A stretch of 64,000 nucleotides of DNA from Gammaproteobacteria bacterium (lineage in GTDB: Bacteria > Pseudomonadota > Gammaproteobacteria > Burkholderiales > Rhodocyclaceae), in assembly GCA_018824085.1 (NCBI GenBank), contig JAHJHI010000028.1, positions 1 to 64,000 of the forward strand, read 5' to 3'. The translations under genes were made by a program, and so were the position numbers. Below, piece after piece: positions 1-64,000 of this stretch (the stretch's first letter is position 1; each line of letters starts with the position of its first letter). The notes under the pieces were generated by a model. The model saw only the letters and a program-made list of their open reading frames with translations, did no database searches and was not told the DNA's origin.

Positions 1-6
1 CCGGGC

Positions 7-867
7 TTACTGCATGAGGGACATGACGAGCTGGGACATGCTGGAGCTTTGCTTGAGCATGGAAGTGCCGGCCTGCATGAGCATCTGCTTGGAGGTCATG
101 TTGGCGGTTTCGGAGGCGTAGTCGACATCCATGATGCGGCCGCGTGCCTGTTCGGTATTGGTGCGCATGTTGGCCAGATTGTTGTAGACGTGTTCCAGGC
201 GGTTCGACGCGGCACCGAGGTCGGCGCGGATTCCGCCCACTTCGTTGATGCGCGCTTCGAGCTGGCCGATGGCGGCCGTGGCGTTGGCAGCGGTCAGGAT
301 TTCGCCCAGCGATGTTGCCGTTGCGTTGCCGGCGCCGGTCGCGAACGCGGCGTCCAGGTCGGTCAGCTTGGTCACGACGTCGACCGTCATCGTTTCGGCC
401 GCGGCGGCACCGATCTGGAAGGTCGCAGTGGCGGCGCCCAGCGAGCCGGCGCCCTTGAGCAGCGCCTGGCCGCCGAACTTCGTGTTCGTCATGATGTTGC
501 CGATTTCCGACGCGAGTTGCTGGTACTCGGCGTTCATCGCGGTCTTGTCGGTCGCGTTGGACGCGCCGTTGGCCGCTTCGGTCGACAGGTCCTTCATGCG
601 CAGCAGGATGTTGGTGATTTCGGTGAAGGCGCCTTCGGCGGTCTGCATCATCGAAATGCCGTTCTGCGTGTTGCGCTGTGCCACGGCCATGCCGCGGGAC
701 TGTGCGTTCAGGCGGGTGGCGATCTGCAGGCCGGCGGCGTCGTCCATCGCGGAATTGACGCGGAAGCCGGTGCCGAGACGGGTCATCGACGTCGACAGGG
801 CTTTCTGGGTGCCGCCGACGGAGCTTTGTGCGGTCAGTGCGGCGGCGTTGGTATGCAGGCTCAGCAT
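7..867 (-). CDS. Flagellin, lateral-type, copy 1
   Basis: This is the structural subunit of the flagellar filament, 286 residues long. The conserved N-terminal D0/D1 helices (about residues 1-130) and C-terminal D1/D0 helices (about 215-286) flank a very short variable middle, as in small lateral flagellins (LafA). The start at 867 is chosen because an AGGAG ribosome site lies just upstream and because it gives the same N-terminus as the second flagellin at 2081-2914. The two proteins are nearly identical at both ends and differ mainly in the central 60-80 residues, which points to a duplication. A promoter-like element shared with the other flagellin and fliD lies about 80 bases upstream. 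The stop codon lies 7 bases from the window edge, so its terminator is not visible. Confidence 0.95.
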   Translation of the reverse strand: MLSLHTNAAALTAQSSVGGTQKALSTSMTRLGTGFRVNSAMDDAAGLQIATRLNAQSRGMAVAQRNTQNGISMMQTAEGAFTEITNILLRMKDLSTEAANGASNATDKTAMNAEYQQLASEIGNIMTNTKFGGQALLKGAGSLGAATATFQIGAAAAETMTVDVVTKLTDLDAAFATGAGNATATSLGEILTAANATAAIGQLEARINEVGGIRADLGAASNRLEHVYNNLANMRTNTEQARGRIMDVDYASETANMTSKQMLMQAGTSMLKQSSSMSQLVMSLMQ

Positions 868-948
868 GGAAAATCTCCTGATCGGTGTGTTCGGGCTTCG
901 GGACTTCGGTGCGACGAAAGATCGCGTTCTTCGACGTCCTCTTTCATG

Positions 949-978
949 CAAGGCGACGCGCCAGACGCCCGGCTTAAA
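949..978 (-). promoter_or_regulatory. Candidate flagellar late promoter, flagellin 1
   Basis: Read on the minus strand this is TTTAAG, 15 bases, then GTCGCCTTG. The same two blocks at the same spacing precede flagellin 2 (2992-3021) and fliD (8869-8898). The -35-like block resembles the TAAAG of sigma-28 promoters, but the -10-like block differs from the enteric GCCGATAA. It ends about 81 bases before the start codon. It is probably read by the FliA encoded at 12593-13306; that link is inferred. Confidence 0.5.
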
Positions 979-995
979 TCAGGGGGGCTGATTTT

Positions 996-1979
996 TCATC
1001 CGCCCGGCAACGCGAAGCCGTCGGACCGCGGTGCGGTCAGCGCGAGCAGGATTTCGGCCGCGACGCGGAACAGCGGCAGCGGCAAGCGCGCATGCAGCGT
1101 CGAGGCGTCCCGCGTGTCCAGCGGCTTCGTCCGCAAGGTCCCGGCGGGGGCACGCAGCAGCTGGCAGGACACCAGGCGGGTGCCGGAGAACGCAAGCGTT
1201 GCGGCGAGGCCGGGCAGGATGCGGCGGATGTGGGCGATCGCGTCGTCACTGTCGGCCAGGAACTGCAGCGCCACGCCCGCGAGCCGGTACATGCGCACGC
1301 GGATGCGCCCCAGCCCGCTGACGTCCACGTCGAGCAGCAGCACGACCGATGCCGGCGCGCCATGCGCGGCCCGCCGCTCTTCGTCGTCCTCGTCGAACAG
1401 TGATATCGCGGCGTGCTGGCCGCCCGACAGCAGCAAGGGGAATACCCAGCGTTCGGCGCCGGTGGGCAGGTGGGCGATGTCGACGGTCACGCCCTGGCGC
1501 TCGCCGCCGAAGGTCCGGGGGTCAGCCACCACGGTCGCGTCGCGCAGCGCCAGCGCCGTGCTGATGCGCTGGAAAACCTGCGCCCGCATCGACGTTGCCA
1601 GATCCAGCGGGCTGGGCTGGCGCCAGTGCAGGTGGCGCAACGCGAGCTGGTCGGTCCGCATGGATTCGGGCAGTTCGGTCGAGGCGGCCGGCGGCCTGCC
1701 CGCGATGGCTGCCGGTTCGAGCGCGAGCGCCACTTCGGGCGCCGTCGCCAGCACCCTGACGGCAAGCAGCTCGCCGGCCATCAGGCCACGGCCCAGTGCG
1801 CCGAGCCCGCTCAGGCGGGACGCAACGCCGGCGTCGGCGCCGCTCAGCGCGGCGGCCGCATCCGGAGCGGCCGCCGCGGCCGCGACCGGTTCGTACAGCG
1901 CGGTCTGCGCCGGGTGATGTCCGGGCGGATTGCGCACCGCCGACGTGAGCGCGATGCTGCCGATTCTTGCGATCGCCAT
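996..1979 (-). CDS. Uncharacterised protein with FliK-C-terminal-like region
   Basis: This 327-residue protein sits between the two flagellin genes on the same strand. An Ala-rich N-terminal half is followed by a more ordered C-terminal half (about residues 190-290). That half has a strand-turn-strand stretch, LDVDVSGLGRIRVRMYRL, followed by a helix, resembling the hook-length control domain (Flg_hook) of FliK, where a 'LG.v.v.l' strand pair precedes an amphipathic helix. A canonical FliK is encoded at 11060-12145, so this would be a second, divergent relative or an unrelated flagellar accessory protein. An AGGA ribosome site precedes the start. A strong terminator ends only 16 bases before the start codon, so expression should depend on readthrough from flagellin 2. 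The family assignment is tentative; the gene itself is well supported by codon usage and context. Confidence 0.6.
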   Translation of the reverse strand: MAIARIGSIALTSAVRNPPGHHPAQTALYEPVAAAAAAPDAAAALSGADAGVASRLSGLGALGRGLMAGELLAVRVLATAPEVALALEPAAIAGRPPAASTELPESMRTDQLALRHLHWRQPSPLDLATSMRAQVFQRISTALALRDATVVADPRTFGGERQGVTVDIAHLPTGAERWVFPLLLSGGQHAAISLFDEDDEERRAAHGAPASVVLLLDVDVSGLGRIRVRMYRLAGVALQFLADSDDAIAHIRRILPGLAATLAFSGTRLVSCQLLRAPAGTLRTKPLDTRDASTLHARLPLPLFRVAAEILLALTAPRSDGFALPGG

Positions 1980-1995
1980 GCTGATCGTTCCTGAT

Positions 1996-2032
1996 GAAAA
2001 AGAGCCAACGGTCGCGGTCCGACTGTTGGCTC
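1996..2032 (-). terminator. Rho-independent terminator of flagellin 2
   Basis: On the minus strand, GAGCCAAC (2032-2025) pairs with GTTGGCTC (2009-2002) across a 15-base loop and is followed by a run of five T. It lies about 50 bases after the flagellin 2 stop codon and just before the ribosome site of the next gene, so it both terminates flagellin 2 and attenuates the downstream gene. Confidence 0.85.
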
Positions 2033-2080
2033 ATCGTGTCGGGGGCGCGTCCGCAACGGACGCGCCATTCGTCGAACGAA

Positions 2081-2914
2081 TTACTGCATGAGGGACATGA
2101 CGAGCTGGGACATGCTGGAGCTTTGCTTGAGCATGGAGGTGCCGGCCTGCATGAGCATCTGCTTGGAAGTCATGTTTGCGGTTTCGGAGGCGTAGTCGAC
2201 GTCCATGATGCGGCCGCGCGCCTGTTCGGTATTGGTGCGCATGTTGGACAGATTGTTATTGACGTGTTCCAGGCGGTTCGATGCGGCGCCCAGCTGCGCG
2301 CGGATCGCGCCGACATCGTCGATCCAGCCCTCGACGGCGCCGATCGCGGTTGCGGCATTGGCCGCACTCGTGACGTCGCCCACCGTGCCGAGCGCGGTCA
2401 CGAGCGCGGCGAGGTCGGTCGATACATCGACCGTCATCGTTTCAGCGGCGGCGGCGCCGATCTGATACGTGATGGCGCCGGCCTGCAGCGAGCCCGCGCC
2501 GTTGAGCAGCGCCTGGCCACCGAACTTCGTGTTGGTCAGGATGTTGGTCAGTTCCGACCCCAGCGCCTGGTACTCGCTGTCCATCGCCGTCTTGTCGTTC
2601 GCGTTCGACGCGCCGTTGCGCGCTTCGGTCGCCAGATCCTTCATGCGCAGCAGGATGTTGGTGATTTCGGTGAAGGCGCCTTCGGCGGTCTGCATCATCG
2701 AAATGCCGTTCTGGGAATTGCGCTGTGCCACGGCCATGCCGCGGGACTGTGCGTTCAGGCGGGTGGCGATCTGCAGGCCGGCGGCGTCGTCCATCGCGGA
2801 ATTGACGCGATAGCCCGTACCGAGACGGGTCATCGAGGTCGACAGGGCCTTCTGGGTGCCACCGACAGAGCTTTGTGCGGTCAGGGCGGCGGCGTTTGTG
2901 TGCAGGCTCAGCAT
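2081..2914 (-). CDS. Flagellin, lateral-type, copy 2
   Basis: Filament subunit of 277 residues. It has the same N-terminus (MLSLHTNAAALTAQSS) and C-terminus (SSSMSQLVMSLMQ) as the flagellin at 7-867 and a different central segment (about residues 130-205). A CAGGAG ribosome site precedes the ATG at 2914. It is divergent from fliE, with about 375 bases between the start codons. Its own promoter-like element lies at 2992-3021 and a clear terminator at 1996-2032, so it should be expressed as a single-gene transcript with a little readthrough. Conserved ends with a changed middle are what is expected when surface-exposed parts diverge after duplication. Confidence 0.95.
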   Translation of the reverse strand: MLSLHTNAAALTAQSSVGGTQKALSTSMTRLGTGYRVNSAMDDAAGLQIATRLNAQSRGMAVAQRNSQNGISMMQTAEGAFTEITNILLRMKDLATEARNGASNANDKTAMDSEYQALGSELTNILTNTKFGGQALLNGAGSLQAGAITYQIGAAAAETMTVDVSTDLAALVTALGTVGDVTSAANAATAIGAVEGWIDDVGAIRAQLGAASNRLEHVNNNLSNMRTNTEQARGRIMDVDYASETANMTSKQMLMQAGTSMLKQSSSMSQLVMSLMQ

Positions 2915-2991
2915 TGAAATTCTCCTGGTGTATGTCCCGGCGTCGAGCCGGCGGGTTGTTCGGAGGGGCGTTCAGCTTGCCCTCGGAGGTA

Positions 2992-3021
2992 CAGGGCGAC
3001 GGGATCCCGCGAACACTTAAA
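2992..3021 (-). promoter_or_regulatory. Candidate flagellar late promoter, flagellin 2
   Basis: Minus strand TTTAAG, 15 bases, GTCGCCCTG. It matches the elements before flagellin 1 and fliD in both blocks and spacing, and ends about 77 bases before the start codon. Apart from this element and the fliE promoter at 3179-3205, I see nothing else definable in the 2915-3290 intergenic region. Confidence 0.5.
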
Positions 3022-3178
3022 CCGGATTTTCGATGGCGCCGGAAACGGCCCGACGGGATCGGGAAATCATCCCGAATGAGCGGCTGCCGCGGAAGATTTT
3101 CGGGGGACACGCGGCTGCGTTGCAGAACATCCTTTTATAACAGTGACTTGCTGGCGATATTACCGTTTTATTTACACG

Positions 3179-3205
3179 TAAAGTTTTCGCTTCGGGCGTC
3201 GATAC
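3179..3205 (+). promoter_or_regulatory. Candidate sigma-28-type promoter of fliEFGHIJ
   Basis: TAAAGTTT, an 11-base spacer, then GTCGATAC. The first block is a perfect match to the enteric sigma-28 -35 consensus, and the second matches 6 of 8 positions of GCCGATAA. It lies about 85 bases before the fliE start. A similar pair precedes flgB (17516-17542). Enteric fliE operons are normally read by the class II machinery, so a sigma-28-like element here is unusual. Confidence 0.55.
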
Positions 3206-3290
3206 ATACACGTACGGTTAAGCGCACTCGTTGCGCGACACACAAACTTGCCGGACACCGCGCCGGCACGATAGAAAAGGTGGTGCAGGG

Positions 3291-3635
3291 ATGGGATACG
3301 AATTCGCGAGCCAGATCGGCGCCAGCAAGGCGCTGATCGAGGCGGATGCCATGAACATTACTGCTGCGGCGGGAATGATGACGCCGACAACCGCGGGCAT
3401 GGCCGGCACGGCCGGCTCCGGTTTTGCCTCCGCCATGCAGGACGCCGTGCGCTCGGTCGACGCCATGCAGCATGACGCGTCGCAGCGGATGGAAGCCGTC
3501 GATAGCGGCCAGAGCGACGATCTCGTCGGCGCAATGCTGTCGAGCCAGGAAGCCAGCCTGTCCTTCTCGATGCTGATGCAGGTGCGCAACAAAGTGGTGG
3601 GGGCTGTCGAAGACCTCATCAAGCTGCCTCTCTGA
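3291..3635 (+). CDS. fliE: Flagellar hook-basal body protein FliE
   Basis: FliE joins the MS ring to the proximal rod and is one of the first substrates of the flagellar type III export apparatus. The chosen product is 114 residues, close to the usual 100-110. The C-terminal third carries the family signature SFSMLMQVRNKVVGAVEDLIKL. The start at 3291 follows an AAAGGTG ribosome site; an in-frame ATG at 3351 is the alternative. First gene of a plus-strand operon running into fliF, which begins 21 bases after the stop. Confidence 0.93.
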   Translation: MGYEFASQIGASKALIEADAMNITAAAGMMTPTTAGMAGTAGSGFASAMQDAVRSVDAMQHDASQRMEAVDSGQSDDLVGAMLSSQEASLSFSMLMQVRNKVVGAVEDLIKLPL

Positions 3636-3656
3636 GCCCCGCCAGGAACTGACCAC

Positions 3657-5354
3657 GTGATCGCAACCGTTCGCGGCGGACTGCAGCGTCTGCGCGCCGG
3701 CTCCGGCGCCATGCCCGCATTGCCGCCGGCCTTCCTCAAGAGCCTGGTTCCGCTGATGGTGCTTGCCATCGGTGTGACCGCGCTTGTCCTCATGTACCTG
3801 TGGCAGGACCAGTCCAGCTACAAACCGGTGTTCGGTGCGCGCCAGAAGGTGGCGTCGGCCGACATGATGGCGGTGCTCGATGCGGAGGGCATTCCGTATC
3901 GCCTGCATCCGGAAAGTGGTCAGGTGCTGGTGCCGGACGGCCAGCTCGGCCGGGCCCGCATGCTGCTGGCGGCCAAGGGCGTCGCGGCGCAGCTGCCGGC
4001 CGGCCTTGAACTGATGGACCGGAATGATCCACTGGGCGTGAGCCAGTTCGTGCAGGACGTGCGCTACCGGCGCGGCCTGGAGGGCGAACTGTCGCAAAGC
4101 ATCATGACGCTGGACGCCATCGAATCGGTGCGCGTCCATCTGTCCATTGCGCGTTCAACGTCGTTTGTCGCCACCGACGGCGAGAAGAGCTCGGCGTCGG
4201 TCGTGGTCGGGCTCAAGCCCGGGCGCACGCTGTCGCCCGAGCAGATCGCCGCCATCATCAATCTGGTGGCCGGCAGCGTGTCGACGCTGGACCCGCAGCG
4301 CGTGAGCCTGGTGGATCAGGCGGGCAACTACCTGTCATCGCGCATCGACCTGACCGACGGCTTCGAGACGCACGGCGGCAACGAAGCCGCGCATCGCTTC
4401 CAGGACGAGGCACGCGCGAATGTGCGCGACCTGCTGGTGCCGGTGCTGGGTGACAGCAATTTCCGCGTCAGCGTCACCGCCGAAGTCGACAACGACCGGG
4501 TGGAGGAGACGCACGAGAAATACGGCGAAGCACCGCGCGTGACGAGCGAGGCGACGCGCGAGGAATCCGACCGCAACCGCCTGGCGCTTGGCGTTCCCGG
4601 TTCGCTCAGCAATCGTCCGGTCGCCACGCCGGCCCAGCCGGCGGCTGCCGGGGCAACGCCGCCGGACGAAGCCAGTGCGGCGCGCAAGAACGCGTCGACC
4701 CGCCAGTACGCGTACGACCGCAGCATCACGCAGATCAAGCGCAGCCGCGGCCGGCTGCAGAAGCTGAACGTCGCCGTCGTGCTGAACAATGCCGCCGCGC
4801 CCGATCCGGCGGCCGGCTGGAGCGAGGCCGAGATCAAGAACATCGAACGCATTCTCGGCAACGGCCTGGGCATCAACGCGGAACGCGGCGACCAGCTCGT
4901 CGTGTCGGCGCTGAAATTCCCGGCGCCGCCCGAGACGCCGGCCTGGTGGGCGCAGCGCGACAACGTGGTCGACATGGGTTCGTGGCTGCTCTACGCGGCG
5001 GGCGGACTGCTGGCACTGCTGTTCGTCGTGCGGCCGCTGGTCCGCTCGGCACAGCAGCGCATCGCACCGCCGGCCCTGCAGGGTGATGACATTCCGGTGC
5101 GCGACGCAACGCCCGACATGCCGGCGACCACCGCCGACGGCCAGCCCGCGCTGGCACTGCCTGGCGCATCGCCGGACGGCGCCAACCCGGTCATCTCGCT
5201 GCTCGAGAACTACGACCTGCCGCCGCCGGGTTCTCCGGTCGACGTGCTGGTCGAACATTTGAAGGTCCTCGCCGGCAAGGAGCCGGAGCGGGTCGCCGAA
5301 GTCGTCAAACAATGGGTGCAGAAAAATGGCCGATCCGAACAACCCGCTGAGTAA
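3657..5354 (+). CDS. fliF: Flagellar MS-ring protein FliF
   Basis: Forms the MS ring in the inner membrane on which rod, C ring and export gate assemble. The protein has 565 residues and starts with GTG. The first membrane helix is at about residues 26-47, the long periplasmic ring-building region follows, and a second helix lies at about 438-462. The C-terminal cytoplasmic tail (about 500-565) binds FliG. The periplasmic part has the family's 'MDRNDPLGVSQFVQ' and 'RVHLSIAR' segments. The last 29 bases overlap the start of fliG, implying translational coupling. Confidence 0.96.
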   Translation: MIATVRGGLQRLRAGSGAMPALPPAFLKSLVPLMVLAIGVTALVLMYLWQDQSSYKPVFGARQKVASADMMAVLDAEGIPYRLHPESGQVLVPDGQLGRARMLLAAKGVAAQLPAGLELMDRNDPLGVSQFVQDVRYRRGLEGELSQSIMTLDAIESVRVHLSIARSTSFVATDGEKSSASVVVGLKPGRTLSPEQIAAIINLVAGSVSTLDPQRVSLVDQAGNYLSSRIDLTDGFETHGGNEAAHRFQDEARANVRDLLVPVLGDSNFRVSVTAEVDNDRVEETHEKYGEAPRVTSEATREESDRNRLALGVPGSLSNRPVATPAQPAAAGATPPDEASAARKNASTRQYAYDRSITQIKRSRGRLQKLNVAVVLNNAAAPDPAAGWSEAEIKNIERILGNGLGINAERGDQLVVSALKFPAPPETPAWWAQRDNVVDMGSWLLYAAGGLLALLFVVRPLVRSAQQRIAPPALQGDDIPVRDATPDMPATTADGQPALALPGASPDGANPVISLLENYDLPPPGSPVDVLVEHLKVLAGKEPERVAEVVKQWVQKNGRSEQPAE

Positions 5355-6363
5355 CCCCATCATTCCGTCGGGCAGCAATCTGAGCCCGCTCGAACAGGCG
5401 GCCATCGTGCTGCTGAGCATGGGCGAGGAGCCGGCAGCCGGCGTGCTGCGCTGCCTGTCACGCGAAGAACTGCTGGAGGTCACGCAGGTGATGTCGCGCA
5501 TGAGCGGCATCAAGGTGGAGAGCGTGCGTACCTCGATCCAGCGCTTCTTTGACGAATACCGCGAACAAAGCGGCGTGCACGGCGCCTCTCGTTCCTACCT
5601 GAAGCGTTCGCTCGACCTCGCGCTCGGCGGCGAGATCGCGAGCAGCGTGCTGAACAACATCTACGGTGACGCGATCCGCCCGCTCATGGAGCGGCTGCAG
5701 TGGGCGTCGCCGAAATGGCTGGCCGACTTCATCGCCGACGAACACGTGCGCATGCAGGCGGTGTTCCTGGCCTTCCTGCCGCCGGCGCTTGCGGGTTCGG
5801 TCATCGACGCGCTGCCGCTGGACGGGCGCGACCTGCTGCTGCTCAACGTGGCGCGCCTGAAGGAGATCGACCACGGCTTGCTGGTCGAGCTGGAGGCGCT
5901 GGTCAACCGCTGTCTCTCCAGCCTCGGCTCGCAGAGCGCCAGTGTCGAGGGCACGCGCCAGGCGGCGGAAATCCTGAACCGCCTGTCGGGCAACAAGCAG
6001 CAGATGGTCGAACTGCTGCGTGCGCGCGACCCGGACGTGGTGTCCGAGATCGAAATGAGCATGTACGACTTCTTCATCCTGTCGCGCCAGCCGGAAACCG
6101 TGCTGCAGCGGCTGCTCGAAGAGGTCGCGCCGGAACAGTGGGCGATCGCGCTCAAGGGCGCCGAACCCGAACTGCGCGACGCCATCCTGCAGACGATGCC
6201 GCGTCGCCAGGCGCAGAGCTTCGAGGACATGATGCGGCGCGCCGGTCCGGTGCCGCGCAGTCGCATCGAGCAGACGCGGCGCGAAATCATGGCCGAGGTC
6301 AAGGCGCTGGTCGATGCCGGCGAAATCGAGGTTCAGCTGTTCGCCGAGGCCGTCGTCGAATGA
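5326..6363 (+). CDS. fliG: Flagellar motor switch protein FliG
   Basis: Rotor protein that links FliF to the C ring and contacts the MotA stator. 345 residues with the three usual armadillo-like domains. The middle-domain EHPQ motif appears as EHVR at about residues 141-144, a departure from the family consensus also expected in divergent secondary systems. The C-terminal torque domain keeps a charged helix (EPELRDAILQTMPRR). The start overlaps the end of fliF by 29 bases and the stop overlaps fliH by 4. Confidence 0.94.
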   Translation: MADPNNPLSNPIIPSGSNLSPLEQAAIVLLSMGEEPAAGVLRCLSREELLEVTQVMSRMSGIKVESVRTSIQRFFDEYREQSGVHGASRSYLKRSLDLALGGEIASSVLNNIYGDAIRPLMERLQWASPKWLADFIADEHVRMQAVFLAFLPPALAGSVIDALPLDGRDLLLLNVARLKEIDHGLLVELEALVNRCLSSLGSQSASVEGTRQAAEILNRLSGNKQQMVELLRARDPDVVSEIEMSMYDFFILSRQPETVLQRLLEEVAPEQWAIALKGAEPELRDAILQTMPRRQAQSFEDMMRRAGPVPRSRIEQTRREIMAEVKALVDAGEIEVQLFAEAVVE

Positions 6364-7106
6364 AGGACATCCGCCCGCACCGTTTTCCGCCGCTGGCGCA
6401 GGCCGCCGCGGCCGGCCGGCAGGCCGGACAGTCGGTAGACCGCTACCAGCAACTGCTGGCCGACGGCTTCCGCCAGGGCATGGACGAAGGTTTCAGCGCG
6501 GGGCGCGAAGCGGGGCTGGCCGAGGGCATGGCCGAAGGACGTGCCAGCGGACACGAAGAGGGCATGCGCATCGGCCGCGAGGAGGCGATGAAGCAGGCGC
6601 AGGACGCGTTCGGCAAGATTGCGCAGCCGCTCGACGCGATGCTCGCGCAGCTGGCGCAGATGCAGGCCGACTATCAGCTGGCGCAGCGCAAGGAGGTGGT
6701 CGATCTGGTGGCGCGCGTCGCGCGCCAGGTGATCCGCTGCGAGCTGGCGCTGCAGCCGGCCCAGTTGCTGGCGCTGGTTGACGAGACGCTGGCGGCGATT
6801 CCGCCGACGCGCAAGGTGATCGAGGTCTATCTGAATCCGGAGGATCTGCAGCGCATCCGCGACATCGACGCGCCGCGCGCGGCGCGCTGGAAACTGCTCG
6901 CCGACGCCCGGCTGGACGCGGGCGAATGCCTGGTCAAGGCGGGCGATCACGAAGCCGACGCCGGCTGCGCACAGCGTCTTGCGGCCTGCGTCGAACAGGT
7001 GCGCGCGCAGCTGCTCGACGGCAGCGAGGCGCCGGCGCCCACCGACCAGACCGACGCGGGCGATGCCGACGCAGGCGCGCCAGCGCTGGCGAAGGAGGCT
7101 GCATGA
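6360..7106 (+). CDS. fliH: Flagellar export stator FliH
   Basis: Binds and regulates the export ATPase FliI at the base of the type III export gate. 248 residues. The N-terminal half has the typical glycine-spaced repeats (GFRQGMDEGFSAGREAGLAE, continuing to about residue 80), which form a GxxxG-type helix. The C-terminal half is the FliH/HrpE domain. The start ATG overlaps the fliG stop (ATGA) and the stop overlaps the fliI start. Confidence 0.92.
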   Translation: MKDIRPHRFPPLAQAAAAGRQAGQSVDRYQQLLADGFRQGMDEGFSAGREAGLAEGMAEGRASGHEEGMRIGREEAMKQAQDAFGKIAQPLDAMLAQLAQMQADYQLAQRKEVVDLVARVARQVIRCELALQPAQLLALVDETLAAIPPTRKVIEVYLNPEDLQRIRDIDAPRAARWKLLADARLDAGECLVKAGDHEADAGCAQRLAACVEQVRAQLLDGSEAPAPTDQTDAGDADAGAPALAKEAA

Positions 7107-8413
7107 TTGCCGACGCGCTGCGCCGCCTGGAGATCGGCGACGTGCCGGTCGCGACGCCGACCGGCCGTCTGGTCGGCGCGTCCGGCCTGTTGCTGGAAAG
7201 CGCCGGCTGTCCGCTCTACACCGGCCAGCGCTGCCAGATCGAAACGATGAATGGCGGATGGCTGGACGCACAGGTGGTCGGCTTCCGCGACAAGCTCTCT
7301 TTCCTCATGCCGTTCAAGAAGCCGGTCGGCCTGACCACCGGGGCGCGCGTGCTGCCGGTGCAGGACAAGCTTGATCTGATGATCGGCCCGTCCTGGCTCG
7401 GGCGCATGGTCAACGGTCTGGGCGAGCCGATCGATGGCCGGGGCCGGCTCGGCGGCGAGCACACGCTCGATCCGCATCCGCCCAAGGTGCATCCGCTGAA
7501 GAAGAAACGCGTGTCCGAGCCGCTCGACGTCGGCGTGCGCGCCATCAACGGCATGCTGACGCTGGGCAAGGGCCAGCGCGTCGGCTTGATGGCCGGCAGC
7601 GGCGTCGGCAAGAGCGTGCTGCTCGGCACCATCACGCGGCAGACGGCGGTGGATGTCGTCGTCGTCGGCCTGATCGGCGAACGCGGGCGCGAAGTGCGCG
7701 AATTCATCGAGCTGTCGCTCGGCGAGGAGGGGCTGAAGAAGGCGGTGGTCGTCATTGCCCCGGCCGACGAGTCGCCGCTGATGCGGCTGATGGCGACCGA
7801 ACTGTGCCACTCGATCGCCGCCCATTTCCGCGACCAGGGCAAGGACGTGCTGCTGCTGGTCGATTCACTGACCCGCTACGCGATGGCACGGCGCGAAGTC
7901 GCGCTGGCGCTGGGCGAGCCGCCGGCGACGCGCGGCTATCCGCCGTCCGTGTTTTCGCTGCTGCCGCAACTCGTGGAGAGCGCCGGCAACGGCGAGAACG
8001 AGCAGGGCAGCATGAGCGCGATCTACACCGTGCTGGCGGAAGGCGACGACCAGCAGGACCCGGTGGTCGACACCGCGCGCGCCATTCTGGACGGGCACAT
8101 CGTCCTTACGCGCGAGCTGGCCGAGCGGGGCCACTACCCCGCGATCGACATTTCCGCCTCGATCAGCCGCTGCATGGCGCTGGTCGTCGACAAGACGCAT
8201 CTGGACGCCGCGCGCGCCGTCAAGGAAATGGCGTCGCGCTATGCGCAGGTGCGCGAGCTGATACCGCTCGGTGCCTACGTGCAGGGCGCCGATCCGCAGA
8301 CCGACCGCGCCGTCGCGCGCTATCCGCAGATCGAGGACTACCTGCGCCAGGGCGTGTCCGAGCCGGCGCCGATGTCGCAGTGCATTTCACGCATCGAGGA
8401 GCTGACCGCATGA
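7103..8413 (+). CDS. fliI: Flagellar type III export ATPase FliI
   Basis: Hexameric ATPase that energises unfolding and entry of flagellar export substrates. 436 residues, the family length. Walker A is AGSGVGKS at residues 164-171, Walker B is LLLVDSLTRYA at about 250-260, and the conserved GERGREVREF segment follows Walker A. The ATGA overlap with fliH fixes the start, and the gene overlaps fliJ by 4 bases. Confidence 0.97.
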   Translation: MIADALRRLEIGDVPVATPTGRLVGASGLLLESAGCPLYTGQRCQIETMNGGWLDAQVVGFRDKLSFLMPFKKPVGLTTGARVLPVQDKLDLMIGPSWLGRMVNGLGEPIDGRGRLGGEHTLDPHPPKVHPLKKKRVSEPLDVGVRAINGMLTLGKGQRVGLMAGSGVGKSVLLGTITRQTAVDVVVVGLIGERGREVREFIELSLGEEGLKKAVVVIAPADESPLMRLMATELCHSIAAHFRDQGKDVLLLVDSLTRYAMARREVALALGEPPATRGYPPSVFSLLPQLVESAGNGENEQGSMSAIYTVLAEGDDQQDPVVDTARAILDGHIVLTRELAERGHYPAIDISASISRCMALVVDKTHLDAARAVKEMASRYAQVRELIPLGAYVQGADPQTDRAVARYPQIEDYLRQGVSEPAPMSQCISRIEELTA

Positions 8414-8841
8414 CGCAACGGACGTCGATACGCACGCTGGCAAGGCTGATGGGCGTTCGCGAACGCGAAGTTGACCAGCTGCAGTCGCTGATGGCCGGCA
8501 AGGAGGCGCTGCGCCAGCGCTACCTCGGCAACATCGAGCGCCTGCAGAGCCTGGGCGACTGCGCCCGGGTGACCGGCGCGCAGCAACCGCTGCTGTCGAT
8601 GAACAGCGCGAACTACAAGCAGGCCGTCGCCGAGATGGCGCAGACGCAACGCGAGGCACTGGCCGAACACGACATGGAAATGGATCTGGCGCGGCGCGAT
8701 CTGGCGCATGCGTCGCAGCGCTGCGAGGTCATCGGGCAGGTGCTGTCGCGTCAGCGCGAACGGGTTGCCGTCGTTGCCCGGACCAAGGAGCAGAAGGCGC
8801 AGGACGACCTTGCGGTGCAGGTATGGAGGTTCGCGCCGTGA
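8410..8841 (+). CDS. fliJ: Flagellar export chaperone FliJ
   Basis: Coiled-coil protein of the export ATPase complex, placed in the FliI ring. 143 residues, almost entirely predicted helix with many Gln, Arg and Glu residues, which suits the two-helix coiled coil of FliJ. Identity rests mainly on position after fliI and length. The start ATG overlaps the fliI stop. Last gene of the fliEFGHIJ transcript; a promoter-like element for fliD follows. Confidence 0.85.
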   Translation: MTQRTSIRTLARLMGVREREVDQLQSLMAGKEALRQRYLGNIERLQSLGDCARVTGAQQPLLSMNSANYKQAVAEMAQTQREALAEHDMEMDLARRDLAHASQRCEVIGQVLSRQRERVAVVARTKEQKAQDDLAVQVWRFAP

Positions 8842-8868
8842 GCCCGCTCAGCATCATTCGCATCGCGA

Positions 8869-8898
8869 TTTCAGTTTTCCGTCGCGACGGTCGCCTTG
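8869..8898 (+). promoter_or_regulatory. Candidate flagellar late promoter, fliD-motB operon
   Basis: TTTCAG, 15 bases, GTCGCCTTG. This is the same arrangement as the two elements before the flagellins, with an identical second block to flagellin 1. It ends 40 bases before the fliD start codon, and an AGAGGAG ribosome site lies between. Confidence 0.5.
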
Positions 8899-8938
8899 AA
8901 CTGGATATGCGTCCGCACATTGTTCAGAGGAGTCCGTC

Positions 8939-10312
8939 ATGAGCACATTTGATCCCGTTACCACCGCGTCCCAGCTTGCCACCGCCTACGTTCAGGCCGC
9001 GCAGACCCAGACCGACACGCAGAACACGAAGGCCCAGGCCACGTCTGCCGCGCTGACCAAGCTTCAGAGCGCGCTGCAGGCTTTTGACAGCGCGCTGAGC
9101 AGCCTGTCGCTGAAGAAGGGGCTGACCCAGAACGCCGCGACCCTGAGCGGCAGCGGCATGGGGACCGTGACCGCCTCGTCGTCGGCCGTGGCCGGAGAAT
9201 ATCCGCTGTTCGTCGAACAGATTGCCAGCGCGCATCAGGTGGTGTTTACCGATCTGCCCGCGGTGCCGGTGCCGATGGGCGGCATGCTCGGCATCAGTCT
9301 GGCCGGTGGCGCCACGATAGGCGTCGATTTCTCCAACGCCGACATGGATGCCGACGGCACGCTGTCGCAGTCGGAAATGGCGCGCGCGATCAATCAGGCG
9401 GCCGGCAATGAGGGCAAGGTCACGGCGATGGTCATCACGGCCGGCGGCCAGACCCAGCTCGTGCTGTCGTCGGCGGAAACCGGCGCCGACGGCCAGATCA
9501 CGCTGGACACCAGCGATCTGCCGGCGGGCGCGTTCAAGGCTTCGCTCGACGCCGGAGCCGAACTCACGCCGGCGCGCGATGCCATCGTGTGGCTCGGCGC
9601 ACAGGGCAGTGGTGTGCGCCTGCAGCAGGCGTCGAACACCTTCACGGCCATCGAAGGCGTGAGCATGACATTCACCCGCGCCATGACGACCGGCGAGGCA
9701 CCGATCACGCTGAAGGTGGCGTCCGACGACGGCGGTACGGCAGCCAACGTGAAGAGTTTCGTGGATGCGTTCAACACGCTGCGCAAGAGCCTGAACGACC
9801 TGACCAGCAGCGGCGATGCCTCCAGCGGTGTCGCCGCGGCGGCATTCGCGTCGGACTCCGGCATCCGTGCGCTGCGCAACCGCATGGACAGCATCGTGCG
9901 CCAGGACATCGGCGGCGTGCGCCTGATGGACTTCGGCGTCAGCGCCGATCGCAGCGGCACGCTGAGCCTGGATACGACCAAGCTCGAAAAGGCGATGACC
10001 GCGAACCCTGACGGGCTCGACGAACTGTTCGGCAGCGCCAGCCTGACCGCCAGCAGCGGACTGCTGGGAAGCTTCTCCAGTTATGTCGATGTCTGGCTCG
10101 ATTCCGCCGGCGGGCAGATCCAGCGCCGGAAGGATTCGATCCAGACGATGCAGAAGTCGCTCACCGCGCGCCAGTCGCGCATCGATCTCCAGTACGACAA
10201 CGCCTACCAGCGCTATCTCGTCCAATTCACGCAACTGCAGGCCATGCAGTCGCAGATGGGGCAGACCACCAGCATGTTCGATGCCTTGTTCTCAAGCTCA
10301 TCGGCCAGCTGA
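8939..10312 (+). CDS. fliD: Flagellar filament cap protein FliD (LafB)
   Basis: Caps the growing filament and inserts flagellin subunits. 457 residues. The N-terminal FliD_N domain is recognisable ('DPVTTASQLATAYV', then 'LTKLQSALQAFDSALSSL') and the C-terminal FliD_C coiled-coil region runs from about 330 to 457. First gene of an eight-gene operon whose order (fliD, fliS, fliT-like, fliK, fliL, fliA, motA, motB) equals lafBCDEFSTU of Vibrio parahaemolyticus lateral flagella. Confidence 0.94.
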   Translation: MSTFDPVTTASQLATAYVQAAQTQTDTQNTKAQATSAALTKLQSALQAFDSALSSLSLKKGLTQNAATLSGSGMGTVTASSSAVAGEYPLFVEQIASAHQVVFTDLPAVPVPMGGMLGISLAGGATIGVDFSNADMDADGTLSQSEMARAINQAAGNEGKVTAMVITAGGQTQLVLSSAETGADGQITLDTSDLPAGAFKASLDAGAELTPARDAIVWLGAQGSGVRLQQASNTFTAIEGVSMTFTRAMTTGEAPITLKVASDDGGTAANVKSFVDAFNTLRKSLNDLTSSGDASSGVAAAAFASDSGIRALRNRMDSIVRQDIGGVRLMDFGVSADRSGTLSLDTTKLEKAMTANPDGLDELFGSASLTASSGLLGSFSSYVDVWLDSAGGQIQRRKDSIQTMQKSLTARQSRIDLQYDNAYQRYLVQFTQLQAMQSQMGQTTSMFDALFSSSSAS

Positions 10313-10351
10313 CGGTCCGCAGGTCATCAACCGAAAACGGAAAACGACGCC

Positions 10352-10753
10352 TTGAACCACGACGCCCTGAACTACGACGCTTACCAGAGCTACCACGCCG
10401 TCAATCTGAACGCCCAGACGGCGCGGGCCACCCCGGTACAGCTGGTGCTGATCCTGATGGACGGCCTGCTGGAAGAGATCGCCCGCGCGCGCGCGCACAT
10501 CGAGGCGCGCCGCTACGAGCAGAAGGCGGTCAGCCTGGATCGATGCGTCGAGATACTCAACGGCCTGTCCAGTTCGCTCGAAACGGACAACGGCGGCGAA
10601 GTCGTATCCAACCTCGGCTGGCTCTACGACTACTGCGCCTGGCGCCTGAGCGAGGGCGGCGTGAAGCTTGACACCGGCATGCTGGATGAAGTCACCGGCC
10701 TGCTCGAAACGATACGGCACGGCTGGGTCGGACTGGCAGGCAACAATGAATAG
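10352..10753 (+). CDS. fliS: Flagellin export chaperone FliS (LafC)
   Basis: Binds the flagellin C-terminus and prevents premature polymerisation in the cytoplasm. 133 residues. The family features Y-x-x-Y near the N-terminus, 'PVQLVLILMDGLLEEIARARAHI', and 'LNGLSSSLETDNGGEVVSNL' are present. The start appears to be TTG at 10352, because no ATG or GTG lies in frame ahead of the conserved N-terminus. Overlaps the next gene by 8 bases. Confidence 0.9.
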   Translation: MNHDALNYDAYQSYHAVNLNAQTARATPVQLVLILMDGLLEEIARARAHIEARRYEQKAVSLDRCVEILNGLSSSLETDNGGEVVSNLGWLYDYCAWRLSEGGVKLDTGMLDEVTGLLETIRHGWVGLAGNNE

Positions 10754-11063
10754 ACACGACAACGACACCTATGCCCGCATCGCGCAGCGGATCGAGCGCG
10801 CGGCCGATGCTGATGACTGGGCGGGGCTCGCCGCGGCGGACCGGGATCTGGCTGACCTCCTGTCGGGGCTGAACGGGCGCCCCGACCTGGTCGCGACCGT
10901 GCGCCCGGCGCTGCTCGCACTGCGCGCGGTGCACGGCGCGGCAGTGCAGCGCTGCGTGGAAGCCGGCGTGCGCGCCGGCGAACACCTCGCCGAGCTGGGC
11001 GCCTCGCGGGACGGCTGGCTCGCCTATGCACACGACCACTCACTTTCGGACGAACAGTCATGA
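10746..11063 (+). CDS. Putative FliT/LafD-like flagellar chaperone
   Basis: Small helical protein of 105 residues in the position of lafD/fliT, between fliS and fliK. I see no strong sequence motif; the assignment rests on operon position, size and all-helical character. FliT in other bacteria is the FliD export chaperone. The ATG at 10746 overlaps the fliS stop and the TGA overlaps the fliK start, so expression is coupled to both. Confidence 0.6.
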   Translation: MNRHDNDTYARIAQRIERAADADDWAGLAAADRDLADLLSGLNGRPDLVATVRPALLALRAVHGAAVQRCVEAGVRAGEHLAELGASRDGWLAYAHDHSLSDEQS

Positions 11064-12145
11064 CTATCGATATCGGATTGATGGCGTCCCGGCCTGCTGC
11101 GCCTTCCGGCGACACCGCAGTGGTGATGCCGCCGCAGGAGGCGGGCGTTCTGCCCAACACGGTCGCGGCGCTCTTCGGTGACGTGCTGCGCCGCGTCGTT
11201 GCGATGCCGGCGGGCGTGCCGGCCGCCGTCGCGGCTGTCCCGGTCGAAGCCGCCGATGCCGCACTTGCCTCGCCGACCGAAGAAGACGTCGACACCGATA
11301 CCGACGCCGCGTTGCTGACCGGCACCGAGGCGGCCTGCGCGCAGCTGCCGTCGCAGTCGGCGCTCGCTGCCGCGCTGCATGCCGTAGCCGGGGCGCCGGC
11401 CATCACGACACGCGATGCCGGCAACCAGACGAAGGGCGCCGCGCCGGCGACGGCGATCTCGGCACCCGCGGCCGGCTCGCCCGATACGGACGCAGCGCTT
11501 GCCGCGCCGGCCCGACGCGAAATTGCCGGCGACGCGCTGGCCCAGGCCGCCGGTGGTGCGCGCAGCACGGGCGCCACGGCAGCCATGCAGCCCGCGCTTG
11601 AGCGCGCCGCGCCGACCGATGCCGTGGATGGCGGAGTGCCCGCCATCGTGACAAACACCGTGTCACAGGACGCGCGCGCGCATCACGCCGCGACGACGGC
11701 CGGCGATGCCGTGGTGAAGCTTGCGCATGCATCCCCCGAGAGCTGGCAGAAGCCGTTGACCGAGGCGCTCGGCGAACGGCTCCAGGTGCAGCTCGGCAAG
11801 CTCGGCGAACGTGCCGTGATCCGGCTTGACCCGCCGATGCTGGGCCGGGTCGAAATCATCGTTCAGCACGACGCCGGCGGTGCGCTCCATGTGCATCTGA
11901 GCGCGAGCAACAGCGAGGTACTGCGCCAGCTGCACACGATGGGCGACAGCCTGCGTGACGCGCTGGGTCAGCGTCAGGGCGCCGACGTCACGGTCGTCGT
12001 CGCCGACGCGGGCCGCGATGCCGAAGGCCGCCAGCGTTCCGGACAACAACAGGGCAGGGAAGAGGAACGTCCCGGCGATGCACTCGACGAGGCGCAGCAC
12101 GGCTTCCTCGCATCGCGTTTTGCACTGCCAACTGACGGGAACTGA
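11060..12145 (+). CDS. fliK: Flagellar hook-length control protein FliK (LafE)
   Basis: Molecular ruler that switches export specificity when the hook is complete. 361 residues. The long Ala/Thr/Pro-rich N-terminal part (about 1-220) is low complexity, as usual for FliK. The C-terminal Flg_hook domain (about 225-320) has the signature 'LGERAVIRLDPPMLGRVEII' followed by a helix with 'LRQLHTMGDSLRDAL'. A Gln/Glu-rich tail ends the protein. Confidence 0.88.
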   Translation: MTIDIGLMASRPAAPSGDTAVVMPPQEAGVLPNTVAALFGDVLRRVVAMPAGVPAAVAAVPVEAADAALASPTEEDVDTDTDAALLTGTEAACAQLPSQSALAAALHAVAGAPAITTRDAGNQTKGAAPATAISAPAAGSPDTDAALAAPARREIAGDALAQAAGGARSTGATAAMQPALERAAPTDAVDGGVPAIVTNTVSQDARAHHAATTAGDAVVKLAHASPESWQKPLTEALGERLQVQLGKLGERAVIRLDPPMLGRVEIIVQHDAGGALHVHLSASNSEVLRQLHTMGDSLRDALGQRQGADVTVVVADAGRDAEGRQRSGQQQGREEERPGDALDEAQHGFLASRFALPTDGN

Positions 12146-12150
12146 GACCG

Positions 12151-12591
12151 ATGAAGAAAGTGATTGTTTTCGCGCTCGCCGGCGTCGTGCTGGCGGCAGG
12201 CACCGGTGGCGCGGTGTGGTGGACGATGAAGGGCGGCGCCATCGACGCGCACGCCGCGGAGAAGCCGCCCGAGCCGCAGAAGTACGTGAGCCTGGAAAAG
12301 GTGATCGTCATGCTGCGCCGCGCGCCGGAAGAGTCGGTCACGCGCTACATGTCGATGGACCTCGTGTTCACGACCGCGCTGGACAAGGAAAAGGACACCA
12401 AGGAGCACCTGCCGATGCTGCGCAGTGTCGCCGTGCGTTCGCTGTCATCGATGACGGCGCCGCAGGTGACCGCGATGACCGTCGATGAACTGGCGGTCGA
12501 GGTCAATCGTGCCTTCGTCGAGAGCTACGAGAAGGAGCGTCGCGAGAAGCCCTTCATCGACGCGATGATAGGCAAGCTGATCGTCGAATGA
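12151..12591 (+). CDS. fliL: Flagellar basal body-associated protein FliL (LafF)
   Basis: Single-pass inner-membrane protein that surrounds the stator and supports torque. 146 residues. The membrane helix is at about residues 4-25, followed by a periplasmic domain with 'YVSLEKVIVMLRR' and a C-terminal 'KPFIDAMIGKLIVE'. It lies 5 bases after fliK and 1 base before fliA. Confidence 0.82.
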   Translation: MKKVIVFALAGVVLAAGTGGAVWWTMKGGAIDAHAAEKPPEPQKYVSLEKVIVMLRRAPEESVTRYMSMDLVFTTALDKEKDTKEHLPMLRSVAVRSLSSMTAPQVTAMTVDELAVEVNRAFVESYEKERREKPFIDAMIGKLIVE

Positions 12592-12592
12592 C

Positions 12593-13306
12593 ATGGACAT
12601 GCATACGGACTATGCCGAGATAAGCAGCGTCGTTGCGCCCGCCCTGGATGCGGCGGCCGAACAGCGCTGGGTGCTGGAGTACGCGCCGCTGGTCAAGCGC
12701 ATCGTGCGCCAGCTGCTTGCCCAGGTGTCCGGTGCGATGGACCGTGATGACATGGAGCAGATCGGGCTGCTCGGCCTGCTCGAGGCACTGCGCCGCTACG
12801 GCGAGCCGGACCGGGGGTTCGGCGGATATGCGGCGCTGCGCGTGCGCGGCGCCATCCTCGACGAGCTGCGCCGGCAGGACTGGCGCCCGCGTACGGTGCG
12901 CCAGGACAGCCATCGCACGCGGGATGCCGTCAGGGCGCTGACGCGAAAGCTCGGACGCGAGCCGACCGAGGCGGAGGCGTGCAAGGCGCTGGACATCAGT
13001 GCCGACGCCTTCCAGGCGCACCAGTTGGCGGAGAACGCCGAGACGATCGCCAGCTTCGACGAGCTGGTGGCCGGGTCGTATGACATGGCGGGCAGCAGCC
13101 CGTCGCCGGAAGAGCAGCTGATGGCGCGACGCAGTCTGGTGCAGGCGCTGATGAAGCTCGACGAGCGGGAGCAGCGCGTGATCCAGCTCTATTACGAATT
13201 CGAACTCAGTTACAAGGAAATCGCCGCGGTGCTGGGACTGACCGAAGCGCGGATCTGCCAGATCAACAAGGCCGCGCTGAAGAAGATGAAGGACGTCCTG
13301 CGCTGA
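12593..13306 (+). CDS. fliA: Flagellar sigma factor FliA (sigma-28, LafS)
   Basis: RNA polymerase sigma factor for late flagellar genes. 237 residues. Region 2 is at about residues 25-90 ('YAPLVKRIVRQLL', 'DDMEQIGLLGLLEALRRY', 'YAALRVRGAILDELRRQDW'), region 3 at about 95-150, and region 4 at about 180-237 with 'LSYKEIAAVLGLTEARICQI'. The gene sits inside the operon that one of its likely target promoters (8869-8898) drives, giving positive feedback. The anti-sigma factor FlgM is encoded at 15281-15559. Confidence 0.96.
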   Translation: MDMHTDYAEISSVVAPALDAAAEQRWVLEYAPLVKRIVRQLLAQVSGAMDRDDMEQIGLLGLLEALRRYGEPDRGFGGYAALRVRGAILDELRRQDWRPRTVRQDSHRTRDAVRALTRKLGREPTEAEACKALDISADAFQAHQLAENAETIASFDELVAGSYDMAGSSPSPEEQLMARRSLVQALMKLDEREQRVIQLYYEFELSYKEIAAVLGLTEARICQINKAALKKMKDVLR

Positions 13307-13334
13307 CGCGACAGGAAAAACAGGGGAATCAATC

Positions 13335-14252
13335 ATGCAGTCCATCGTAGGCGTTGCCATCATCCTGATCTGCGTGTTCGGCGGTTTCATGCTGCATGGC
13401 GGGAAGCTGGAAGTCATCTGGGAACCGATCGAGCTGATCATCATCGTCGGCGCGGGGGCGGGTGCCATCGTGCTCGGCAATCCCGGGCATGTGCTGAAGG
13501 AAATGTGGCTGCAGATCCGCAAGGTGATGCTGCGCCGCAAGCAGGGCCAGGAGTTCCAGCGCCAGCTGCTGCTGCTGATGTACGAACTGCTGCAGACGGC
13601 GGCGGGCGGCCTGAAGGCGCTCGATGCCCACGTCGAGGCGCCGCAGGAGAGCGAAATGTTCAGACGCTATCCGCTCATCCTCGAAGAGCCCAAGCTGCTG
13701 CACTTCATCGTCGACAACTTCCGGCTGATGGCGATGGGCAAGATCAACGCGCATGAACTCGAGGGCGTGCTGGAGCAGGAGATCGAGGCCATCCACGAGG
13801 AAATGTCGCAGCCGGCCCGCTCGCTCGGCAAGATCGGCGAGGCGATGCCCGGCTTCGGCATCCTGGCCGCAGTGCTCGGCATCGTGATGACGATGAACGT
13901 CGTGGCCGAGGGCGCCGGTACCGGCGAGATCGCGGTGCGAGTGGGTTCGGCCATGGTCGGCACCTTCATCGGCATCTTCTTCTGCTACGCCGTGCTGGAC
14001 CCGATCAGCAACATGATGAAGCAACTGGTCAGCGAGGAAGTCCAGGCGCTCGAGTCGGTCAAGGTGGTGCTGGTGACGCATACGTCGGGCAAGCCGCCGC
14101 TGCTGGCGATCGACGCCGGCCGGCGCCTGGTGCAGCTGAACATCAAGCCGAGCTTCGCCTTGCTCGAAGTCTGGATCAACGCGATGCAGAACGCGGGCGA
14201 TGCCGAAGCGGTGCCGCGCCGCCGCGCAGGAGATAAAAGTGTCGAAGCCTGA
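13335..14252 (+). CDS. motA: Flagellar stator protein MotA (LafT)
   Basis: Inner-membrane stator subunit that couples ion flow to rotor movement. 305 residues, with four membrane segments at about residues 4-20, 32-50, 170-190 and 200-222. The cytoplasmic loop carries the charged rotor-contact region. The conserved Pro residues at the start of helix 3 ('MPGFGILAAVLG') and 'LDPISNMMK' after helix 4 are present. The end of the gene overlaps motB by 14 bases. Confidence 0.95.
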   Translation: MQSIVGVAIILICVFGGFMLHGGKLEVIWEPIELIIIVGAGAGAIVLGNPGHVLKEMWLQIRKVMLRRKQGQEFQRQLLLLMYELLQTAAGGLKALDAHVEAPQESEMFRRYPLILEEPKLLHFIVDNFRLMAMGKINAHELEGVLEQEIEAIHEEMSQPARSLGKIGEAMPGFGILAAVLGIVMTMNVVAEGAGTGEIAVRVGSAMVGTFIGIFFCYAVLDPISNMMKQLVSEEVQALESVKVVLVTHTSGKPPLLAIDAGRRLVQLNIKPSFALLEVWINAMQNAGDAEAVPRRRAGDKSVEA

Positions 14253-15222
14253 CGCGCATGGCGCCACAGTCGTCAAGCGTGTCGCCGCCAAGGGGCACGA
14301 GGAGTCGCACGGAGGCTCGTGGAAAGTTGCCTTCGCGGATTTCTGCCTGGCGCTGCTATGCCTCTTCCTCGTGCTGTGGCTGCTCGCATCGCGTGAAAAG
14401 GAAGTGCTTGAACAGGTGATGCGCGCGGCCGACAGCAGCCGCATCGACGAGGGCGCGGGGCTGATGGCGCAGTCGCTGGGCGGGCCGCGCGGAAGCCTGA
14501 TCGACCGCGAGCCGATGCCGCCGCGCGAAGGCATGTCCGCGCCGGGCCAGGACTTTGCCCGCAGTGAAACGGAAGCGGACGGAAAGCGCGCCATGCGCGT
14601 GCGCTACGAATCCGAAGCCGACCTGGCCTCGCTGGCGCGGGTGATGCAGAAGCTCAGCGCCGACGCCGGTCTGGAGGGCAATCTTCAGGCCGTGGTCACG
14701 CCGTACGGCTTGCGCGTCATGCTGCACGACACGGACGAGCAGGGCATGTTCGAGCGCGGCAGCTGGTACGCCAGCGAACGCTTCCGCACCTTGCTGCGCT
14801 CGCTCGGGCCGCTGTTTGCGCGCATGGAGAACCAGATGCTGATCGTTGGCCACACCGATTCGGTAAAGTACGCGAACCGCGGCCATGCGGCGTTTTCGAA
14901 CTGGACGCTGTCGAGCAACCGGGCGCTGACGGCCCGCACGCAATTGCTGGCCGGCGGCATGCCGACGATCAGTGTGCTTCAGGTGGTCGGCATGGCCGAC
15001 CGGGCGCCGCTGAATCCGCAGGATCTGACGGCGGCGATGAATCGCCGCATCGAACTGCTTATCCTGACGACGCGTCAGGCCGAACTGGTTTCAGCCATGT
15101 ACGGCCTGCCCACTGAAAGACTGCCCTTTGCCGAGGGCGCGCATGCGGCGATGCCGGATCGCGCGACGCTCGAGGAACTGCGGGCGGAGCTGGCCGGACC
15201 GGGGCCGGGCAACACGCGCTGA
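14239..15222 (+). CDS. motB: Flagellar stator protein MotB (LafU)
   Basis: Forms the ion channel with MotA and anchors it to peptidoglycan. 327 residues. A single membrane helix at about 33-52 contains the essential Asp in 'FADFCLALLCLF'. The OmpA-like peptidoglycan-binding domain covers about 190-280 ('LIVGHTDS', 'NWTLSSNRALTA', 'MNRRIELLIL'). The start is GTG at 14239 because an AGGAG site lies 6 bases upstream; upstream in-frame ATGs fall within motA. Confidence 0.93.
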   Translation: MSKPDAHGATVVKRVAAKGHEESHGGSWKVAFADFCLALLCLFLVLWLLASREKEVLEQVMRAADSSRIDEGAGLMAQSLGGPRGSLIDREPMPPREGMSAPGQDFARSETEADGKRAMRVRYESEADLASLARVMQKLSADAGLEGNLQAVVTPYGLRVMLHDTDEQGMFERGSWYASERFRTLLRSLGPLFARMENQMLIVGHTDSVKYANRGHAAFSNWTLSSNRALTARTQLLAGGMPTISVLQVVGMADRAPLNPQDLTAAMNRRIELLILTTRQAELVSAMYGLPTERLPFAEGAHAAMPDRATLEELRAELAGPGPGNTR

Positions 15223-15280
15223 GACGGCACGTGAATCGGAAATGTGAAGTCGTATGCGAACGAGATCGAGAGGACATCAG

Positions 15281-15559
15281 ATGAGAGTTTCAGGCAACGC
15301 CCCGACGGGCGCCGGCACGCCGGTTCAGGAAACCGCCAGGGCCGTGCCCGGGACCGGGCCCGCCGCGGCTCCGGCACCGGCGGGCGCCGCATTGCAGTCG
15401 TCCGTGCTGCAACCGGCGCTGGACGCGATGCGCGACATGCCGGAGATCGATCAGGCGCGGGTCACCGCCTTGCGCGAGGCTCTGGCGCGCGGCGAAGTGC
15501 CGTTCGACCCGGAGAAGCTGGCCGGCCTCATCCAGCGCTTCCACGGAAACAAGGGATGA
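15281..15559 (+). CDS. flgM: Anti-sigma-28 factor FlgM
   Basis: Holds FliA inactive until the hook is finished and FlgM is exported. 92 residues. The N-terminal half is disordered and Ala/Pro-rich. The C-terminal half has the family helix pattern 'IDQARVTALREALARGEVPF' followed by 'DPEKLAGLIQRFHG'. The ATG at 15281 follows a GAGGACATCAG site. A weak TGAAG-14-GATCGAG element at 15245-15270 might be its own promoter. Coupled to flgN by a 4-base overlap. Confidence 0.88.
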   Translation: MRVSGNAPTGAGTPVQETARAVPGTGPAAAPAPAGAALQSSVLQPALDAMRDMPEIDQARVTALREALARGEVPFDPEKLAGLIQRFHGNKG

Positions 15560-15975
15560 AGCGCGCCGACGCCGTGCTGCGGCTCGTCCGCGACATGCAC
15601 AGCGACGCTGCGGCCTATCGCGACCTGCGCACGCTGCTGGATGCGCAGTTCGATGCGGCGGTGCGCCACGACGCGGTTGCCGTGCGCGACATCGCCGGGC
15701 ACATTGCCGAATCGGTGGAACGGCTCGACGCGCGGCGCGTGCTGCGGGTGCGGCTGGTGACGCAGCTGTTCGGTGCCGATGCGCGCATGGACAGCATGTT
15801 CGACGCCATGGCGACCGACAACGGCGTGCGCTGTCGCGCGCTGTGGCAGGAGCTCGAGGAACACGTCGTCGAGTGCAAGCGCCTGAACGCGCGCAACTGC
15901 GCGCTGATGAGCGACCAGTATGAAATCATGACCCGCCTTCTGCATGGAGAGGACCAGACCTATGCTCCGGCCTGA
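15556..15975 (+). CDS. flgN: Flagellar chaperone FlgN
   Basis: Export chaperone for the hook-filament junction proteins FlgK and FlgL. 139 residues, all helical, as in the family. Evidence is position after flgM, size, and the typical Asn-rich 'LNARNCALMSDQYEIM' helix near the C-terminus. Start overlaps the flgM stop; the last 14 bases overlap the muramidase gene. Confidence 0.78.
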   Translation: MKRADAVLRLVRDMHSDAAAYRDLRTLLDAQFDAAVRHDAVAVRDIAGHIAESVERLDARRVLRVRLVTQLFGADARMDSMFDAMATDNGVRCRALWQELEEHVVECKRLNARNCALMSDQYEIMTRLLHGEDQTYAPA

Positions 15976-16720
15976 CAACACGTTTCGCGGGCTTTCGCCC
16001 AATGTGGAGCCGACCCGGCCGCTCGCGCCGGCGGGCAACGGCAACGGCGGCTTCAGCCCGCTGTTCCGCGAAGTGTCGGCCGAGGTCGGCCGTTTCATCG
16101 AACAGGGGGCGGGCAGCGCGGGCGTTGGCGAGGCCGACGTTGCCGCCGCGATGCTGAGTCTGGAAGGACGTTTCCTGCGCGATGCCGCGCGCGCCGCGCC
16201 GGCAAAGTCCGCTGTGGCCGGCTCGGCGGATGTCGATGACGTGCCGCCGGTCGATGCGCAGCAGCGTGACTTCATCGCCGGCATCCGTCCCTGGGCGGTG
16301 CAGTCGGCGCAGCGTCTCGGCGTGTCGCCCGATCTGGTGATCGCGCACGCGGCGCTCGAATCCGGCTGGGGCCGCCATGCCATCCGCTCGTCCGACGGCG
16401 CGGACAGCCACAACCTGTTCGGCATCAAGGCCGGCAGCAGCTGGCGGCAGGATGTCGTGAACGCACGCACGAGCGAACATGTGGATGGCGAGGACGTGTC
16501 GATCGACGCCGCGTTCCGCTGCTACCCGGACACCGCGTCCGCCTTCCGGGACTACACGCGCCTGCTCGTCGACAACCCGCGCTATGCCGGCGCCCTGAAC
16601 GCCGGTGGCAATGCCAGGGCTTTCGCCGACGGCCTTGCACGCGGCGGCTACGCCACGGATCCGGCCTATGCAGACAAGCTGGTCAGGCTGGCGTCGCAGA
16701 TCCGCACGAACGACTACTGA
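15962..16720 (+). CDS. Flagellar rod muramidase (stand-alone FlgJ C-terminal half)
   Basis: Peptidoglycan hydrolase of the glucosaminidase family, 252 residues, expected to open the cell wall for the rod. The catalytic domain runs from about 100 to 250 with 'AHAALESGWGRHAI' (catalytic Glu), 'NLFGIKAGSSW' and 'YADKLVRLASQI'. These are the motifs of the C-terminal half of enteric FlgJ. The N-terminal 100 residues are not like the FlgJ rod-binding domain, which is encoded separately at 23643-24035. No signal peptide, so flagellar export is the likely route. The stop region overlaps the end of the opposing flgA by 7 bases. Confidence 0.88.
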   Translation: MLRPDNTFRGLSPNVEPTRPLAPAGNGNGGFSPLFREVSAEVGRFIEQGAGSAGVGEADVAAAMLSLEGRFLRDAARAAPAKSAVAGSADVDDVPPVDAQQRDFIAGIRPWAVQSAQRLGVSPDLVIAHAALESGWGRHAIRSSDGADSHNLFGIKAGSSWRQDVVNARTSEHVDGEDVSIDAAFRCYPDTASAFRDYTRLLVDNPRYAGALNAGGNARAFADGLARGGYATDPAYADKLVRLASQIRTNDY

Positions 16721-17445
16721 CCGCCGCCCGCCGGCTCGACCTCGCCGATGCCGGTGACGCGGGCCCGCAGCACCTTGCCCGACGACAGATTGCGTACGCG
16801 TACGATGTCGTCGGCGGCACCCGAATCAAGTACCTCGCCACCCATCTGTACTTCGATGCCGTCCTTGCGCGCGACGATGCGCACCGGGTCGCCGCGATGC
16901 ACCAGGACCGCGGCCGTCAGATAGCGCTTGCGCAGCACGTCGCCACTGCGCAGCGTCCGGCGTCCGGCCATGCCGATTACGTCGGCCGGGTCGGCGTAGT
17001 AATCCGCGATGCCTGTGATGTCGCGCTGTTCGACGATGACGTCGCTGTCGGCGAGCGCCTGGCGCGCCGGCAGATCGGTCGCCGCAACGACGACATCCGC
17101 GGCGATGCGCGCACGTGCCTGCACCTTTCTGCTCCACCCCTCGCCGCCCCTGCAAGTCGCGATGAAACGCATGCGCAGCGGTGATCTGACGTCCTGCGCG
17201 ACGATGTCGATTTTCCCCGCGCACGGCGGCGGCGCGCGGTAGGGGGCCTTCACCGTCACGCTGATGCGTGCGTTCGCAAGACCGTCGCGTTCGGCCTGCT
17301 CCTCGAGCAGCGCCTGGGCGGCCTCCTGTACCTGTCCCAGCATTTGCGCCGAGCCGTCCGCGAGCGCCGGCAACGGCAGCAGCGCAAGGGCGGCGGCAGC
17401 GATCCGCGCGCGATATCGCGGCGCGACCGGAGTCCGAAAGTGCAT
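16714..17445 (-). CDS. flgA: Flagellar P-ring assembly chaperone FlgA
   Basis: Periplasmic chaperone for P-ring assembly by FlgI. 243 residues. The start at 17445 gives a good signal peptide (residues 1-24, ending 'LPALADG') and follows an AGGAG site. The C-terminal SAF domain (about 115-240) has 'ATDLPARQALADSDVIVEQR' followed by 'RTLRSGDVLRKRYL'. It is transcribed divergently from flgB and convergently to the muramidase gene; the 134 bases between flgA and flgB hold the flgB promoter candidate. Confidence 0.93.
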   Translation of the reverse strand: MHFRTPVAPRYRARIAAAALALLPLPALADGSAQMLGQVQEAAQALLEEQAERDGLANARISVTVKAPYRAPPPCAGKIDIVAQDVRSPLRMRFIATCRGGEGWSRKVQARARIAADVVVAATDLPARQALADSDVIVEQRDITGIADYYADPADVIGMAGRRTLRSGDVLRKRYLTAAVLVHRGDPVRIVARKDGIEVQMGGEVLDSGAADDIVRVRNLSSGKVLRARVTGIGEVEPAGGGQ

Positions 17446-17515
17446 CAATGATTCTCCTGATTCTGGCGCCACGGTAACAGCAATGCCGGCGTGCGAAAAA
17501 TCCGCACCTGGAGCC

Positions 17516-17542
17516 TCAAGTCTGACCGTGAATTGTCGATGG
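17516..17542 (+). promoter_or_regulatory. Candidate sigma-28-type promoter of flgBCDEFGHIJKL
   Basis: TCAAGTCT, an 11-base spacer, then GTCGATGG. It matches 6 of 8 and 5 of 8 positions of the enteric sigma-28 consensus and shares the GTCGAT block with the element before fliE. It ends 37 bases before the flgB start, with TAGGAG as ribosome site. Confidence 0.45.
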
Positions 17543-17579
17543 TGTCCATGAACTGTACGCATACGCTTAGGAGCTTCAC

Positions 17580-17945
17580 ATGGCTATCGATTTCGGAAAG
17601 GCGCTGGGTGTGCATGAGCAGGCCCTGGCAGTGCGCGCCGAGCGCACCCGGGTGATTGCGGAAAACATCGCCAATCAGAACACGCCGGGGTACCAGGCGC
17701 GTGATCTGGACTTCTCGGCCGCGCTGCACGAGGCGGCAGAGGACGGGACGGGCGGCCTGTCGCTGAGCACCGGCGATGTGGAGAAACTCTATCGCGTGCC
17801 CTACCACGCGTCGCAGGACGGCAACACGGTGGAGCTGGGGGTCGAACAGGCCAGCTTCTCGCAGAACACGTCCGACTTCCAGGTCAGTCTGACCTTCATC
17901 AACATGAAACTGAGGGGGCTGGCGAAAGTCATCGCCGGACAATGA
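17580..17945 (+). CDS. flgB: Flagellar proximal rod protein FlgB
   Basis: Rod subunit. 121 residues, slightly short for the family. The N-terminal rod signature is 'RTRVIAENIANQNTPGYQARDLDF' in part, and the C-terminal helix contains 'VSLTFINMKLRGLAKVI'. First gene of the flg operon. The stop overlaps the flgC start. Confidence 0.93.
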   Translation: MAIDFGKALGVHEQALAVRAERTRVIAENIANQNTPGYQARDLDFSAALHEAAEDGTGGLSLSTGDVEKLYRVPYHASQDGNTVELGVEQASFSQNTSDFQVSLTFINMKLRGLAKVIAGQ

Positions 17946-18373
17946 CCATGTCTTTCAGGGATATCACCCAGATTGCGGGCTCGGCCATGGCCGCGCAGAC
18001 CGTCCGCCTGAACACCATATCGAGCAACCTTGCCAACGCGCACTCCGCGGCCGGTACCGAGGAGGGCGCCTATCGCGCACGCAAGCCGGTGTTTGCCACG
18101 CTGGTCGGCGGCGAGGACGTGGGCGGTGGCCCGGCCGTTGCCGGGCGCGTGCAGGTGCTTGACGTCGTCGAAAGCACCGAGCCGCTGCGCGAGGTGTACG
18201 AACCGGACAACCCGATGGCCGACGAGAGCGGGATGGTTTTCTACTCGAACGTGAATTCAGTGGCCGAGATGACGGACATGATGTCCGCGTCGCGCGCCTT
18301 CGAAACCAATGTGGAGGTCCTTGGCCGCGTCAAGTCGATGCAGCAGGCCCTTCTGAAGCTTGGAGAAGGGTAA
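17942..18373 (+). CDS. flgC: Flagellar proximal rod protein FlgC
   Basis: Rod subunit, 143 residues. The rod signature 'RLNTISSNLANAHSAAGTEE' is near the N-terminus and the C-terminal 'FYSNVNSVAEMTDMMSASRA' is typical of FlgC. Two starts are possible, at 17942 (overlapping the flgB stop) and 17948. Confidence 0.94.
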   Translation: MTMSFRDITQIAGSAMAAQTVRLNTISSNLANAHSAAGTEEGAYRARKPVFATLVGGEDVGGGPAVAGRVQVLDVVESTEPLREVYEPDNPMADESGMVFYSNVNSVAEMTDMMSASRAFETNVEVLGRVKSMQQALLKLGEG

Positions 18374-18377
18374 GTCC

Positions 18378-19049
18378 ATGGAAACCAGCTCCGTCCTCAA
18401 TAGCGGCACGCAGGATACGGCCTCCGACACGATGCAGGCGATCGCCGGTTCGGAAGGCAGCATCAGCGATCTGTTCACCACGCTTCTGGTGGCGCAGATC
18501 CGCAATCAGAACCCGCTCGAACCGACCGATCCGAGCGACTTCGTCAATCAGCTCACGCAGCTGAGCCAGGTGGAGTCGCTGCAGTCGCTGGCGCAGCAGA
18601 CCGGCGCCAACGCCGCAATCCTCGGCAGCCTGCAGGTGCTCGCGCTGGGTGCTCAGGTCGGCTCCGAAATCATGGTCAACACCAGTTCGTTCAACGTCGG
18701 AAGCGAGGCGGTCCGCGGCGTCTTCACGCTGGAGTCGTCGAGTGCGAAGACGACGATGGTGCTGACCGGACCGGACGGCGTCGACCGGCGCATCGACCTG
18801 GGCACGCACGCCGCGGGCGAGGTCGATTTCGTCGTCGATCCGGCCGAGCTCGGCCTGCCCGCCGGCGCCTACACGATGAAGATCGAAACCGAAACGGGCG
18901 AAACACCGCTCACCGAGATCGCCGGGCGTCTCGTCAGCGTGCGCATGGCCGGCTCGGGCGACGTGGCGCTGAACATTTCGGGACTCGGGGAAGTGTCTCC
19001 GTCATACATCACGCGTTTCAACGGCCGTACGGCCACCTCGGTCAACTGA
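18378..19049 (+). CDS. flgD: Hook scaffolding protein FlgD
   Basis: Caps the growing hook and is then replaced by FlgK. 223 residues. The N-terminal FlgD domain has 'FTTLLVAQIRNQNPLEPTD' and 'FVNQLTQLSQVE'. The Ig-like/Tudor C-terminal half follows from about residue 75. The ATG at 18378 starts 4 bases after the flgC stop. Confidence 0.95.
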   Translation: METSSVLNSGTQDTASDTMQAIAGSEGSISDLFTTLLVAQIRNQNPLEPTDPSDFVNQLTQLSQVESLQSLAQQTGANAAILGSLQVLALGAQVGSEIMVNTSSFNVGSEAVRGVFTLESSSAKTTMVLTGPDGVDRRIDLGTHAAGEVDFVVDPAELGLPAGAYTMKIETETGETPLTEIAGRLVSVRMAGSGDVALNISGLGEVSPSYITRFNGRTATSVN

Positions 19050-19066
19050 AAGAAAGGGCTTCGTCC

Positions 19067-20254
19067 ATGAGTTACGAAATTGCGCTGTCCGGCATCAATG
19101 CGATCAACACCCAGCTGGAGACCATCAGCAACAACATCGCCAACACCGGCACCTACGGCTTCAAGGCCAGCCGTGCCAACTTTGCGGCGATGTATGCCGG
19201 CACCCAGCCGACCGGCGTGGAAGTGTCTTCACTGACGCAGAGCATCGACATCGGCGGCAGCGTGCTGACGACCGGACGCGGGCTCGACGCCGCGATCCAG
19301 GGGCGCGGCTTCTTCGTGACGCGCGACAGTTCGGGGGCGTCGATGTACAGCCGCGTGGGCATCTTCTCGACCGACAAGGACGGCTACATCGTCGACTCCT
19401 TCCAGCGTCGCGTGCAGGGCTACGAAATGCTGCCCGGCAGCACCACGCTCGGTGCGATGGGTGACCTGAAGGTGCCGGCCGGCCAGATTCCGGCGAAGCC
19501 AAGCGACACCATGCAGTACGTCGGCAACATGTCGGCCGACTGGGCGGCGCCGGCTGCCGCGCCATTCGACCCGGCCAACCCGCTGACCTTCAACAGTTCG
19601 CAGGTCGCTGTCGCGTATGACTCGCTCGGCGGCAAGCACAGCGTCGGCCAGTATTTCGTGAAGTCCGGGGTCAATCAGGTGACGGCCCACTACACCTTCG
19701 ACGGCGCGGTGCTGCCGACGACGACGGTGCTCGACTTCAATACGTCGGGCGCGCTGGTGTCGCCGGCCGCGCCGGTCGCGCTGGCGCTGGGCACGCCTGC
19801 CGGTGCTGCGGCGCTGTCGGTGGCGCTGGACTACACCGGCACGACGCAGTTCGGCGGCGATGCCACGGTGCGAGTGAATTCGGCGAACGGCTATGCCTCC
19901 GGCACGATGATCGGTGTGCGCCTTTCCGACGACGGTTCGGTCATCGCGCAGTACAGCAACAACCAGAAGGAAGCGGTCGGGCGCGTCGCGCTGGCGGTGT
20001 TCCCGGACGAAGCGTCGCTGGTTCCGGTGAGCGACACCAGCTGGACCAGTTCGTCCGAATCGGGCGAGCCGCTCTACTTCACACCGGGCACCGGCATGGC
20101 CGGCTCGCTGTCGGGCGGCGCGCTCGAACAGTCGAACGTCGACATGACCTCCGAACTGGTCGGCCTGATGTCCGCGCAGCGCAACTACCAGGCGAACAGC
20201 AAGGTGATCTCGACACAGACCGAGATGATGCAGGCGCTGATGCAGGCGCTGTGA
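19067..20254 (+). CDS. flgE: Flagellar hook protein FlgE
   Basis: Structural subunit of the hook. 395 residues. The N-terminal 'LSGINAINTQLETISNNIAN' signature and the C-terminal 'SNVDMTSELVGLMSAQRNYQ' are typical of the rod/hook family. The middle (about 90-330) is the hook-specific D1/D2 part. An AGAAAGG ribosome site precedes the start. Confidence 0.96.
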   Translation: MSYEIALSGINAINTQLETISNNIANTGTYGFKASRANFAAMYAGTQPTGVEVSSLTQSIDIGGSVLTTGRGLDAAIQGRGFFVTRDSSGASMYSRVGIFSTDKDGYIVDSFQRRVQGYEMLPGSTTLGAMGDLKVPAGQIPAKPSDTMQYVGNMSADWAAPAAAPFDPANPLTFNSSQVAVAYDSLGGKHSVGQYFVKSGVNQVTAHYTFDGAVLPTTTVLDFNTSGALVSPAAPVALALGTPAGAAALSVALDYTGTTQFGGDATVRVNSANGYASGTMIGVRLSDDGSVIAQYSNNQKEAVGRVALAVFPDEASLVPVSDTSWTSSSESGEPLYFTPGTGMAGSLSGGALEQSNVDMTSELVGLMSAQRNYQANSKVISTQTEMMQALMQAL

Positions 20255-20267
20255 CCGGGCGACAGTC

Positions 20268-20993
20268 ATGGATGCACTGATCTATACCGCGATGAGCGGC
20301 GCCGAGCGGGCGCTGCACGCGCAGCAGGTTCGCGCGAACAACCTCGCCAACGCCGACACGCCGGGCTTTCGCGCCGACCTCGAAATTTCGGTCAGCGAGG
20401 CGGTCCGGGGTTACGGCTACGACGCCCGCCACATGGGCCGGCTGCAGGCAGACACGCTGTCGACGCGCCAGGGACCGATGCAGCAGACGGATCGAGACCT
20501 CGACGTGGCGATCGCCGGTGACGGCTTTCTGGCCGTGCAGTGGGGCGAGGGCGAAGCCTACACACGTGCCGGCGCGCTGACGGTGGACCCGGAGGGCACG
20601 CTGACGGTGAACGGCCGTCCGGTCATGGGCGAGGGCGGTCCCATCGTGCTGCCGCCGTATTCGCAACTGGCGATCGGCGAGGACGGAACCATTTCCGTAC
20701 GCCCGCCCGGGCAGCCGCAGATGCAGGTGGTCGAGCGGCTGAAGCTGGTGCGACCGGACGCGGCGGACATCGTGAAGAACGAAGCCGGCCTGATCGTCAG
20801 CCGCACCCAGGCCGATTTGCCCGCCGATCCGGATGTGCGCGTGCGCTCGGGTTTCCTGGAAGGCAGCAACGTGTCCGCCGTCGAGGAAATGGTTGCGACG
20901 ATGACGCTGAACCGCGAATTTGAAATGCAGATGAAGCTGTACAAGGCAGCCGATTCGATGGCCGAGACGGGCAACCGCCTGATCCGCGAGTAA
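20268..20993 (+). CDS. flgF: Flagellar proximal rod protein FlgF
   Basis: Rod subunit, 241 residues, one of the two FlgG-like proteins in the operon. It has 'VRANNLANADTPGFRADLE' at the N-terminus and 'GFLEGSNVSAVEEMVATM' near the C-terminus. Order before flgG and length identify it as FlgF. Confidence 0.94.
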   Translation: MDALIYTAMSGAERALHAQQVRANNLANADTPGFRADLEISVSEAVRGYGYDARHMGRLQADTLSTRQGPMQQTDRDLDVAIAGDGFLAVQWGEGEAYTRAGALTVDPEGTLTVNGRPVMGEGGPIVLPPYSQLAIGEDGTISVRPPGQPQMQVVERLKLVRPDAADIVKNEAGLIVSRTQADLPADPDVRVRSGFLEGSNVSAVEEMVATMTLNREFEMQMKLYKAADSMAETGNRLIRE

Positions 20994-21024
20994 ACGGCGA
21001 ACCTGCCGGCAAAGGAGAAACGAC

Positions 21025-21813
21025 ATGAATCCCGCAATGTGGATCAGCAAGACAGGTGTGCAGGCGCAGGACGCGAAGCTGCAGGCGATCGCGAACAACC
21101 TCGCGAACGTGAACACCGTCGGCTTCAAGCGTGACCGCGTGCTGTTCGAAGACCTGTTCTATCAGATCGAACGGGAACCGGGCGCGCAGCGCGACGACAA
21201 CACGGTGACGCCGGGCGGCGTTCAGCTGGGCACGGGTACACGCCTGGTCGGCACCCAGAAGGTGTTCACTACGGGCAACCTGCAGACGACCGGACAGGCG
21301 CTCGATGTGGCCATCTCCGGCATGGGCTTCCTGCAGGTGCAGCGTCCGAACGGCGACGTGGCCTACACGCGCGCCGGCCAGCTTCAGAAGAACGCGGAGG
21401 GCCTGCTGGTGACGGCACAGGGCCTGCCCATCATTCCGGAAATCAACATTCCGCAGAACGCCACGTCGATCACCATCGGCGACAACGGCATGGTGTCCGT
21501 GTCGGTGCCGGGTTCGGCAGCACCGCAGGAAGTCGGCCAGCTCACGCTGGCGAGCTTCGTGAATCCGGGCGGTCTGCTCGCCATGGGCGACAACCTGTTC
21601 CAGGAAACGGCCGCCAGCGGCGTGCCGACCGAAGGCAATCCGGGAGAGGAAGGCCTGGGCAAGCTCAAGCAGGGCGCGCTCGAAGGCTCGAACGTGCAGG
21701 TGGTCGAGGAGATGGTCGACATGATCGCCGCGCAGCGCACCTACGAAATGAACACCAAGGTGTTGTCCGCCGCCGACAACATGATGCAGTACCTCGCGCA
21801 GGCCGTACGCTGA
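21025..21813 (+). CDS. flgG: Flagellar distal rod protein FlgG
   Basis: Distal rod subunit, 262 residues, the usual length. Begins 'MNPAMWISKTGVQAQDAKLQ' and contains the FlgG-specific 'VGFKRDRVLFEDLFYQ' and 'LEGSNVQVVEEMVDMIAAQR'. Preceded by AAAGGAG. Its stop codon shares one base with the flgH start. Confidence 0.96.
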   Translation: MNPAMWISKTGVQAQDAKLQAIANNLANVNTVGFKRDRVLFEDLFYQIEREPGAQRDDNTVTPGGVQLGTGTRLVGTQKVFTTGNLQTTGQALDVAISGMGFLQVQRPNGDVAYTRAGQLQKNAEGLLVTAQGLPIIPEINIPQNATSITIGDNGMVSVSVPGSAAPQEVGQLTLASFVNPGGLLAMGDNLFQETAASGVPTEGNPGEEGLGKLKQGALEGSNVQVVEEMVDMIAAQRTYEMNTKVLSAADNMMQYLAQAVR

Positions 21814-22478
21814 TGTCGCGCGCCGTCCGTTGCCTCGCGCTGCTGCTGCCGCTGTCGCTCACGGCGTGCGCCGGCCTGCAGCAGAAGCCGCCCCCTGTGT
21901 CCGAACTCGACCGGTTGCCGCCTCCGGTGCAGCCGACGCTGGCCGGTTCCGGCGGCGGCGTGTTCCAGACCGCGTCCGCGTGGTCGCTGACGTCGGACAG
22001 CCGTGCCTTTCGCATCGGTGACGTGGTGACCGTCGTGCTGCAGGAGACGACGCAGGCGAGCAAGACGGCGGGTACGTCGTTCGGCAAGAAAAGCGGCGTT
22101 TCGATCGAGCCGACGGTGATCGCCGGCGAGCGCTTCAAGACCGACGCCAGCGTCAGCGCCGATCGCGACTTCAGCGGCAACTCATCCAGTTCGCAGCAGA
22201 ACCGCCTGCAGGGTTCCATCACCGTCATCGTGCACGAGGTGCTGCCCAACGCACTGCTGCGTGTCAGCGGCGAAAAGACGCTGTACCTGAACCAGGGCGA
22301 GGAAACGGTGCGCCTGCAAGGTTATGTGCGCGCGTCCGACATCAGCTCGGACAACAGCGTGTCCTCGCAGCGCATTGCCAACGCGCGCATTTCCTATTCC
22401 GGCGAAGGTGTACTTGCGGACGCAAACAGCCCCGGCTGGTTGCTGCGCTTCTTCGTCGGCGCCTTGATGCCATTCTAG
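21813..22478 (+). CDS. flgH: Flagellar L-ring lipoprotein FlgH
   Basis: Outer-membrane ring protein, 221 residues. The lipoprotein signal peptide ends in the lipobox LTAC with the acylated Cys at residue 19. The mature part has '[19 protein letters not shown]' and '[17 protein letters not shown]', typical of FlgH. The presence of FlgH and FlgI shows a complete Gram-negative bushing. Confidence 0.96.
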
Positions 22479-22482
22479 GGCC

Positions 22483-23640
22483 ATGCCAATGATTGAAGTT
22501 CGCCGGATTCTTGCCGTGCTGTCGTGCCTCGCGGCCTGCGTGGCCGTCGCCGCACCGAAGGCGCCCGCCTCGCGGCTGGCGCCCGCCACCGTCGCCGCGG
22601 ACATGCGGCCCTTGCGCAATCTCGTGAATATCGAGGGCGTGCGCGAGAACCAGCTCATCGGTTTCGGCCTCGTGGTCGGCCTGCACGGCACCGGAGACAG
22701 CACGCAGGTGAAGTCGACCGGGCAGTCGGTGTCCAACATGCTCAAGCAGTTCGGCCTGAAGCTGCCGGAGGGCACTCAAAGCCGCAGCAAGAACGTGGCG
22801 ACGGTCATGATCAGCGCCACCTTTCCTCCCGGCTACCGCAAGGGGCAGAGCATCGACGTGACGGTGTCGTCGCTCGGTGACTCGAAGAGCCTGCGCGGCG
22901 GCACCCTGTTGCTGTCGCAGCTGCGCGCCGCGGACGGCGAAATCTATGCGCTGGCGCAGGGCAATCTGGTGGTCGGCGGGCTGAGCGCGAGCGGCAACAG
23001 CGGCTCCAGCGTGACGATCAACACGCCGACGTCGGGCCGCATCCCGAACGGCGCGACGATAGAGCGCGAGATCGCGACCGACTTCAGCGACGGGCCGACG
23101 GTACAGCTCAGCCTGATACGACCGGATTTCCGTACCGCCACGAACATCGTGGAAACGATCAACAAGCGCTTCGGCCAGATCGCGTCGGCGCGCGGAGCCA
23201 CCGCGATCGACGTTGCGGCACCCGTCGATCCGACGCAGCGCGTCGCCTTCGTGGCCGAACTCGAAGCGCTGCAGGTGGCACTCGGGCAGGCGCGTCCGCG
23301 CGTCGTGTTCAATTCGCGCACCGGCACCGTCGTCATCGCCGAAGGCGTGACCGTGCGCGCGGCGGCGGTGTCGCACGGCGCGCTGAAGGTCATCATTTCC
23401 GAAGATTCCAGCGTGAGCCAGCCGGGACCGCTGAGCCGTGGCGAGACGGCGGTGACGCCGCGCTCGCAGGTCGACGTCCAGCAGGGTGACGGGCGCATGT
23501 TCAACTGGCCTGCCGGCGCGAAGCTGCAGACCATCATCGACACCGTCAACAGCATCGGCGCAACCCCCGACGACATCATGGCCATCCTGCAGGCGCTGGA
23601 CCAGGCCGGTGCCATCGACGGCGAACTGATCGTGATCTGA
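22483..23640 (+). CDS. flgI: Flagellar P-ring protein FlgI
   Basis: Periplasmic ring subunit, 385 residues. A Sec signal peptide ends near residue 24. The mature protein has the hallmark '[20 protein letters not shown]' and 'GTGDSTQ', and the C-terminal '[20 protein letters not shown]'. Its assembly should depend on FlgA (16714-17445). Confidence 0.97.
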
Positions 23641-23642
23641 CC

Positions 23643-24035
23643 ATGGATGCCCTCGACCCGAAAATGCCGCCTGTCGGCCTGACGATGGGAGCGGCGCCCG
23701 AGGACGCACCGGTGGCGGCACGCGCTCCGGCGATCGATCCGGAATACCTGACGCAGGCGACCGAAGCGGCCGAGAAATTCGAGAGCTTCTTCATCGCCGA
23801 GACGTTGCGCCAGATGCGCCGCAGCACGCGCGAGATGGCGAGCGAAGACAGCGTGTTCAACAACCGCGTGAATGAAGACATGCTGGATCTGGCCGACACG
23901 CTGGTCGCCGACACGATGGCGTCGCAGCGCGCCTTCGGCATCGCCGACGTGCTGCTGCGCCAGCTCGTGCCGGAATCGGTCGATGCGCCGTCCGGATTTA
24001 AGGTGACGTCACCCGCGGTCGCCAGTAAGCCATAG
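23643..24035 (+). CDS. flgJ: Flagellar rod-binding protein FlgJ (N-terminal half only)
   Basis: Rod assembly scaffold, 130 residues, against about 310 for enteric FlgJ. It matches only the N-terminal Rod-binding domain, with 'AAEKFESFFIAETLRQMRRS' and 'DMLDLADTLVADTMASQ'. The peptidoglycan hydrolase half is absent and is encoded at 15962-16720 in the neighbouring operon. It starts 2 bases after the flgI stop. Confidence 0.93.
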   Translation: MDALDPKMPPVGLTMGAAPEDAPVAARAPAIDPEYLTQATEAAEKFESFFIAETLRQMRRSTREMASEDSVFNNRVNEDMLDLADTLVADTMASQRAFGIADVLLRQLVPESVDAPSGFKVTSPAVASKP

Positions 24036-24082
24036 AAGCGGGCCTGTCGCCCGTCCTGCCAACCACTGCATTCGAGACCCCC

Positions 24083-25462
24083 ATGAGCATCATCAACAAT
24101 GGATTGAGCGGTTCGATAGCCGCGCAGGCCGCGCTCAGCGCGGCGAGCCAGAATATCGCCAACGTCATGACGCCGGGTTACACGCGCCAGGGCGCCGTGC
24201 TGGCCTCGGTGCAACCGCTGCAAAGCGGCACGAAGTCGGCCGGCAGCGGCGTGGCGGTGTCGTCTCTGATGCGTTTCAGCGATGACTACAAGAACATGCA
24301 GATGTGGCGTGCCGCGTCCGAGCTGTCCAGCCGCTCGACCGTGCAGCCCTATCTCGACCAGCTCGAACAGGTGATGGGCGACGATTCGTCAGGCATCAAC
24401 AACGGGCTGGACGGCTTTTTCAGCGCGCTCAACGCGGCCAGCGTCGAGCCCAGCTCGGTACCGCTGCGCGCGCAGGTGATCAACGCGGCCGACGCGCTGG
24501 CGCAGCGCTTCAACAGCCTGACGACGGTGCTGGCCAACCAGCGCTCCGCAGTGGCGCAGCAGCGCACGTCGCTGGCGGCGCAGATCAACACCACGACGAC
24601 GCAGATCGCCGACCTGAACAAGCGCATCTCGCTTGCCGAAGCGTCGGGTGTGAACGCGTCCGGCCTCATCGATGCGCGTGACTCCGCCATCGACTCGCTC
24701 GCCGGGCACGTGGCCATCCAGGTGGTCGACGACGCCAGCGGCGCGCGCAACGTGTCGCTCAAGAGCGGCCAGCCGCTCGTCGTCGGCAGCACTGCGTCGC
24801 GCCTCGAGGTGACGGACAACGCAAGCGGCACGCAGACGCTGAGCCTGCATTTCGCCAACGAAGTGTTTGCCGTGCGTGACGACAACCTGGGCGGACAGCT
24901 CGGCGGGCTGGCCGATTTCGAGTACGGCATCCTGGCGCCGCTGCGCCAGTCGATCAGCGACATCGCATCCGAGGTGTCGACGCTGATGAATACCCAGCTG
25001 ACGGCCGGCTACGCGCTGGACGGCTCGCCCGGCAGCGCTCTGTTCGTGTTCGATCCGTCCAGCTCGACGTCGCTGCTGTCGGTGACAGCGGGCGTGTTGC
25101 CTCAGGACCTCGGCTTCTCGTCCGATCCGTCCAAGCCGGGCAACAGCGATAACCTGCTGGCGATGATCGAACTGAAGAACCAGTCGATCAACGTCACGTC
25201 GCTCGGCGCCGTGCGCATCGGCGACGCGCACACGCAGCTGATCGGCCGCCTGGGCATGGACAGCCAGCAGAACCGGGCGCTGATGGCCACCGCAACCACG
25301 GTGCGCAACCAGGCCGAGGAGAGCTGGAAGTCGACCAGCGGCGTGAACAACGATGAAGAAGCGGTGAACCTGATCCAGTTCCAGCAGATGTATCAGGCAA
25401 ACATGAAAGTCATTGCCGTTGCCAACGAGCTGTTCGACAGCACGCTGGCCATGATGCGCTGA
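24083..25462 (+). CDS. flgK: Hook-filament junction protein FlgK
   Basis: Hook-associated protein 1, 459 residues. The N-terminal signature 'AQAALSAASQNIANVMTPGY' is present, along with the C-terminal 'EEAVNLIQFQQMYQANMKVI'. It is short compared with the 550 residues of enteric FlgK, as expected for the lateral type. The FlgN chaperone is encoded at 15556-15975. Confidence 0.95.
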   Translation: MSIINNGLSGSIAAQAALSAASQNIANVMTPGYTRQGAVLASVQPLQSGTKSAGSGVAVSSLMRFSDDYKNMQMWRAASELSSRSTVQPYLDQLEQVMGDDSSGINNGLDGFFSALNAASVEPSSVPLRAQVINAADALAQRFNSLTTVLANQRSAVAQQRTSLAAQINTTTTQIADLNKRISLAEASGVNASGLIDARDSAIDSLAGHVAIQVVDDASGARNVSLKSGQPLVVGSTASRLEVTDNASGTQTLSLHFANEVFAVRDDNLGGQLGGLADFEYGILAPLRQSISDIASEVSTLMNTQLTAGYALDGSPGSALFVFDPSSSTSLLSVTAGVLPQDLGFSSDPSKPGNSDNLLAMIELKNQSINVTSLGAVRIGDAHTQLIGRLGMDSQQNRALMATATTVRNQAEESWKSTSGVNNDEEAVNLIQFQQMYQANMKVIAVANELFDSTLAMMR

Positions 25463-25472
25463 GGAGACGGAC

Positions 25473-26384
25473 ATGCGAGTCGCAAGCACCCAGTACCACG
25501 CAACGATGAACACCGCCCTGCAGGACGCGAACACGCGCCTGTCGGGCATCCTGCAGCAGATGTCGAACGGCATGCGCGTGCAGCGGCCGTCGGACGACCC
25601 GATCGCCAGCGTGCGCATCGCGCGCCTGACGCGAGAGGAAGCCGCGCTCGACCAGTATCTGCAGAACATCGGTGCGCTGCGCAGCCGGCTGCAGCAGAAC
25701 GAGTCGGTGCTCGACGGCATGAGCCGCGACATCGTGCAGGCGCGCGACCTGATGGTGTGGGCCGCCGACGGCGCCAACACGACGCAGGACCTGCAGGCCA
25801 TGAGCGCATCACTGGTCGCGCTGCGCGACAGCCTGACCTATTCCGCCAACAGCATCGATCAGGAAGGGCGCTACCTGTTCTCCGGCACGGCGACGGCGAC
25901 GGCGCCGATCGCGTATGCCGGAGCGGCCGCCGTCGGCACGCGCTTCAGTTTCGCCGGCAACACCGATGAACAGCGTGTCGTCGTCGGCAGCGGCGTAACG
26001 CAGATCGCCAACACGACGCTGCAGGAAATGACGGACGTGCTGAACCATCTGGATCTGGCCATCGACGCGCTGCAGACACCGGGTGCGACCGCCAATGACC
26101 CGGCGATTCGCGCCGTGCTCGTCAATACCCTCAACGGTCTGGACACCGGACTCGACGCGGTGAGCGCCAAGATCGCCCGCCTGGGCGGTGCGCAGACGAC
26201 GCTCGAGACGCTGGAAACCAATCATGCGAACGTCAGCCTGTCGAACAAGCAGGCCATGATCACCTTCGGCCAGCTCGACTACGGCGATGCGGCGGTCAAG
26301 CTCAACGGCTACACGACCGCGGTGCAGGCCACGCAGAAGGCCTATGCCAAGGTGAGTGCCCTGTCGCTGTTCGACGTCGTCTGA
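25473..26384 (+). CDS. flgL: Hook-filament junction protein FlgL
   Basis: Hook-associated protein 3, 303 residues, related to flagellin. The N-terminal part has 'LQDANTRLSGILQQMSNGMR' and 'RPSDDPIASVRIARLTREEA', and the C-terminal helix ends 'QATQKAYAKVSALSLFDVV'. It starts 10 bases after the flgK stop behind a GAGGAGA site. Confidence 0.95.
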   Translation: MRVASTQYHATMNTALQDANTRLSGILQQMSNGMRVQRPSDDPIASVRIARLTREEAALDQYLQNIGALRSRLQQNESVLDGMSRDIVQARDLMVWAADGANTTQDLQAMSASLVALRDSLTYSANSIDQEGRYLFSGTATATAPIAYAGAAAVGTRFSFAGNTDEQRVVVGSGVTQIANTTLQEMTDVLNHLDLAIDALQTPGATANDPAIRAVLVNTLNGLDTGLDAVSAKIARLGGAQTTLETLETNHANVSLSNKQAMITFGQLDYGDAAVKLNGYTTAVQATQKAYAKVSALSLFDVV

Positions 26385-26402
26385 CCGGGCGCCAGGGACG
26401 AC

Positions 26403-27479
26403 ATGCAGATCAACGCACAGCTTCCGGCCGCGACGTCGGTCGACGCCGTCGGGCGCGACCGGGTGCCGTCGCGCGGACGTGCGTCCGCGACCGGACCGGT
26501 TCGCGCGGCGGACAGTGCCGTACGGCAGGCGCAGTGGCGTGACTACAGCCGGACGCTGCCGGGCGGCGCCGGACTGAGCGTCTGGCAACCGCAGTTCAAC
26601 GCCGAAGCGAGCCGGACGCAGATGGCGGCGGGCTTTCTTGCGCGGGGCATCAGCCGGCTGGGCGCGCTCGAGTCGGCGCTGAGCCACCAGATTCCGACCG
26701 GCACGGCGGATCCGGCATTGCAGCGACGTACCGCCGAATTCGCCGAACTGTGGCGCAGCCGGAACGCGCAGACGGGCGGCAGCGTGGGTCCTGCGCTGGA
26801 ATTCGATGCGGCGGTGCCGGCGCGCCGGGCGTTTTCGATACGCGGCGTCGACATCCGCTCGATGCAGGCCGGCGACAGCGAAATCCTGACCTTCTCGTTC
26901 GCCGACAGCCGGGTCGCGTCGGTGGCGCTGGAGCCGGACCTCGCGGACGCGGAGATCGTGCGCCGCTTCGACCATGCGCTTGCGCCTGCGGGCGTGCGTG
27001 CGGCTGCCGACGGGCAGGGCGGCCTGACGTTCAGCGTTGCCGAATCCGCGTGGCCGGCCGTGCGGGACGCGCTCGCGATGCGCGGTGGCGGCATTCGCTG
27101 GCCGACCGGGCAGTTCAGCCGCGTGCAGTCGGTCGCCGTGCCCGACGCCATCGAGCCGGCCCGCTGGTCGGTCGATAGCGCGGAAGACATGCGTTCGACA
27201 TTGCAGCAGGCGGTGCGCGCACGCGATGCATTCTCGCAGGCGAAGCGTCGCGTCGACAGTGCGCTGGCCGATATTTCACGCAGCATCGATGCTGCCCGAC
27301 CGCGCAATGATGCGGGCAGGGCAGCCAGTTTTGCCCAGAGTTTCCGGGCACTTGGCGAGGCGCCGGACTACCGGACGCTGACCCAGTTCTCGGCGGCTCT
27401 GGCCGGTATTCGGCGTGAGCGCGTGCAAACGCTGCTCAAGTTTCCTAATATGGACAATGCCACGCAGCAGCAGCGTTGA
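26403..27479 (+). CDS. LafW-like protein of the lateral flagellar operon, function unknown
   Basis: The 358-residue product of the last gene in the flg operon. A flexible N-terminal part (1-110) precedes a central region (about 140-240) in which 'RRAFSIRGVDIRSM', 'SFADSRVASVALEPD' and 'GGLTFSVAES' recall the flagellin-type IN motif (strand, helix, 'ltfs' strand). A C-terminal helical region (265-350) follows. E. coli Flag-2 has the hook-associated-like gene lafW in the same place after lfgL, so this is probably its counterpart. That is inferred from position and general architecture, not from a clear sequence match. It starts 18 bases after the flgL stop. Confidence 0.55.
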   Translation: MQINAQLPAATSVDAVGRDRVPSRGRASATGPVRAADSAVRQAQWRDYSRTLPGGAGLSVWQPQFNAEASRTQMAAGFLARGISRLGALESALSHQIPTGTADPALQRRTAEFAELWRSRNAQTGGSVGPALEFDAAVPARRAFSIRGVDIRSMQAGDSEILTFSFADSRVASVALEPDLADAEIVRRFDHALAPAGVRAAADGQGGLTFSVAESAWPAVRDALAMRGGGIRWPTGQFSRVQSVAVPDAIEPARWSVDSAEDMRSTLQQAVRARDAFSQAKRRVDSALADISRSIDAARPRNDAGRAASFAQSFRALGEAPDYRTLTQFSAALAGIRRERVQTLLKFPNMDNATQQQR

Positions 27480-27506
27480 TGTCGTGCCAGGACCCCGCAT
27501 GACATC
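27478..27506 (+). terminator. Hairpin at the end of the flg operon
   Basis: GATGTCGTGC pairs with GCATGACATC (one G-T pair) across a 9-base loop, starting at the stop codon of the LafW-like gene. No T run follows, so it could be a Rho-dependent end or a 3' stabilising hairpin. From here to 27624 I see no gene. Confidence 0.4.
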
Positions 27507-27624
27507 GAGTGCAGACAAACGCCAGAGCCATGAGCCCTGACGTGACCGCAAATTTGAGGAGCTTGCGGTGTTGCATTGGCGGGGATGCGGCAATGTCGTC
27601 ACATCCTGGGACCGGGTGGTCTGG

Positions 27625-27639
27625 ACTGTACCGTACAGT
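27625..27639. promoter_or_regulatory. Perfect palindrome, likely TetR autoregulatory operator
   Basis: ACTGTAC, one central base, GTACAGT. The 7-base arms are perfectly complementary, and the site ends one base before the likely start codon of the TetR gene. A repressor bound here would block the promoter or the translation start region. Which promoter lies nearby is unclear. Confidence 0.6.
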
Positions 27640-27640
27640 T

Positions 27641-28297
27641 ATGCACAACAAAAATACATGCGTGGCCCCGGAGAAGCGTGCCCGGATCCGCGACCCCGAG
27701 AGCAAGGGGCGATTTCGTCAGCAACTGCTCGCCGAAGCCAAGAATCTGTATCAAAGCAGCGGTTACGAGGCAGTGTCGGTGCGCGCGGTCACGAAGGCGG
27801 CAGGCATATCGCCGATGGCCTTCTACGGTTACTTCGTCAGCAAACAGGATCTCGTCAAGCACATCTGGCTTGATTTCTTCAGCGAGCTTTTCGAGCATCT
27901 GGAAAAGGCCGGACGCGGCAAGCGTTCGCCGGTCGAGGTATTGACGGCGCATGTCGACGCCTACATCGAATACTGGGTCGCCCACCCGGACCGCTACCGG
28001 ATGGTCTACCTGTCGTCAGGCACGGACAGCGAAACGGCGAGCATCCGGTTCGACGAGGGCGACGTCATCGCCTATCAGTTGCTGATGCTCACGCGCCAGC
28101 GCATCGCCGCCTGTGCCAGCGGGCGTCCGATCGCCGACGAGCAGGTACGCATGCAGACCGACATGCTGTTCATCAAGTCGCTCGGCTATCTGCACGGCGT
28201 GCTGACCGTCGGGCGCTATCCGTTCGAGGATATTGATGCCCTGAAGGACAGTCTGGTCAGCGACATCGTCAGCAACATCACGCGCGCGATCCAGTAG
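27641..28297 (+). CDS. TetR-family transcriptional regulator
   Basis: DNA-binding repressor of 218 residues. The N-terminal helix-turn-helix covers about residues 22-65, with 'LYQSSGYEAVSVRAVTKAAG' and the typical 'AFYGYFVSKQDLVKHIW'. The C-terminal ligand domain resembles the TetR_C_33/WHG type (helical, 'YIEYWVAHPDRYRMVYL'). The start at 27641 is chosen because a palindrome ends just before it. A GTG at 27662 is possible, and neither start has a good ribosome site. Its targets are not obvious: it is flanked by the flagellar operon and by pseudogenes. Confidence 0.85.
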   Translation: MHNKNTCVAPEKRARIRDPESKGRFRQQLLAEAKNLYQSSGYEAVSVRAVTKAAGISPMAFYGYFVSKQDLVKHIWLDFFSELFEHLEKAGRGKRSPVEVLTAHVDAYIEYWVAHPDRYRMVYLSSGTDSETASIRFDEGDVIAYQLLMLTRQRIAACASGRPIADEQVRMQTDMLFIKSLGYLHGVLTVGRYPFEDIDALKDSLVSDIVSNITRAIQ

Positions 28298-28353
28298 TTG
28301 CGCGCGGCTCACCCGGCCGGCATTTGCTTGCCGGACTGACTTCGCCGGGCGGT

Positions 28354-28738
28354 TCACGACGGATCTCCCGTTTGATTGCCCAGCGCGCGTTCGATGCAGC
28401 GGATGATGTCCGTGTCCTGAAAGCTTGCACAGGAATCCCGCCGCGCCGATGGCCCGGGCCCGGTGCTCGTGGCCTTGCTGTGCATACGCCGTCATGAATA
28501 TGACGGGCATGACGAGCTTGCGTGCGCGCAGAGCTTCGAACAGGGCGACACCATTCATGTCGGGCATCTGAACGTCGGTGATCACGCAGGCAACGCGGGA
28601 CAGCGCGGTGCTCTGCAGCAGTGCGGATCCGCTGCCGCAGAGTTCGACGGCGAAATCGAAGGCACGCAGCAATTGCCCCGTCGCCTGCCTGACCGACGCG
28701 TCATCATCAACCACTGCTGTCAATTGCCGGACCGTCAC
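28354..28738 (-). pseudogene. Frameshifted single-domain response regulator
   Basis: A receiver (REC) domain is readable from a GTG at 28738: the acidic pocket 'VVDDDASV', phosphoacceptor Asp in 'ITDVQMPDMNG', the conserved Thr in 'FMTAYA', and then 'GAAGFLCK'. At the conserved Lys-Pro-Phe the frame breaks: the sequence reads AAG C TTT CAG, two bases short of Lys-Pro-Phe-Gln. In the shifted frame it continues 'FQDTDIIRCIERAL' and stops at 28354, giving the normal length of about 128 residues. So a 2-base deletion (or a sequencing error) inactivates an otherwise complete FixJ-type receiver. It is divergent from the broken sensor kinase gene at 28862. Confidence 0.82.
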
Positions 28739-28861
28739 GCGTGCTCCTCGAATGCCATGCTGCGATGCCGGCCACCTGCCCAGGCGTCCGTTGCTTGCGT
28801 CAAGGTTACGTCCACGTTACGCGCCGCCCAATCATATGCGGGTATTGCGTGACGTCAGCCC

Positions 28862-31159
28862 GTGGTGTCGTCGGAAGAAACGCTGCTCGACGCGCCCGGC
28901 GCGGTTGCCGTGCTCGACCTCTCCGGGCGCCTGTTCGGACGCGCGCGTGCCATGGCGTCGCTCGGTGCCGTGTTCGCGCGGGTGCGGGAGCACGCGTAGT
29001 CCGAACGGGTCCTCGTCTCCGGTGGCGCCCGCAGTGGCAAGTCCGCGCTCTTGCGCGAGGCCGAGGGCAAGAGCGCGGGTGGGCGCGGGCAAGAGCGACC
29101 AGCTGCAGCGCGACACACCATATGCGCCGGTGGCGCAGGCGATCCGATCGATGACGATGAACCTGCTCGGCGAGAGCGAGGTGTCGCTGGCCGCGATGCG
29201 GAGCCGATGGGCTGACGCGCTGGCCGGCCAGGGCAGGGCGCTCGTGGACTGGTCCCGGAGGTCGGGCACTGCTCGGCCACACCTTGCCACTGTCCGATGT
29301 GCCGGTCATGCAGCCGCAGGAACGGCTGGAGAACGCGCTTCTGCGGACCTTCGCCGCGTTCGCCGAAGACGGCCGCCCGACGGCGCTGTTCATTGATGAC
29401 CTGCAGTGGGCCGATGCGTCAACGCTCGCGCTGCTCGATGCCGTCGCCGCGCAGCTGCCCGCCAACGTGCTGACCATCGGCGCCTGCAGGGACAACGAAC
29501 CGGCGACGTTGCGGCACCTGTCGCGTGCCCGCAGCGCCAACCGCCAGCACGCCATTCCGTTCTCCCGCATACGGGTAAAGCCGCGCGGGGTGCGGGATCT
29601 TGGCGAGCTCGTCGCCGCTGCGCTGGACGAGGCGCCGTCGCGGGTCGGCCGGCTGGTGCGGGCCGTGCACGTCAAGACGGGCGGAACCCCGTTCTTTTCC
29701 ACCCAGCTGCTGCGCGCCCTTGTCGATGACGTCGTACTCAGCCATGCCGGCGACAGGGCCGGCTGGCAGTGGGACGACACAGACGTTGCGCACCGCGGCT
29801 ATTCCGGCAACGTGATCGACCTGATGATCCGGCGCCTCGGCCGCCTGCCCACGGCGGGCACCGAGCTGCTGCAGTAGCTCGCGTGCGTGGGCATCCGCTG
29901 TGACGAAACGCTGCTGGGCCATATCGCGGAGATTGAGCCGCGTCCGGTGCGCCAACGCCTGCCGTCCTTCATCGAAGCGGGCCTGCTGATCCGCGGGCCC
30001 CGCGGCTATGCTTTCCTGCACGACCGGGTGCTGGAATCCGCCTGCTTGCTGATCGACGTCGCGCAGCGCCCGCGCGGATTGCCTGCATCATGATCAGGAC
30101 GATCTCGCCGAATACGCGTTCGAAATCTGCAACGAGATCGAGCGGGCCGCCGGGCACGACCTGACGCAGGCCGAGCGCGGCGCCTTCGTGCACGCGCTGA
30201 TCGTGGCCGTCCGGCGCGCCAAGGGCGCGGCCGCCATCGTTCCGGCGACCCGTTACACGGAGATGGCGGCCAGCCTGACGGACGCGTCCTGGTGGACGTC
30301 CTGCTATCCGCTCGCCCACGTCGTCGGCCTGTTGCGCTGCGAATGCCTGCTCACGCGCGCGGACCTCGGCAGTGCCTGTCGCGAGATCGACGCGCTGCTC
30401 GCGCGCAACATGCCGCCGGAGGATCGTGCGGCGGTGCTTCGCCTGAAGGCCGTCCTGCGGACGGTTCACTCGGACTATGAAGGCGCGATCACGCATCCCT
30501 TTCCGGTCTGGCGCCGCCGGGCGTGCAACTGGAGCGTGGCGGGCCGTGTCCGGCTCGAATGCGGGAGGCATACGACGCCGTCAAACGGGCGCAGGGGGCA
30601 CGCTCCATCGACAGCCTGGGCATCAGCCGGCGCACAGGACCGGAGGATACGCGCCGTCATGGGCGTGCAGTCGACGCTGATCTCGTCATTTTTCGTCACC
30701 GACGGCATCAGCTTCCTGCATGTGGCGAAGCTGGTCGAGCCGACGCTGGAACATGGTGCGACGCCGGAATCACCCTACGGCCTGTCGTACGGGTTCGCGG
30801 CCATGGCGCTGATCGACCATCACGGCCATGAGGCCGATCGCATCGCGACGCTGCTTGCCATCGATCAGGTCAGCTGCTGGACGCAACCGCTCGCGTATGC
30901 CCTCGGGCGCGCGCAGCGTGCCGTCACGCAGGGGCTGGCGTCCGGCGACGTCGGTATGGCGTGCTACGCGCGCAACCACATCGCGTCCGACCGGCTCGCC
31001 ATGGGCCTTGCAATCTGCCGCTCCCTCATCGAAGGTCACGGCGGCACGCTGGACATGCGGCCGTGCGACGCCGGCGGCAGCGAATTCGTGTTCCGCTTGC
31101 CGGTGCCCGCCGCACCGGCGTCACGCAGCGAGTCAGTCGCGCCCCAGGCACGAATGTGA
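28862..31159 (+). pseudogene. Ruin of a large AAA-ATPase/sensor histidine kinase gene
   Basis: Pieces of one protein are spread over several frames. In order they are: 'LSGRLFGRARAMASL' ending at a TAG (28997); a Walker A (GGARSGKS) directly after it in the same frame; 'SDQLQRDTPYAPVAQAIRSM' and 'GQGRALVD' in another frame (about 29095-29250); 'PTALFIDDLQWADASTLALL' (ATPase Walker B region, about 29380) up to a TAG near 29876; helical repeat segments to about 30990; and finally 'GLAICRSLIEGHGGTLDMRP', the G-box end of a histidine kinase domain. Intact relatives (trifunctional Ser/Thr kinase, AAA_16 ATPase, sensor histidine kinase) have a GAF and a phosphoacceptor domain before that end. Here the repeats join it directly at about 31000, so a deletion occurred as well as the frameshifts and stops. 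Confidence 0.8.
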
Positions 31160-31305
31160 CGCCGAAGCAGTCCATGCGGCCCGACGGGTGGCATGGACCG
31201 GCCTGCAGCGGCGTGGAAGGGTGTGAGGTGCGCGTGGGCCGCGAGTGCCTCGCGGGCGATTCGTATTCGCGTTCCTGACGTCGTTGCAGGGCCGACGGGG
31301 CGGCT

Positions 31306-32223
31306 TCAGCCTGCGGCAAGGGGCGCCTGTGGCTTCAGACTCCTGCTGAGCGCGAGTTTGCGCACGATGGACGAGAATGAACGCATCTGGGCGCCCTGTG
31401 GCTTGCTTCCGCGGCGCCAGAGTATTCCGGGCGTCCGTATCGGCGTCGGGCTTTCAAGCAGCACCACCTTCAGTCCCGAGCGGGATGTGACCGCATTGGC
31501 GGCAACGATGGAGGCGACCATCGTACGGCCGACAAGACCGAGCATCGGCGCGATGGTATTCATTTCCGCAACCACTTGCGGTTCGGCGCCACAGGCACGG
31601 AAGCACTCGTCGAGCATTGCGCGGGTCGCGAATTCAGTGGGCAGCAGTACGAGTTGCTGTCGATGCAGTTCCACCAGCCGTATGCGCTTCCTGTTGGCGA
31701 GGGGGTGCCGTTCCGAGACGACAAGAACCATTTCTTCGTTGTAGAGCGGTTCGAACCACAATTCGTCCGGCGTGCCGGGGCGGTAGGCAATACCGAGATC
31801 CAGTTCTCCCGATTTGACCTTCGCGCTGATTCCGTCCGCCGAAAGCTCTTCAACCACGATGCGCGCTGTCGGGTGCCGGGTCAGGAAGGTTGCGACGCAC
31901 TCTGGAATGAAGCCCAGGTTGAAGGTGTGAGTGGCGCCAACCCGGACCTCGCCAATCAGGTCTTCGGCGGATTCCTTCAGTGCTCCGATTCCCTGGTCAA
32001 CGGCGCCCAGCGCCTGATTGGCGTAGTCGAGGAAAAGTTCGCCAGCGTCGGTCAGCATGACCCTCTTGCCTACCCGCTCGAACAGTTGCTTGTCGAGTTC
32101 GTCCTCCAGTTGCCGTATCTGGTGAGAAAGCGTCGACTGGGTGACGTGAACGCGTTCTGCCGCGCGTGTGAAGTTGAGGCACTCCGCCAGCGTGACGAAG
32201 TATCTGAGGTGCCTGAGTTCCAT
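31306..32223 (-). CDS. LysR-family regulator of the catabolic cluster
   Basis: Transcriptional regulator, 305 residues from the ATG at 32223 (a TTG at 32238 in frame is less likely). The N-terminal winged helix is clear: 'MELRHLRYFVTLAECLNFTR' then 'VTQSTLSHQIRQLEDEL'. The substrate-binding domain (about 90-295) resembles the CynR/CbbR-type PBP2 fold. It is divergent from the intradiol dioxygenase gene with 154 bases between, the usual LysR arrangement. It therefore likely controls the long operon beginning at 32378, in response to a pathway substrate or ring-cleavage product. Confidence 0.92.
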   Translation of the reverse strand: MELRHLRYFVTLAECLNFTRAAERVHVTQSTLSHQIRQLEDELDKQLFERVGKRVMLTDAGELFLDYANQALGAVDQGIGALKESAEDLIGEVRVGATHTFNLGFIPECVATFLTRHPTARIVVEELSADGISAKVKSGELDLGIAYRPGTPDELWFEPLYNEEMVLVVSERHPLANRKRIRLVELHRQQLVLLPTEFATRAMLDECFRACGAEPQVVAEMNTIAPMLGLVGRTMVASIVAANAVTSRSGLKVVLLESPTPIRTPGILWRRGSKPQGAQMRSFSSIVRKLALSRSLKPQAPLAAG

Positions 32224-32245
32224 CTGGAATGGATCCAATATATCA

Positions 32246-32260
32246 ATCGATACCGTCGAT
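32246..32260. promoter_or_regulatory. Candidate LysR binding site
   Basis: ATCGA-TACCG-TCGAT, a perfect 5-base inverted repeat that contains the LysR consensus T-N11-A. It lies 23 bases upstream of the regulator's start codon. A second short inverted repeat, ATGAA-AA-TTCAT, follows at 32268-32279 and may be part of the activation half-site. Confidence 0.6.
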
Positions 32261-32377
32261 GATAACCATGAAAATTCATCATTTCTATATCTTCTGACGG
32301 CTCGCTATCCTCGCCTCATCAAAACAGTTTCTGCTCCGGCACCGGAAGCAGGGCGACAAGAGGCAGGAGGAGATCTG

Positions 32378-33265
32378 ATGATGGATCAAGAGGATGGCGA
32401 CCTTACGCGGGCCGCGCTTGCCCGGCTGGACGAGTGTGACGACGTGCGTTTCAAGCGGGTCATGGTGTCGCTGATCGGACATCTTCACGCCTTCGTCCGC
32501 GAGGTCGACCTGACGACCGAGGAGTGGATTGCCGCCATCGATTTCCTGACAGCGACAGGTCAGTGCTGCACCGCCCAGCGCCAGGAATTCATCCTGCTTT
32601 CGGACACGCTCGGTGTCTCGATGCTGGTGGTTACGCAGGATCAGGCGCGTCAGAAGGGCGCCGGCAACGGTGCGGCCGCGGCGACGGAAGCCACGGTGCA
32701 GGGTCCTTACTACTGGGACGGGGCGCGGGACTTTCCGCTTGGCCACGACATTGGTGAAGGCGTGCCGGGTGAGGCGACGTTCTACTCCGGTCGCGTTACC
32801 GATACCGAAGGCGCACCGGTTGTTGGAGCGTTGCTCGATGTCTGGTCCGGTGACGGAGAGGGTGTCTATGACATGCAGATTAATGGGCAAAGCGAAATGC
32901 TGGCCCGCGGGCGGTTCCGCACGGACGATCAGGGGCGTTACTGGTTCTGGTCGATCCGCCCGGGTTACTACCCTGTGCCGATGGACGGGCCGGTGGGTCG
33001 CATGCTCGAACGGATGGGACGTCATCCGAATCGCCCCGGGCACATCCACATGAAAGTCGTTGCCGACGGGTTCGTGCCGGTCACGACCCATCTTTTCGTC
33101 GGGGACAGCCCCTATCTCGATTCCGACGCGGTGTTCGGGGTGCGCGAAAGCCTCGTCGTCGACTTCGAGGAACACGCGCCGGGTGAGGCACCTGATGGAC
33201 GCGTGATGCCTTCGCGTTACTGGTCGGCCCACTATGACTTTCGCCTTGCGCCCTCCCGCGCCTGA
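32378..33265 (+). CDS. Intradiol ring-cleavage dioxygenase (hydroxyquinol/catechol 1,2-type)
   Basis: Non-haem Fe(III) enzyme that opens a catechol between its two hydroxyls to give a muconate. 295 residues. The N-terminal helical dimerisation domain (about 10-105) is that of the catechol/hydroxyquinol subgroup. The Fe ligands are visible as Tyr in 'GDGEGVYD' (about 164), Tyr in 'RPGYYPVP' (about 197/198) and two His in 'RPGHIHMKV' (222, 224). The start at 32378 has a strong AGGAGGAG site. The exact substrate cannot be read from sequence; hydroxyquinol is the closest family guess. First gene of the cluster after the LysR operator. Confidence 0.9.
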   Translation: MMDQEDGDLTRAALARLDECDDVRFKRVMVSLIGHLHAFVREVDLTTEEWIAAIDFLTATGQCCTAQRQEFILLSDTLGVSMLVVTQDQARQKGAGNGAAAATEATVQGPYYWDGARDFPLGHDIGEGVPGEATFYSGRVTDTEGAPVVGALLDVWSGDGEGVYDMQINGQSEMLARGRFRTDDQGRYWFWSIRPGYYPVPMDGPVGRMLERMGRHPNRPGHIHMKVVADGFVPVTTHLFVGDSPYLDSDAVFGVRESLVVDFEEHAPGEAPDGRVMPSRYWSAHYDFRLAPSRA

Positions 33266-33307
33266 CGCAATGAATCCGCAAGCACGGACTCTTTCAAGGA
33301 ACACGAC

Positions 33308-34117
33308 ATGAAAATCGGCAAAGAGGTCATTCCGAGGACCGCAATATCCACGTCGGATGAAAGCTCGATCACGGTTCGCGGAGCCGACCTGTGCTCCGGG
33401 CTCATCGGCCGGATTTCATTTACCGACTACTTCCATCTTCTCGTCACCGGTCGCGCCGCGTCGCCCGCCGTGACAGCGATCCTCGACGCCACGCTGGTAG
33501 CGATCGCCGAACATGGGCTGGTGCCCAGCGTCCAGGCCAGCCGCATGACGCTGGCCGCGGCGCCGGACGCCTTCCAGGGCGCCGTTGCGGCAGGGATTCT
33601 TGGCTGTGGCTCGGTCATTCTCGGTGCTTCGGAAGATGCCGGACGGCTGTTCGTCGAGATTGATGCCCGGGCAACGGACGGTGACATCGATGCGGCGGCG
33701 CTCGCGGTCGTGCGCAGCCATCGCGAGGCCCGCCGACCGATTCCGGGCTACGGACATCCCCTGCACAAGGCGCGCGACCCGCGCGTCGATGCATTGTTTG
33801 CGGTTGCGCGCGATCAGGCCATCAACCTGCGCTTCGTGGACATCGCCGAAGCGGTTGAACGGGTCATTCCCGACGTCGTCGGCAAGGACCTGAAACTGAA
33901 CGTGTCGGCGGCCATCCCGGCACTCCTTCTCGGTGTCGGCTTTCCGCTGGAGGCGCTCAGGGGAGTGCCCATTCTCGCCCGCACGGCGGGGCTGATCGCG
34001 CATCTGACAGAGGAGCTGCAGCGCTCGATCGGCTTTGCGCTGTCCTATCAGGCAACCCGCGATGCCGTGTTCGACGGCAGCCCGGCCCCGGACCCGGCTG
34101 CGGGAAGCGGACGATGA
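33308..34117 (+). CDS. Citryl-CoA lyase-like protein (citrate synthase family)
   Basis: 269 residues, equal to the short citryl-CoA-lyase/citrate-synthase C-terminal type. In that family the enzyme cleaves a citryl-CoA-like thioester to acetyl-CoA and a keto acid. 'IAEHGLVPSVQASR' carries the first active-site His and 'GYGHPLHKARDPRVDAL' the second. The third catalytic residue, the Asp of the 'N-(V/I)-D' motif, appears as Ser in 'LNVSAAIPALLLGVGFP', so activity may differ. It overlaps the CoA-transferase by 4 bases, suggesting that the two act in sequence. Confidence 0.8.
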   Translation: MKIGKEVIPRTAISTSDESSITVRGADLCSGLIGRISFTDYFHLLVTGRAASPAVTAILDATLVAIAEHGLVPSVQASRMTLAAAPDAFQGAVAAGILGCGSVILGASEDAGRLFVEIDARATDGDIDAAALAVVRSHREARRPIPGYGHPLHKARDPRVDALFAVARDQAINLRFVDIAEAVERVIPDVVGKDLKLNVSAAIPALLLGVGFPLEALRGVPILARTAGLIAHLTEELQRSIGFALSYQATRDAVFDGSPAPDPAAGSGR

Positions 34118-35280
34118 GTGCGGTTCTTGACGGCGTCCGGGTGGTCGAGCAGGGGACGTTCATCACGGGCCCCGCGGCGGGGATGATTCTCGGCGACATG
34201 GGGGCCGACGTCATCAAGGTCGAGCAGCCGGGTTCCGGCGATCCGTTCCGTGCCCACGGAGGCGGGCTGTACAGCCCGCATTTCCAGACCTACAACCGCA
34301 ACAAGAGAAGCATCGCGCTGGACACGAAGCAGGCGGCGGATCGGGAAGTGTTCGATGACCTGATCCGCAACGCCGACGTGTATATCCAGAACTTCCGGCC
34401 CGGCGCGGCCGACCGGCTTGGCGCCAGCGAGGAACGTCTGCGGACGCTCAACCCGCGTCTCGTCTATTGTGCGATCAGCGGTTTCGGACAGACCGGCCCG
34501 GCCGCGCAGCGACCGAGCTACGACACTGTCGCGCAGGCCGCCAGCGGCTACCTGAAGCTGCTGGTGAACCCGGCTGACCCGCGCGTCGTCGGGCCTGCCG
34601 TTGCCGACGCAATGACCGGCTACTACGCGGCCTTCGGGATTCTCGGCGCGCTCTATGAGCGCGAGCGTACCGGCAAGGGGCGTGCGGTCGAAGTGTCCAT
34701 GCTCGAGGCGATGTGCCACTTCAATCTGGACGCGTTCACGCACTACCTGTCAGAAGGCGAGGTGATGGGGCCGTTCTCCCGGCCCAGCGTCTCGCAGTCC
34801 TACGTATTGCAGTGCGCCGACGGAAAGTGGATCGCCCTGCACATGTCCTCGCCGGAGAAGTTCTGGCAGGGACTCGCGGCCGCCATGCGCCGCCCCGACA
34901 TCCTGGCCGATCCGCGCTTTTCGTCGCGAGCCGCGCGGATTTCCAGCTACGCGCTTCTGATCGACACCTTGCGTGGCGTGTTCCGTACCGAGCCGCGTGA
35001 CGTGTGGTGCGAGCGCCTGGGTGCGGCGGACGTTCCGCATTCGCCGATGTACGACACGGACGAAGTGCTCGCGGATCCGCAAGTCCGCCACCTCGAACTC
35101 GAAGTGGCCACCACCCATCGCGAAATGGGGCCGTTCAGGACGATCCGCTTTCCGGTGTCTTTTGACCATCAGCGCAGATTCGACGTCACGGCGCCACCCG
35201 TATTGAACGAACACGACCACGAGATACGCCAGGAGATGCAGGCAGGTCCCGGCACCGATGTGAACAAGAGGCAGACATGA
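34114..35280 (+). CDS. CaiB/BaiF family (type III) CoA-transferase
   Basis: Transfers CoA between carboxylic acids. 388 residues. The family N-terminal 'VRVVEQGTFITGPAAGMILG' and 'DMGADVIKVEQPGSGDPFR', the 'RNKRSIALD' turn, and the catalytic Asp in 'PAVADAMTGYYAAFG' (about 169) are all present. Coupled to the citryl-CoA-lyase-like gene by overlap, which suggests that it makes the CoA thioester cleaved by that enzyme. Confidence 0.92.
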   Translation: MSAVLDGVRVVEQGTFITGPAAGMILGDMGADVIKVEQPGSGDPFRAHGGGLYSPHFQTYNRNKRSIALDTKQAADREVFDDLIRNADVYIQNFRPGAADRLGASEERLRTLNPRLVYCAISGFGQTGPAAQRPSYDTVAQAASGYLKLLVNPADPRVVGPAVADAMTGYYAAFGILGALYERERTGKGRAVEVSMLEAMCHFNLDAFTHYLSEGEVMGPFSRPSVSQSYVLQCADGKWIALHMSSPEKFWQGLAAAMRRPDILADPRFSSRAARISSYALLIDTLRGVFRTEPRDVWCERLGAADVPHSPMYDTDEVLADPQVRHLELEVATTHREMGPFRTIRFPVSFDHQRRFDVTAPPVLNEHDHEIRQEMQAGPGTDVNKRQT

Positions 35281-35347
35281 CCCAGCGAAGGTGACACAGG
35301 GGGCCGGATGCGTTCGCGTGACGGCGCCATACAACGGAGGAGGACAC

Positions 35348-36970
35348 ATGAAAAAAAACAGGACAGGACACAACAGGCAGGGCGTGCGTCCCGCAGCAAC
35401 GACGCTCGTGATTTGTGCTGCGGCGCTCTCGGGTGCGGTGGCAACGGATCAAGCCGCTGCATTTGAAATCGACTCCGGGAATCCGGACGTCAAGATGCGC
35501 TGGGACAATACGGTGAAGTACTCCAACGCCTGGCGTCTTGAGGACCGTGCCTCGAAACTCGTCAACAACATCAACCAGGACGACGGAAACCGCAATTTCG
35601 GACGTGGGCTGATTTCGAACCGGGTCGATCTGCTCACCGAATTCGATCTCAGCTACAAGGGGAACTACGGCTTTCGCGTCAGTGGTGCCGGTTGGTACGA
35701 CACGGTCTATCAGCGCTCGAACGACAACAACTCGGCCGCCACCATCAATCAGCTGTCGCGGCCGGCCGACGAATTCGTCGAGGCCACGCGCGACCTGCAC
35801 GGCGGACGCGCGGAGTGGCTGGATGCCTTTGTCTATGCCAACGGCGAACGCGGCAACGTGCGCCTCGGACGTCACTCCATCCTGTATGGCGAGACGCTGT
35901 TTTTCGGCGCCAACGGCATTGCCGCCGCGCAGTCTCCGACCGACGTCGTGAAACTGCTGTCGGTGCCGAACTCCCAGTTCAAGGAAATCATCCTGCCGGT
36001 GAACCAGGTGTCCGGCCAGATCCAGCTGACCGACACGGTTTCCCTGGGCGCCTACTACCAGTTCGAATTCCGCAAGAACCGCATTCCCGGTGTTGGCAGC
36101 TACTTCTCGGGCGCCGACGTGCTGGGCTCGGGTACCGAGCGCTTCCTGTTCTCGCCGGGGTTCGGCGTGCCGCGCATCGAGGACGGGAACGCGCCGAATT
36201 CCGGTCAGGGTGGCGTCCAGGTTCGCTGGCGCCCGGAGGGTCGGGACATCGAGTTCGGCTTCTATGCGGTGCGCTATCACGACAAGAACTTCCAAGTCTA
36301 TCTGCGTCCGGCCAGCGATCTGCAGATGGTGTACCACGAAGGCATCAAGGCCTACGGCGTGAGCTTCAGTACCGAAATTGCCGACTTCAATCTTTCGGGC
36401 GAGTTTTCGGTCCGGCGGAACACGCCGCTGGTCAGCGGTCCGGTCGTCGACCTGGTCGGCAATGCCGACAACGACGACAACGCGCTTTATGCGGTCGGCA
36501 ATTCGGCGCACGCAAATCTGTCCGGCATTTTCTTCCTTAATCGTTCCGCGTTCTGGGACAACGCGTCGCTGGTCGCCGAAATCGCCTGGAACCGGCGCAC
36601 CAGCATCACGAAGAACGCGGCGGAGCTGGATCCCAATACATCGCGCGACGCCTGGGGTCTGCGCTTCGTGTTCGAGCCGCAGTGGTTCCAGGTGGCGCCC
36701 GGCCTCGATCTTTCGGTGCCCGTTGGCGTCGGCTACAACCCCAAGGGCAATTCGTCCGTGGTGCAGCTGTTCAACGGCGGCGTCGAACACGGCGGTGACG
36801 TGTCCATCGGTGTCAAGGGTGTCTACAACCAGGTCTGGCGTGGCGGCATCAACTACACGCACTACGTCGGCAGTGCAGGCAATGCACTGGGCGAGGACGC
36901 CAACCTCACCTTCAAGCAGAACTATGCGGATCGGGATTTCATCTCGCTCTCGCTGCAGCGCACCTTCTAA
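35348..36970 (+). CDS. DUF1302 outer-membrane protein
   Basis: 540 residues. A signal peptide (about 1-38) is followed by 'FEIDSGNPDVKMRWDNTVKY', the usual DUF1302 start, then alternating beta strands ending in an aromatic C-terminus (SLQRTF), the outer-membrane barrel signal. The start at 35348 follows AGGAGGAC. In many Proteobacteria DUF1302 genes occur with DUF1329, YCF48-like and RND genes, as here, and are thought to take up hydrophobic substrates. A channel role is inferred. Confidence 0.88.
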   Translation: MKKNRTGHNRQGVRPAATTLVICAAALSGAVATDQAAAFEIDSGNPDVKMRWDNTVKYSNAWRLEDRASKLVNNINQDDGNRNFGRGLISNRVDLLTEFDLSYKGNYGFRVSGAGWYDTVYQRSNDNNSAATINQLSRPADEFVEATRDLHGGRAEWLDAFVYANGERGNVRLGRHSILYGETLFFGANGIAAAQSPTDVVKLLSVPNSQFKEIILPVNQVSGQIQLTDTVSLGAYYQFEFRKNRIPGVGSYFSGADVLGSGTERFLFSPGFGVPRIEDGNAPNSGQGGVQVRWRPEGRDIEFGFYAVRYHDKNFQVYLRPASDLQMVYHEGIKAYGVSFSTEIADFNLSGEFSVRRNTPLVSGPVVDLVGNADNDDNALYAVGNSAHANLSGIFFLNRSAFWDNASLVAEIAWNRRTSITKNAAELDPNTSRDAWGLRFVFEPQWFQVAPGLDLSVPVGVGYNPKGNSSVVQLFNGGVEHGGDVSIGVKGVYNQVWRGGINYTHYVGSAGNALGEDANLTFKQNYADRDFISLSLQRTF

Positions 36971-36990
36971 GAACGAACGGAGACCCGATC

Positions 36991-38334
36991 ATGATGTCGA
37001 TGAAAACCCTTGCGGCTGCGCTGGTGACCGTCTCGATGACAGGCTTGGCCTGCGCCGCGGTCACGGCAGACGAGGCCGCGAAACTGAAGACGGAACTGAC
37101 GCCGCTGGGCGCCGAGAAGGCCGGCAACAAGGACGGCAGCATTCCCGCCTGGACCGGCGGTTACACGAAGGTGCCGGCCGGCTACAAGAGCGGGCAGCCG
37201 CGCCCCGATCCCTTCGCGGACGAGAAGCCGCTGCTCACCATCACGGCGGCAAACATGGCCCAGCATGCCGACAGGCTGGACGAGGGGCAGTTGCACCTGC
37301 TGAAGAAATTCCCCGACTACAGGATCAACGTCTACCCGACCCATCGCAGCGCTGCCGCACCTCAGTGGGTGTACGACGAAACGTTCAAGAACGCGACGCG
37401 CGCGAAGATGGAGGGCGACGCGGTGGTCGGCGCCTACGGCGGGGTTCCGTTCCCGATTCCCAGGACGGGCGCGGAACTCATCTGGAATCACTCGCTGCGC
37501 GTGCGCCCGGCGGCATACCGCCATCCGTTCAACACCTATACGGTCGATTCGAGCGGCAATGCGTCGCTTGCATCGGGCGCGGTCAATGAGGTGTCGCTGC
37601 CGTACTACAAGCAGGGCGGTTCGCCGGAGCAGATGAAGCACGGCGCCTACTTCCAGAACGTCCAGTCGGTGGTCGCGCCGTCCGTGCGTGCGGGCGAATT
37701 GCTGATGTATTACGACCAGCTCGACAACAACCGTCCGGCCTGGCAGTACCTGGTGGGCCAGCGCCGTGTCCGGCGCGCGCCGACGATCTGTTGCGACACG
37801 CCGAATTTCGTCAACTCGGGTGTCGATTTCTTCGACCAGGTATTCGTCTGGTTCGGTCCTTCGACCAATTACGACTGGAAGATCGTCGGCAAGAAGGAGA
37901 TGTACATCCCCTACAACAACAACCGGCTGATCATGTCGAAGGACAAGGATGCGCTGAAGAAGGATTTCATCAATCCGGACCTGGTGCGCTGGGAGCTGCA
38001 CCGCGTGTGGGAGGTCGAGGGAACGGTACGCGCCGGCAAGCGTGACGTGCGCCCGAAGCGCAAACTCTATCTCGACGAGGACACCTATATCGCGGTGCTC
38101 GGCAATACGTGGGATGCGCAGGGCACGCTGTGGCACACCTCGATAGGTTTCCCGTGGATCCAGTACGAACTGCCGGCCGTCGGGCTGGAGGTGTGGACCA
38201 CGATGGATTTCATCAAGGGCACCTACACCTTCTCGCCGATCGGCGATCAGTCGGCGCAGATCCAGATCATGGCCGAGCCGTGGCCCGACAGCTACTACAC
38301 GCCGGAAGCGCTGTCGCGCAAGGGTGTGCGCTGA
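36991..38334 (+). CDS. DUF1329 periplasmic/outer-membrane lipoprotein-like protein
   Basis: 447 residues. A signal peptide covers about residues 1-23. The mature protein has the DUF1329 features 'LTPLGAEKAGNKDGSIPAWT' and, near the middle, 'RRVRRAPTICCDTPN'. A LolA/LolB-like fold is reported for this family. It always travels with DUF1302 genes and probably helps move a hydrophobic ligand across the periplasm. Confidence 0.88.
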   Translation: MMSMKTLAAALVTVSMTGLACAAVTADEAAKLKTELTPLGAEKAGNKDGSIPAWTGGYTKVPAGYKSGQPRPDPFADEKPLLTITAANMAQHADRLDEGQLHLLKKFPDYRINVYPTHRSAAAPQWVYDETFKNATRAKMEGDAVVGAYGGVPFPIPRTGAELIWNHSLRVRPAAYRHPFNTYTVDSSGNASLASGAVNEVSLPYYKQGGSPEQMKHGAYFQNVQSVVAPSVRAGELLMYYDQLDNNRPAWQYLVGQRRVRRAPTICCDTPNFVNSGVDFFDQVFVWFGPSTNYDWKIVGKKEMYIPYNNNRLIMSKDKDALKKDFINPDLVRWELHRVWEVEGTVRAGKRDVRPKRKLYLDEDTYIAVLGNTWDAQGTLWHTSIGFPWIQYELPAVGLEVWTTMDFIKGTYTFSPIGDQSAQIQIMAEPWPDSYYTPEALSRKGVR

Positions 38335-38352
38335 GCGCTGCTCGGTCACCGG

Positions 38353-39447
38353 ATGGCACTCATGCTGACAATGCACCCACATATCCTGCGCCGCAGCGCG
38401 CTCGCCGTGCTGCTCGCGTTCGGCCTGGCCGGCGCCGGGGCGGCGATCGATGCCGGTTCGACGGCCCTTGATCCGCTCGATCCGCTGCTGCGTCCGGCGG
38501 CGAGCGGGCAACACATCGAATCTTCCGTACTGATCGGGGTGACGCGCGCCGGCAGCCGGCTGGTGGCGGTCGGCGAAAGCGGCATCGTGCTCATCAGCGA
38601 CGATGACGGCATGGGCTGGCGGCAGGCGGCGGTGCCGGTCAGCGTCACGCTGACTGCCGTCATGTTCGCAACGCCGGAGAAGGGGTGGGCGGTCGGGCAC
38701 AGTGGCGTCGTGCTGGCCACCGGTGACGGCGGCCTGACCTGGACGGCCCAGCTCGACGGAACCCGGATGGCGACGCTGGCCGTGGAGCCGGACGATCAGG
38801 CGGCAGATGCACCGCCTGCCGTGCCGAACGCCGGCGATCCGCTGCTCGACGTGCTCTTTCTCGATGAGCGCGAGGGCTACGCGACCGGTGCGTTCGGCAT
38901 GTTCCTGCATACGACGGATGGAGGCGCGAACTGGACACGCGTACCCCGTCGCCTGCCCAACCCGGATGGCAATCACCTGTATGGCATCCGCGCGCTTGGT
39001 GATCACCTCTATGTCGTCGGCGAACGTGGTGCGGTGTATGTGTCACAGGACCGCGGCGCGACCTTCACCGCGCTGACGACACCCTATGAAGGCAGTTTCT
39101 TCGGCGTTGCCGGCACCGGCGCCGGCACGGTCGTGGTGTATGGCCTGCAGGGGCGGGCCTTTGCGTCGGGTGATCACGGACGGACCTGGCAGGACGCCGG
39201 CGCAGGCGGCGCTGGCGCGTGGACCGGCGCAACGGTGTTGCCGGACGGAAGGATGGTGCTGGTCGGGCAGGCCGGTGACGTGCAATTGCAGACGGCCGGT
39301 GGCGGCAATTTCATTGCCATGGCGGGCAAGCATCCGCCGCTGTCCGGCGTGGCCGTCGGGAGCAACGGCAATCTCGTCGCCGTCGGTCCGCGCGGCATCC
39401 ACACAATCAAGCTCGCAGATGCAATGACAGGGAGTGCCACACAGTGA
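38353..39447 (+). CDS. YCF48/BNR-repeat periplasmic protein
   Basis: 364 residues with a signal sequence near the N-terminus (to about residue 31). Repeated beta-propeller blades carry the sialidase/BNR-type Asp box, e.g. 'ISDDDGMGW', 'TGDGGLTWT', 'HTTDGGANWT', 'SQDRGATFT' and 'SGDHGRTWQ'. This is the YCF48/Hcf136-like class that accompanies DUF1302-DUF1329-RND sets. Likely an accessory of the transporter; no enzymatic role can be read. Confidence 0.86.
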   Translation: MALMLTMHPHILRRSALAVLLAFGLAGAGAAIDAGSTALDPLDPLLRPAASGQHIESSVLIGVTRAGSRLVAVGESGIVLISDDDGMGWRQAAVPVSVTLTAVMFATPEKGWAVGHSGVVLATGDGGLTWTAQLDGTRMATLAVEPDDQAADAPPAVPNAGDPLLDVLFLDEREGYATGAFGMFLHTTDGGANWTRVPRRLPNPDGNHLYGIRALGDHLYVVGERGAVYVSQDRGATFTALTTPYEGSFFGVAGTGAGTVVVYGLQGRAFASGDHGRTWQDAGAGGAGAWTGATVLPDGRMVLVGQAGDVQLQTAGGGNFIAMAGKHPPLSGVAVGSNGNLVAVGPRGIHTIKLADAMTGSATQ

Positions 39448-41870
39448 TCCAGACGCCGAAACAGGGCGACGTGGCGATGCTGCCGGCCGACGCGTTCGAC
39501 ACTCGATCCGGTGGCCGGATCGAGCGGATGTTCTTCAACCATCGACTGCTGGTCATTGCGCTGTGCGCGCTTGCCACCGTGTTGCTCGGCTATCAGGCGA
39601 CACGGCTGCAGCTGGCCGCGAGCTTCGAACGCATGCTGCCGGCCAGCCATCCCTACGTCGAGAACTTCAGGCACTACGAAAAGCAGCTTGCAGGATCGGG
39701 GAATGTGCTGCGCATCGTCGTCGCAACGCGGGGCAGCTCGATATTCGATCCGTCCTACATGGACACGCTGCGCCGGATCAACGACGAGGTCTACCTCTAT
39801 CCGGGCGTGGATCGGGCGTTCATGAAGTCGCTCTACATGTCGGCAGTGCGGTGGATCGCCGTGACCGACCAGGGGCTGGAGGGCGGACCGGTCCTGCCGG
39901 ATGGCTATGACGGCTCGCCGGACAAGCTGGCCGAACTGCGCCGCAACATCGAGCGCTCGGGGCAGATCGGCCAACTGGTCGCCTCGGACTTCAAATCCAG
40001 CGTGGTGCTGGTACCGCTGCTGGATCGCGACTACCAGAGTGGCGAGGCGCTCGACTACCACGCGCTGAACGAGAAGCTGGAAGCGCTGCGCGCACGGCAC
40101 TCCTCCGACACCGTCAGCATTCACATCACCGGTTTCGCAAAGGTGGCCGGTGACCTGATGGACGGCCTGCGCCAGATACTGCTGTTCTTCGCGGGCGCGA
40201 TCGCCATCTGTACCGTCGTGCTGTACGGCTACACCCGCTGCGTACGCAGCACCGGACTGGTGATGGTCTGCTCGCTGATCGCCGTCGTCTGGCTGCTCGG
40301 ATTGCTGCCGCTGCTCGGCTTCGAGCTGAACCCGTATTCCATTCTCGTGCCCTTCCTCGTGTTCGCCATCGGCATGAGCCATGGCGCGCAGAAGATGAAC
40401 GGCATCATGCAGGACATCGGCCGGGGCGCGCCGAAATGGGTCGCCGCGCGGCTCACGTTCCGCCGTTTGTTCCTGGCCGGGTTGACGGCACTGCTTGCCG
40501 ATGCAGTCGGCTTTGCGGTGCTGATGATCATCGGCATCCCGGTCATCCAGGATCTGGCGCTCGCCGCCAGCCTGGGTGTGGCGGTGCTCATCTTCACCAA
40601 TCTCGTGCTGCTGCCGGTGCTGCTTTCCTACGCTGGCGTCAGCCCGGCCGCCGCCGCCCGCAGCCTGCGTGCCGAACAGGCCGGCGCAGACAGCTCGAAG
40701 CATCCGTTCTGGGCCTTCCTGGACCTGTTCACGCAACGCCGCTGGGCAACGGGTGCAGTCGTCGGCGCGGTGGCGCTCGGCGTGGCCGGCTTCGTCGTCA
40801 GCCTGAACCTGAAGATCGGCGACCTCGATCCGGGTGCGCCGGAGCTGCGCGCCGATTCGCGCTACAACCAGGACAACGCCTATGTGATCGCTCATTACGC
40901 GGCGAGCAGCGACGTCTATACGGTGATGATCCCGACACCCCGGGACAGCTGTTCGAAGTACTCGACGCTGCTGCGCGTGAATGCGCTGGAGACCCGGTTG
41001 CGCGCGCTGCCCGGTGTCGAATCGACCGTGTCCTTCGTCGGCACTGCGAAGAGCGGCATGGTGGGTTTCGCTGAAGGCAATCCGAAGTGGTACGAACTGT
41101 CGCGTGACCAGGCGAGCATCAACTCGGTCACTCAGTACGCGCCGCGAGAGACGCTGGACGCGCAGTGCAGCTTCCTGACCATCCAGACCTTCCTGCGCGA
41201 CCATAAGGCCGACACGCTCTCGTCGGTGTCGGAAGCCGTGGATGCCTTCGGCGAGAAGTACAACGGTCCCGACGCGCAATTCCTGTCGGCTGCCGGTAAT
41301 GCAGGCATCGAGGCCGCGACAAACATCGTCGTGCGCAAGGCCAACCGCGACATGCTCGCGCTGGTCTACGCGGCGGTGATCGTGCTGTGCTTCATCACCT
41401 TCCGTTCGTGGCGCGCGGTCGTCTGCGCCGTGGTGCCGCTGGTGCTCACTTCCATCCTGTGCGAGGCGCTGATGGTGTGGCTGGGCATTGGCGTGAAGGT
41501 GGCGACCCTGCCGGTGGTCGCACTCGGTGTGGGCATCGGCGTCGACTACGCGCTCTATGTGCTCAGCGTGACACTGGCCAATCTGAAAGCCGGGAAGAGC
41601 CTGTCGGATGCCTATTACGGCGCGCTCTTGTTCACCGGCAAGGTCGTGGTGCTGACCGGTATCACGCTGGGCATCGCCGTGTCGACATGGGCGTTCTCGC
41701 CGATCAAGTTCCAGGGCGACATGGGCATCCTGCTCGCCTTCATGTTCGTCTGGAACATGCTCGGCGCGCTCATCCTGCTGCCGGCGCTCGCCTGCTTTCT
41801 GCTCAAGACCGAAGTGAGGCGCGAAGCCGTGACGCAGCCGGTTCGCGCCGGACACGGTATTGCGGCCTGA
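39444..41870 (+). CDS. RND/MMPL-family transporter
   Basis: Inner-membrane transporter of the RND superfamily, 808 residues, close to the MMPL/HpnN size. The first membrane helix is at about 31-50. A periplasmic loop follows, with five helices at about 232-400 (including 'FAIGMSHGAQKMNGIMQDI') and a duplicated second half from about 430. A GTG start overlaps the preceding stop. With the DUF1302, DUF1329 and YCF48 genes it completes an envelope-spanning set thought to handle lipophilic substrates. Confidence 0.88.
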   Translation: MIQTPKQGDVAMLPADAFDTRSGGRIERMFFNHRLLVIALCALATVLLGYQATRLQLAASFERMLPASHPYVENFRHYEKQLAGSGNVLRIVVATRGSSIFDPSYMDTLRRINDEVYLYPGVDRAFMKSLYMSAVRWIAVTDQGLEGGPVLPDGYDGSPDKLAELRRNIERSGQIGQLVASDFKSSVVLVPLLDRDYQSGEALDYHALNEKLEALRARHSSDTVSIHITGFAKVAGDLMDGLRQILLFFAGAIAICTVVLYGYTRCVRSTGLVMVCSLIAVVWLLGLLPLLGFELNPYSILVPFLVFAIGMSHGAQKMNGIMQDIGRGAPKWVAARLTFRRLFLAGLTALLADAVGFAVLMIIGIPVIQDLALAASLGVAVLIFTNLVLLPVLLSYAGVSPAAAARSLRAEQAGADSSKHPFWAFLDLFTQRRWATGAVVGAVALGVAGFVVSLNLKIGDLDPGAPELRADSRYNQDNAYVIAHYAASSDVYTVMIPTPRDSCSKYSTLLRVNALETRLRALPGVESTVSFVGTAKSGMVGFAEGNPKWYELSRDQASINSVTQYAPRETLDAQCSFLTIQTFLRDHKADTLSSVSEAVDAFGEKYNGPDAQFLSAAGNAGIEAATNIVVRKANRDMLALVYAAVIVLCFITFRSWRAVVCAVVPLVLTSILCEALMVWLGIGVKVATLPVVALGVGIGVDYALYVLSVTLANLKAGKSLSDAYYGALLFTGKVVVLTGITLGIAVSTWAFSPIKFQGDMGILLAFMFVWNMLGALILLPALACFLLKTEVRREAVTQPVRAGHGIAA

Positions 41871-41900
41871 TACCCCGAGCCCGAAGGAGTGACAAGAACA

Positions 41901-42947
41901 ATGAGTGCAATGAAACCGAACTACCCCGAAAACAGCTGGTGGGTCGCCGCTGTCGGCGAAGAGGTGACGCGTACGCCGCTTGGCCGCTGGTTCCTTGACC
42001 GTCCCGTGGTGCTGTACCGCACGGAAGCGGGCGAGGTGGTCGCGCTGGAAGATCGCTGCCCGCATCGCTGGGCGCCCTTGTCGCGGGGCTGTCTGGTGGG
42101 TGACGACATCATGTGCCCCTACCACGGCTTCCGGTTCGATGCGACCGGTACCTGTACGAAGATTCCGACGCAGCAGACCATTCCCGCAATGGCGAGGGTG
42201 AAGACCCATGCCGTGCGCGAGGACGGCCCCTTCGTCTGGATCTGGATGGGAGATCCGGCGCGCGCGCAAGTCACGCCGCTGCCGGAGCTGCCTTTCCTGT
42301 CCGGGCCGGGGTGGAACACGATGCGCGGCTACATGCCCGTGAAGGCGAACTACATGCTGATCCAGGAGAACGTGCTTGACCTGACGCACTTCGGCTTTCT
42401 GCATGCCGACACGCTGGAGCAGAAGGGGTGGGAAGGCGGTGACAGCGAGGTGACGGTGGCGGATGGCACCGTTGGTTACCGCAAGCAGATGCGTCAGGAA
42501 CCGGTTGCATCCTTCCTCGGCATTCCCGACGGAATCGGGTACGGGCAGAAGGCGGACCGGGTGGACTGGGGGCATTTCGTGTCGCCGGCGGTGCACCACG
42601 CGGGCGTGGATATCGTCGATCCGCGTCCCGGCAGGGAGGCGCGCACGCTTCGTTTCCAGATCACGCACCTGACCACGCCCGAAAGCCCGGGGCGCACTCA
42701 CTACTGGTATGCGCTCGGCCATGACTATGGCGAGTACACCCCCGAGCGCTGTGCCGAACTGACCGATCTCATCGTGGCCACCTTCACGCAGGACAAGGAC
42801 GTGCTCGAGGCCGTGCAGGACGTCATCGAACGCGACGCGCGGCACGCGGATTCGGTCGAGGTCAGCGTGACCGCCGACCGTCCTGCGCTCCAGGCTCGCC
42901 GAATCCTGCGGGCCATGCTGGAAAGTGAACAAGGGAGAACACCGTGA
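41901..42947 (+). CDS. Rieske oxygenase 1 (VanA/phthalate-dioxygenase type)
   Basis: Terminal oxygenase component, 348 residues. The Rieske [2Fe-2S] ligands are CPH and CPYH in 'DRCPHRWAPLSRG' and 'IMCPYHGFRFD'. The mononuclear Fe site is in 'NVLDLTHFGFLH' (Asp and two His). Enzymes of this subgroup demethylate methoxy-aromatic acids or hydroxylate aromatic carboxylates and need an external reductase, probably the one at 46605. The ATG at 41901 has GAAGGAG upstream. The stop overlaps the next gene. Confidence 0.93.
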   Translation: MSAMKPNYPENSWWVAAVGEEVTRTPLGRWFLDRPVVLYRTEAGEVVALEDRCPHRWAPLSRGCLVGDDIMCPYHGFRFDATGTCTKIPTQQTIPAMARVKTHAVREDGPFVWIWMGDPARAQVTPLPELPFLSGPGWNTMRGYMPVKANYMLIQENVLDLTHFGFLHADTLEQKGWEGGDSEVTVADGTVGYRKQMRQEPVASFLGIPDGIGYGQKADRVDWGHFVSPAVHHAGVDIVDPRPGREARTLRFQITHLTTPESPGRTHYWYALGHDYGEYTPERCAELTDLIVATFTQDKDVLEAVQDVIERDARHADSVEVSVTADRPALQARRILRAMLESEQGRTP

Positions 42948-44002
42948 GCTATTTGCTGAATACCTGGTATGCCGCCGGCTGGAGCGACGCCATCGGCGCG
43001 TCATTGACGCCGATCACGATGCTTGATCAGGCGCTGGTGCTGTTCCGCGACAGCGCGGGGCGGGTGCGCGTGATGAGCGACCGCTGCCCGCATCGCTTCG
43101 CGCCGCTGCATCTCGGCACGTTGTGCGGGGACCGCGTGCAGTGCGCTTACCACGGCCTGCAGTTCGACGGTGAAGGGCGCTGCGTGCATAACCCGCACGG
43201 CGACGGCGCAATTCCGAAGGCCGCGCTGCTGCGCACCTTCCCGGTGATCGAGATGCACACGCTGGTCTGGGTGTGGATGGGCGAGCCGGCACGCGCCGAC
43301 CCCGCATTGATTCCCGACTTCGCCTTCCTGACCGATCCGGACCTCGTCACCAACAAGGGCTATCTGCACGGCAGCGGCCATTACGAACTGTACAGCGACA
43401 ACATCATGGATCTTGGTCACGCCGAGTTCCTGCATCCCGGTCTTGGCGCGCCGGCGTTCACCAAGGGCAAGCGCGACATTTACCAGAAGGGCAACACGGT
43501 CTGGTCCAACGTCGGCAGCCTGAATGATTTCCTGTCGCCGCTGCACGCCAGCATCAAGCAACTGGAGGGGCAGCGGCTCGACTGGTGGGTGGATGTGCGG
43601 TGGGATCCGCCGGCGTCGATGGAACTGACCCTCTATGTCGACGAAGTCGGCGGCAGCCGCGAGAGCGCGAAATGGCTGGATCGCGGCTGTCACGTCATGA
43701 CACCGGAAACCGCCACGTCCACGCACTACTTCTGGGCCAACTGTCGCAACTACCGGCGCGACGATCAGGCGTTGACGCAGGCGATCCAGGCGGGCTTCGA
43801 AGCCGCGTTCGAGAACGAGGACAAGCCGATGATCGCAGCGCAAGCCGCGATGATGGGCGATGACGACTTCTGGTCGCTGAACCCGGTATTGCTGGCGGGC
43901 GACGCGGGCGGCGTGCGGGCGCGTCGCCTGCTGGCAAAGCTGATCGCGGACGAGGCGGCGGGACGCGAACCGACCGAACAGGCGATCGCGCAGCACGTCT
44001 GA
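42944..44002 (+). CDS. Rieske oxygenase 2 (VanA-type)
   Basis: Terminal oxygenase component, 352 residues with a GTG start overlapping the previous stop. Rieske ligands in 'DRCPHRFAPLHLG' and 'VQCAYHGLQFD'; mononuclear Fe site in 'DNIMDLGHAEFLH'. It is closest in type to vanillate O-demethylase oxygenases, with a variable C-terminal half. It is clearly different from its two paralogues in the cluster, so these are not recent copies. Confidence 0.92.
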   Translation: MSYLLNTWYAAGWSDAIGASLTPITMLDQALVLFRDSAGRVRVMSDRCPHRFAPLHLGTLCGDRVQCAYHGLQFDGEGRCVHNPHGDGAIPKAALLRTFPVIEMHTLVWVWMGEPARADPALIPDFAFLTDPDLVTNKGYLHGSGHYELYSDNIMDLGHAEFLHPGLGAPAFTKGKRDIYQKGNTVWSNVGSLNDFLSPLHASIKQLEGQRLDWWVDVRWDPPASMELTLYVDEVGGSRESAKWLDRGCHVMTPETATSTHYFWANCRNYRRDDQALTQAIQAGFEAAFENEDKPMIAAQAAMMGDDDFWSLNPVLLAGDAGGVRARRLLAKLIADEAAGREPTEQAIAQHV

Positions 44003-44046
44003 ACACCCACATCCCGCGCCCCGGGCGCATCAAGAAGGAGAACACC

Positions 44047-44646
44047 GTGAGTCTTGAAAACTGGAAACCAAGTGAATTTGACCAGGGCCGCGCGCGCGAC
44101 ATCGCCGCGCAGCGGCGCGCGGCAAACAAGGTGAAGATGTTGCACCACCATGCCTTCCGTTGCCGCAGCGCGGAAGAAACGCGCGCCTTCTACGAGGGCG
44201 TGCTTGGCTTTCCTCTCGTCGCGGCCTGCATCGAGCCGACGGATCCGCTGACCAACGAGCCAAAACCGTACATGCATCTGTACTTCGAGCTGGCGGACGG
44301 CAGCGCGCTGGCGTTCTTCGACTACCCGGCGCACTTCACGCCGGAGGACTTCCCGGAGGTGGACCAGTTCGGCCATCACATCGCGATGGAAGTCACCGGC
44401 GGCGACGCGACGATAGACGCCTACAAGAAGAAGCTGCAAGACGCGGGTGTCGAGGTGCTGGAGATCGACCACGGCTATTGCCGCTCGATCTATTTCTACG
44501 ACCCGAACGGCATGCGCGTTGAATTCGCGACCAATGTGAGCGTGACCGAGCATTTCTTCGCCGACAAGTACCAATCCGTCGACGACGACATGGCGCGCTG
44601 GAAAGAGGTCCGTACGCAGCATTTCGGCGCTGCGGACAAACCTTGA
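44047..44646 (+). CDS. VOC-superfamily protein (glyoxalase/extradiol dioxygenase fold)
   Basis: 199 residues with a GTG start behind AAGGAG. One pair of beta-alpha-beta-beta-beta modules. Possible metal ligands are His in 'KMLHHHAFRCRSAEETRAFY', His in 'FGHHIAMEV', and Glu in 'GMRVEFATN', the His-His-Glu triad of type I extradiol dioxygenases and glyoxalases. It might cleave a ring, isomerise or hydrolyse an intermediate; the fold alone does not tell. It lies between Rieske genes, and its stop overlaps the hydrolase gene. Confidence 0.85.
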   Translation: MSLENWKPSEFDQGRARDIAAQRRAANKVKMLHHHAFRCRSAEETRAFYEGVLGFPLVAACIEPTDPLTNEPKPYMHLYFELADGSALAFFDYPAHFTPEDFPEVDQFGHHIAMEVTGGDATIDAYKKKLQDAGVEVLEIDHGYCRSIYFYDPNGMRVEFATNVSVTEHFFADKYQSVDDDMARWKEVRTQHFGAADKP

Positions 44647-45542
44647 GTGCGGATGCGTCAATGACGATGGTCGCATTCGAGCGAGGCTTCGAACGCCACA
44701 CTTCAAAGTCGGAGGATGGCTGCCGCATCGCGTGGTGGTCCGGCGGCAACCGGGCGGGACGACCGGTCGTGCTGCTGCACGGCTTCGCGCTCGACCACTC
44801 CGTGTGGGCGCCGCTGTGCGCGCAGCCCTTGCTGCTCGACAGTTGTCACGTGGTCGTGCCTGACCTGCGCGGTCATGGCGCGTCGGGCCGCATGGCGACG
44901 CCGGATGGCTACACCGACGGTGCCGCCTGGGCGGCCGATCTCGACGTGGTCATCCGCGACGCCGGTCTGGTTCGTCCAACCGTGGTCGCATGGTCTTTCG
45001 GCGGACGCAGCGTGCTCGATCACGTGCGCCGCTACGGCAGCGATCACCTGCACGGCATCTTGTTCGTGGCCGCTGCAAGTCTCGCGCACTTCGCGTCGGC
45101 AGGGCCCGTTCACTCATTGCTGGAGGCGCTGTGCGCCGAGCAGGCGATGGAGGTGGCTGCCGCGACCGAGCGCTTCATCATCGAGGTGCTCGGCGTGCCG
45201 CGCGAAGCCGGCGACGTTGCCGTGCTGACGGCTGCCGCCCTGCGGTGCGAGGTCGAGCACAGGCGCTGGATGCGCCGGCGCGCGCTGGACTACGACGGAC
45301 TGATCGCCGGGCTCGACCTGCCGCTGATGTGGGTGAATGGCGAGCACGACGGCATCGTGCTGCCGTCCCGCGCGCAGGTGTTCCGTGAGCTGCTGCCCGA
45401 TGCCCGCATTTCGATCCACGCCGGCGCGCGTCACGCTCCCTTCCGCGACGACCCTGCGCGTTTTGCACGCGAACTGCTTGATTTCATCACCGATCCGCCG
45501 CCTTGCAGGCGCGCCGCTGCCGACCTGCATCCGGATCACTAG
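44643..45542 (+). CDS. Alpha/beta hydrolase
   Basis: 299 residues from a TTG overlapping the previous stop; an ATG at 44661 is the alternative. The oxyanion-hole motif is 'VVLLHGFALDHSVW', the nucleophile Ser is in 'VVAWSFGGRSV' (A-W-S-F-G rather than the usual G-x-S-x-G), the acid is Asp in 'VNGEHDGIVL' and the His is in 'AGARHAPFRD'. In aromatic pathways such enzymes hydrolyse ring-cleavage products, lactones or esters. Confidence 0.88.
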   Translation: MSADASMTMVAFERGFERHTSKSEDGCRIAWWSGGNRAGRPVVLLHGFALDHSVWAPLCAQPLLLDSCHVVVPDLRGHGASGRMATPDGYTDGAAWAADLDVVIRDAGLVRPTVVAWSFGGRSVLDHVRRYGSDHLHGILFVAAASLAHFASAGPVHSLLEALCAEQAMEVAAATERFIIEVLGVPREAGDVAVLTAAALRCEVEHRRWMRRRALDYDGLIAGLDLPLMWVNGEHDGIVLPSRAQVFRELLPDARISIHAGARHAPFRDDPARFARELLDFITDPPPCRRAAADLHPDH

Positions 45543-45555
45543 AGGAGAAGAACAC

Positions 45556-46608
45556 ATGTATCCGCTTCCCGAGGGCTGCTTTGCGCCCCGCAACCAGTGG
45601 TACATCGCCGCCTGGGCAGACGAGGTCAGGCGCGAGCCGATGGAGCGCTGGATCCTGAACGAGCCGGTGGCCTTCTACCGCACCGAAGCCGGTCAGGCCG
45701 TCGCGCTCGAAGGTCGTTGCCCGCACCGCCACTTTCCGCTCGGCAAGAGCCGGCTGGTCGGTGACAACATTGAATGCATGTACCACGGCATCACCTTCGG
45801 ACCGACCGGGGACTGTGTGCGCATTCCGTCGCAGGGCATGATTCCCGCCAGCTGCAAGGTGAAGTCCTTCCCGCTGGTCGAGCGCTGGAAGTGGCTGTGG
45901 ATCTGGATGGGCGACCCGGCGCTGGCGGATGAAGCGCTGATTCCGGACCACCATGAGATCGGTCTGACCGATCCCGACTTCACGGTTGAAGGCGGTACCT
46001 ACCATTCGGTGCCGGGCCGCTACATGCTGATGCACGACAACCTGTTCGACCTGACGCATCTGGGCTTCCTGCACCAGACCAGCATCGGTGCCGGCGACTT
46101 CGGCAGCGTGGACGAAAAGCGCGACAACGGGGAGAACTGGATCAGCAGCGAGCGCGAATTCCTGGATATCGATTGTCCACCGCTGTTCTCGAAAGTGTTC
46201 GACTATGCCGGAAAGATCGACCGGGCATTCGGCATGAAGCTCCATCTGCCATGCCTGCATGCCGGCTATGACTTCTTCCACAAGTCGCGCACGGGCAGCG
46301 ACGAGCCCGGTGCGCCGCTCGGCAAGATCCGCGTCTATCACGCGATAACGCCCGCCACCACAAACACCGCGCATTACTTCTTCGCGGTCGGCCGTACGTT
46401 CAAGCGTGATGATGCCGAGTTCGGGCAGGCCATGCTGGCCGGCTTGAATGAAGTGGTGCTGGAGGATCTGGTCGCCACGCGCGAAATCGAGGGCATGCTG
46501 ACCACGCTCGGTGGCGCACCGGCCGAAGTGCTGCTGAAGGCCGACGCCACCTGCGTGCGCGGCCGCCGTTTGTTCGAAGCGCTGATCCGCAAGGAACAGA
46601 CCGCATGA
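45556..46608 (+). CDS. Rieske oxygenase 3 (VanA-type)
   Basis: Terminal oxygenase component, 350 residues, ATG after GAGGAGAAG. Rieske ligands in 'GRCPHRHFPLGKS' and 'IECMYHGITF'; Fe site in 'HDNLFDLTHLGFLH'. Directly followed, with a 4-base overlap, by the only reductase of the cluster, so this one most resembles a vanAB-like pair. Confidence 0.93.
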   Translation: MYPLPEGCFAPRNQWYIAAWADEVRREPMERWILNEPVAFYRTEAGQAVALEGRCPHRHFPLGKSRLVGDNIECMYHGITFGPTGDCVRIPSQGMIPASCKVKSFPLVERWKWLWIWMGDPALADEALIPDHHEIGLTDPDFTVEGGTYHSVPGRYMLMHDNLFDLTHLGFLHQTSIGAGDFGSVDEKRDNGENWISSEREFLDIDCPPLFSKVFDYAGKIDRAFGMKLHLPCLHAGYDFFHKSRTGSDEPGAPLGKIRVYHAITPATTNTAHYFFAVGRTFKRDDAEFGQAMLAGLNEVVLEDLVATREIEGMLTTLGGAPAEVLLKADATCVRGRRLFEALIRKEQTA

Positions 46609-47573
46609 GCACGGCGACCGCGCTCATTCCGGTCCGCCTTGCCCGCCGGAACGTCGAGGCCGACGGCATCGCCAGCTTTGAACTCGTCAGCGCGGACGGG
46701 CGCGACCTGCCGGCCTTCACCGCCGGTTCGCACATAGACGTCGTGCTCGGCGAGGGCCTGATCCGCCAGTACTCGCTGTGCAATCCGCCGTCCGGATCCG
46801 GGAGCTATCTGCTCGGCGTGCTGCTCGACCCCGCATCGCGCGGTGGCTCGAGGGCCATGCACGCGCTGAAGGAAGGTGATGTGATTCAGGTCAGCGCGCC
46901 ACGCAACCACTTCGGGCTGGCGCCGGGCGCCCGGCGCAGCCTGCTGCTTGCCGGCGGCATCGGTGTCACGCCCATCCTGTGCATGGCTGAACAGCTTGCA
47001 ACAGAGGGCGCTGATTTCGAGATGCACTACTGTGCGCGCTCGATCAGCCGCACCGCCTTTGTCAGCCGCATCCGCGAGGCCGCTTTCGCCCGCCGTGCGC
47101 ACCTGCACTTCGACGATGGCGATGCGAGCCAGGCTTTCGCCATGGACGCACTGCTGGCGCAGCCGCAGCCCGGGACGCATCTGTACGTGTGCGGCCCGCG
47201 CGGCTTCATGGATGCGGTGCTCGACTGCGCGCGCCGCCACGGCTGGCCGGAAACGCAGATCCACTACGAGTTCTTCGCCGGTGCGGCCGTGGCGACGGAG
47301 GGCGACGCCGGATTCACGGTGAAGCTCGCGCGTTCGGGCACGCTTGTTCCCGTCGCATCCGGGCAGACCATCGCGCAGGCGCTGACGGCGGCTGGCGTGC
47401 CGCTTGCGATGTCCTGCGAGCAGGGTGTCTGCGGGACATGCATGACGCGCGTGCTCGACGGTACGCCGGACCATCGCGACATGTTCATGACGCCGGACGA
47501 GCAGGCTCGCAATGACCAGATCACGCCGTGCTGCTCGCGCTCGAAGAGCCCGCTGCTCGTGCTTGATCTCTGA
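46605..47573 (+). CDS. VanB-type reductase (FMN, NAD and [2Fe-2S])
   Basis: Electron-transfer partner for the Rieske oxygenases, 322 residues. Flavin-binding domain at about 1-100 ('RQYSLCNPP'), NAD-binding domain at about 105-220 ('LLLAGGIGVTPILCMAEQL', 'YVCGPRGFMDAVL') and a C-terminal plant-type ferredoxin domain at about 235-322 with cysteines in 'SCEQGVCGTCMTRV' and 'ITPCCSRS'. A single reductase serving three oxygenases is likely. Overlaps the preceding oxygenase gene by 4 bases. Confidence 0.94.
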   Translation: MSTATALIPVRLARRNVEADGIASFELVSADGRDLPAFTAGSHIDVVLGEGLIRQYSLCNPPSGSGSYLLGVLLDPASRGGSRAMHALKEGDVIQVSAPRNHFGLAPGARRSLLLAGGIGVTPILCMAEQLATEGADFEMHYCARSISRTAFVSRIREAAFARRAHLHFDDGDASQAFAMDALLAQPQPGTHLYVCGPRGFMDAVLDCARRHGWPETQIHYEFFAGAAVATEGDAGFTVKLARSGTLVPVASGQTIAQALTAAGVPLAMSCEQGVCGTCMTRVLDGTPDHRDMFMTPDEQARNDQITPCCSRSKSPLLVLDL

Positions 47574-47587
47574 CACCGCCTCACTCC

Positions 47588-49264
47588 ATGAAGCCACCCA
47601 TGACAGACCCGACGACCGCCATGCGCGAGCTGGCCCCGACCGAAGTTTTCGCGCTGTATCCGCCACACGCGGATACGCTGGCATCCTTGCTTGCGTCGCG
47701 CGCGCAGGCGCTGCCCGATGCCGAAGCCGTGCTGTTCCAGTCGCGCTCCTGGCGCTATGGCATGCTGCAGCGCGCTGCGGAAGCCGGCGCCCGTCTTCTC
47801 GCGGCGCGGGGCGTCCGCCCGGGTGATCCGGTCGCACACATCGCGGCGAACAGCGACGCGGCCATCGTCCTGTTTCTTTCGCTTGCGCGTCTTGGGGCGG
47901 TGTTCGTGCCGCTGAATCCCGCGCTGACCGACGACGAGCTGCTCTACCAGCTCGACCATTCCGGGGCTGTCGCCGTGTTCACGCCCGAGGCGCTCGTCGA
48001 TCGGGTGAGCGCGGTGCAGGCGCGCTGTCGGCAGCGGGCGTCCATCCTTGCGCTGGAAGCACTGGGCAGCGACGCACCCGATGCCGGAGCGGCTCTGGCG
48101 TGCATCCTGTCGGAATTGCCGGCCGATGCACCTGACGCGCCGCCGCTGCCGTCGCCGGACACGCCTGCCGTCGTGATCTACACGTCCGGCACCACCGGCT
48201 TCCCGAAGGGTGTCGTGCACAGCCAGCGCAACGTTGTCTGGGCGGCCGAGGTGTTCGTTGCACGCCTGCGCCTGCAGCCGGGAGAGCGGTTGCTGACGGT
48301 ATTCCCGTTGTTCCACGTGAATGCGCTGTTCTATTCGTTTGCCGGCGCGCTCGCCTGCGGCGGTACCTTCATCACCGCGGCGAGGTTCAGCGCTTCGACG
48401 TTCTGGCAGACCGCGGCGGATACCGGCGCCACGCAGCTCAACATCCTGGCCGCACTCGGCGGCATCCTGGGCTTGCGTCCGCGCACCGAATTCAATCCTG
48501 TCCACCGCATACGCAAGATCTACGGCGGCCCGATCAGTGCCGCAATGTTCAAGCTGTTCCAGCAGGAATTCGGCGTGCCGCTGCTGATCGAGGGATACGG
48601 CATGTCGGAGATCCCGGCGGCCTGCAGCAATCCCTACGACGGTCCGCACAAGCTGGGCAGCATCGGCACCGCCGGTCGGCACCCGCGCGTGGACGCCGCA
48701 CGCGTCCGTCTCCGGGTGGTCGACGACGACGGTCTGGATGTGCGGGCCGGCGAGGTGGGCGAACTGCTGGTGCAGACGCCGATGATGTTCATCGGCTATC
48801 TGAATGATCCGGCGCAGACTGCGGCCGCCTTCCGCGACGACTGGTTCCTGACCGGCGATCTGGTTCGAGCCGATGCCGACGGCTACCTCTACTTTGTCGC
48901 CCGCAAGAAGGACATCATCCGCAAGCGAGGCGAGAACATATCCGGCGCCGAGCTGGACATGCTGCTCGGCCAGCACCCGGATGTCGCCGAGGCGGCGACC
49001 ATCGCCGTGCCGTCGGCTCTGGGAGACGACGACATTCTCGCCGTGCTCGTCCCGCGCGCGGGCAGCGCGCCGACCCACGAGGCCGTGCTGGAATGGTGTC
49101 GCGGACACATGGCGGCGATCAAGGTGCCGCGCTATCTGGTCTTTGCGCCTTCCCTTCCGAAGACGCCGACCCAGCGTGTCGCCAAGCATCTGCTGAAAAA
49201 GGATGCGGAGCTGATCTCCCGGGCACGTGACATGGACGCGGCGCCAGCCGCGGAAGGGCGCTGA
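47588..49264 (+). CDS. Acyl-CoA synthetase (AMP-forming)
   Basis: Activates a carboxylic acid to its CoA thioester through an acyl-adenylate. 558 residues. AMP-binding P-loop 'VIYTSGTTGFPKGV' at about 196-209, 'EGYGMSEIPAAC' further on, and the C-terminal hinge 'YFVARKKDIIRKRGENISG'. The C-terminal 'LPKTPTQRVAKHLLK' carries the catalytic Lys. The substrate is not evident. It sits between the reductase and LeuCD genes. Confidence 0.93.
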   Translation: MKPPMTDPTTAMRELAPTEVFALYPPHADTLASLLASRAQALPDAEAVLFQSRSWRYGMLQRAAEAGARLLAARGVRPGDPVAHIAANSDAAIVLFLSLARLGAVFVPLNPALTDDELLYQLDHSGAVAVFTPEALVDRVSAVQARCRQRASILALEALGSDAPDAGAALACILSELPADAPDAPPLPSPDTPAVVIYTSGTTGFPKGVVHSQRNVVWAAEVFVARLRLQPGERLLTVFPLFHVNALFYSFAGALACGGTFITAARFSASTFWQTAADTGATQLNILAALGGILGLRPRTEFNPVHRIRKIYGGPISAAMFKLFQQEFGVPLLIEGYGMSEIPAACSNPYDGPHKLGSIGTAGRHPRVDAARVRLRVVDDDGLDVRAGEVGELLVQTPMMFIGYLNDPAQTAAAFRDDWFLTGDLVRADADGYLYFVARKKDIIRKRGENISGAELDMLLGQHPDVAEAATIAVPSALGDDDILAVLVPRAGSAPTHEAVLEWCRGHMAAIKVPRYLVFAPSLPKTPTQRVAKHLLKKDAELISRARDMDAAPAAEGR

Positions 49265-50671
49265 ATGCCGCCGCTGACGCTGTTTGAAAAGCTGTGGCAG
49301 CGCCATGTCGTGGCGAGCCGAAGTGAAGCGGAATCCCTTCTGTACATCGACCGGCATCTGGTCTACGAGGTCACCAGCCCGCAGGCATTCGAGGGCTTGC
49401 GCCTGTCGGGCCGCCGCCCGTGGCGCTGCGACACGGTACTGGCCACCGCCGACCACAACGTGCCCACGACGTCGCACACCGGTGATATCGCGGACCCGCT
49501 GTCACGCGTGCAGGTCGAACAACTGAGCCGCAACTGCCGCGAGTTCGGCATCCGGATCTTTCCGCTCGGGGACCGGCGCCAGGGCATCGTGCATGTGGTC
49601 GGCCCGGAGCAGGGCGCCACCCTGCCGGGCATGACAGTCGTCGCGGGCGATTCGCACACCAGTACGCATGGTGCGTTCGCCGCGCTGGCCTTCGGCGTCG
49701 GCACCTCCGAGGTCGAGCATGTGCTGGCCACGCAGTGCCTCGCGATGGAGCGGATGAAGACACTCTTCATCGACGTTGGCGGCGCGCTGGCGCCCGGTGT
49801 CACTGCCAAGGACCTGATCCTCTCGGTGATCGGCGAGCTCGGTGCGTCCGGCGGCAATGGTTACGCGATCGAGTTTGGCGGCGGTGCCGTACGCTCGCTG
49901 TCGATGGAGGGACGCATGACGCTCTGCAATATGGCGATCGAAGCGGGTGCGCGGGTTGCGCTCGTCGCCGTGGATGACCTGACGCTGGCGTATCTCGAGG
50001 GGCGGCCGTTCGCCCCGGCTGGCGCGCAATGGGAGGCGGCCTGCAACTACTGGCGCACCCTGCACAGCGACGACGGTGCCGTGTTCGATGCCCGTCTCGT
50101 AGCGGATGCGGGCGCCGTGCGACCCATGGTGACCTGGGGTACCTCGCCGGCAATGGTGGTCGCGGTTGACGGGTGCGTGCCCGATCCGCGCAGCGAGCAC
50201 GATCCGGTGCGGCGCACCCAGATGGAACGGGCGCTCGATTACATGGCGCTCGAAGCGGGCACACCCATCACGGCGATCCGCCCCGACCGCATCTTCATCG
50301 GTTCCTGCACCAACGCGAGAATCGAGGACCTGCGTGCCGCGGCGGACGTCGTGCGTGGCGCACGGGTGGCTGCTTCGATCCGCCAGGCGCTGGTCGTTCC
50401 CGGCTCGGGGCTGGTGAAGGCTCAGGCGGAGGCGGAGGGACTGGACCGGATATTCGTCGATGCCGGCTTCGAGTGGCGCGAACCGGGCTGCTCGATGTGT
50501 CTTGGCATGAACGACGACAGGCTGCTGCCAGGCGAGCGATGCGCATCGACGTCGAACCGCAACTTCGAGGGGCGTCAGGGCGCGGGCGGCCGGACACATC
50601 TGGTGAGTCCGGCCATGGCGGCGGCCGCTGCGCTGGCCGGTCATTTCGTTGACGTGGCCCGGGGCGTCTGA
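49265..50671 (+). CDS. Aconitase-family hydro-lyase large subunit (LeuC-type)
   Basis: Large subunit of an isopropylmalate-dehydratase-type isomerase, 468 residues. The three [4Fe-4S] ligands are at about residues 348 ('IGSCTNARI'), 409 and 412 ('GCSMCLGM'). The start '[11 protein letters not shown]' and '[20 protein letters not shown]' are typical of LeuC. No leuA or leuB lies nearby; instead it follows a CoA ligase in a catabolic operon. So it is more likely a pathway-specific paralogue acting on a 2-hydroxy-tricarboxylate or similar. It begins right after the preceding stop. Confidence 0.9.
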
Positions 50672-50672
50672 A

Positions 50673-51311
50673 ATGCGCGCCTTCACGTATCTGGACAGCG
50701 AAGTCGTTCCGCTGGACCGTGCCGATGTCGATACCGACGCGATCATTCCGAAACAGTTCATGAAGTCGATCGCACGCACCGGCTTCGGCGCGAACCTGTT
50801 CGACGCCTGGCGTTATCGGGATCCGGGCCATCCCGGCAAGCCCGAAGGCGACCGGCAGCCGGATCCGGATTTCGTGCTGAACCAGCCGCGATACCGCGAC
50901 GCGCACGTTCTGCTGGCGCGCGCCAACTTCGGTTGCGGATCGAGCCGCGAGCACGCGCTCTGGGCGCTGGCGGACCATGGCATCCGGGCCATCATTGCGC
51001 CGAGCTTCGCGGACATTTTCCACGGCAACTGCCTGAAGAACGGCGTGTTGCCCGTCGTGCTGCCGGCCGGGCTCGTTGATCGCATGTTCGCCGACGTGTT
51101 TTCCGGGCCGGGCTATCGCGTGATCGTCGATCTCGACGCACAGCTGGTCCGCCTTCCTGACGGTACAAGCGCGGCATTCGAGATCGACGCCGTCCGCAAG
51201 CACTGCCTCCTGAACGGTCTGGACGACATCTCGGTCACGCTTGACCAGGCCGATGACATACGGCGATACGAAATCATGCGCAAGACGCTGGAGCCCTGGC
51301 TGTTCGGCTGA
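50673..51311 (+). CDS. Aconitase-family hydro-lyase small subunit (LeuD-type)
   Basis: Swivelling small subunit partner of the LeuC-type protein, 212 residues. Typical '[15 protein letters not shown]', '[15 protein letters not shown]' and '[19 protein letters not shown]'. The start at 50673 lies one base after the leuC-type stop. Last gene of the cluster; no clear terminator follows. Confidence 0.92.
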
Positions 51312-51469
51312 CGGTCGCTTGAGCGCGATGTCGGGGCGACCCGCGTCGATCCATGGTGTCGCGTCGCAGGCTGGCGACCGCTGCACGGGAACCGACAGGG
51401 GGCGCACCGAGCGGGTGAACCGGCTTCCGCGATGCGCGTGAGTGCGACGTTGGGGCGCTCGGCGCCGAC

Positions 51470-51812
51470 AGTGCCTGGCTCTCCAGCCGCTTCGTGGCGC
51501 CTGCACGGTCGCCTCCTTCAATCAACTCCGCCATGTCGATGAATGACACCAGGAAGGCGGCACCCGGCGCCTTCACGTTCTGCTCTTCGGCGCCGGATAG
51601 CGTGCCGACCCGCGCATCCCGCGTGGCCCTGGCCATTTCGGGCCCGGCATGCAGGGGCAGGCGTGTGTCACGCGACGGTGCGGCAACGAGCTGGAAAAGC
51701 AGTCGGAGCATGTGGCGGCGAGGCCGCCAGGCAGGACGATAACGAGCAGGACGATAACGAGCAGCCCGGAAAGACTCGGGCCCAGACGTTGGCGGATGGA
51801 AAGACGATGCAT
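51470..51812 (-). pseudogene. Remnant of a methyl-accepting chemotaxis protein gene
   Basis: From an ATG at 51812 the minus strand reads 'MHRLSIRQRLGPSLSGLLVI' and on to 'VLPGGLAA', the cytoplasmic start and first membrane helix of a chemoreceptor. The frame then shifts and continues as 'LLFQLVAAPSRD', 'FIDMAELIEGGDRAGATKRL' and 'ESQALS', which resembles the periplasmic four-helix sensor part. No HAMP or signalling domain follows before the leuD-type gene, so only the first third survives. The rest of 51312-52083 shows no gene. Confidence 0.45.
51732..51761. repeat. 15-base tandem repeat, two copies
   Basis: Two exact copies of CAGGACGATAACGAG. In the chemoreceptor remnant it duplicates five residues (LLVIV) inside the membrane helix without shifting the frame; a polymerase-slippage duplication after decay is likely. 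Confidence 0.85.
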
Positions 51813-52083
51813 GATGCGCGTTGCCCGGGCGGATCGATATTTCCGTCCCGGGCCGGGTCCCGGATTGCTTGACGTTCCGCTGCCGGGGCACGGCTTGCGC
51901 TCACGCGCAGGAACGACGGCGCCGACGGCGATGCCGTACTTCATGAATTTCTTTAGACCCGATTCAAATCGCGGTGGAAGCATCGCCGTGGCGCAGTGAC
52001 GATACTGACGTTGCGGATCAGGCGAGCCGGGCGACCGGAGGCCGGATCGGCAACTTCCATCCAACGACTGCGAGGAGACAAGA

Positions 52084-52158
52084 ATGAACTGGCAAACCCC
52101 GAAGGCCACCGACCTGCGTTTCGGTTTCGAAATCACGATGTACGTCGCCAACCGCTAA
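52084..52158 (+). CDS. pqqA: Pyrroloquinoline quinone precursor peptide PqqA (orphan)
   Basis: A 24-residue peptide. It has 'DLRFGFEITMY' with Glu16 and Tyr20, the Glu-x3-Tyr pair that PqqE cross-links to build PQQ, and it resembles the 23-residue Klebsiella-type PqqA in length and in 'DLR.G.E.T.Y'. A strong GAGGAGA ribosome site precedes the ATG and a perfect terminator lies 20 bases after the stop, so it is a single-gene transcript. No pqqBCDE genes are nearby. Extra pqqA copies away from the biosynthetic operon are known in methylotrophs, which have a high PQQ demand for methanol dehydrogenase. Confidence 0.88.
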   Translation: MNWQTPKATDLRFGFEITMYVANR

Positions 52159-52178
52159 GTTTCGCGGGTGGCATGAGA

Positions 52179-52210
52179 ACGGCGGGCCATGTGCCCGCCG
52201 TTTTCTTTTG
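52179..52210 (+). terminator. Rho-independent terminator of pqqA
   Basis: ACGGCGGGC pairs perfectly with GCCCGCCGT across a 5-base loop, followed by TTTTCTTTT. Confidence 0.95.
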
Positions 52211-52592
52211 TGCGCGCCAGTCCGTCCGCCGCCCGGCGTTCCTGCGCGACGCGCGGGCATTTCGCGGCACGCGCGGATAGTCCGGCTCATGCGCCGACGC
52301 CACGGCGCGGTGGCGGGTCGCCCGCTGATGCCGCAACGGTGGAGATATGTCGCCGGACTGGTCGGTATTCAGGCGCTCCGCGGCCTGCGGGCGTTCGGGT
52401 GATGGCGGCGCGGCGGGCGCTTATCCCGCCGGCGTGGGGCGGTGCCGGTGGTGCGCGCGGCGCCGCGCGTCGGGCACGTAGTCTGAAAAGACCATTCCGC
52501 ACGAAATCCCGTTCAACGGCGGGTCACTTTCATTGGTGAGCATGCGGGCTCCGGGCCGAGATCCCGTCGAGCCCTTCCATTCTGGAGTTCAC
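52211..52592. other. Intergenic stretch without recognisable gene
   Basis: Between the pqqA terminator and the phosphoesterase gene I see GC-rich sequence with no convincing reading frame, RNA gene or repeat. The promoter of the phosphoesterase gene must lie here; its ribosome site (TGGAG) is just before 52593. Confidence 0.6.
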
Positions 52593-54938
52593 ATGTTCAC
52601 CTGCAAGAAAATGATGTCCGCGCTGATCGCGGCCGGGATGGCTTCGCTGGCTGTCGCAGCGCCGACGACGTCCAGTTTCGGTGTGGTCGTGCTGCCCGAC
52701 ACCCAGTTCTATTCGCGCTACGCGACGTCCGCCGAGGGCAGCCAGTTCATGAATCGCTACGGCAGCGAGCCCTATCTCGCGCAGACGCAGTGGCTGGCCG
52801 ACAACGCCAAGACGATGGGCATCCCGTTCGTCATCCACGTGGGTGACGTCGTCGACCAGCAGAACAAGAGTGCGCAGTGGTCGGTGGCAGATGCCGCGAT
52901 GAAGGTGCTGGAAAGTGCCAAGGTGCCGTACTCGGTGCTCGCCGGCAACCACGACGTCATCAATGGCTGCAGCTACAACGGCAGCCAGTCCGACTGTACC
53001 GACGCGCAGCGCAATCTCGCCAGCGAGCCCTACCTGAAGTGGTTCACCCCGGCGCGCGCGCAGCAGCAGAGTACCTTCGGCGGACGCGACGCAAGCGGCT
53101 TCCACGAGTACCACGTGTTCGAGGCGCAGGGCCAGAAGTTCATGGTGCTGTCGCTGTCCTGGCGCGTGTCGGATGCCGGTATCGCATGGGCACGAGACGT
53201 CATTGCGGCGAATCCGACGACGCCGGTCATCGTGTCGCTGCATGAGTTCCTCGCGATCGACAGCGATGGAAAATCAGGGCGCGAGACGCCGTTCAGCAAC
53301 ATGCTGTGGGAGCGCCTGATCCGCGACAACGACCAGATCTTCATGGTGGTGAGCGGCCACAACCACGGTTCCGCACGCCTGACCCGCACCAACGACTACG
53401 GCCACCCGGTCGAGGAGTTCGTCGTCGACTACCAGATGGCGTATCAGGGCGGCAACGGCTACATGCGCCTGTTCGAATTCGACCTCGGCGCCAACCAGAT
53501 CAAGGCCTTGTCCTTCTCGCCCTGGGTGCCGCAGAAGCCGTCGGACTCGCTGAACCAGTTCGACGTCGCGGTCATGACCGACGCCAACAACGAATTCGTC
53601 GTGGAGATGAACTTCACCGACCGGTTCGCCGGCTTCAACCCGGATTTCAGCGCCGGCCAGCCGAACCGCGAACAGGCACTGGTGGAGGCGGTGCGCACGT
53701 CGATTCTGGAAAATTACGACGACATCGAGCCGGTTGATCCGGTGCTGCCGTTCGACACCGAGGACTATCCGCACGCCGCGGGCACGCTCGCGCACTGGCG
53801 CTTCACCGGCGGTGCGCACGGCAGCGCCGTGGCTGACGGCGGTGTCGTCGCGGACCGTTCGGGTTCGGGCAATCCGGTCGTCCGGGCGCCGCTCGTCAAT
53901 GGCGCGCTGGCCGAGGACCTCGTGTGGTCGGGCGACCGCCATGCCCTGTCGGCGGCCGACGGCAGCGCGTGCTTCCTCGCCAATTCGAAGCACGGTGTGC
54001 GCGAGAGCTACTTCCAGACGATCGCCGATGCGCCGATCAACGCTGACACCTTGTCCAGCGGCTACACGGTCGAGGCAGTGGTGAAGATCCACAAGGACTG
54101 GACGCCGGGCAACAACGCGTGGATGAACGTCCTCACGCGCGACGGCAACCGCGGCGATGTGCCGGGCTACTCGGGCGGTGATCCGGAAAGCACGCCGCTG
54201 CTGTTCGCGGTGTCCAGCCTGCGCGAGTTCCAGTGGGAACCGACGTACGCCACGCCGAACGGCCACTCGGCCAAGTCCGTTTGGTCCGGCGAAATCATGG
54301 CCGACACCTGGCAGCACGTGGCCATCGTGAATGACCCGGTCACGCACGACACCACGATGTACGTCGCCGGCGCGCCGGTGCTGCGCAATGTGCAGAACGC
54401 GCCGGGCATCGCGACGCTGGGTCTGCCCTGGGTGGTCGGTGCCGGTCTGTGGGAGAGCACGCGTACCGACGGCTTCTTCGGCTGCATCAGCGAAGTGCGC
54501 ATCAGCAACCGCGCGTTGGCGCCGTCCGAATGGCTGACGGCCCGCAAGACGCGCGTCATCGGCAGCGGCAGTCGCCAGAATCTCGTCGGCACGGCCGGTG
54601 ACGACCTGATCACAGGCAACGTCGGCGCGGATGTGCTGACCGGCGGCGACGGCGCGGACACCTTCGTGTTCCGCTCGCTGCGCGACGGCACGGACACGAT
54701 CACCGACTTCGCGCCCGGCGAGGACAAGCTGAACCTGCACGGCGTGCTGGCTTCCGTGGGCTACGAGGGCGGCGATCCGCTGGCCGACGGGCATGTGCGC
54801 GTGCTCGACAGCGGCAGCGGTGCAGTGGTGCAGATCGATGCCGACGGCAGCGCCGGTGTGGGCGCGGCACGCACGCTCATCGTGCTGCGCGGCCTCACGG
54901 CGCAGCAGGTGTCCGCCGCCGGCAATTTCCTGTTCTGA
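52593..54938 (+). CDS. Secreted metallophosphoesterase with LamG-like domain and RTX tail
   Basis: 781 residues. A Sec-like N-terminal sequence covers about 1-24. The calcineurin-type phosphoesterase domain runs from about 28 to 290, with metal motifs 'VLPDTQFYS', 'HVGDVVDQQ', 'LAGNHDVI', 'VSLHEF' and 'VVSGHNHGS'. A LamG/concanavalin-like domain is at about 400-645 ('ALAPSEW' at its end). The C-terminus (about 660-781) has RTX-type Gly/Asp repeats, 'GTAGDDLITGNVGADVLTGG', and the 'TDTITDFAPGEDKLNL' ending common to type I secretion substrates. A phosphodiesterase or nuclease acting on an extracellular polymer is possible. Carrying both an N-terminal signal and an RTX end is unusual. Confidence 0.88.
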   Translation: MFTCKKMMSALIAAGMASLAVAAPTTSSFGVVVLPDTQFYSRYATSAEGSQFMNRYGSEPYLAQTQWLADNAKTMGIPFVIHVGDVVDQQNKSAQWSVADAAMKVLESAKVPYSVLAGNHDVINGCSYNGSQSDCTDAQRNLASEPYLKWFTPARAQQQSTFGGRDASGFHEYHVFEAQGQKFMVLSLSWRVSDAGIAWARDVIAANPTTPVIVSLHEFLAIDSDGKSGRETPFSNMLWERLIRDNDQIFMVVSGHNHGSARLTRTNDYGHPVEEFVVDYQMAYQGGNGYMRLFEFDLGANQIKALSFSPWVPQKPSDSLNQFDVAVMTDANNEFVVEMNFTDRFAGFNPDFSAGQPNREQALVEAVRTSILENYDDIEPVDPVLPFDTEDYPHAAGTLAHWRFTGGAHGSAVADGGVVADRSGSGNPVVRAPLVNGALAEDLVWSGDRHALSAADGSACFLANSKHGVRESYFQTIADAPINADTLSSGYTVEAVVKIHKDWTPGNNAWMNVLTRDGNRGDVPGYSGGDPESTPLLFAVSSLREFQWEPTYATPNGHSAKSVWSGEIMADTWQHVAIVNDPVTHDTTMYVAGAPVLRNVQNAPGIATLGLPWVVGAGLWESTRTDGFFGCISEVRISNRALAPSEWLTARKTRVIGSGSRQNLVGTAGDDLITGNVGADVLTGGDGADTFVFRSLRDGTDTITDFAPGEDKLNLHGVLASVGYEGGDPLADGHVRVLDSGSGAVVQIDADGSAGVGAARTLIVLRGLTAQQVSAAGNFLF

Positions 54939-54967
54939 AGCCACTCATTCCATAGACCAAGGAATCC

Positions 54968-55672
54968 ATGATGATCACCCGTCATACCCTGAGCGCACTG
55001 GCGCTCGCGCTGTGCTCCGCCGGCGCCTCGGCCGCCTTCTCCGACGACTTCACGTCCGGGCTGTCGGGCTGGACCGCAGGTGGCGACGTCGTTGCCGCCG
55101 GCGGTGTCGCCGTGCTGACGACCGCGAGCGCCACCTTCGAAGACGACATCGGCGAGTCGCTCAACCTGTCCGGCACCGACCCGCTCATCGTTGGTGATGC
55201 AGGCGGTCTGGAAGACTTCGCCGGCGTGGCGATCGGCTCGCTCGATCCCGACATCGAAGCCAATGCTACGGAAGGTTCGGCACTGCGCCGCAGCTTCGCG
55301 GTGCAGGCCGGCGAACGTTTCAGCTTCGACTGGAATCTGGCCACGCTGGACACCGCCCCCGGCCTGGCGAAGGACTACGCCTTCGTCGTCATCGAGGGCC
55401 AGCGCTTCGACCTGGGCCGTGCGGCCGACGCGCAGCAGGCCGCCGCGTCGCCGTATGCGGCGCAGACCGGCTGGATGCACTTCGAGTACGTGTTCGCACA
55501 AGCCGGCAACGTGAACATCGCCTTCGGCGTGGTCGACGTGACCGACTACTCCGTCAGTTCGCGACTGTCGCTCGACAACGTGTCGATCAGCGCCGTACCG
55601 GAGCCGCACGCGTATGCGCTGCTGCTGGCCGGCCTCGGGCTGGCCGGATTCGCCGCGCGTCGCCGCGCCTGA
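54968..55672 (+). CDS. PEP-CTERM sorting domain protein
   Basis: Exported protein of 234 residues. A signal peptide covers about 1-23, a beta-rich body follows, and the C-terminus has the tripartite sorting signal: 'VPEP', a hydrophobic helix (LLLAGLGLAGFA) and a basic tail (ARRRA). Such proteins are processed by the EpsH/XrtA exosortase and associate with exopolysaccharide. The gene is 29 bases after the phosphoesterase gene, so they may be co-transcribed, and it ends in a strong terminator. Confidence 0.93.
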   Translation: MMITRHTLSALALALCSAGASAAFSDDFTSGLSGWTAGGDVVAAGGVAVLTTASATFEDDIGESLNLSGTDPLIVGDAGGLEDFAGVAIGSLDPDIEANATEGSALRRSFAVQAGERFSFDWNLATLDTAPGLAKDYAFVVIEGQRFDLGRAADAQQAAASPYAAQTGWMHFEYVFAQAGNVNIAFGVVDVTDYSVSSRLSLDNVSISAVPEPHAYALLLAGLGLAGFAARRRA

Positions 55673-55698
55673 TCGGGGGCGATCCGCCGGCAATGAAA

Positions 55699-55728
55699 AC
55701 GGGGCGCCTCCGGGCGCCCCGTTTTTTC
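55699..55728 (+). terminator. Rho-independent terminator of the PEP-CTERM gene
   Basis: ACGGGGCGCC pairs perfectly with GGCGCCCCGT around a 4-base loop and runs into six T. Confidence 0.96.
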
Positions 55729-55804
55729 GTTCCGGGCCATGATTCCGTGATGTGCTTCATGGCGGGGCGCCGGGCCGCAGCGCCGCATGAAGCGTCGTTT
55801 TCGG

Positions 55805-55820
55805 CGAGACGCCCGTCTCG
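55805..55820. promoter_or_regulatory. Palindrome upstream of the membrane-protein gene
   Basis: CGAGACG-CC-CGTCTCG, arms of 7 with a 2-base centre, 116 bases before the next start codon. It could be an operator; nothing further identifies it. Confidence 0.3.
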
Positions 55821-55936
55821 TTCGCGCTCCGTGCTAACGTCGCGCTCGCGCCATCCTGACGGGCGGCGTTCCCACGGCCGGCCGCAACCGGTCGCGACCC
55901 TTTCATCACCACTGAATCCCGAGCCTTGCATACCCG

Positions 55937-56359
55937 ATGACCCAGTCCGATCCGAGCGCGCTCCACCTCGAGTGGCGCACCCTGCAGCACGATCACGAAG
56001 GCCATGAAAAAGTCGCGTTCGCCTGCAAGCTTCTTGCCGTCGTGCTGACCGCACAGTTCACCTTCTTCGCGCTTCCGCTCGTGCTGACGGTGCCGCTGCT
56101 GTTGTGCGTGTGGGTGGTCGAAGCGATGGTGCGCACCGTGCAGGGGCGGCTCGGCGCGCGCATCGCGCGCCTGGAACAGCTGATCGCCGATGGCGCGCCG
56201 GACAGTGCGGCCGGGCAGCTGCACAGCGAATGGCTGGCCGGCCGCTCCGGTGCGCTGCGCCTGTTGCGCGAGTACGGCGCGAGCGCGCTCAAGCCGACGG
56301 TGATCTTTCCCTATCCGGTGCTGCTCGTGCTGCTGGCCTGGCTCGCGATGCCCGCCTGA
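55937..56359 (+). CDS. Hypothetical small membrane protein
   Basis: 140 residues with three hydrophobic segments at about 26-45, 46-62 and a C-terminal one at about 120-138. The loop between them is charged. I do not recognise the family. Its last 49 bases overlap the end of the opposite-strand gene at 56311-57240. Reading frame and start are reasonable, but codon bias alone supports it. Confidence 0.6.
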   Translation: MTQSDPSALHLEWRTLQHDHEGHEKVAFACKLLAVVLTAQFTFFALPLVLTVPLLLCVWVVEAMVRTVQGRLGARIARLEQLIADGAPDSAAGQLHSEWLAGRSGALRLLREYGASALKPTVIFPYPVLLVLLAWLAMPA

Positions 56360-57240
56360 CGCGCCTGGACGGCGCGCCAGCGAAAGGGTGCGGCCAGCTG
56401 GCCGGTGTAGCTGTCGGGCATGTGCTCGCGGATGCCGATGTCGCGTGGCGGATGGCGGTCGCGCGGCCGGTACCAGGTGCCGAACAGCTGGTCCCACAAC
56501 ACCAGGTTCTCGCCGTAGTTGGTGTTGCCTTCGGGCAGCACGGGCGAATGGTGCCAGCGGTGCAGCGCGGGCGTGTTGAACAGATGGTCGAGCGCTCCGG
56601 TGCGCATCTGCACATTGCAGTGCGTGAGCAGGCCGATGAAGGCCGTGACGGCGCTGACCCAGGTGAGCACGCCATCCGGCGCGCCGGCCAGCAACAGCGG
56701 CGGCAGGCCGAGCGCGGTGCTGCGCAGCGTGTCGACCAGATGGAAGCGGCCGGTGTTGAAGAACCACAGTCGCGTCACGCTGTGATGCACGGCGTGGAAG
56801 GGCCACATCGGCGCCCATTCGTGCGACACGCGGTGCGCCCAGTAGAAGCCGGCTTCGGCGAGTGCCAGCCCGAGCAGCACCTGCGCGGCCGTCGGCCAGT
56901 GCGTTGGCCACAGTTCGGGCCACAGCCGCAGCGCGTCGAACCAGCCCTGCTGCGTGCCGGCGACGACGACGTAATAGGCGGCCGCCTTCGAAACGGCGGT
57001 GTGCAGCAGGTCGGGCAGCATCTGGCCGTCGTTGCGCAGCCAGGCCGCTTCATGCGGCCAGCGCCGCTCCAGGCGCCACAGCGAAACGGCGAGCAGTGCG
57101 TACGAGATGCCGAACGCAAGCGGGCCGTGTCCGTGCGCCATGCCGAGCGCGGTGGCGGCAACGCAGGCGAGGAGCAGGCCGGGCCAGAGCAGCGCGGCGG
57201 TCAGGCGGGCGGGCGGGTGAGCGAGCGGGGCGGCGGTCAT
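56311..57240 (-). CDS. Sterol desaturase/fatty-acid hydroxylase family protein
   Basis: Integral-membrane di-iron oxygenase family, 309 residues. The His clusters are present: 'HRVSHE' (HxxxH), 'HAVHHS' (HxxHH), a single His in 'LLTHCNV', and 'HRWHHS' (HxxHH). Four or five membrane helices surround them. The substrate (sterol-like lipid, fatty acid or carotenoid) cannot be read from sequence. Converges with the small membrane protein gene. Confidence 0.9.
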   Translation of the reverse strand: MTAAPLAHPPARLTAALLWPGLLLACVAATALGMAHGHGPLAFGISYALLAVSLWRLERRWPHEAAWLRNDGQMLPDLLHTAVSKAAAYYVVVAGTQQGWFDALRLWPELWPTHWPTAAQVLLGLALAEAGFYWAHRVSHEWAPMWPFHAVHHSVTRLWFFNTGRFHLVDTLRSTALGLPPLLLAGAPDGVLTWVSAVTAFIGLLTHCNVQMRTGALDHLFNTPALHRWHHSPVLPEGNTNYGENLVLWDQLFGTWYRPRDRHPPRDIGIREHMPDSYTGQLAAPFRWRAVQARQAGIASQASSTSSTG

Positions 57241-57343
57241 GTCGAGGCGCAGCGTACGAAGCGGGTGTGACGCTTGCGTGACGGCATGGCGACAACTGCC
57301 GTCACGCCACCGCGCGAGTGCGCCGCGCGGGCGCCGCCCGGCG

Positions 57344-58531
57344 TCAGTTCCGGGCGGGTGACAGTGCTGCGGCGATGCGCTCCAGCGCGCTGCGTACGAC
57401 GGCGCGCGGTGCGCCGATGTTGAGCCGCATGTGGCCGCTGCCGCCGGTGCCGAAACTGATGCCGGGGTTCATGCCGACGCGCGCCTCGCGCACGAAGAAG
57501 TCGCGCAGGCGCGCGTCGTCCAGACCGAGTGCGCGGCAGTCCAGCCACAGCAGGTAGGTGCCCTGGGCGCGCACGACGCGGATGCCGGGCAGATGTTCGT
57601 GCGCGAAGGCCATGACCTTGTCTCGCGTGCCGGCGACGTACTGCATCAGCGCGTCCAGCCAGGGGGCGCCGCCGCGATAGGCCGCTTCGAAGGCGGCGAT
57701 GCTGAACGGATTGCCGTTGCCGACATGCAGGCGCGCGAATACGTGTTCGATCGCGCTGCGCTCGCGCTGCTCGGCGACCAGCGCCGACAGGCCGAGGCCG
57801 GGTACGTTGAAGGTCTTGCTCGGCGCCACCGCGGTGACGATGCGGTCGCCGTGCTGCGCCAGCGTGGCGAGCGCGATGTGCTGCTCTCCCGGATGGATGA
57901 GGTCGGCGTGGATTTCGTCGGACAGTACGACCAGCCCGTGGCGGCGCGCAACGTCCAGCACGCCGTCGAGTTCTTCACGCGTCCATACGCGCCCGACCGG
58001 ATTGTGCGGCGAGCACAGCAGCAGCAGCTTGGCGCCCGCCGCCGCACACTTTTCAAGGTGTGCCAGATCCATGGTGTAGCCGCCATCGTGCTCGACCAGC
58101 GGGTTTTCGATCAACTGGCGTGCGCTGTCGCGTATCGCGCCGAAGAAGGGCGGATACACCGGCGGCTGCACGATGACGCCTTCGCCCGGCGCGGTGAAGG
58201 CCTGCACCGCCGCGTACAGCGTGGGCACGACGCCGGGGCACATGGATACGGCATCGCGCGCCACGCGCCAGCCGTGGCGCTCGGCGAGCCAGCCGGTGAG
58301 GGCGTCGGTCGCGCTGTCCGGGCAGAGCGTGTAGCCGTACACCGGATGCGCGGCGCGCGCGGCGAGCGCGTCGAGCACGGCCGGCGGCGCGGCGAAATCC
58401 ATGTCGGCGACCCACAGCGGCAGCACGTCGTCGCTGCCGAACACCGCCTTGCGCCCGTCGTACTTGACGCTGGCCGTGTGTTCGCGGTCGATGATGCGGT
58501 CGAAGTCGAACGCGTGCGCCGCCGGACTCAA
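57344..58531 (-). CDS. PLP-dependent C-S beta-lyase, probable OvoB
   Basis: MalY/PatB-type aminotransferase fold, 395 residues from a TTG at 58531. That codon overlaps the stop of the gene upstream (TTGA) and has GGGAG 8 bases before it; a TTG at 58546 is the alternative. The PLP Lys is at about 239 in 'VAPSKTFNVPGLG'; 'SPHNPVG' and 'LSDEIHADL' hold the ring and phosphate. By sequence it could be a cystathionine beta-lyase. But coupling to the OvoA gene argues that it is OvoB, the lyase that splits the 5-histidylcysteine sulfoxide made by OvoA to 5-thiohistidine. Confidence 0.82.
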   Translation of the reverse strand: MSPAAHAFDFDRIIDREHTASVKYDGRKAVFGSDDVLPLWVADMDFAAPPAVLDALAARAAHPVYGYTLCPDSATDALTGWLAERHGWRVARDAVSMCPGVVPTLYAAVQAFTAPGEGVIVQPPVYPPFFGAIRDSARQLIENPLVEHDGGYTMDLAHLEKCAAAGAKLLLLCSPHNPVGRVWTREELDGVLDVARRHGLVVLSDEIHADLIHPGEQHIALATLAQHGDRIVTAVAPSKTFNVPGLGLSALVAEQRERSAIEHVFARLHVGNGNPFSIAAFEAAYRGGAPWLDALMQYVAGTRDKVMAFAHEHLPGIRVVRAQGTYLLWLDCRALGLDDARLRDFFVREARVGMNPGISFGTGGSGHMRLNIGAPRAVVRSALERIAAALSPARN

Positions 58532-60648
58532 TCGATGCGCTCCCAAAGCGTCGCTTCGGCCAGCGTGTGCTGGTGCTTGCGGCGGGTTTCACGGATGACG
58601 AACGGCACGTCCTGCGCCGGGCGCATCAGCCGGAAGTGCTTGCCCAACAGCGCCTTCAGGCCGTCCAGCGTGGTCCAGCTCTCGCCGTCCTTCTTGAAAC
58701 CGCCGAGCCAGTCCTTGCGTCGCGTGTGTTCTTCCAGCCATGTGTAGGGCGAGGTGATCATCAGCACGCCACCCGGATTGAGCCGTTCATGCACGCTGCC
58801 CAGAAAGGCCGCCGGGTCGTACAGGCGATCGATCAGGTTGGCGGCGAGAATGAAGTCATAGCCGCTGAGCACCGGCTTCAGGTTGCAGGCGTCGCCCTGC
58901 AGGAAATCGACCTTGCCGCGTACGTCGTCGAGTCCGAGGTCGGCCAGGCGGCGCGTCTTGTACGACACCAGCTCGCCTTCATCGACCAGCGTGTAGCGCA
59001 GTTCGCCGCGTTCGGCCATGTGCACGCCGGCATTGATGAAGCGCGCCGAGAAATCGACACCGGTGACGTGGTCGAAGTGGCGCGCCAGTTCGAACGTCGA
59101 GCGTCCCGTGGCGCAGCCGAGGTCGAGTGCGCGTCGCGCCGGCCGGTCGCCCATCGCGTCGATGGCGATGCCCGCCAGCGCCTTCGGGAAACTGGCGACG
59201 CCGAAGTACTCGTCGCCGTAGTGGAATTCGGCGTACTCGGACAATTGCCGGTCGCTTTCGTAATAGACGTTCGGCGCCTCGGCCGGTGCATCGCTCACCA
59301 CGTATCGGAACCCCGCATGCTGGAAGAAATGGCGGCGGAAGGCATAGCGCGATGCGCGCGTGCTTTCGTTGCCGCAGGAAATCCACGCACCACCCTTGAT
59401 CAGGTTGTGACGGCCGTCGAAGGTCGGCGTGGAGAAGTCGTCGTAGATGCCGTGCACGTCGAAACCGTCGAACGGGTAGATGGGCGTTTCCGTCCATTGC
59501 CACACGTTGCCGACGACGTCGAAGAAATCGCCGTGCGGAAAACGGTCGACCGGACAGGACGATGCCCAGTGATCGAGGTGCAGGTTGGCGCGCGCCGGCC
59601 CGTCGGCCGGCACTTCGCGGACGCCGGCCTCGTCGTACAGGCGGTACCACTCGTCTTCGGTCGGCAGGCGCACGGTCTGGCCGGTGCACGCAGCCTTCCA
59701 GTTGCAGAAGGCCCTGGCTTCGTGGCAGTTGGTTTCGACCGGCCAGTTCCACGGCATCGGCACTTCTTCCAGCATCAGGCGCAGGTGCCAGCCGCCGTCG
59801 CGGCGCACCCAGAATTCCGGATGGCCGATGTCGCGGAAATTGCGCCAGCCCAGGCCTTCCTCTTCCCACCATGCGTCAGTCGTGTAGCCACCGTCCTCGA
59901 CGAAGGCGAGGTATTCGGCGTTGCTGACGACGAAGCGGCTGGCCCGGAATGCCGCCACCGCGACTTCACGCGTCGCGTATTCGTTGTCCCAGCCGTAGCG
60001 CGGGTCGCTGCGCGGCTTGCCGAGCCGGGCGAGGCCGGCGGGAACGTCCTGCAGCGCATTCCGCGGCGCCTCGCCGGCTTCGCGGCAGGGTTCCCAGGCC
60101 GGGTGGCGGCGCACGAATTCGAGCGGGCTCTGGCGGATCAGCACGGATGAAGTTTCCAGATGGATGCGCTCGTGCTCGATGCTCATGATGATGGCCCACC
60201 ACGGGTTGTCCCAGTCGACGGGCAGCGCGAGCGGCGCGTCGTGGATGACACGGTCGACCGCCTTGCGGACCGCATTGCGGTAGGCGCGTACTTCGCTCAC
60301 CTGCGGCCAGTCGTAGTTCGCGTCGTCCAGGTCGTCCCAGCTCATTTCATCGACGCCGACAGCGAACATCGACTCGAAGCGCGGATCGATGCGCTCGGTG
60401 ATGAGGCCGGCCAGCAGCAGCTTGTTCACGAAGAAGGTTGCGGTGTGGCCGAGATAGAAGATCAGCGGATGGCGCAGCGAGATGGGCTTGCGGTAGTAAG
60501 CCTCGTCACACGTGAGCACCTCGAACAGCTGCTCGTAGCGGCTGAAGGTGGCGTGGAAATAGTCGCGCAGCGTACTGCGCATTGCATCGGTGTCCTGACC
60601 GTCCAGCAACGGGGTGCGCAGAAAGAGGGTGGATTCAAGGGCATTCAT
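58528..60648 (-). CDS. ovoA: 5-Histidylcysteine sulfoxide synthase/methyltransferase OvoA
   Basis: First and last steps of ovothiol A synthesis in one protein of 706 residues. A DinB-like domain with the iron ligands His68, His159 and His163 ('SIEHERIHLE') is followed by an FGE-sulfatase-like domain at about 205-455 and a C-terminal SAM methyltransferase with 'LDLGCATG' at about 508-515. The three-domain order is that of OvoA; EgtB lacks the methyltransferase. The start at 60648 is the first in-frame ATG that leaves the conserved N-terminus intact. It reaches the OvoB-like gene with a 4-base overlap. Confidence 0.93.
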   Translation of the reverse strand: MNALESTLFLRTPLLDGQDTDAMRSTLRDYFHATFSRYEQLFEVLTCDEAYYRKPISLRHPLIFYLGHTATFFVNKLLLAGLITERIDPRFESMFAVGVDEMSWDDLDDANYDWPQVSEVRAYRNAVRKAVDRVIHDAPLALPVDWDNPWWAIIMSIEHERIHLETSSVLIRQSPLEFVRRHPAWEPCREAGEAPRNALQDVPAGLARLGKPRSDPRYGWDNEYATREVAVAAFRASRFVVSNAEYLAFVEDGGYTTDAWWEEEGLGWRNFRDIGHPEFWVRRDGGWHLRLMLEEVPMPWNWPVETNCHEARAFCNWKAACTGQTVRLPTEDEWYRLYDEAGVREVPADGPARANLHLDHWASSCPVDRFPHGDFFDVVGNVWQWTETPIYPFDGFDVHGIYDDFSTPTFDGRHNLIKGGAWISCGNESTRASRYAFRRHFFQHAGFRYVVSDAPAEAPNVYYESDRQLSEYAEFHYGDEYFGVASFPKALAGIAIDAMGDRPARRALDLGCATGRSTFELARHFDHVTGVDFSARFINAGVHMAERGELRYTLVDEGELVSYKTRRLADLGLDDVRGKVDFLQGDACNLKPVLSGYDFILAANLIDRLYDPAAFLGSVHERLNPGGVLMITSPYTWLEEHTRRKDWLGGFKKDGESWTTLDGLKALLGKHFRLMRPAQDVPFVIRETRRKHQHTLAEATLWERID

Positions 60649-60811
60649 CTTTTTATGGGTCTCCTGCGGGGTTTTGCGCGTATCCGTCCGGTAATCCTGC
60701 AATCGGGCGCCGCTTCGACGCTGCAAGGGTGCCATGAGTTCAGGTCGCGCGTCTTGATGCAACGCGGTCCACGGAGGGCGGCGACCGTGTCCGGAGGGGC
60801 TGCCAGGCGCC

Positions 60812-61753
60812 TCAGGCACGCGCCGCTTCGCCATGCATGCCGGCCGGCTCCGCCGCGCCGAACGGGCCGTCCGGCCCGGTCAGCGACTGTTTCAGCCAGT
60901 CGATGCAGAGCCGCGTGCGTCGCGGCAACAGTCTGGCGTGCGGATAGACGACGTGCACGGGCCGTGGCGGTGGCTCGAACGCCTCGAGCACGACGCGCAG
61001 GCGGCCGCTGGCCACGAGCGGCGCCACCTGGTACGACAGGAACATGCCGAAGCCGGCGCCGGCCGCACAGGCGTCCACCGCGGGCGCGATGTGGTTGAAC
61101 TCCAGGTTGCCGCCGATCTCCACGGTGACCTTGCGGCCGTCCATGTCGAAGCGCCAGCCGAGCGCTGCCGCGCCGGTGAAACGGATGCAGCGTGCGCCGC
61201 GCAGCGCCTGTGGCTGCGCGGGCGTGCCTGCGCTGTCGAGCAGGGCCGGGCTGGCGACGACGACGCGGCGTATCGTGCCGACGTGCCGGGCAACCAGCGC
61301 CGAGTCGTCGAGCGCGCCGATGCGCACGCCGACATCGATGCCCTCGTCCAGCAGATTCACGACGCGGTCGAACAGCAGCACGCGGCAACGCACGCGCGGG
61401 TGGTGCTGCGCGAAGGCGGTGAGGGCCGGCGCGACGAACATCTGGCCGAACTGCACCGGCGCCGTCACGGTCAGCTGACCCGTCGGCTCGCTCGCACCTT
61501 CCTTCAGCGCCGCTTCGGCGTCCTGCACCGCGGACAGCACATGGCGGCAGCTGTCGAGATAGGCGCGCCCTTCATCGGTCAGTGCGATGCGCCGCGTGGT
61601 GCGGTTGAACAGCCGCACACCCAGATGCTGTTCCAGCGCGGCCAGCGCACGCACGACCGCCGGCAGCGAGGTGTCGAGCGCGCGCGCGGCCGCCGTCAGG
61701 CTGCCCTGGTCGGCGATCTGCACGAAGGTGTGCATGGCCCTGAAAGTATCCAT
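60812..61753 (-). CDS. LysR-family transcriptional regulator
   Basis: 313 residues. The N-terminal winged helix has 'MHTFVQIADQGSLTAAARAL' and 'LFNRTTRRIALTDEGRAYLD', typical of the DsdC/AaeR-like group of LysR proteins. The effector domain runs from about 90 to 300. Divergent from the glutathione S-transferase gene at 61886, with a large nested palindrome between them. It lies upstream of ovoA on the same strand, but 163 bases separate them. Confidence 0.93.
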   Translation of the reverse strand: MDTFRAMHTFVQIADQGSLTAAARALDTSLPAVVRALAALEQHLGVRLFNRTTRRIALTDEGRAYLDSCRHVLSAVQDAEAALKEGASEPTGQLTVTAPVQFGQMFVAPALTAFAQHHPRVRCRVLLFDRVVNLLDEGIDVGVRIGALDDSALVARHVGTIRRVVVASPALLDSAGTPAQPQALRGARCIRFTGAAALGWRFDMDGRKVTVEIGGNLEFNHIAPAVDACAAGAGFGMFLSYQVAPLVASGRLRVVLEAFEPPPRPVHVVYPHARLLPRRTRLCIDWLKQSLTGPDGPFGAAEPAGMHGEAARA

Positions 61754-61764
61754 GCGCCGATATT

Positions 61765-61816
61765 AAACCGGAAATCGCAATAGTCTTGTTGAAATTAGAC
61801 TATTTATTGCCGGTTT
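61765..61816. promoter_or_regulatory. Nested inverted repeats between LysR and GST genes
   Basis: Inner pair AATAGTCT (61779-61786) and AGACTATT (61797-61804), spacer 10. Outer pair AAACCGG (61765-61771) and CCGGTTT (61810-61816). The two pairs are concentric to within one base. This AT-rich site lies 12 bases upstream of the LysR start, the place for autoregulation and activation of the divergent gene. Confidence 0.7.
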
Positions 61817-61885
61817 TGGTGTAGCCATACTGGATTCCGTCGCGTGCCCCGCGGCGCCATCGAACCTACCGACAAAGGATCCGCC

Positions 61886-62533
61886 ATGACCACCGTTTCC
61901 CGCCCCGAACGCCCCATCGTGCTGTACGGCTTCAAGAAGTCCGGGCACAGCCACCGGGTCGAGGTTTTCCTCGAACTGCTCGGCCTGCCTTACGTGTTCC
62001 GCCCGGTCGATCTGGCCGGCGGCGAGCACAAGCGCGCGGCCTTCACCGCGAAGAACGTGTTCGGCCAGGTGCCGGTCATCGAGGACGGCGACCAGGTCAT
62101 CTCCGACTCGTGCGCCATCCTGTTCTATCTGGCCAGTCGCTATGCGCCGGAAAGCTGGCTGCCGCGCGAGTTTCCGGCGGCCGCCGACGTGCAGCGCTGG
62201 CTGTCCGTCGCTTCCGGCCTGCTGGCCTACGGTGCCGCTGCGGCGCGTCTGGTGACCGTGTTCAAGGCGCCGTTCAATCCGGAGGAAGTCATCGCGCGTG
62301 CCCATGTGCTGCTGCGCGTCATGGAAGACGTGCTGACGCGCGGCGACTGGCTGGTCGGCACGCAGCCGACCATCGCCGACGTGGCGCTGTACAGCTACGT
62401 CGCGCACGCGCCGGAGGGCAATGTGTCGCTCGACGCGTATCCGCACGTACTCGGCTGGCTGGCCCGTTTCGAGGCGCTGCCCGGCTTCGTGCCGATGCCC
62501 TCGACCGCGGTCGGCCTGCGCGCCGGAGCCTGA
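61886..62533 (+). CDS. Glutathione S-transferase family protein
   Basis: 215 residues. N-terminal thioredoxin-like domain ('LYGFKKSGHSHRVEVFLELL', with Ser/Gly near the catalytic position; 'GQVPVIEDGDQVISDSCAIL' binds glutathione) and an all-helical C-terminal domain ('WLVGTQPTIADVALYSYVAH'). Typical detoxification partner of a LysR regulator. The start has AAAGGA upstream. The next gene begins 2 bases after its stop. Confidence 0.93.
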   Translation: MTTVSRPERPIVLYGFKKSGHSHRVEVFLELLGLPYVFRPVDLAGGEHKRAAFTAKNVFGQVPVIEDGDQVISDSCAILFYLASRYAPESWLPREFPAAADVQRWLSVASGLLAYGAAAARLVTVFKAPFNPEEVIARAHVLLRVMEDVLTRGDWLVGTQPTIADVALYSYVAHAPEGNVSLDAYPHVLGWLARFEALPGFVPMPSTAVGLRAGA

Positions 62534-62535
62534 TC

Positions 62536-63453
62536 GTGGACGCCCTGCATCCCGTGTCCGGGCCGGACGACATCTTCCATGACGGTGAGCGCGCGGTGCA
62601 GGAGCGCGCCGGTTCACGGGAGCGCATGGCGGTGGTCGGGCCACGTGCCATCCGCGACTACATGCCGGAGCAGCATCGCGACTTCTTCGGGCAGTTGCCC
62701 TTCATCGTCGTCGGCGCCCGTGACGACGACGGCCAGCCCTGGGCAAGCCTGCTGGCCGGCAGACCGGGTTTCTGCTCGTCGCCCGATCCGCAGCATCTGG
62801 CGGTGCGCGCGCACCCGGCACCGGGAGACCCGCTGGCTGGCTGTCTGCGCACCGGCGCCGCGCTCGGCCTGCTCGGCATCGAGCCGCAGACGCGGCGGCG
62901 CAACCGGCTCAACGGTGTGCTGGAACGCGTGGACGGGCAGGGCTTGGAGCTGCGGGTGGAACAGAGCTTCGGCAACTGTCCGCAGTACATCCGGCCCAAT
63001 GGCGCCCGCCACGCGGACGCGCCGCCCGCCGCTGTTGCGCAGCCCGTGCGCGGCACGGTGCTCGACGCCTGGTCGCAGGCGCTGGTCGCGCGCGCGGACA
63101 TGCTGTTCATCGCCAGCGCGCATGCCGGCAGCGGCGCCGACGTGTCGCACCGCGGCGGCGCGCCCGGCTTCGTGCGGGTCGATGACGCGCGCACGCTGAT
63201 GCTGCCGGACTATCCGGGCAACCGCTTCTTCAACACGCTCGGCAATCTGCAGGTCGATCCGCGCGCCGGCCTGCTGTTCATCGATTTCGCCACCGGCGAA
63301 CGGCTGCACGTCGCCGTCAGCGCGGACATCCTGTGGGACGGGCCGGCGCTGGCGGATTTCCCCGGCGCCGAGCGCCTGCTGCGGATGACGGTGCACGGCA
63401 CCTTGCGCGTCGCCGGCGGGCTGCCGTTGCACTGGAGTGTCGCCGAGCCGTGA
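62536..63453 (+). CDS. Pyridoxamine 5'-phosphate oxidase-related flavoprotein
   Basis: 305 residues with a GTG start 2 bases after the GST stop. PNP-oxidase-like FMN-binding barrel: 'QLPFIVVGARDDDGQPWASL' at about 50-70 and a second half with 'RFFNTLGNLQVDPRAGLLFI'. Members of this family are often fused to a ferredoxin reductase; here only the flavin domain is present. Probably co-expressed with the GST. The actual substrate is unknown. Confidence 0.85.
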   Translation: MDALHPVSGPDDIFHDGERAVQERAGSRERMAVVGPRAIRDYMPEQHRDFFGQLPFIVVGARDDDGQPWASLLAGRPGFCSSPDPQHLAVRAHPAPGDPLAGCLRTGAALGLLGIEPQTRRRNRLNGVLERVDGQGLELRVEQSFGNCPQYIRPNGARHADAPPAAVAQPVRGTVLDAWSQALVARADMLFIASAHAGSGADVSHRGGAPGFVRVDDARTLMLPDYPGNRFFNTLGNLQVDPRAGLLFIDFATGERLHVAVSADILWDGPALADFPGAERLLRMTVHGTLRVAGGLPLHWSVAEP

Positions 63454-63633
63454 CGCACCGGGGCGCGATCCGGCCGTGACCGGCAGCGGGGCGGGCTGCC
63501 GGCGCCGTGAGGATGTGCGTGCCGCGCTGAAAGGAAACGCCACCCCGTCCGGTCTCGTTGGCATCGCGCCCTGACAAACGGCGCGACAGTCCGGCGGCGA
63601 GGGCGCTGCCGGCATCGCTACCGGGTGGATGCC

Positions 63634-64000
63634 ATGTTTCCTGTTTCCCAGCTTTCCACGCAGCATGATCCGTGCCGGCCGCCTCGGCGTGCAGACAGCA
63701 CGGTGCTGGTGGTCGAGGACGATCCGGAGATCGCGCACCTGATCAGTCTCGATCTTGCCAACGAAGGCCATGCGGCGGAGATCGCACGCGACGGCGCGGC
63801 TGCGCTCGAACGCGTGCGCCACAAGGACTACGCGCTGATGCTGCTCGACCTCATGCTGCCCGGTGTGGACGGGCTCGGCGTGTGTCGAGAGGTGCGGGCG
63901 ATGGACCGCTACCTGCCCATCATCATCCTGAGCGCGCGTTCCAGCGAAACGCACCGCGTGATCGGTCTGGAACTGGGCGCCGACGACTACCTCGCAAAGC
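63634..64000 (+). CDS. Response regulator, OmpR type, N-terminal part
   Basis: Cut by the window edge after 122 residues. Receiver domain from about residue 24: acidic pocket 'VVEDDPEI', phosphoacceptor Asp in 'LLDLMLPGVDG', conserved Ser in 'IILSARS' and the Lys in 'GADDYLAK'. The sequence after the receiver domain should hold a winged-helix DNA-binding domain, but it is outside the window. Confidence 0.88.
   Translation, partial: MFPVSQLSTQHDPCRPPRRADSTVLVVEDDPEIAHLISLDLANEGHAAEIARDGAAALERVRHKDYALMLLDLMLPGVDGLGVCREVRAMDRYLPIIILSARSSETHRVIGLELGADDYLAK

Follow-up and report, generated by a model that had tools for sequence, protein, structure and literature searches.

A Rhodocyclaceae gene block with a candidate maleate-ending lower pathway for hydroxyquinol-type aromatic compounds

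Closest described systems and gene content of the block

A branch of the gentisate pathway in Pseudomonas alcaligenes reportedly contains maleate hydratase. Degradation of 2,6-xylenol is said to proceed via methylated hydroxyhydroquinone and citraconate (work ascribed to Ewers et al., 1989); to our knowledge, no genes are known for this route. The (R)-citramalyl-CoA lyase of (R)-citramalate degradation is a relative of HMG-CoA lyase. In an excerpt of PMC8307300, (R)-citramalate degradation is represented by the enzymes EC 2.8.3.20 and EC 4.1.3.46, and an excerpt of PMC6394551 describes AmeABCD of Castellaniella as a cassette of DUF1302, DUF1329, COG4447 and HAE3 RND proteins.

The window analysed here is a stretch of 64,000 nucleotides (contig JAHJHI010000028.1, assembly GCA_018824085.1, Gammaproteobacteria, Rhodocyclaceae). 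It contains a gene block at positions 32378-51311, with all genes on the + strand and nearly end to end, and a LysR gene (31306-32238) divergent from it. The gene families listed for this block in the initial annotation, namely three VanA-type oxygenases, a reductase, an intradiol dioxygenase, a VOC protein, a hydrolase, a LeuCD-type isomerase, a CoA ligase, a CaiB transferase and a citryl-CoA-lyase-like protein on one strand, were confirmed for every gene. Absent from that list were the LysR gene and a four-gene DUF1302/DUF1329/YCF48/RND cassette inside the block (35291-41870). Start codons are ATG at 32378 after GGAGGAG for HQD, ATG at 45556 for RO3 and ATG at 50673 for LeuD. The Rfam scan and the tRNA scan gave no matches. 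The genes are as follows:

31306..32238, - strand: LysR regulator (Pfam HTH_1 and LysR_substrate)
32378..33265, + strand: HQD, hydroxyquinol 1,2-dioxygenase-like intradiol enzyme (Pfam Dioxygenase_N/C; PDB matches)
33308..34117, + strand: CCL, citrate-synthase-fold protein named citryl-CoA lyase (NF004868, Foldseek)
34114..35280, + strand: CaiB/BaiF family III CoA-transferase (PF02515, 362 bits)
35291..36970, + strand: DUF1302 outer-membrane protein, AmeA-like (PF06980)
36991..38334, + strand: DUF1329 periplasmic protein, AmeB-like (PF07044)
38353..39447, + strand: YCF48/BNR protein, AmeC-like (PF14870)
39444..41870, + strand: MMPL/HAE3 RND transporter, AmeD-like (PF03176; TIGR00921, 165 bits, below cut-off)
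41889..42947, + strand: Rieske oxygenase RO1 (Rieske and VanA_C domains)
42944..44002, + strand: Rieske oxygenase RO2 (Rieske and VanA_C domains)
44047..44646, + strand: VOC, probable single-domain type I extradiol (para-diol) dioxygenase (motif, profile, Foldseek)
44643..45542, + strand: alpha/beta hydrolase (PF00561)
45556..46608, + strand: Rieske oxygenase RO3, probable O-demethylase (VanA_C and Rieske; dicamba O-demethylase match)
46605..47573, + strand: ferredoxin-type reductase (RED) for Rieske oxygenases (Fer2 and NAD_binding_1)
47588..49264, + strand: AMP-binding acyl-CoA ligase (PF00501)
49265..50671, + strand: LeuC-type large subunit, probably a hydratase of (alkyl)maleate (TIGR00170, 729 bits)
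50673..51311, + strand: LeuD-type small subunit (TIGR00171, 247 bits)

Ring cleavage, O-demethylation and CoA ligase genes

Judging by its closest solved relatives, the intradiol enzyme is of the hydroxyquinol type, with substituted hydroxyquinols equally possible as substrates. Its best PDB matches are 8r2x (6-chlorohydroxyquinol dioxygenase, 2e-70), 3n9t (PnpC) and 1tmx (hydroxyquinol dioxygenase, 3.5e-65); among the first five PDB chains, ranging from 2e-70 to 9.2e-60, three are named hydroxyquinol-type, one PnpC and one only 'intradiol', and the first catechol enzyme appears at 4.3e-33. HQD is the sole PF00775 match in the window genome. Protocatechuate-type cleavage to carboxymuconate was rejected in view of these relatives, and the methoxylated aromatic polyacid and carboxylated muconate proposed earlier for this block were not borne out.

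Neither the window genome nor that of M. universalis yielded a relative of maleylacetate reductase (0 matches at 1e-20); the query was assigned by motifs that we take to be those of this enzyme and by its proximity to HQD in other genomes, as it is not named by any NCBIfam model above cut-off. Genes of this type adjoin a second HQD elsewhere in Acidovorax (G307, 60%) and P. tuberum (G302, 50%, partial match).

The VOC protein is probably a single-domain type I extradiol (para-diol) dioxygenase. Its profile match to 9u42 has an E-value of 3.8e-51, and the top Foldseek match is also 9u42, titled homogentisate 1,2-dioxygenase, on which no publication was found in the literature search. When 300 genomes of the order were scanned, with the results used for alignment only, seven had a match at 1e-30, the window's among them. 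Residues H34, H111, H142, Y149 and E159 are invariant in the 24 aligned rows; presumably, H34, H111 and E159 are the 2-His-1-Glu ligands and H142/Y149 the His/Tyr catalysts. The extradiol signature, in the pattern that we assume for it, is present in 20 of the 24 rows, window included, and in 11 of 5313 ORFs of the background set, nine of which are rows of the VOC family. Relatives of the alpha/beta hydrolase (48-49%) follow VOC in loci L008 and L009.

RO3 is a probable O-demethylase of the VanA/DdmC type, with dicamba O-demethylase as its best PDB match (3.4e-45, query from 45559). The reductase follows RO3 in L159, L044 and L086, and in the last of these the RO3-RED relatives adjoin glutathione-independent formaldehyde dehydrogenase. 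The closest solved relative was determined for RO3, and RO1 and RO2 were examined for domains only; in L159, a piece of M. universalis, both queries matched just the RO3 gene, and neither RO1 nor RO2 was found. The AMP-binding ligase is 46.5-47.7% identical to ligases adjoining lyase-like genes in L103, L109 and L018.

Citrate-synthase-fold protein, its partner genes and LeuCD

CCL scores 315 bits with NF004868, above the cut-off of 193. Its model (pLDDT 85) has the citrate-synthase fold: the top Foldseek match is 6hxp (E 2.6e-12, TMq 0.75, rmsd 9.8 over 258 columns). Both 6hxp and ATP-citrate lyase have the family Asp in the NVD motif, its numbering relative to the motif in the latter being our assumption. 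This Asp is replaced by Ser (Ser200 in the window) in 92 of 92 rows of an alignment of the window protein with 91 relatives retrieved by their similarity to it. In the same alignment, Pro replaces Arg after the conserved His, Ile or Val stands where 6hxp has His, and Gln76, Arg79 and His153 are new invariant residues (92 of 92 rows). The Asp is likewise missing from a lyase-like protein of L018 (37%), which lies next to a CoA ligase. In ATP-citrate lyase, according to an excerpt of PMC10115795, the Asp is essential and its catalytic role debated. CCL is, as judged from these substitutions, probably not a citryl-CoA lyase, and its database name is probably a misnomer that misleads pathway prediction. 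Cleavage of a citrate-like acid by a citryl-CoA lyase, as in the model of the initial annotation, is not supported and was rejected on account of the Asp replacement.

For the analysis of gene neighbourhoods, 80 loci, mostly of Burkholderiales and some of Gammaproteobacteria, were kept from a scan with CCL as the query, in which 291 stretches with some CCL relative were counted. Flanks are shorter than full in 15 of the 80 loci, so the counts of partner genes are lower bounds: CaiB (at least 60%) was found in 78 loci with a median gap of 55.5 bp, LysR (at least 45%) in 76, HQD (at least 50%) in 41 with a median HQD-CCL gap of 38 bp (CaiB accompanies both in 40 of the 41), VOC beside the lyase-CaiB unit in nine, and LeuC (at least 55%) in six, versus 0.6 expected by chance, a figure worked out by hand by assuming roughly two copies of LeuC in a genome of 5-6 Mb. 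LysR, CCL and CaiB are a recurring unit, and the gene association exceeds chance. An HQD match is missing from 35 of the 80 loci; in Rhizobiales loci, CCL is paired with a LigB-type dioxygenase. Three plasmid regions that were looked at carried no annotation.

The nearest named relative of the block found is Methyloversatilis universalis; the genome of strain EHg5 has the same cluster, in which RO1 and RO2 were not found. The earlier view of a single catabolic block is supported, and the combination of demethylase, intradiol enzyme, LeuCD and CoA end steps is upheld as well. Intradiol dioxygenase, lyase, CaiB and LeuCD, the joint occurrence of which in other genomes had been put forward as a check, were found together in P. 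cyclaminis (L075), B. glumae (L101), C. necator (L103) and C. metallidurans (L109); among the 41 HQD loci, LeuC is present only in L075.

Two adjoining pathways may also be encoded, with LysR-HQD-CCL-CaiB for one substrate and VOC-hydrolase-RO3-RED-ligase-LeuCD, homogentisate/gentisate-like and leading to maleate, for another. In agreement with this, neither VOC nor LeuC is found in the fetched flanks of 39 of the 41 HQD loci, and VOC occurs without HQD in L008, L016, L044, L045, L055, L074 and L086. Such a division is nevertheless rather unlikely: CCL-CaiB is common to both kinds of loci, being found as CCL-CaiB-VOC-hydrolase with LeuC-LeuD in L008 and L009, and VOC-linked CCLs lie at separate places in the CCL tree, which suggests that the VOC route, too, makes use of CCL-CaiB.

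An order of reactions near that of the initial annotation would place the lyase last: hydrolysis to maleate or citraconate, hydration by LeuCD to (R)-malate or (R)-citramalate, formation of the CoA ester by CaiB, and cleavage by CCL to acetyl-CoA and glyoxylate or pyruvate. We consider it somewhat unlikely. The fold and family name of CCL favour it, as do 21 of the 80 loci that have CaiB but none of HQD, VOC, LeuC or a reductase-like gene; most have a transporter gene, with a TTT-type binding protein in 16 and an MFS transporter in four, which fits the uptake of a ready-made hydroxy acid. In the window genome, moreover, nothing exceeds the TIGR02089 cut-off for tartrate/D-malate dehydrogenase, and there is no close HMG-CoA-lyase-type gene, the best relative being just 41-42% in four of the six genomes searched, including the window's (41%, in a 440-aa open frame). 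Against this order stand the Ser in all CCL rows, LeuC (at least 55%) not being found within the fetched flanks of 74 of the 80 CCL loci, and the tie of LeuCD to a separate CaiB/HMGL pair in C. necator L103, where an intradiol dioxygenase and a CoA ligase accompany CCL, and the other CaiB and an HMG-CoA-lyase-type gene accompany LeuCD. P. cyclaminis and Stutzerimonas KOS6 have relatives of this pair (59-61%) at sites away from CCL; in these three organisms, hydroxy-acid cleavage may therefore fall to another enzyme. The argument is not general, since the HMG-CoA-lyase-type gene was not found in C. metallidurans L109 and most searched genomes have only distant relatives.

LeuC and LeuD of the block exceed the cut-offs of TIGR00170 and TIGR00171, as would be expected if they were a spare isopropylmalate dehydratase located downstream by chance. 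This is very improbable. The window genome has a second leuCD elsewhere, and the leuB that comes after it scores above its NCBIfam cut-off; the block LeuC falls outside the 12-row group (support 90/87) that holds this leuB-linked copy, leuB linkage having been checked for the window genome's copy only. It groups (100/98) with LeuC of Advenella, its nearest tree relative outside such clusters, and CCLs with LeuCD beside them turn up in several distinct parts of the CCL tree. The possibility that LeuCD is the only isopropylmalate dehydratase, which would have spoken against the earlier model, is rejected, since canonical leuCDB lies elsewhere in the genome. The Advenella region contains 3-hydroxybenzoate 6-monooxygenase, a gentisate dioxygenase relative and an FAH-type hydrolase, and maleate hydration is expected in this gentisate operon. 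Because the sister LeuC is situated there, the block LeuCD is more likely a dedicated paralogue, a predicted hydratase of maleate or alkylmaleate, than an enzyme making a citrate-like acid, as first proposed.

Proposed pathway and comparison with known systems

The preferred reading, to which we assign a probability of about 0.4, is that the block serves the breakdown of hydrophobic methoxylated (hydroxy)hydroquinone-type compounds: it would encode their transport, O-demethylation and ring cleavage and a lower pathway that ends in maleate, with release of acetyl-CoA. RO3 with the reductase, perhaps also RO1/RO2, would remove a methoxy group as formaldehyde or hydroxylate the ring. By family membership, HQD would open the ring to a maleylacetate-type keto acid; alternatively, the VOC para-diol dioxygenase and then the alpha/beta hydrolase may yield a similar acid or maleate directly. 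CaiB or the CoA ligase would form the CoA ester of the beta-keto acid, and CCL could then, in the weakest step of the scheme, perform retro-Claisen cleavage to acetyl-CoA and (alkyl)maleate. Phylogeny and context suggest that LeuCD hydrates the latter to (R)-malate or (R)-citramalate. This route would stand in for the maleylacetate reductase/beta-ketoadipate route. It leaves the presence of both HQD and VOC in one cluster unexplained, and the LigB-type pairing in Rhizobiales is not accounted for by maleylacetate as the CCL substrate. Also counting against it are the 74 CCL loci with no LeuC (at least 55%) in the fetched flanks, the 39 HQD loci with neither LeuC nor VOC, the 35 loci lacking an HQD match, the 21 loci that have CaiB without ring-cleavage or LeuC partners, and the lack of a tartrate/D-malate dehydrogenase over cut-off in the window genome.

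More tentatively, these genes may represent a widespread undescribed lower pathway, in which maleylacetate-type acids undergo CoA-dependent retro-Claisen cleavage by CaiB and a repurposed Asp-less citrate-synthase-fold enzyme, giving acetyl-CoA and (alkyl)maleate, and LeuCD hydrates the maleate; the cleavage would be a reaction new to this fold. In the open-licence literature, no paper linking these genes, or hydroxyquinol 1,2-dioxygenase with citryl-CoA lyase, was found. If the model is true, hydroxyquinol-type compounds have an additional end route that needs no reductase and conserves acetyl-CoA, the citrate synthase fold gains a new chemistry, and genes can be assigned to maleate/citraconate hydration in the degradation of aromatics.

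Among known systems, the AmeABCD of Castellaniella, as far as the excerpt describes it, matches the 35291-41870 genes in cassette types and order, with the COG4447 member judged from YCF48 model matches and the HAE3 model TIGR00921 below cut-off; by these matches, an AmeABCD-type cassette is present in the block, here in an aromatic cluster and in Castellaniella in a monoterpene cluster. Citryl-CoA lyase of Hydrogenobacter (6hxp) is similar in fold to the window CCL (about 32% identity), which differs in Asp to Ser, His to Ile and Arg to Pro at conserved positions and in its aromatic gene context. In (R)-citramalate degradation, likewise, CoA is transferred to a hydroxy acid and acetyl-CoA is released, whereas the block uses a citrate-synthase-fold protein without the family Asp. 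Degradation of 2,6-xylenol is alike in hydroxyquinol-type ring fission followed by citraconase, but belongs to another organism and is not known to involve CoA steps. The maleylpyruvate hydrolase/maleate hydratase branch of the gentisate pathway, a candidate in Advenella, has a same-clade LeuCD-type enzyme after ring cleavage and C-C hydrolysis, whereas the ring-cleavage enzymes of the block are HQD and VOC, and its CoA steps are extra. With the hydroxyquinol/maleylacetate/beta-ketoadipate pathway, the block shares HQD-type intradiol cleavage to a maleylacetate-type acid, but CaiB, the citrate-synthase-fold protein and LeuCD are present in place of the reductase, 3-oxoadipate CoA-transferase and thiolase.

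Gene block and recurrence of the CCL-CaiB unit

The gene block of the initial annotation was confirmed, its genes being read at 32378-51311 of the window; the source genome measures 4.28 Mb (56 contigs, completeness rating 100%).

Features of the window
24083-25462, upstream of the block: FlgK, flagellar hook-associated protein
31306-32238, diverging from the block: LysR regulator
32378-51311, all on the + strand: hydroxyquinol 1,2-dioxygenase-like intradiol enzyme (HQD), citrate-synthase-fold 'citryl-CoA lyase' (CCL), family III CoA-transferase (CaiB), DUF1302, DUF1329, YCF48-like and RND proteins, Rieske oxygenases RO1 and RO2, probable extradiol dioxygenase (VOC), alpha/beta hydrolase, Rieske oxygenase RO3, reductase (RED), CoA ligase, LeuC, LeuD
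52533-54938, just downstream of the block: large protein with metallophosphatase, concanavalin-like and RTX calcium-binding repeat regions
54968-55672: PEP-CTERM motif protein

The membrane or periplasmic genes for DUF1302, DUF1329, YCF48-like and RND proteins match the AmeABCD cassette, an RND system described in Castellaniella that degrade monoterpenes (PMC6394551); cassettes of this kind are also discussed in work on betaproteobacterial aromatic regulons (PMC6449761). The four genes suggest a hydrophobic or toxic substrate.

Judged by the lyase gene, Methyloversatilis universalis EHg5 is the closest relative with a name (84%; the source genome's own records were possibly excluded). LysR, HQD, CCL, CaiB and the cassette are all present on one piece of its DNA, and another encodes VOC (85% identity), hydrolase (75%), RO3 (85%), reductase (70%), ligase (78%), LeuC (81%) and LeuD (70%). 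On the latter, searches with RO1 and RO2 matched nothing but the RO3 gene, and these two oxygenases therefore look to have been added in the window strain.

When CCL was searched against one genome collection, 291 stretches were counted that encode a relative. Among the best 80 of these 291 loci, CaiB was found in 78, LysR in 76, a TTT-type binding protein in 50, HQD (at least 50% identity) in 41, VOC (at least 40%) in 9, LeuC (at least 55%) in 6, LeuD in 5 and RO3 in 2; a maleylacetate-reductase-like gene was present in 6, one of which also contains HQD, and 21 loci have CaiB without HQD, VOC, LeuC or the reductase-like gene. Since flanks were 10 kb and 15 of the 80 loci fell short of them, these counts are lower bounds; the LeuC of M. 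universalis, for example, lies past the flank.

A cobalamin-independent methionine synthase family protein recurs by HQD-CCL-CaiB or CCL-CaiB (L029, L031, L033, L040, L054, L081-L083 and L100, where it is Meth_synt_2), as do, near the unit at L043, L062, L064, L072, L073 and L107, amidohydrolases that form a single close family (62-72% to the L107 protein). On the Rhizobiales plasmids L100, L104 and L107, CCL lies near a LigB-type extradiol dioxygenase, another ring-cleavage partner of the unit, with a small partner protein and an IclR regulator; L100 and L107 also carry TRAP transporters.

Ring-cleavage and Rieske enzymes

The five best solved relatives of HQD, the sole PF00775 match in the source genome, are three hydroxyquinol-type dioxygenases, PnpC and a chain whose name says no more than intradiol; the best-placed catechol enzyme follows about 27 orders of magnitude further down. 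With the intradiol enzyme closest to hydroxyquinol-type dioxygenases, a methoxylated aromatic polyacid, proposed initially, is probably the wrong substrate class.

Hydroxyquinol cleavage yields maleylacetate, and maleylacetate reductase is the usual next enzyme. The query for it was an iron-dependent dehydrogenase of Advenella (L065), which we take to be this reductase from its motifs and its neighbours; no NCBIfam model names it over cut-off. In the eight genomes searched, it had no match at 1e-20 in the source genome and M. universalis; matches of 60% were found in Acidovorax, 62% in Caenimonas and a partial 50% in P. tuberum, with just 28-36% in the remaining genomes. The matches in Acidovorax and P. 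tuberum adjoin a second HQD (47-48%).

In VOC, H34, H111, E159, H142 and Y149 are invariant across 24 rows, 20 of which, the window's included, fit the extradiol signature. Both profile and fold searches placed first 9u42, an Acinetobacter protein with the entry title homogentisate 1,2-dioxygenase and the chain name glyoxalase; the next folds, glyoxalases and fosfomycin enzymes, are six orders of magnitude behind. If VOC is a para-diol dioxygenase, its product would be a maleyl ketone, from which the hydrolase could release maleate. The closest solved relative of RO3 is dicamba O-demethylase, and its Stutzerimonas relative adjoins a glutathione-independent formaldehyde dehydrogenase (over the NCBIfam cut-off), which O-demethylation would need.

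Linkage with LeuCD and the reaction of CCL

Co-occurrence of the intradiol enzyme, CCL, CaiB and LeuCD was borne out in M. universalis, Pseudomonas cyclaminis and Burkholderia glumae; the gene combination was not found in the searchable literature (open-licence papers).

Gene order at loci with CCL and LeuCD
P. cyclaminis L075: LysR-HQD-CCL-CaiB-TIM barrel-LeuC-LeuD
B. glumae plasmid L101: LysR-HQD-CCL-FAD hydroxylase-CaiB-LeuC-LeuD-TIM barrel
Cupriavidus necator L103 (8968-18711): CCL, CoA ligase, intradiol dioxygenase (PF00775); two regulators; CaiB, HMG-CoA-lyase type, LeuC, LeuD
Duganella L008: CCL-CaiB-VOC-hydrolase-FAD hydroxylase-LeuC-LeuD-DUF1302-DUF1329
Stutzerimonas KOS6 L086: hydrolase-VOC-RO3-RED-formaldehyde dehydrogenase-outer-membrane protein-LysR-CCL-CaiB-LeuC-LeuD
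P. tuberum L009: CCL-CaiB-VOC-hydrolase-LeuC-LeuD; HQD relative (44%) on the opposite strand

The compact B. glumae operon (8104-15633), whose last gene is hydroxypyruvate-isomerase-like, is flanked on both sides by insertion sequences, and nine B. glumae plasmids share its CCL match. The unannotated C. metallidurans locus L109, read by tblastn, contains the C. necator set, with the HMG-CoA-lyase-type gene not found. In both Cupriavidus clusters the gene kinds are present, but CaiB (just 33-38% identity) and the intradiol enzyme (28-32%) are distant from those of the window.

In a second set of loci (Duganella, Stutzerimonas KOS6, Solimonas L044 and Alcanivorax relatives), VOC without HQD lies beside CCL-CaiB. 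At 1e-20 no HQD relative was found in the genomes of Stutzerimonas and locus L045; those of Duganella and Solimonas contain one each (32-33%), elsewhere than the CCL locus. The P. tuberum HQD relative (8044-8865, beside LysR) was matched in a whole-genome search as two overlapping pieces, a result that suggests a broken frame. Because VOC-linked and LeuCD-linked rows are scattered at separate places on the CCL tree (91 rows, several weak forks), these links to CCL may have arisen more than once.

CCL passes the NCBIfam subfamily NF004868, and the closest fold to its AlphaFold model (pLDDT 85) is Hydrogenobacter citryl-CoA lyase 6hxp. In the alignment of the window protein with 91 relatives, all 92 rows carry Ser in place of the NVD-motif Asp and Pro in place of the Arg that follows the conserved His; where 6hxp has His, 88 rows have Ile and 4 have Val; and Gln76, Arg79 and His153 are newly invariant. 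Asp1026 of human ATP-citrate lyase is presumably the Asp of the same motif. That enzyme requires Asp1026, mutation of which traps citryl-CoA, its chemical versus allosteric role being debated (PMC10115795). Given these replacements and this requirement, the classical lyase reaction is doubtful for CCL. The initial proposal is right in its broad lines, those of an uncommon route for aromatics that ends in LeuCD and CoA steps, but its citryl-CoA-lyase step, like its substrate class, is probably wrong.

In 39 of the 41 HQD loci, CCL and CaiB are accompanied by HQD and transporters but by neither VOC nor LeuC, and in C. necator the position of CaiB beside CCL and the intradiol enzyme is filled by a CoA ligase. 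There, hydroxy-acid cleavage could fall to the linked HMG-CoA-lyase-type protein, 59-61% relatives of which, each beside a matching CaiB, were found in P. cyclaminis and Stutzerimonas KOS6 at sites away from CCL; this argument is limited, as the best relative reaches just 41-42% in four of the six genomes searched, the source genome included. On balance, CCL would act directly after ring cleavage, and its most likely reaction would be a retro-Claisen one, splitting a 3-oxoacyl-CoA into acetyl-CoA and an acid. The name 'citryl-CoA lyase' should not serve as a functional call.

At L018 (1493-2230), a second lyase-like gene, 37% identical, adjoins the gene of a CoA ligase that shares 48% identity with the one in the window; the lyase-like protein has NAT where citryl-CoA lyases carry NVD.

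The LeuCD pair as a candidate hydratase

The source genome contains two LeuC-type genes and one aconitase; as an outlet for the predicted (R)-malate, no tartrate/D-malate dehydrogenase was found in it over cut-off. The other LeuC gene is followed by leuD and then by leuB, over the NCBIfam cut-off. In the LeuC tree (31 rows; 7 duplicate rows dropped), this leuB-linked copy falls in a 12-row group (support 90/87; leuB checked for the source-genome copy only); the window LeuC clusters (100/98) with those of M. universalis and Duganella and with the second Advenella sp. FME57 copy.

In the Advenella region (L179, 1243-7634 and 7756-8889), the LeuCD-type pair adjoins a relative of gentisate dioxygenase (TIGR02272, 257 bits against a cut-off of 442); on its other side are a TTT-type binding protein, LysR, an FAH-type hydrolase and 3-hydroxybenzoate 6-monooxygenase (over cut-off). 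This context implies a putative conversion of maleylpyruvate via maleate to malate, with the Advenella pair a candidate maleate hydratase. Among known enzymes, isopropylmalate dehydratase is reported to turn citramalate into citraconate (PMC5882075), and PMC8307300 reports a methanogen LeuC with maleate hydratase activity.
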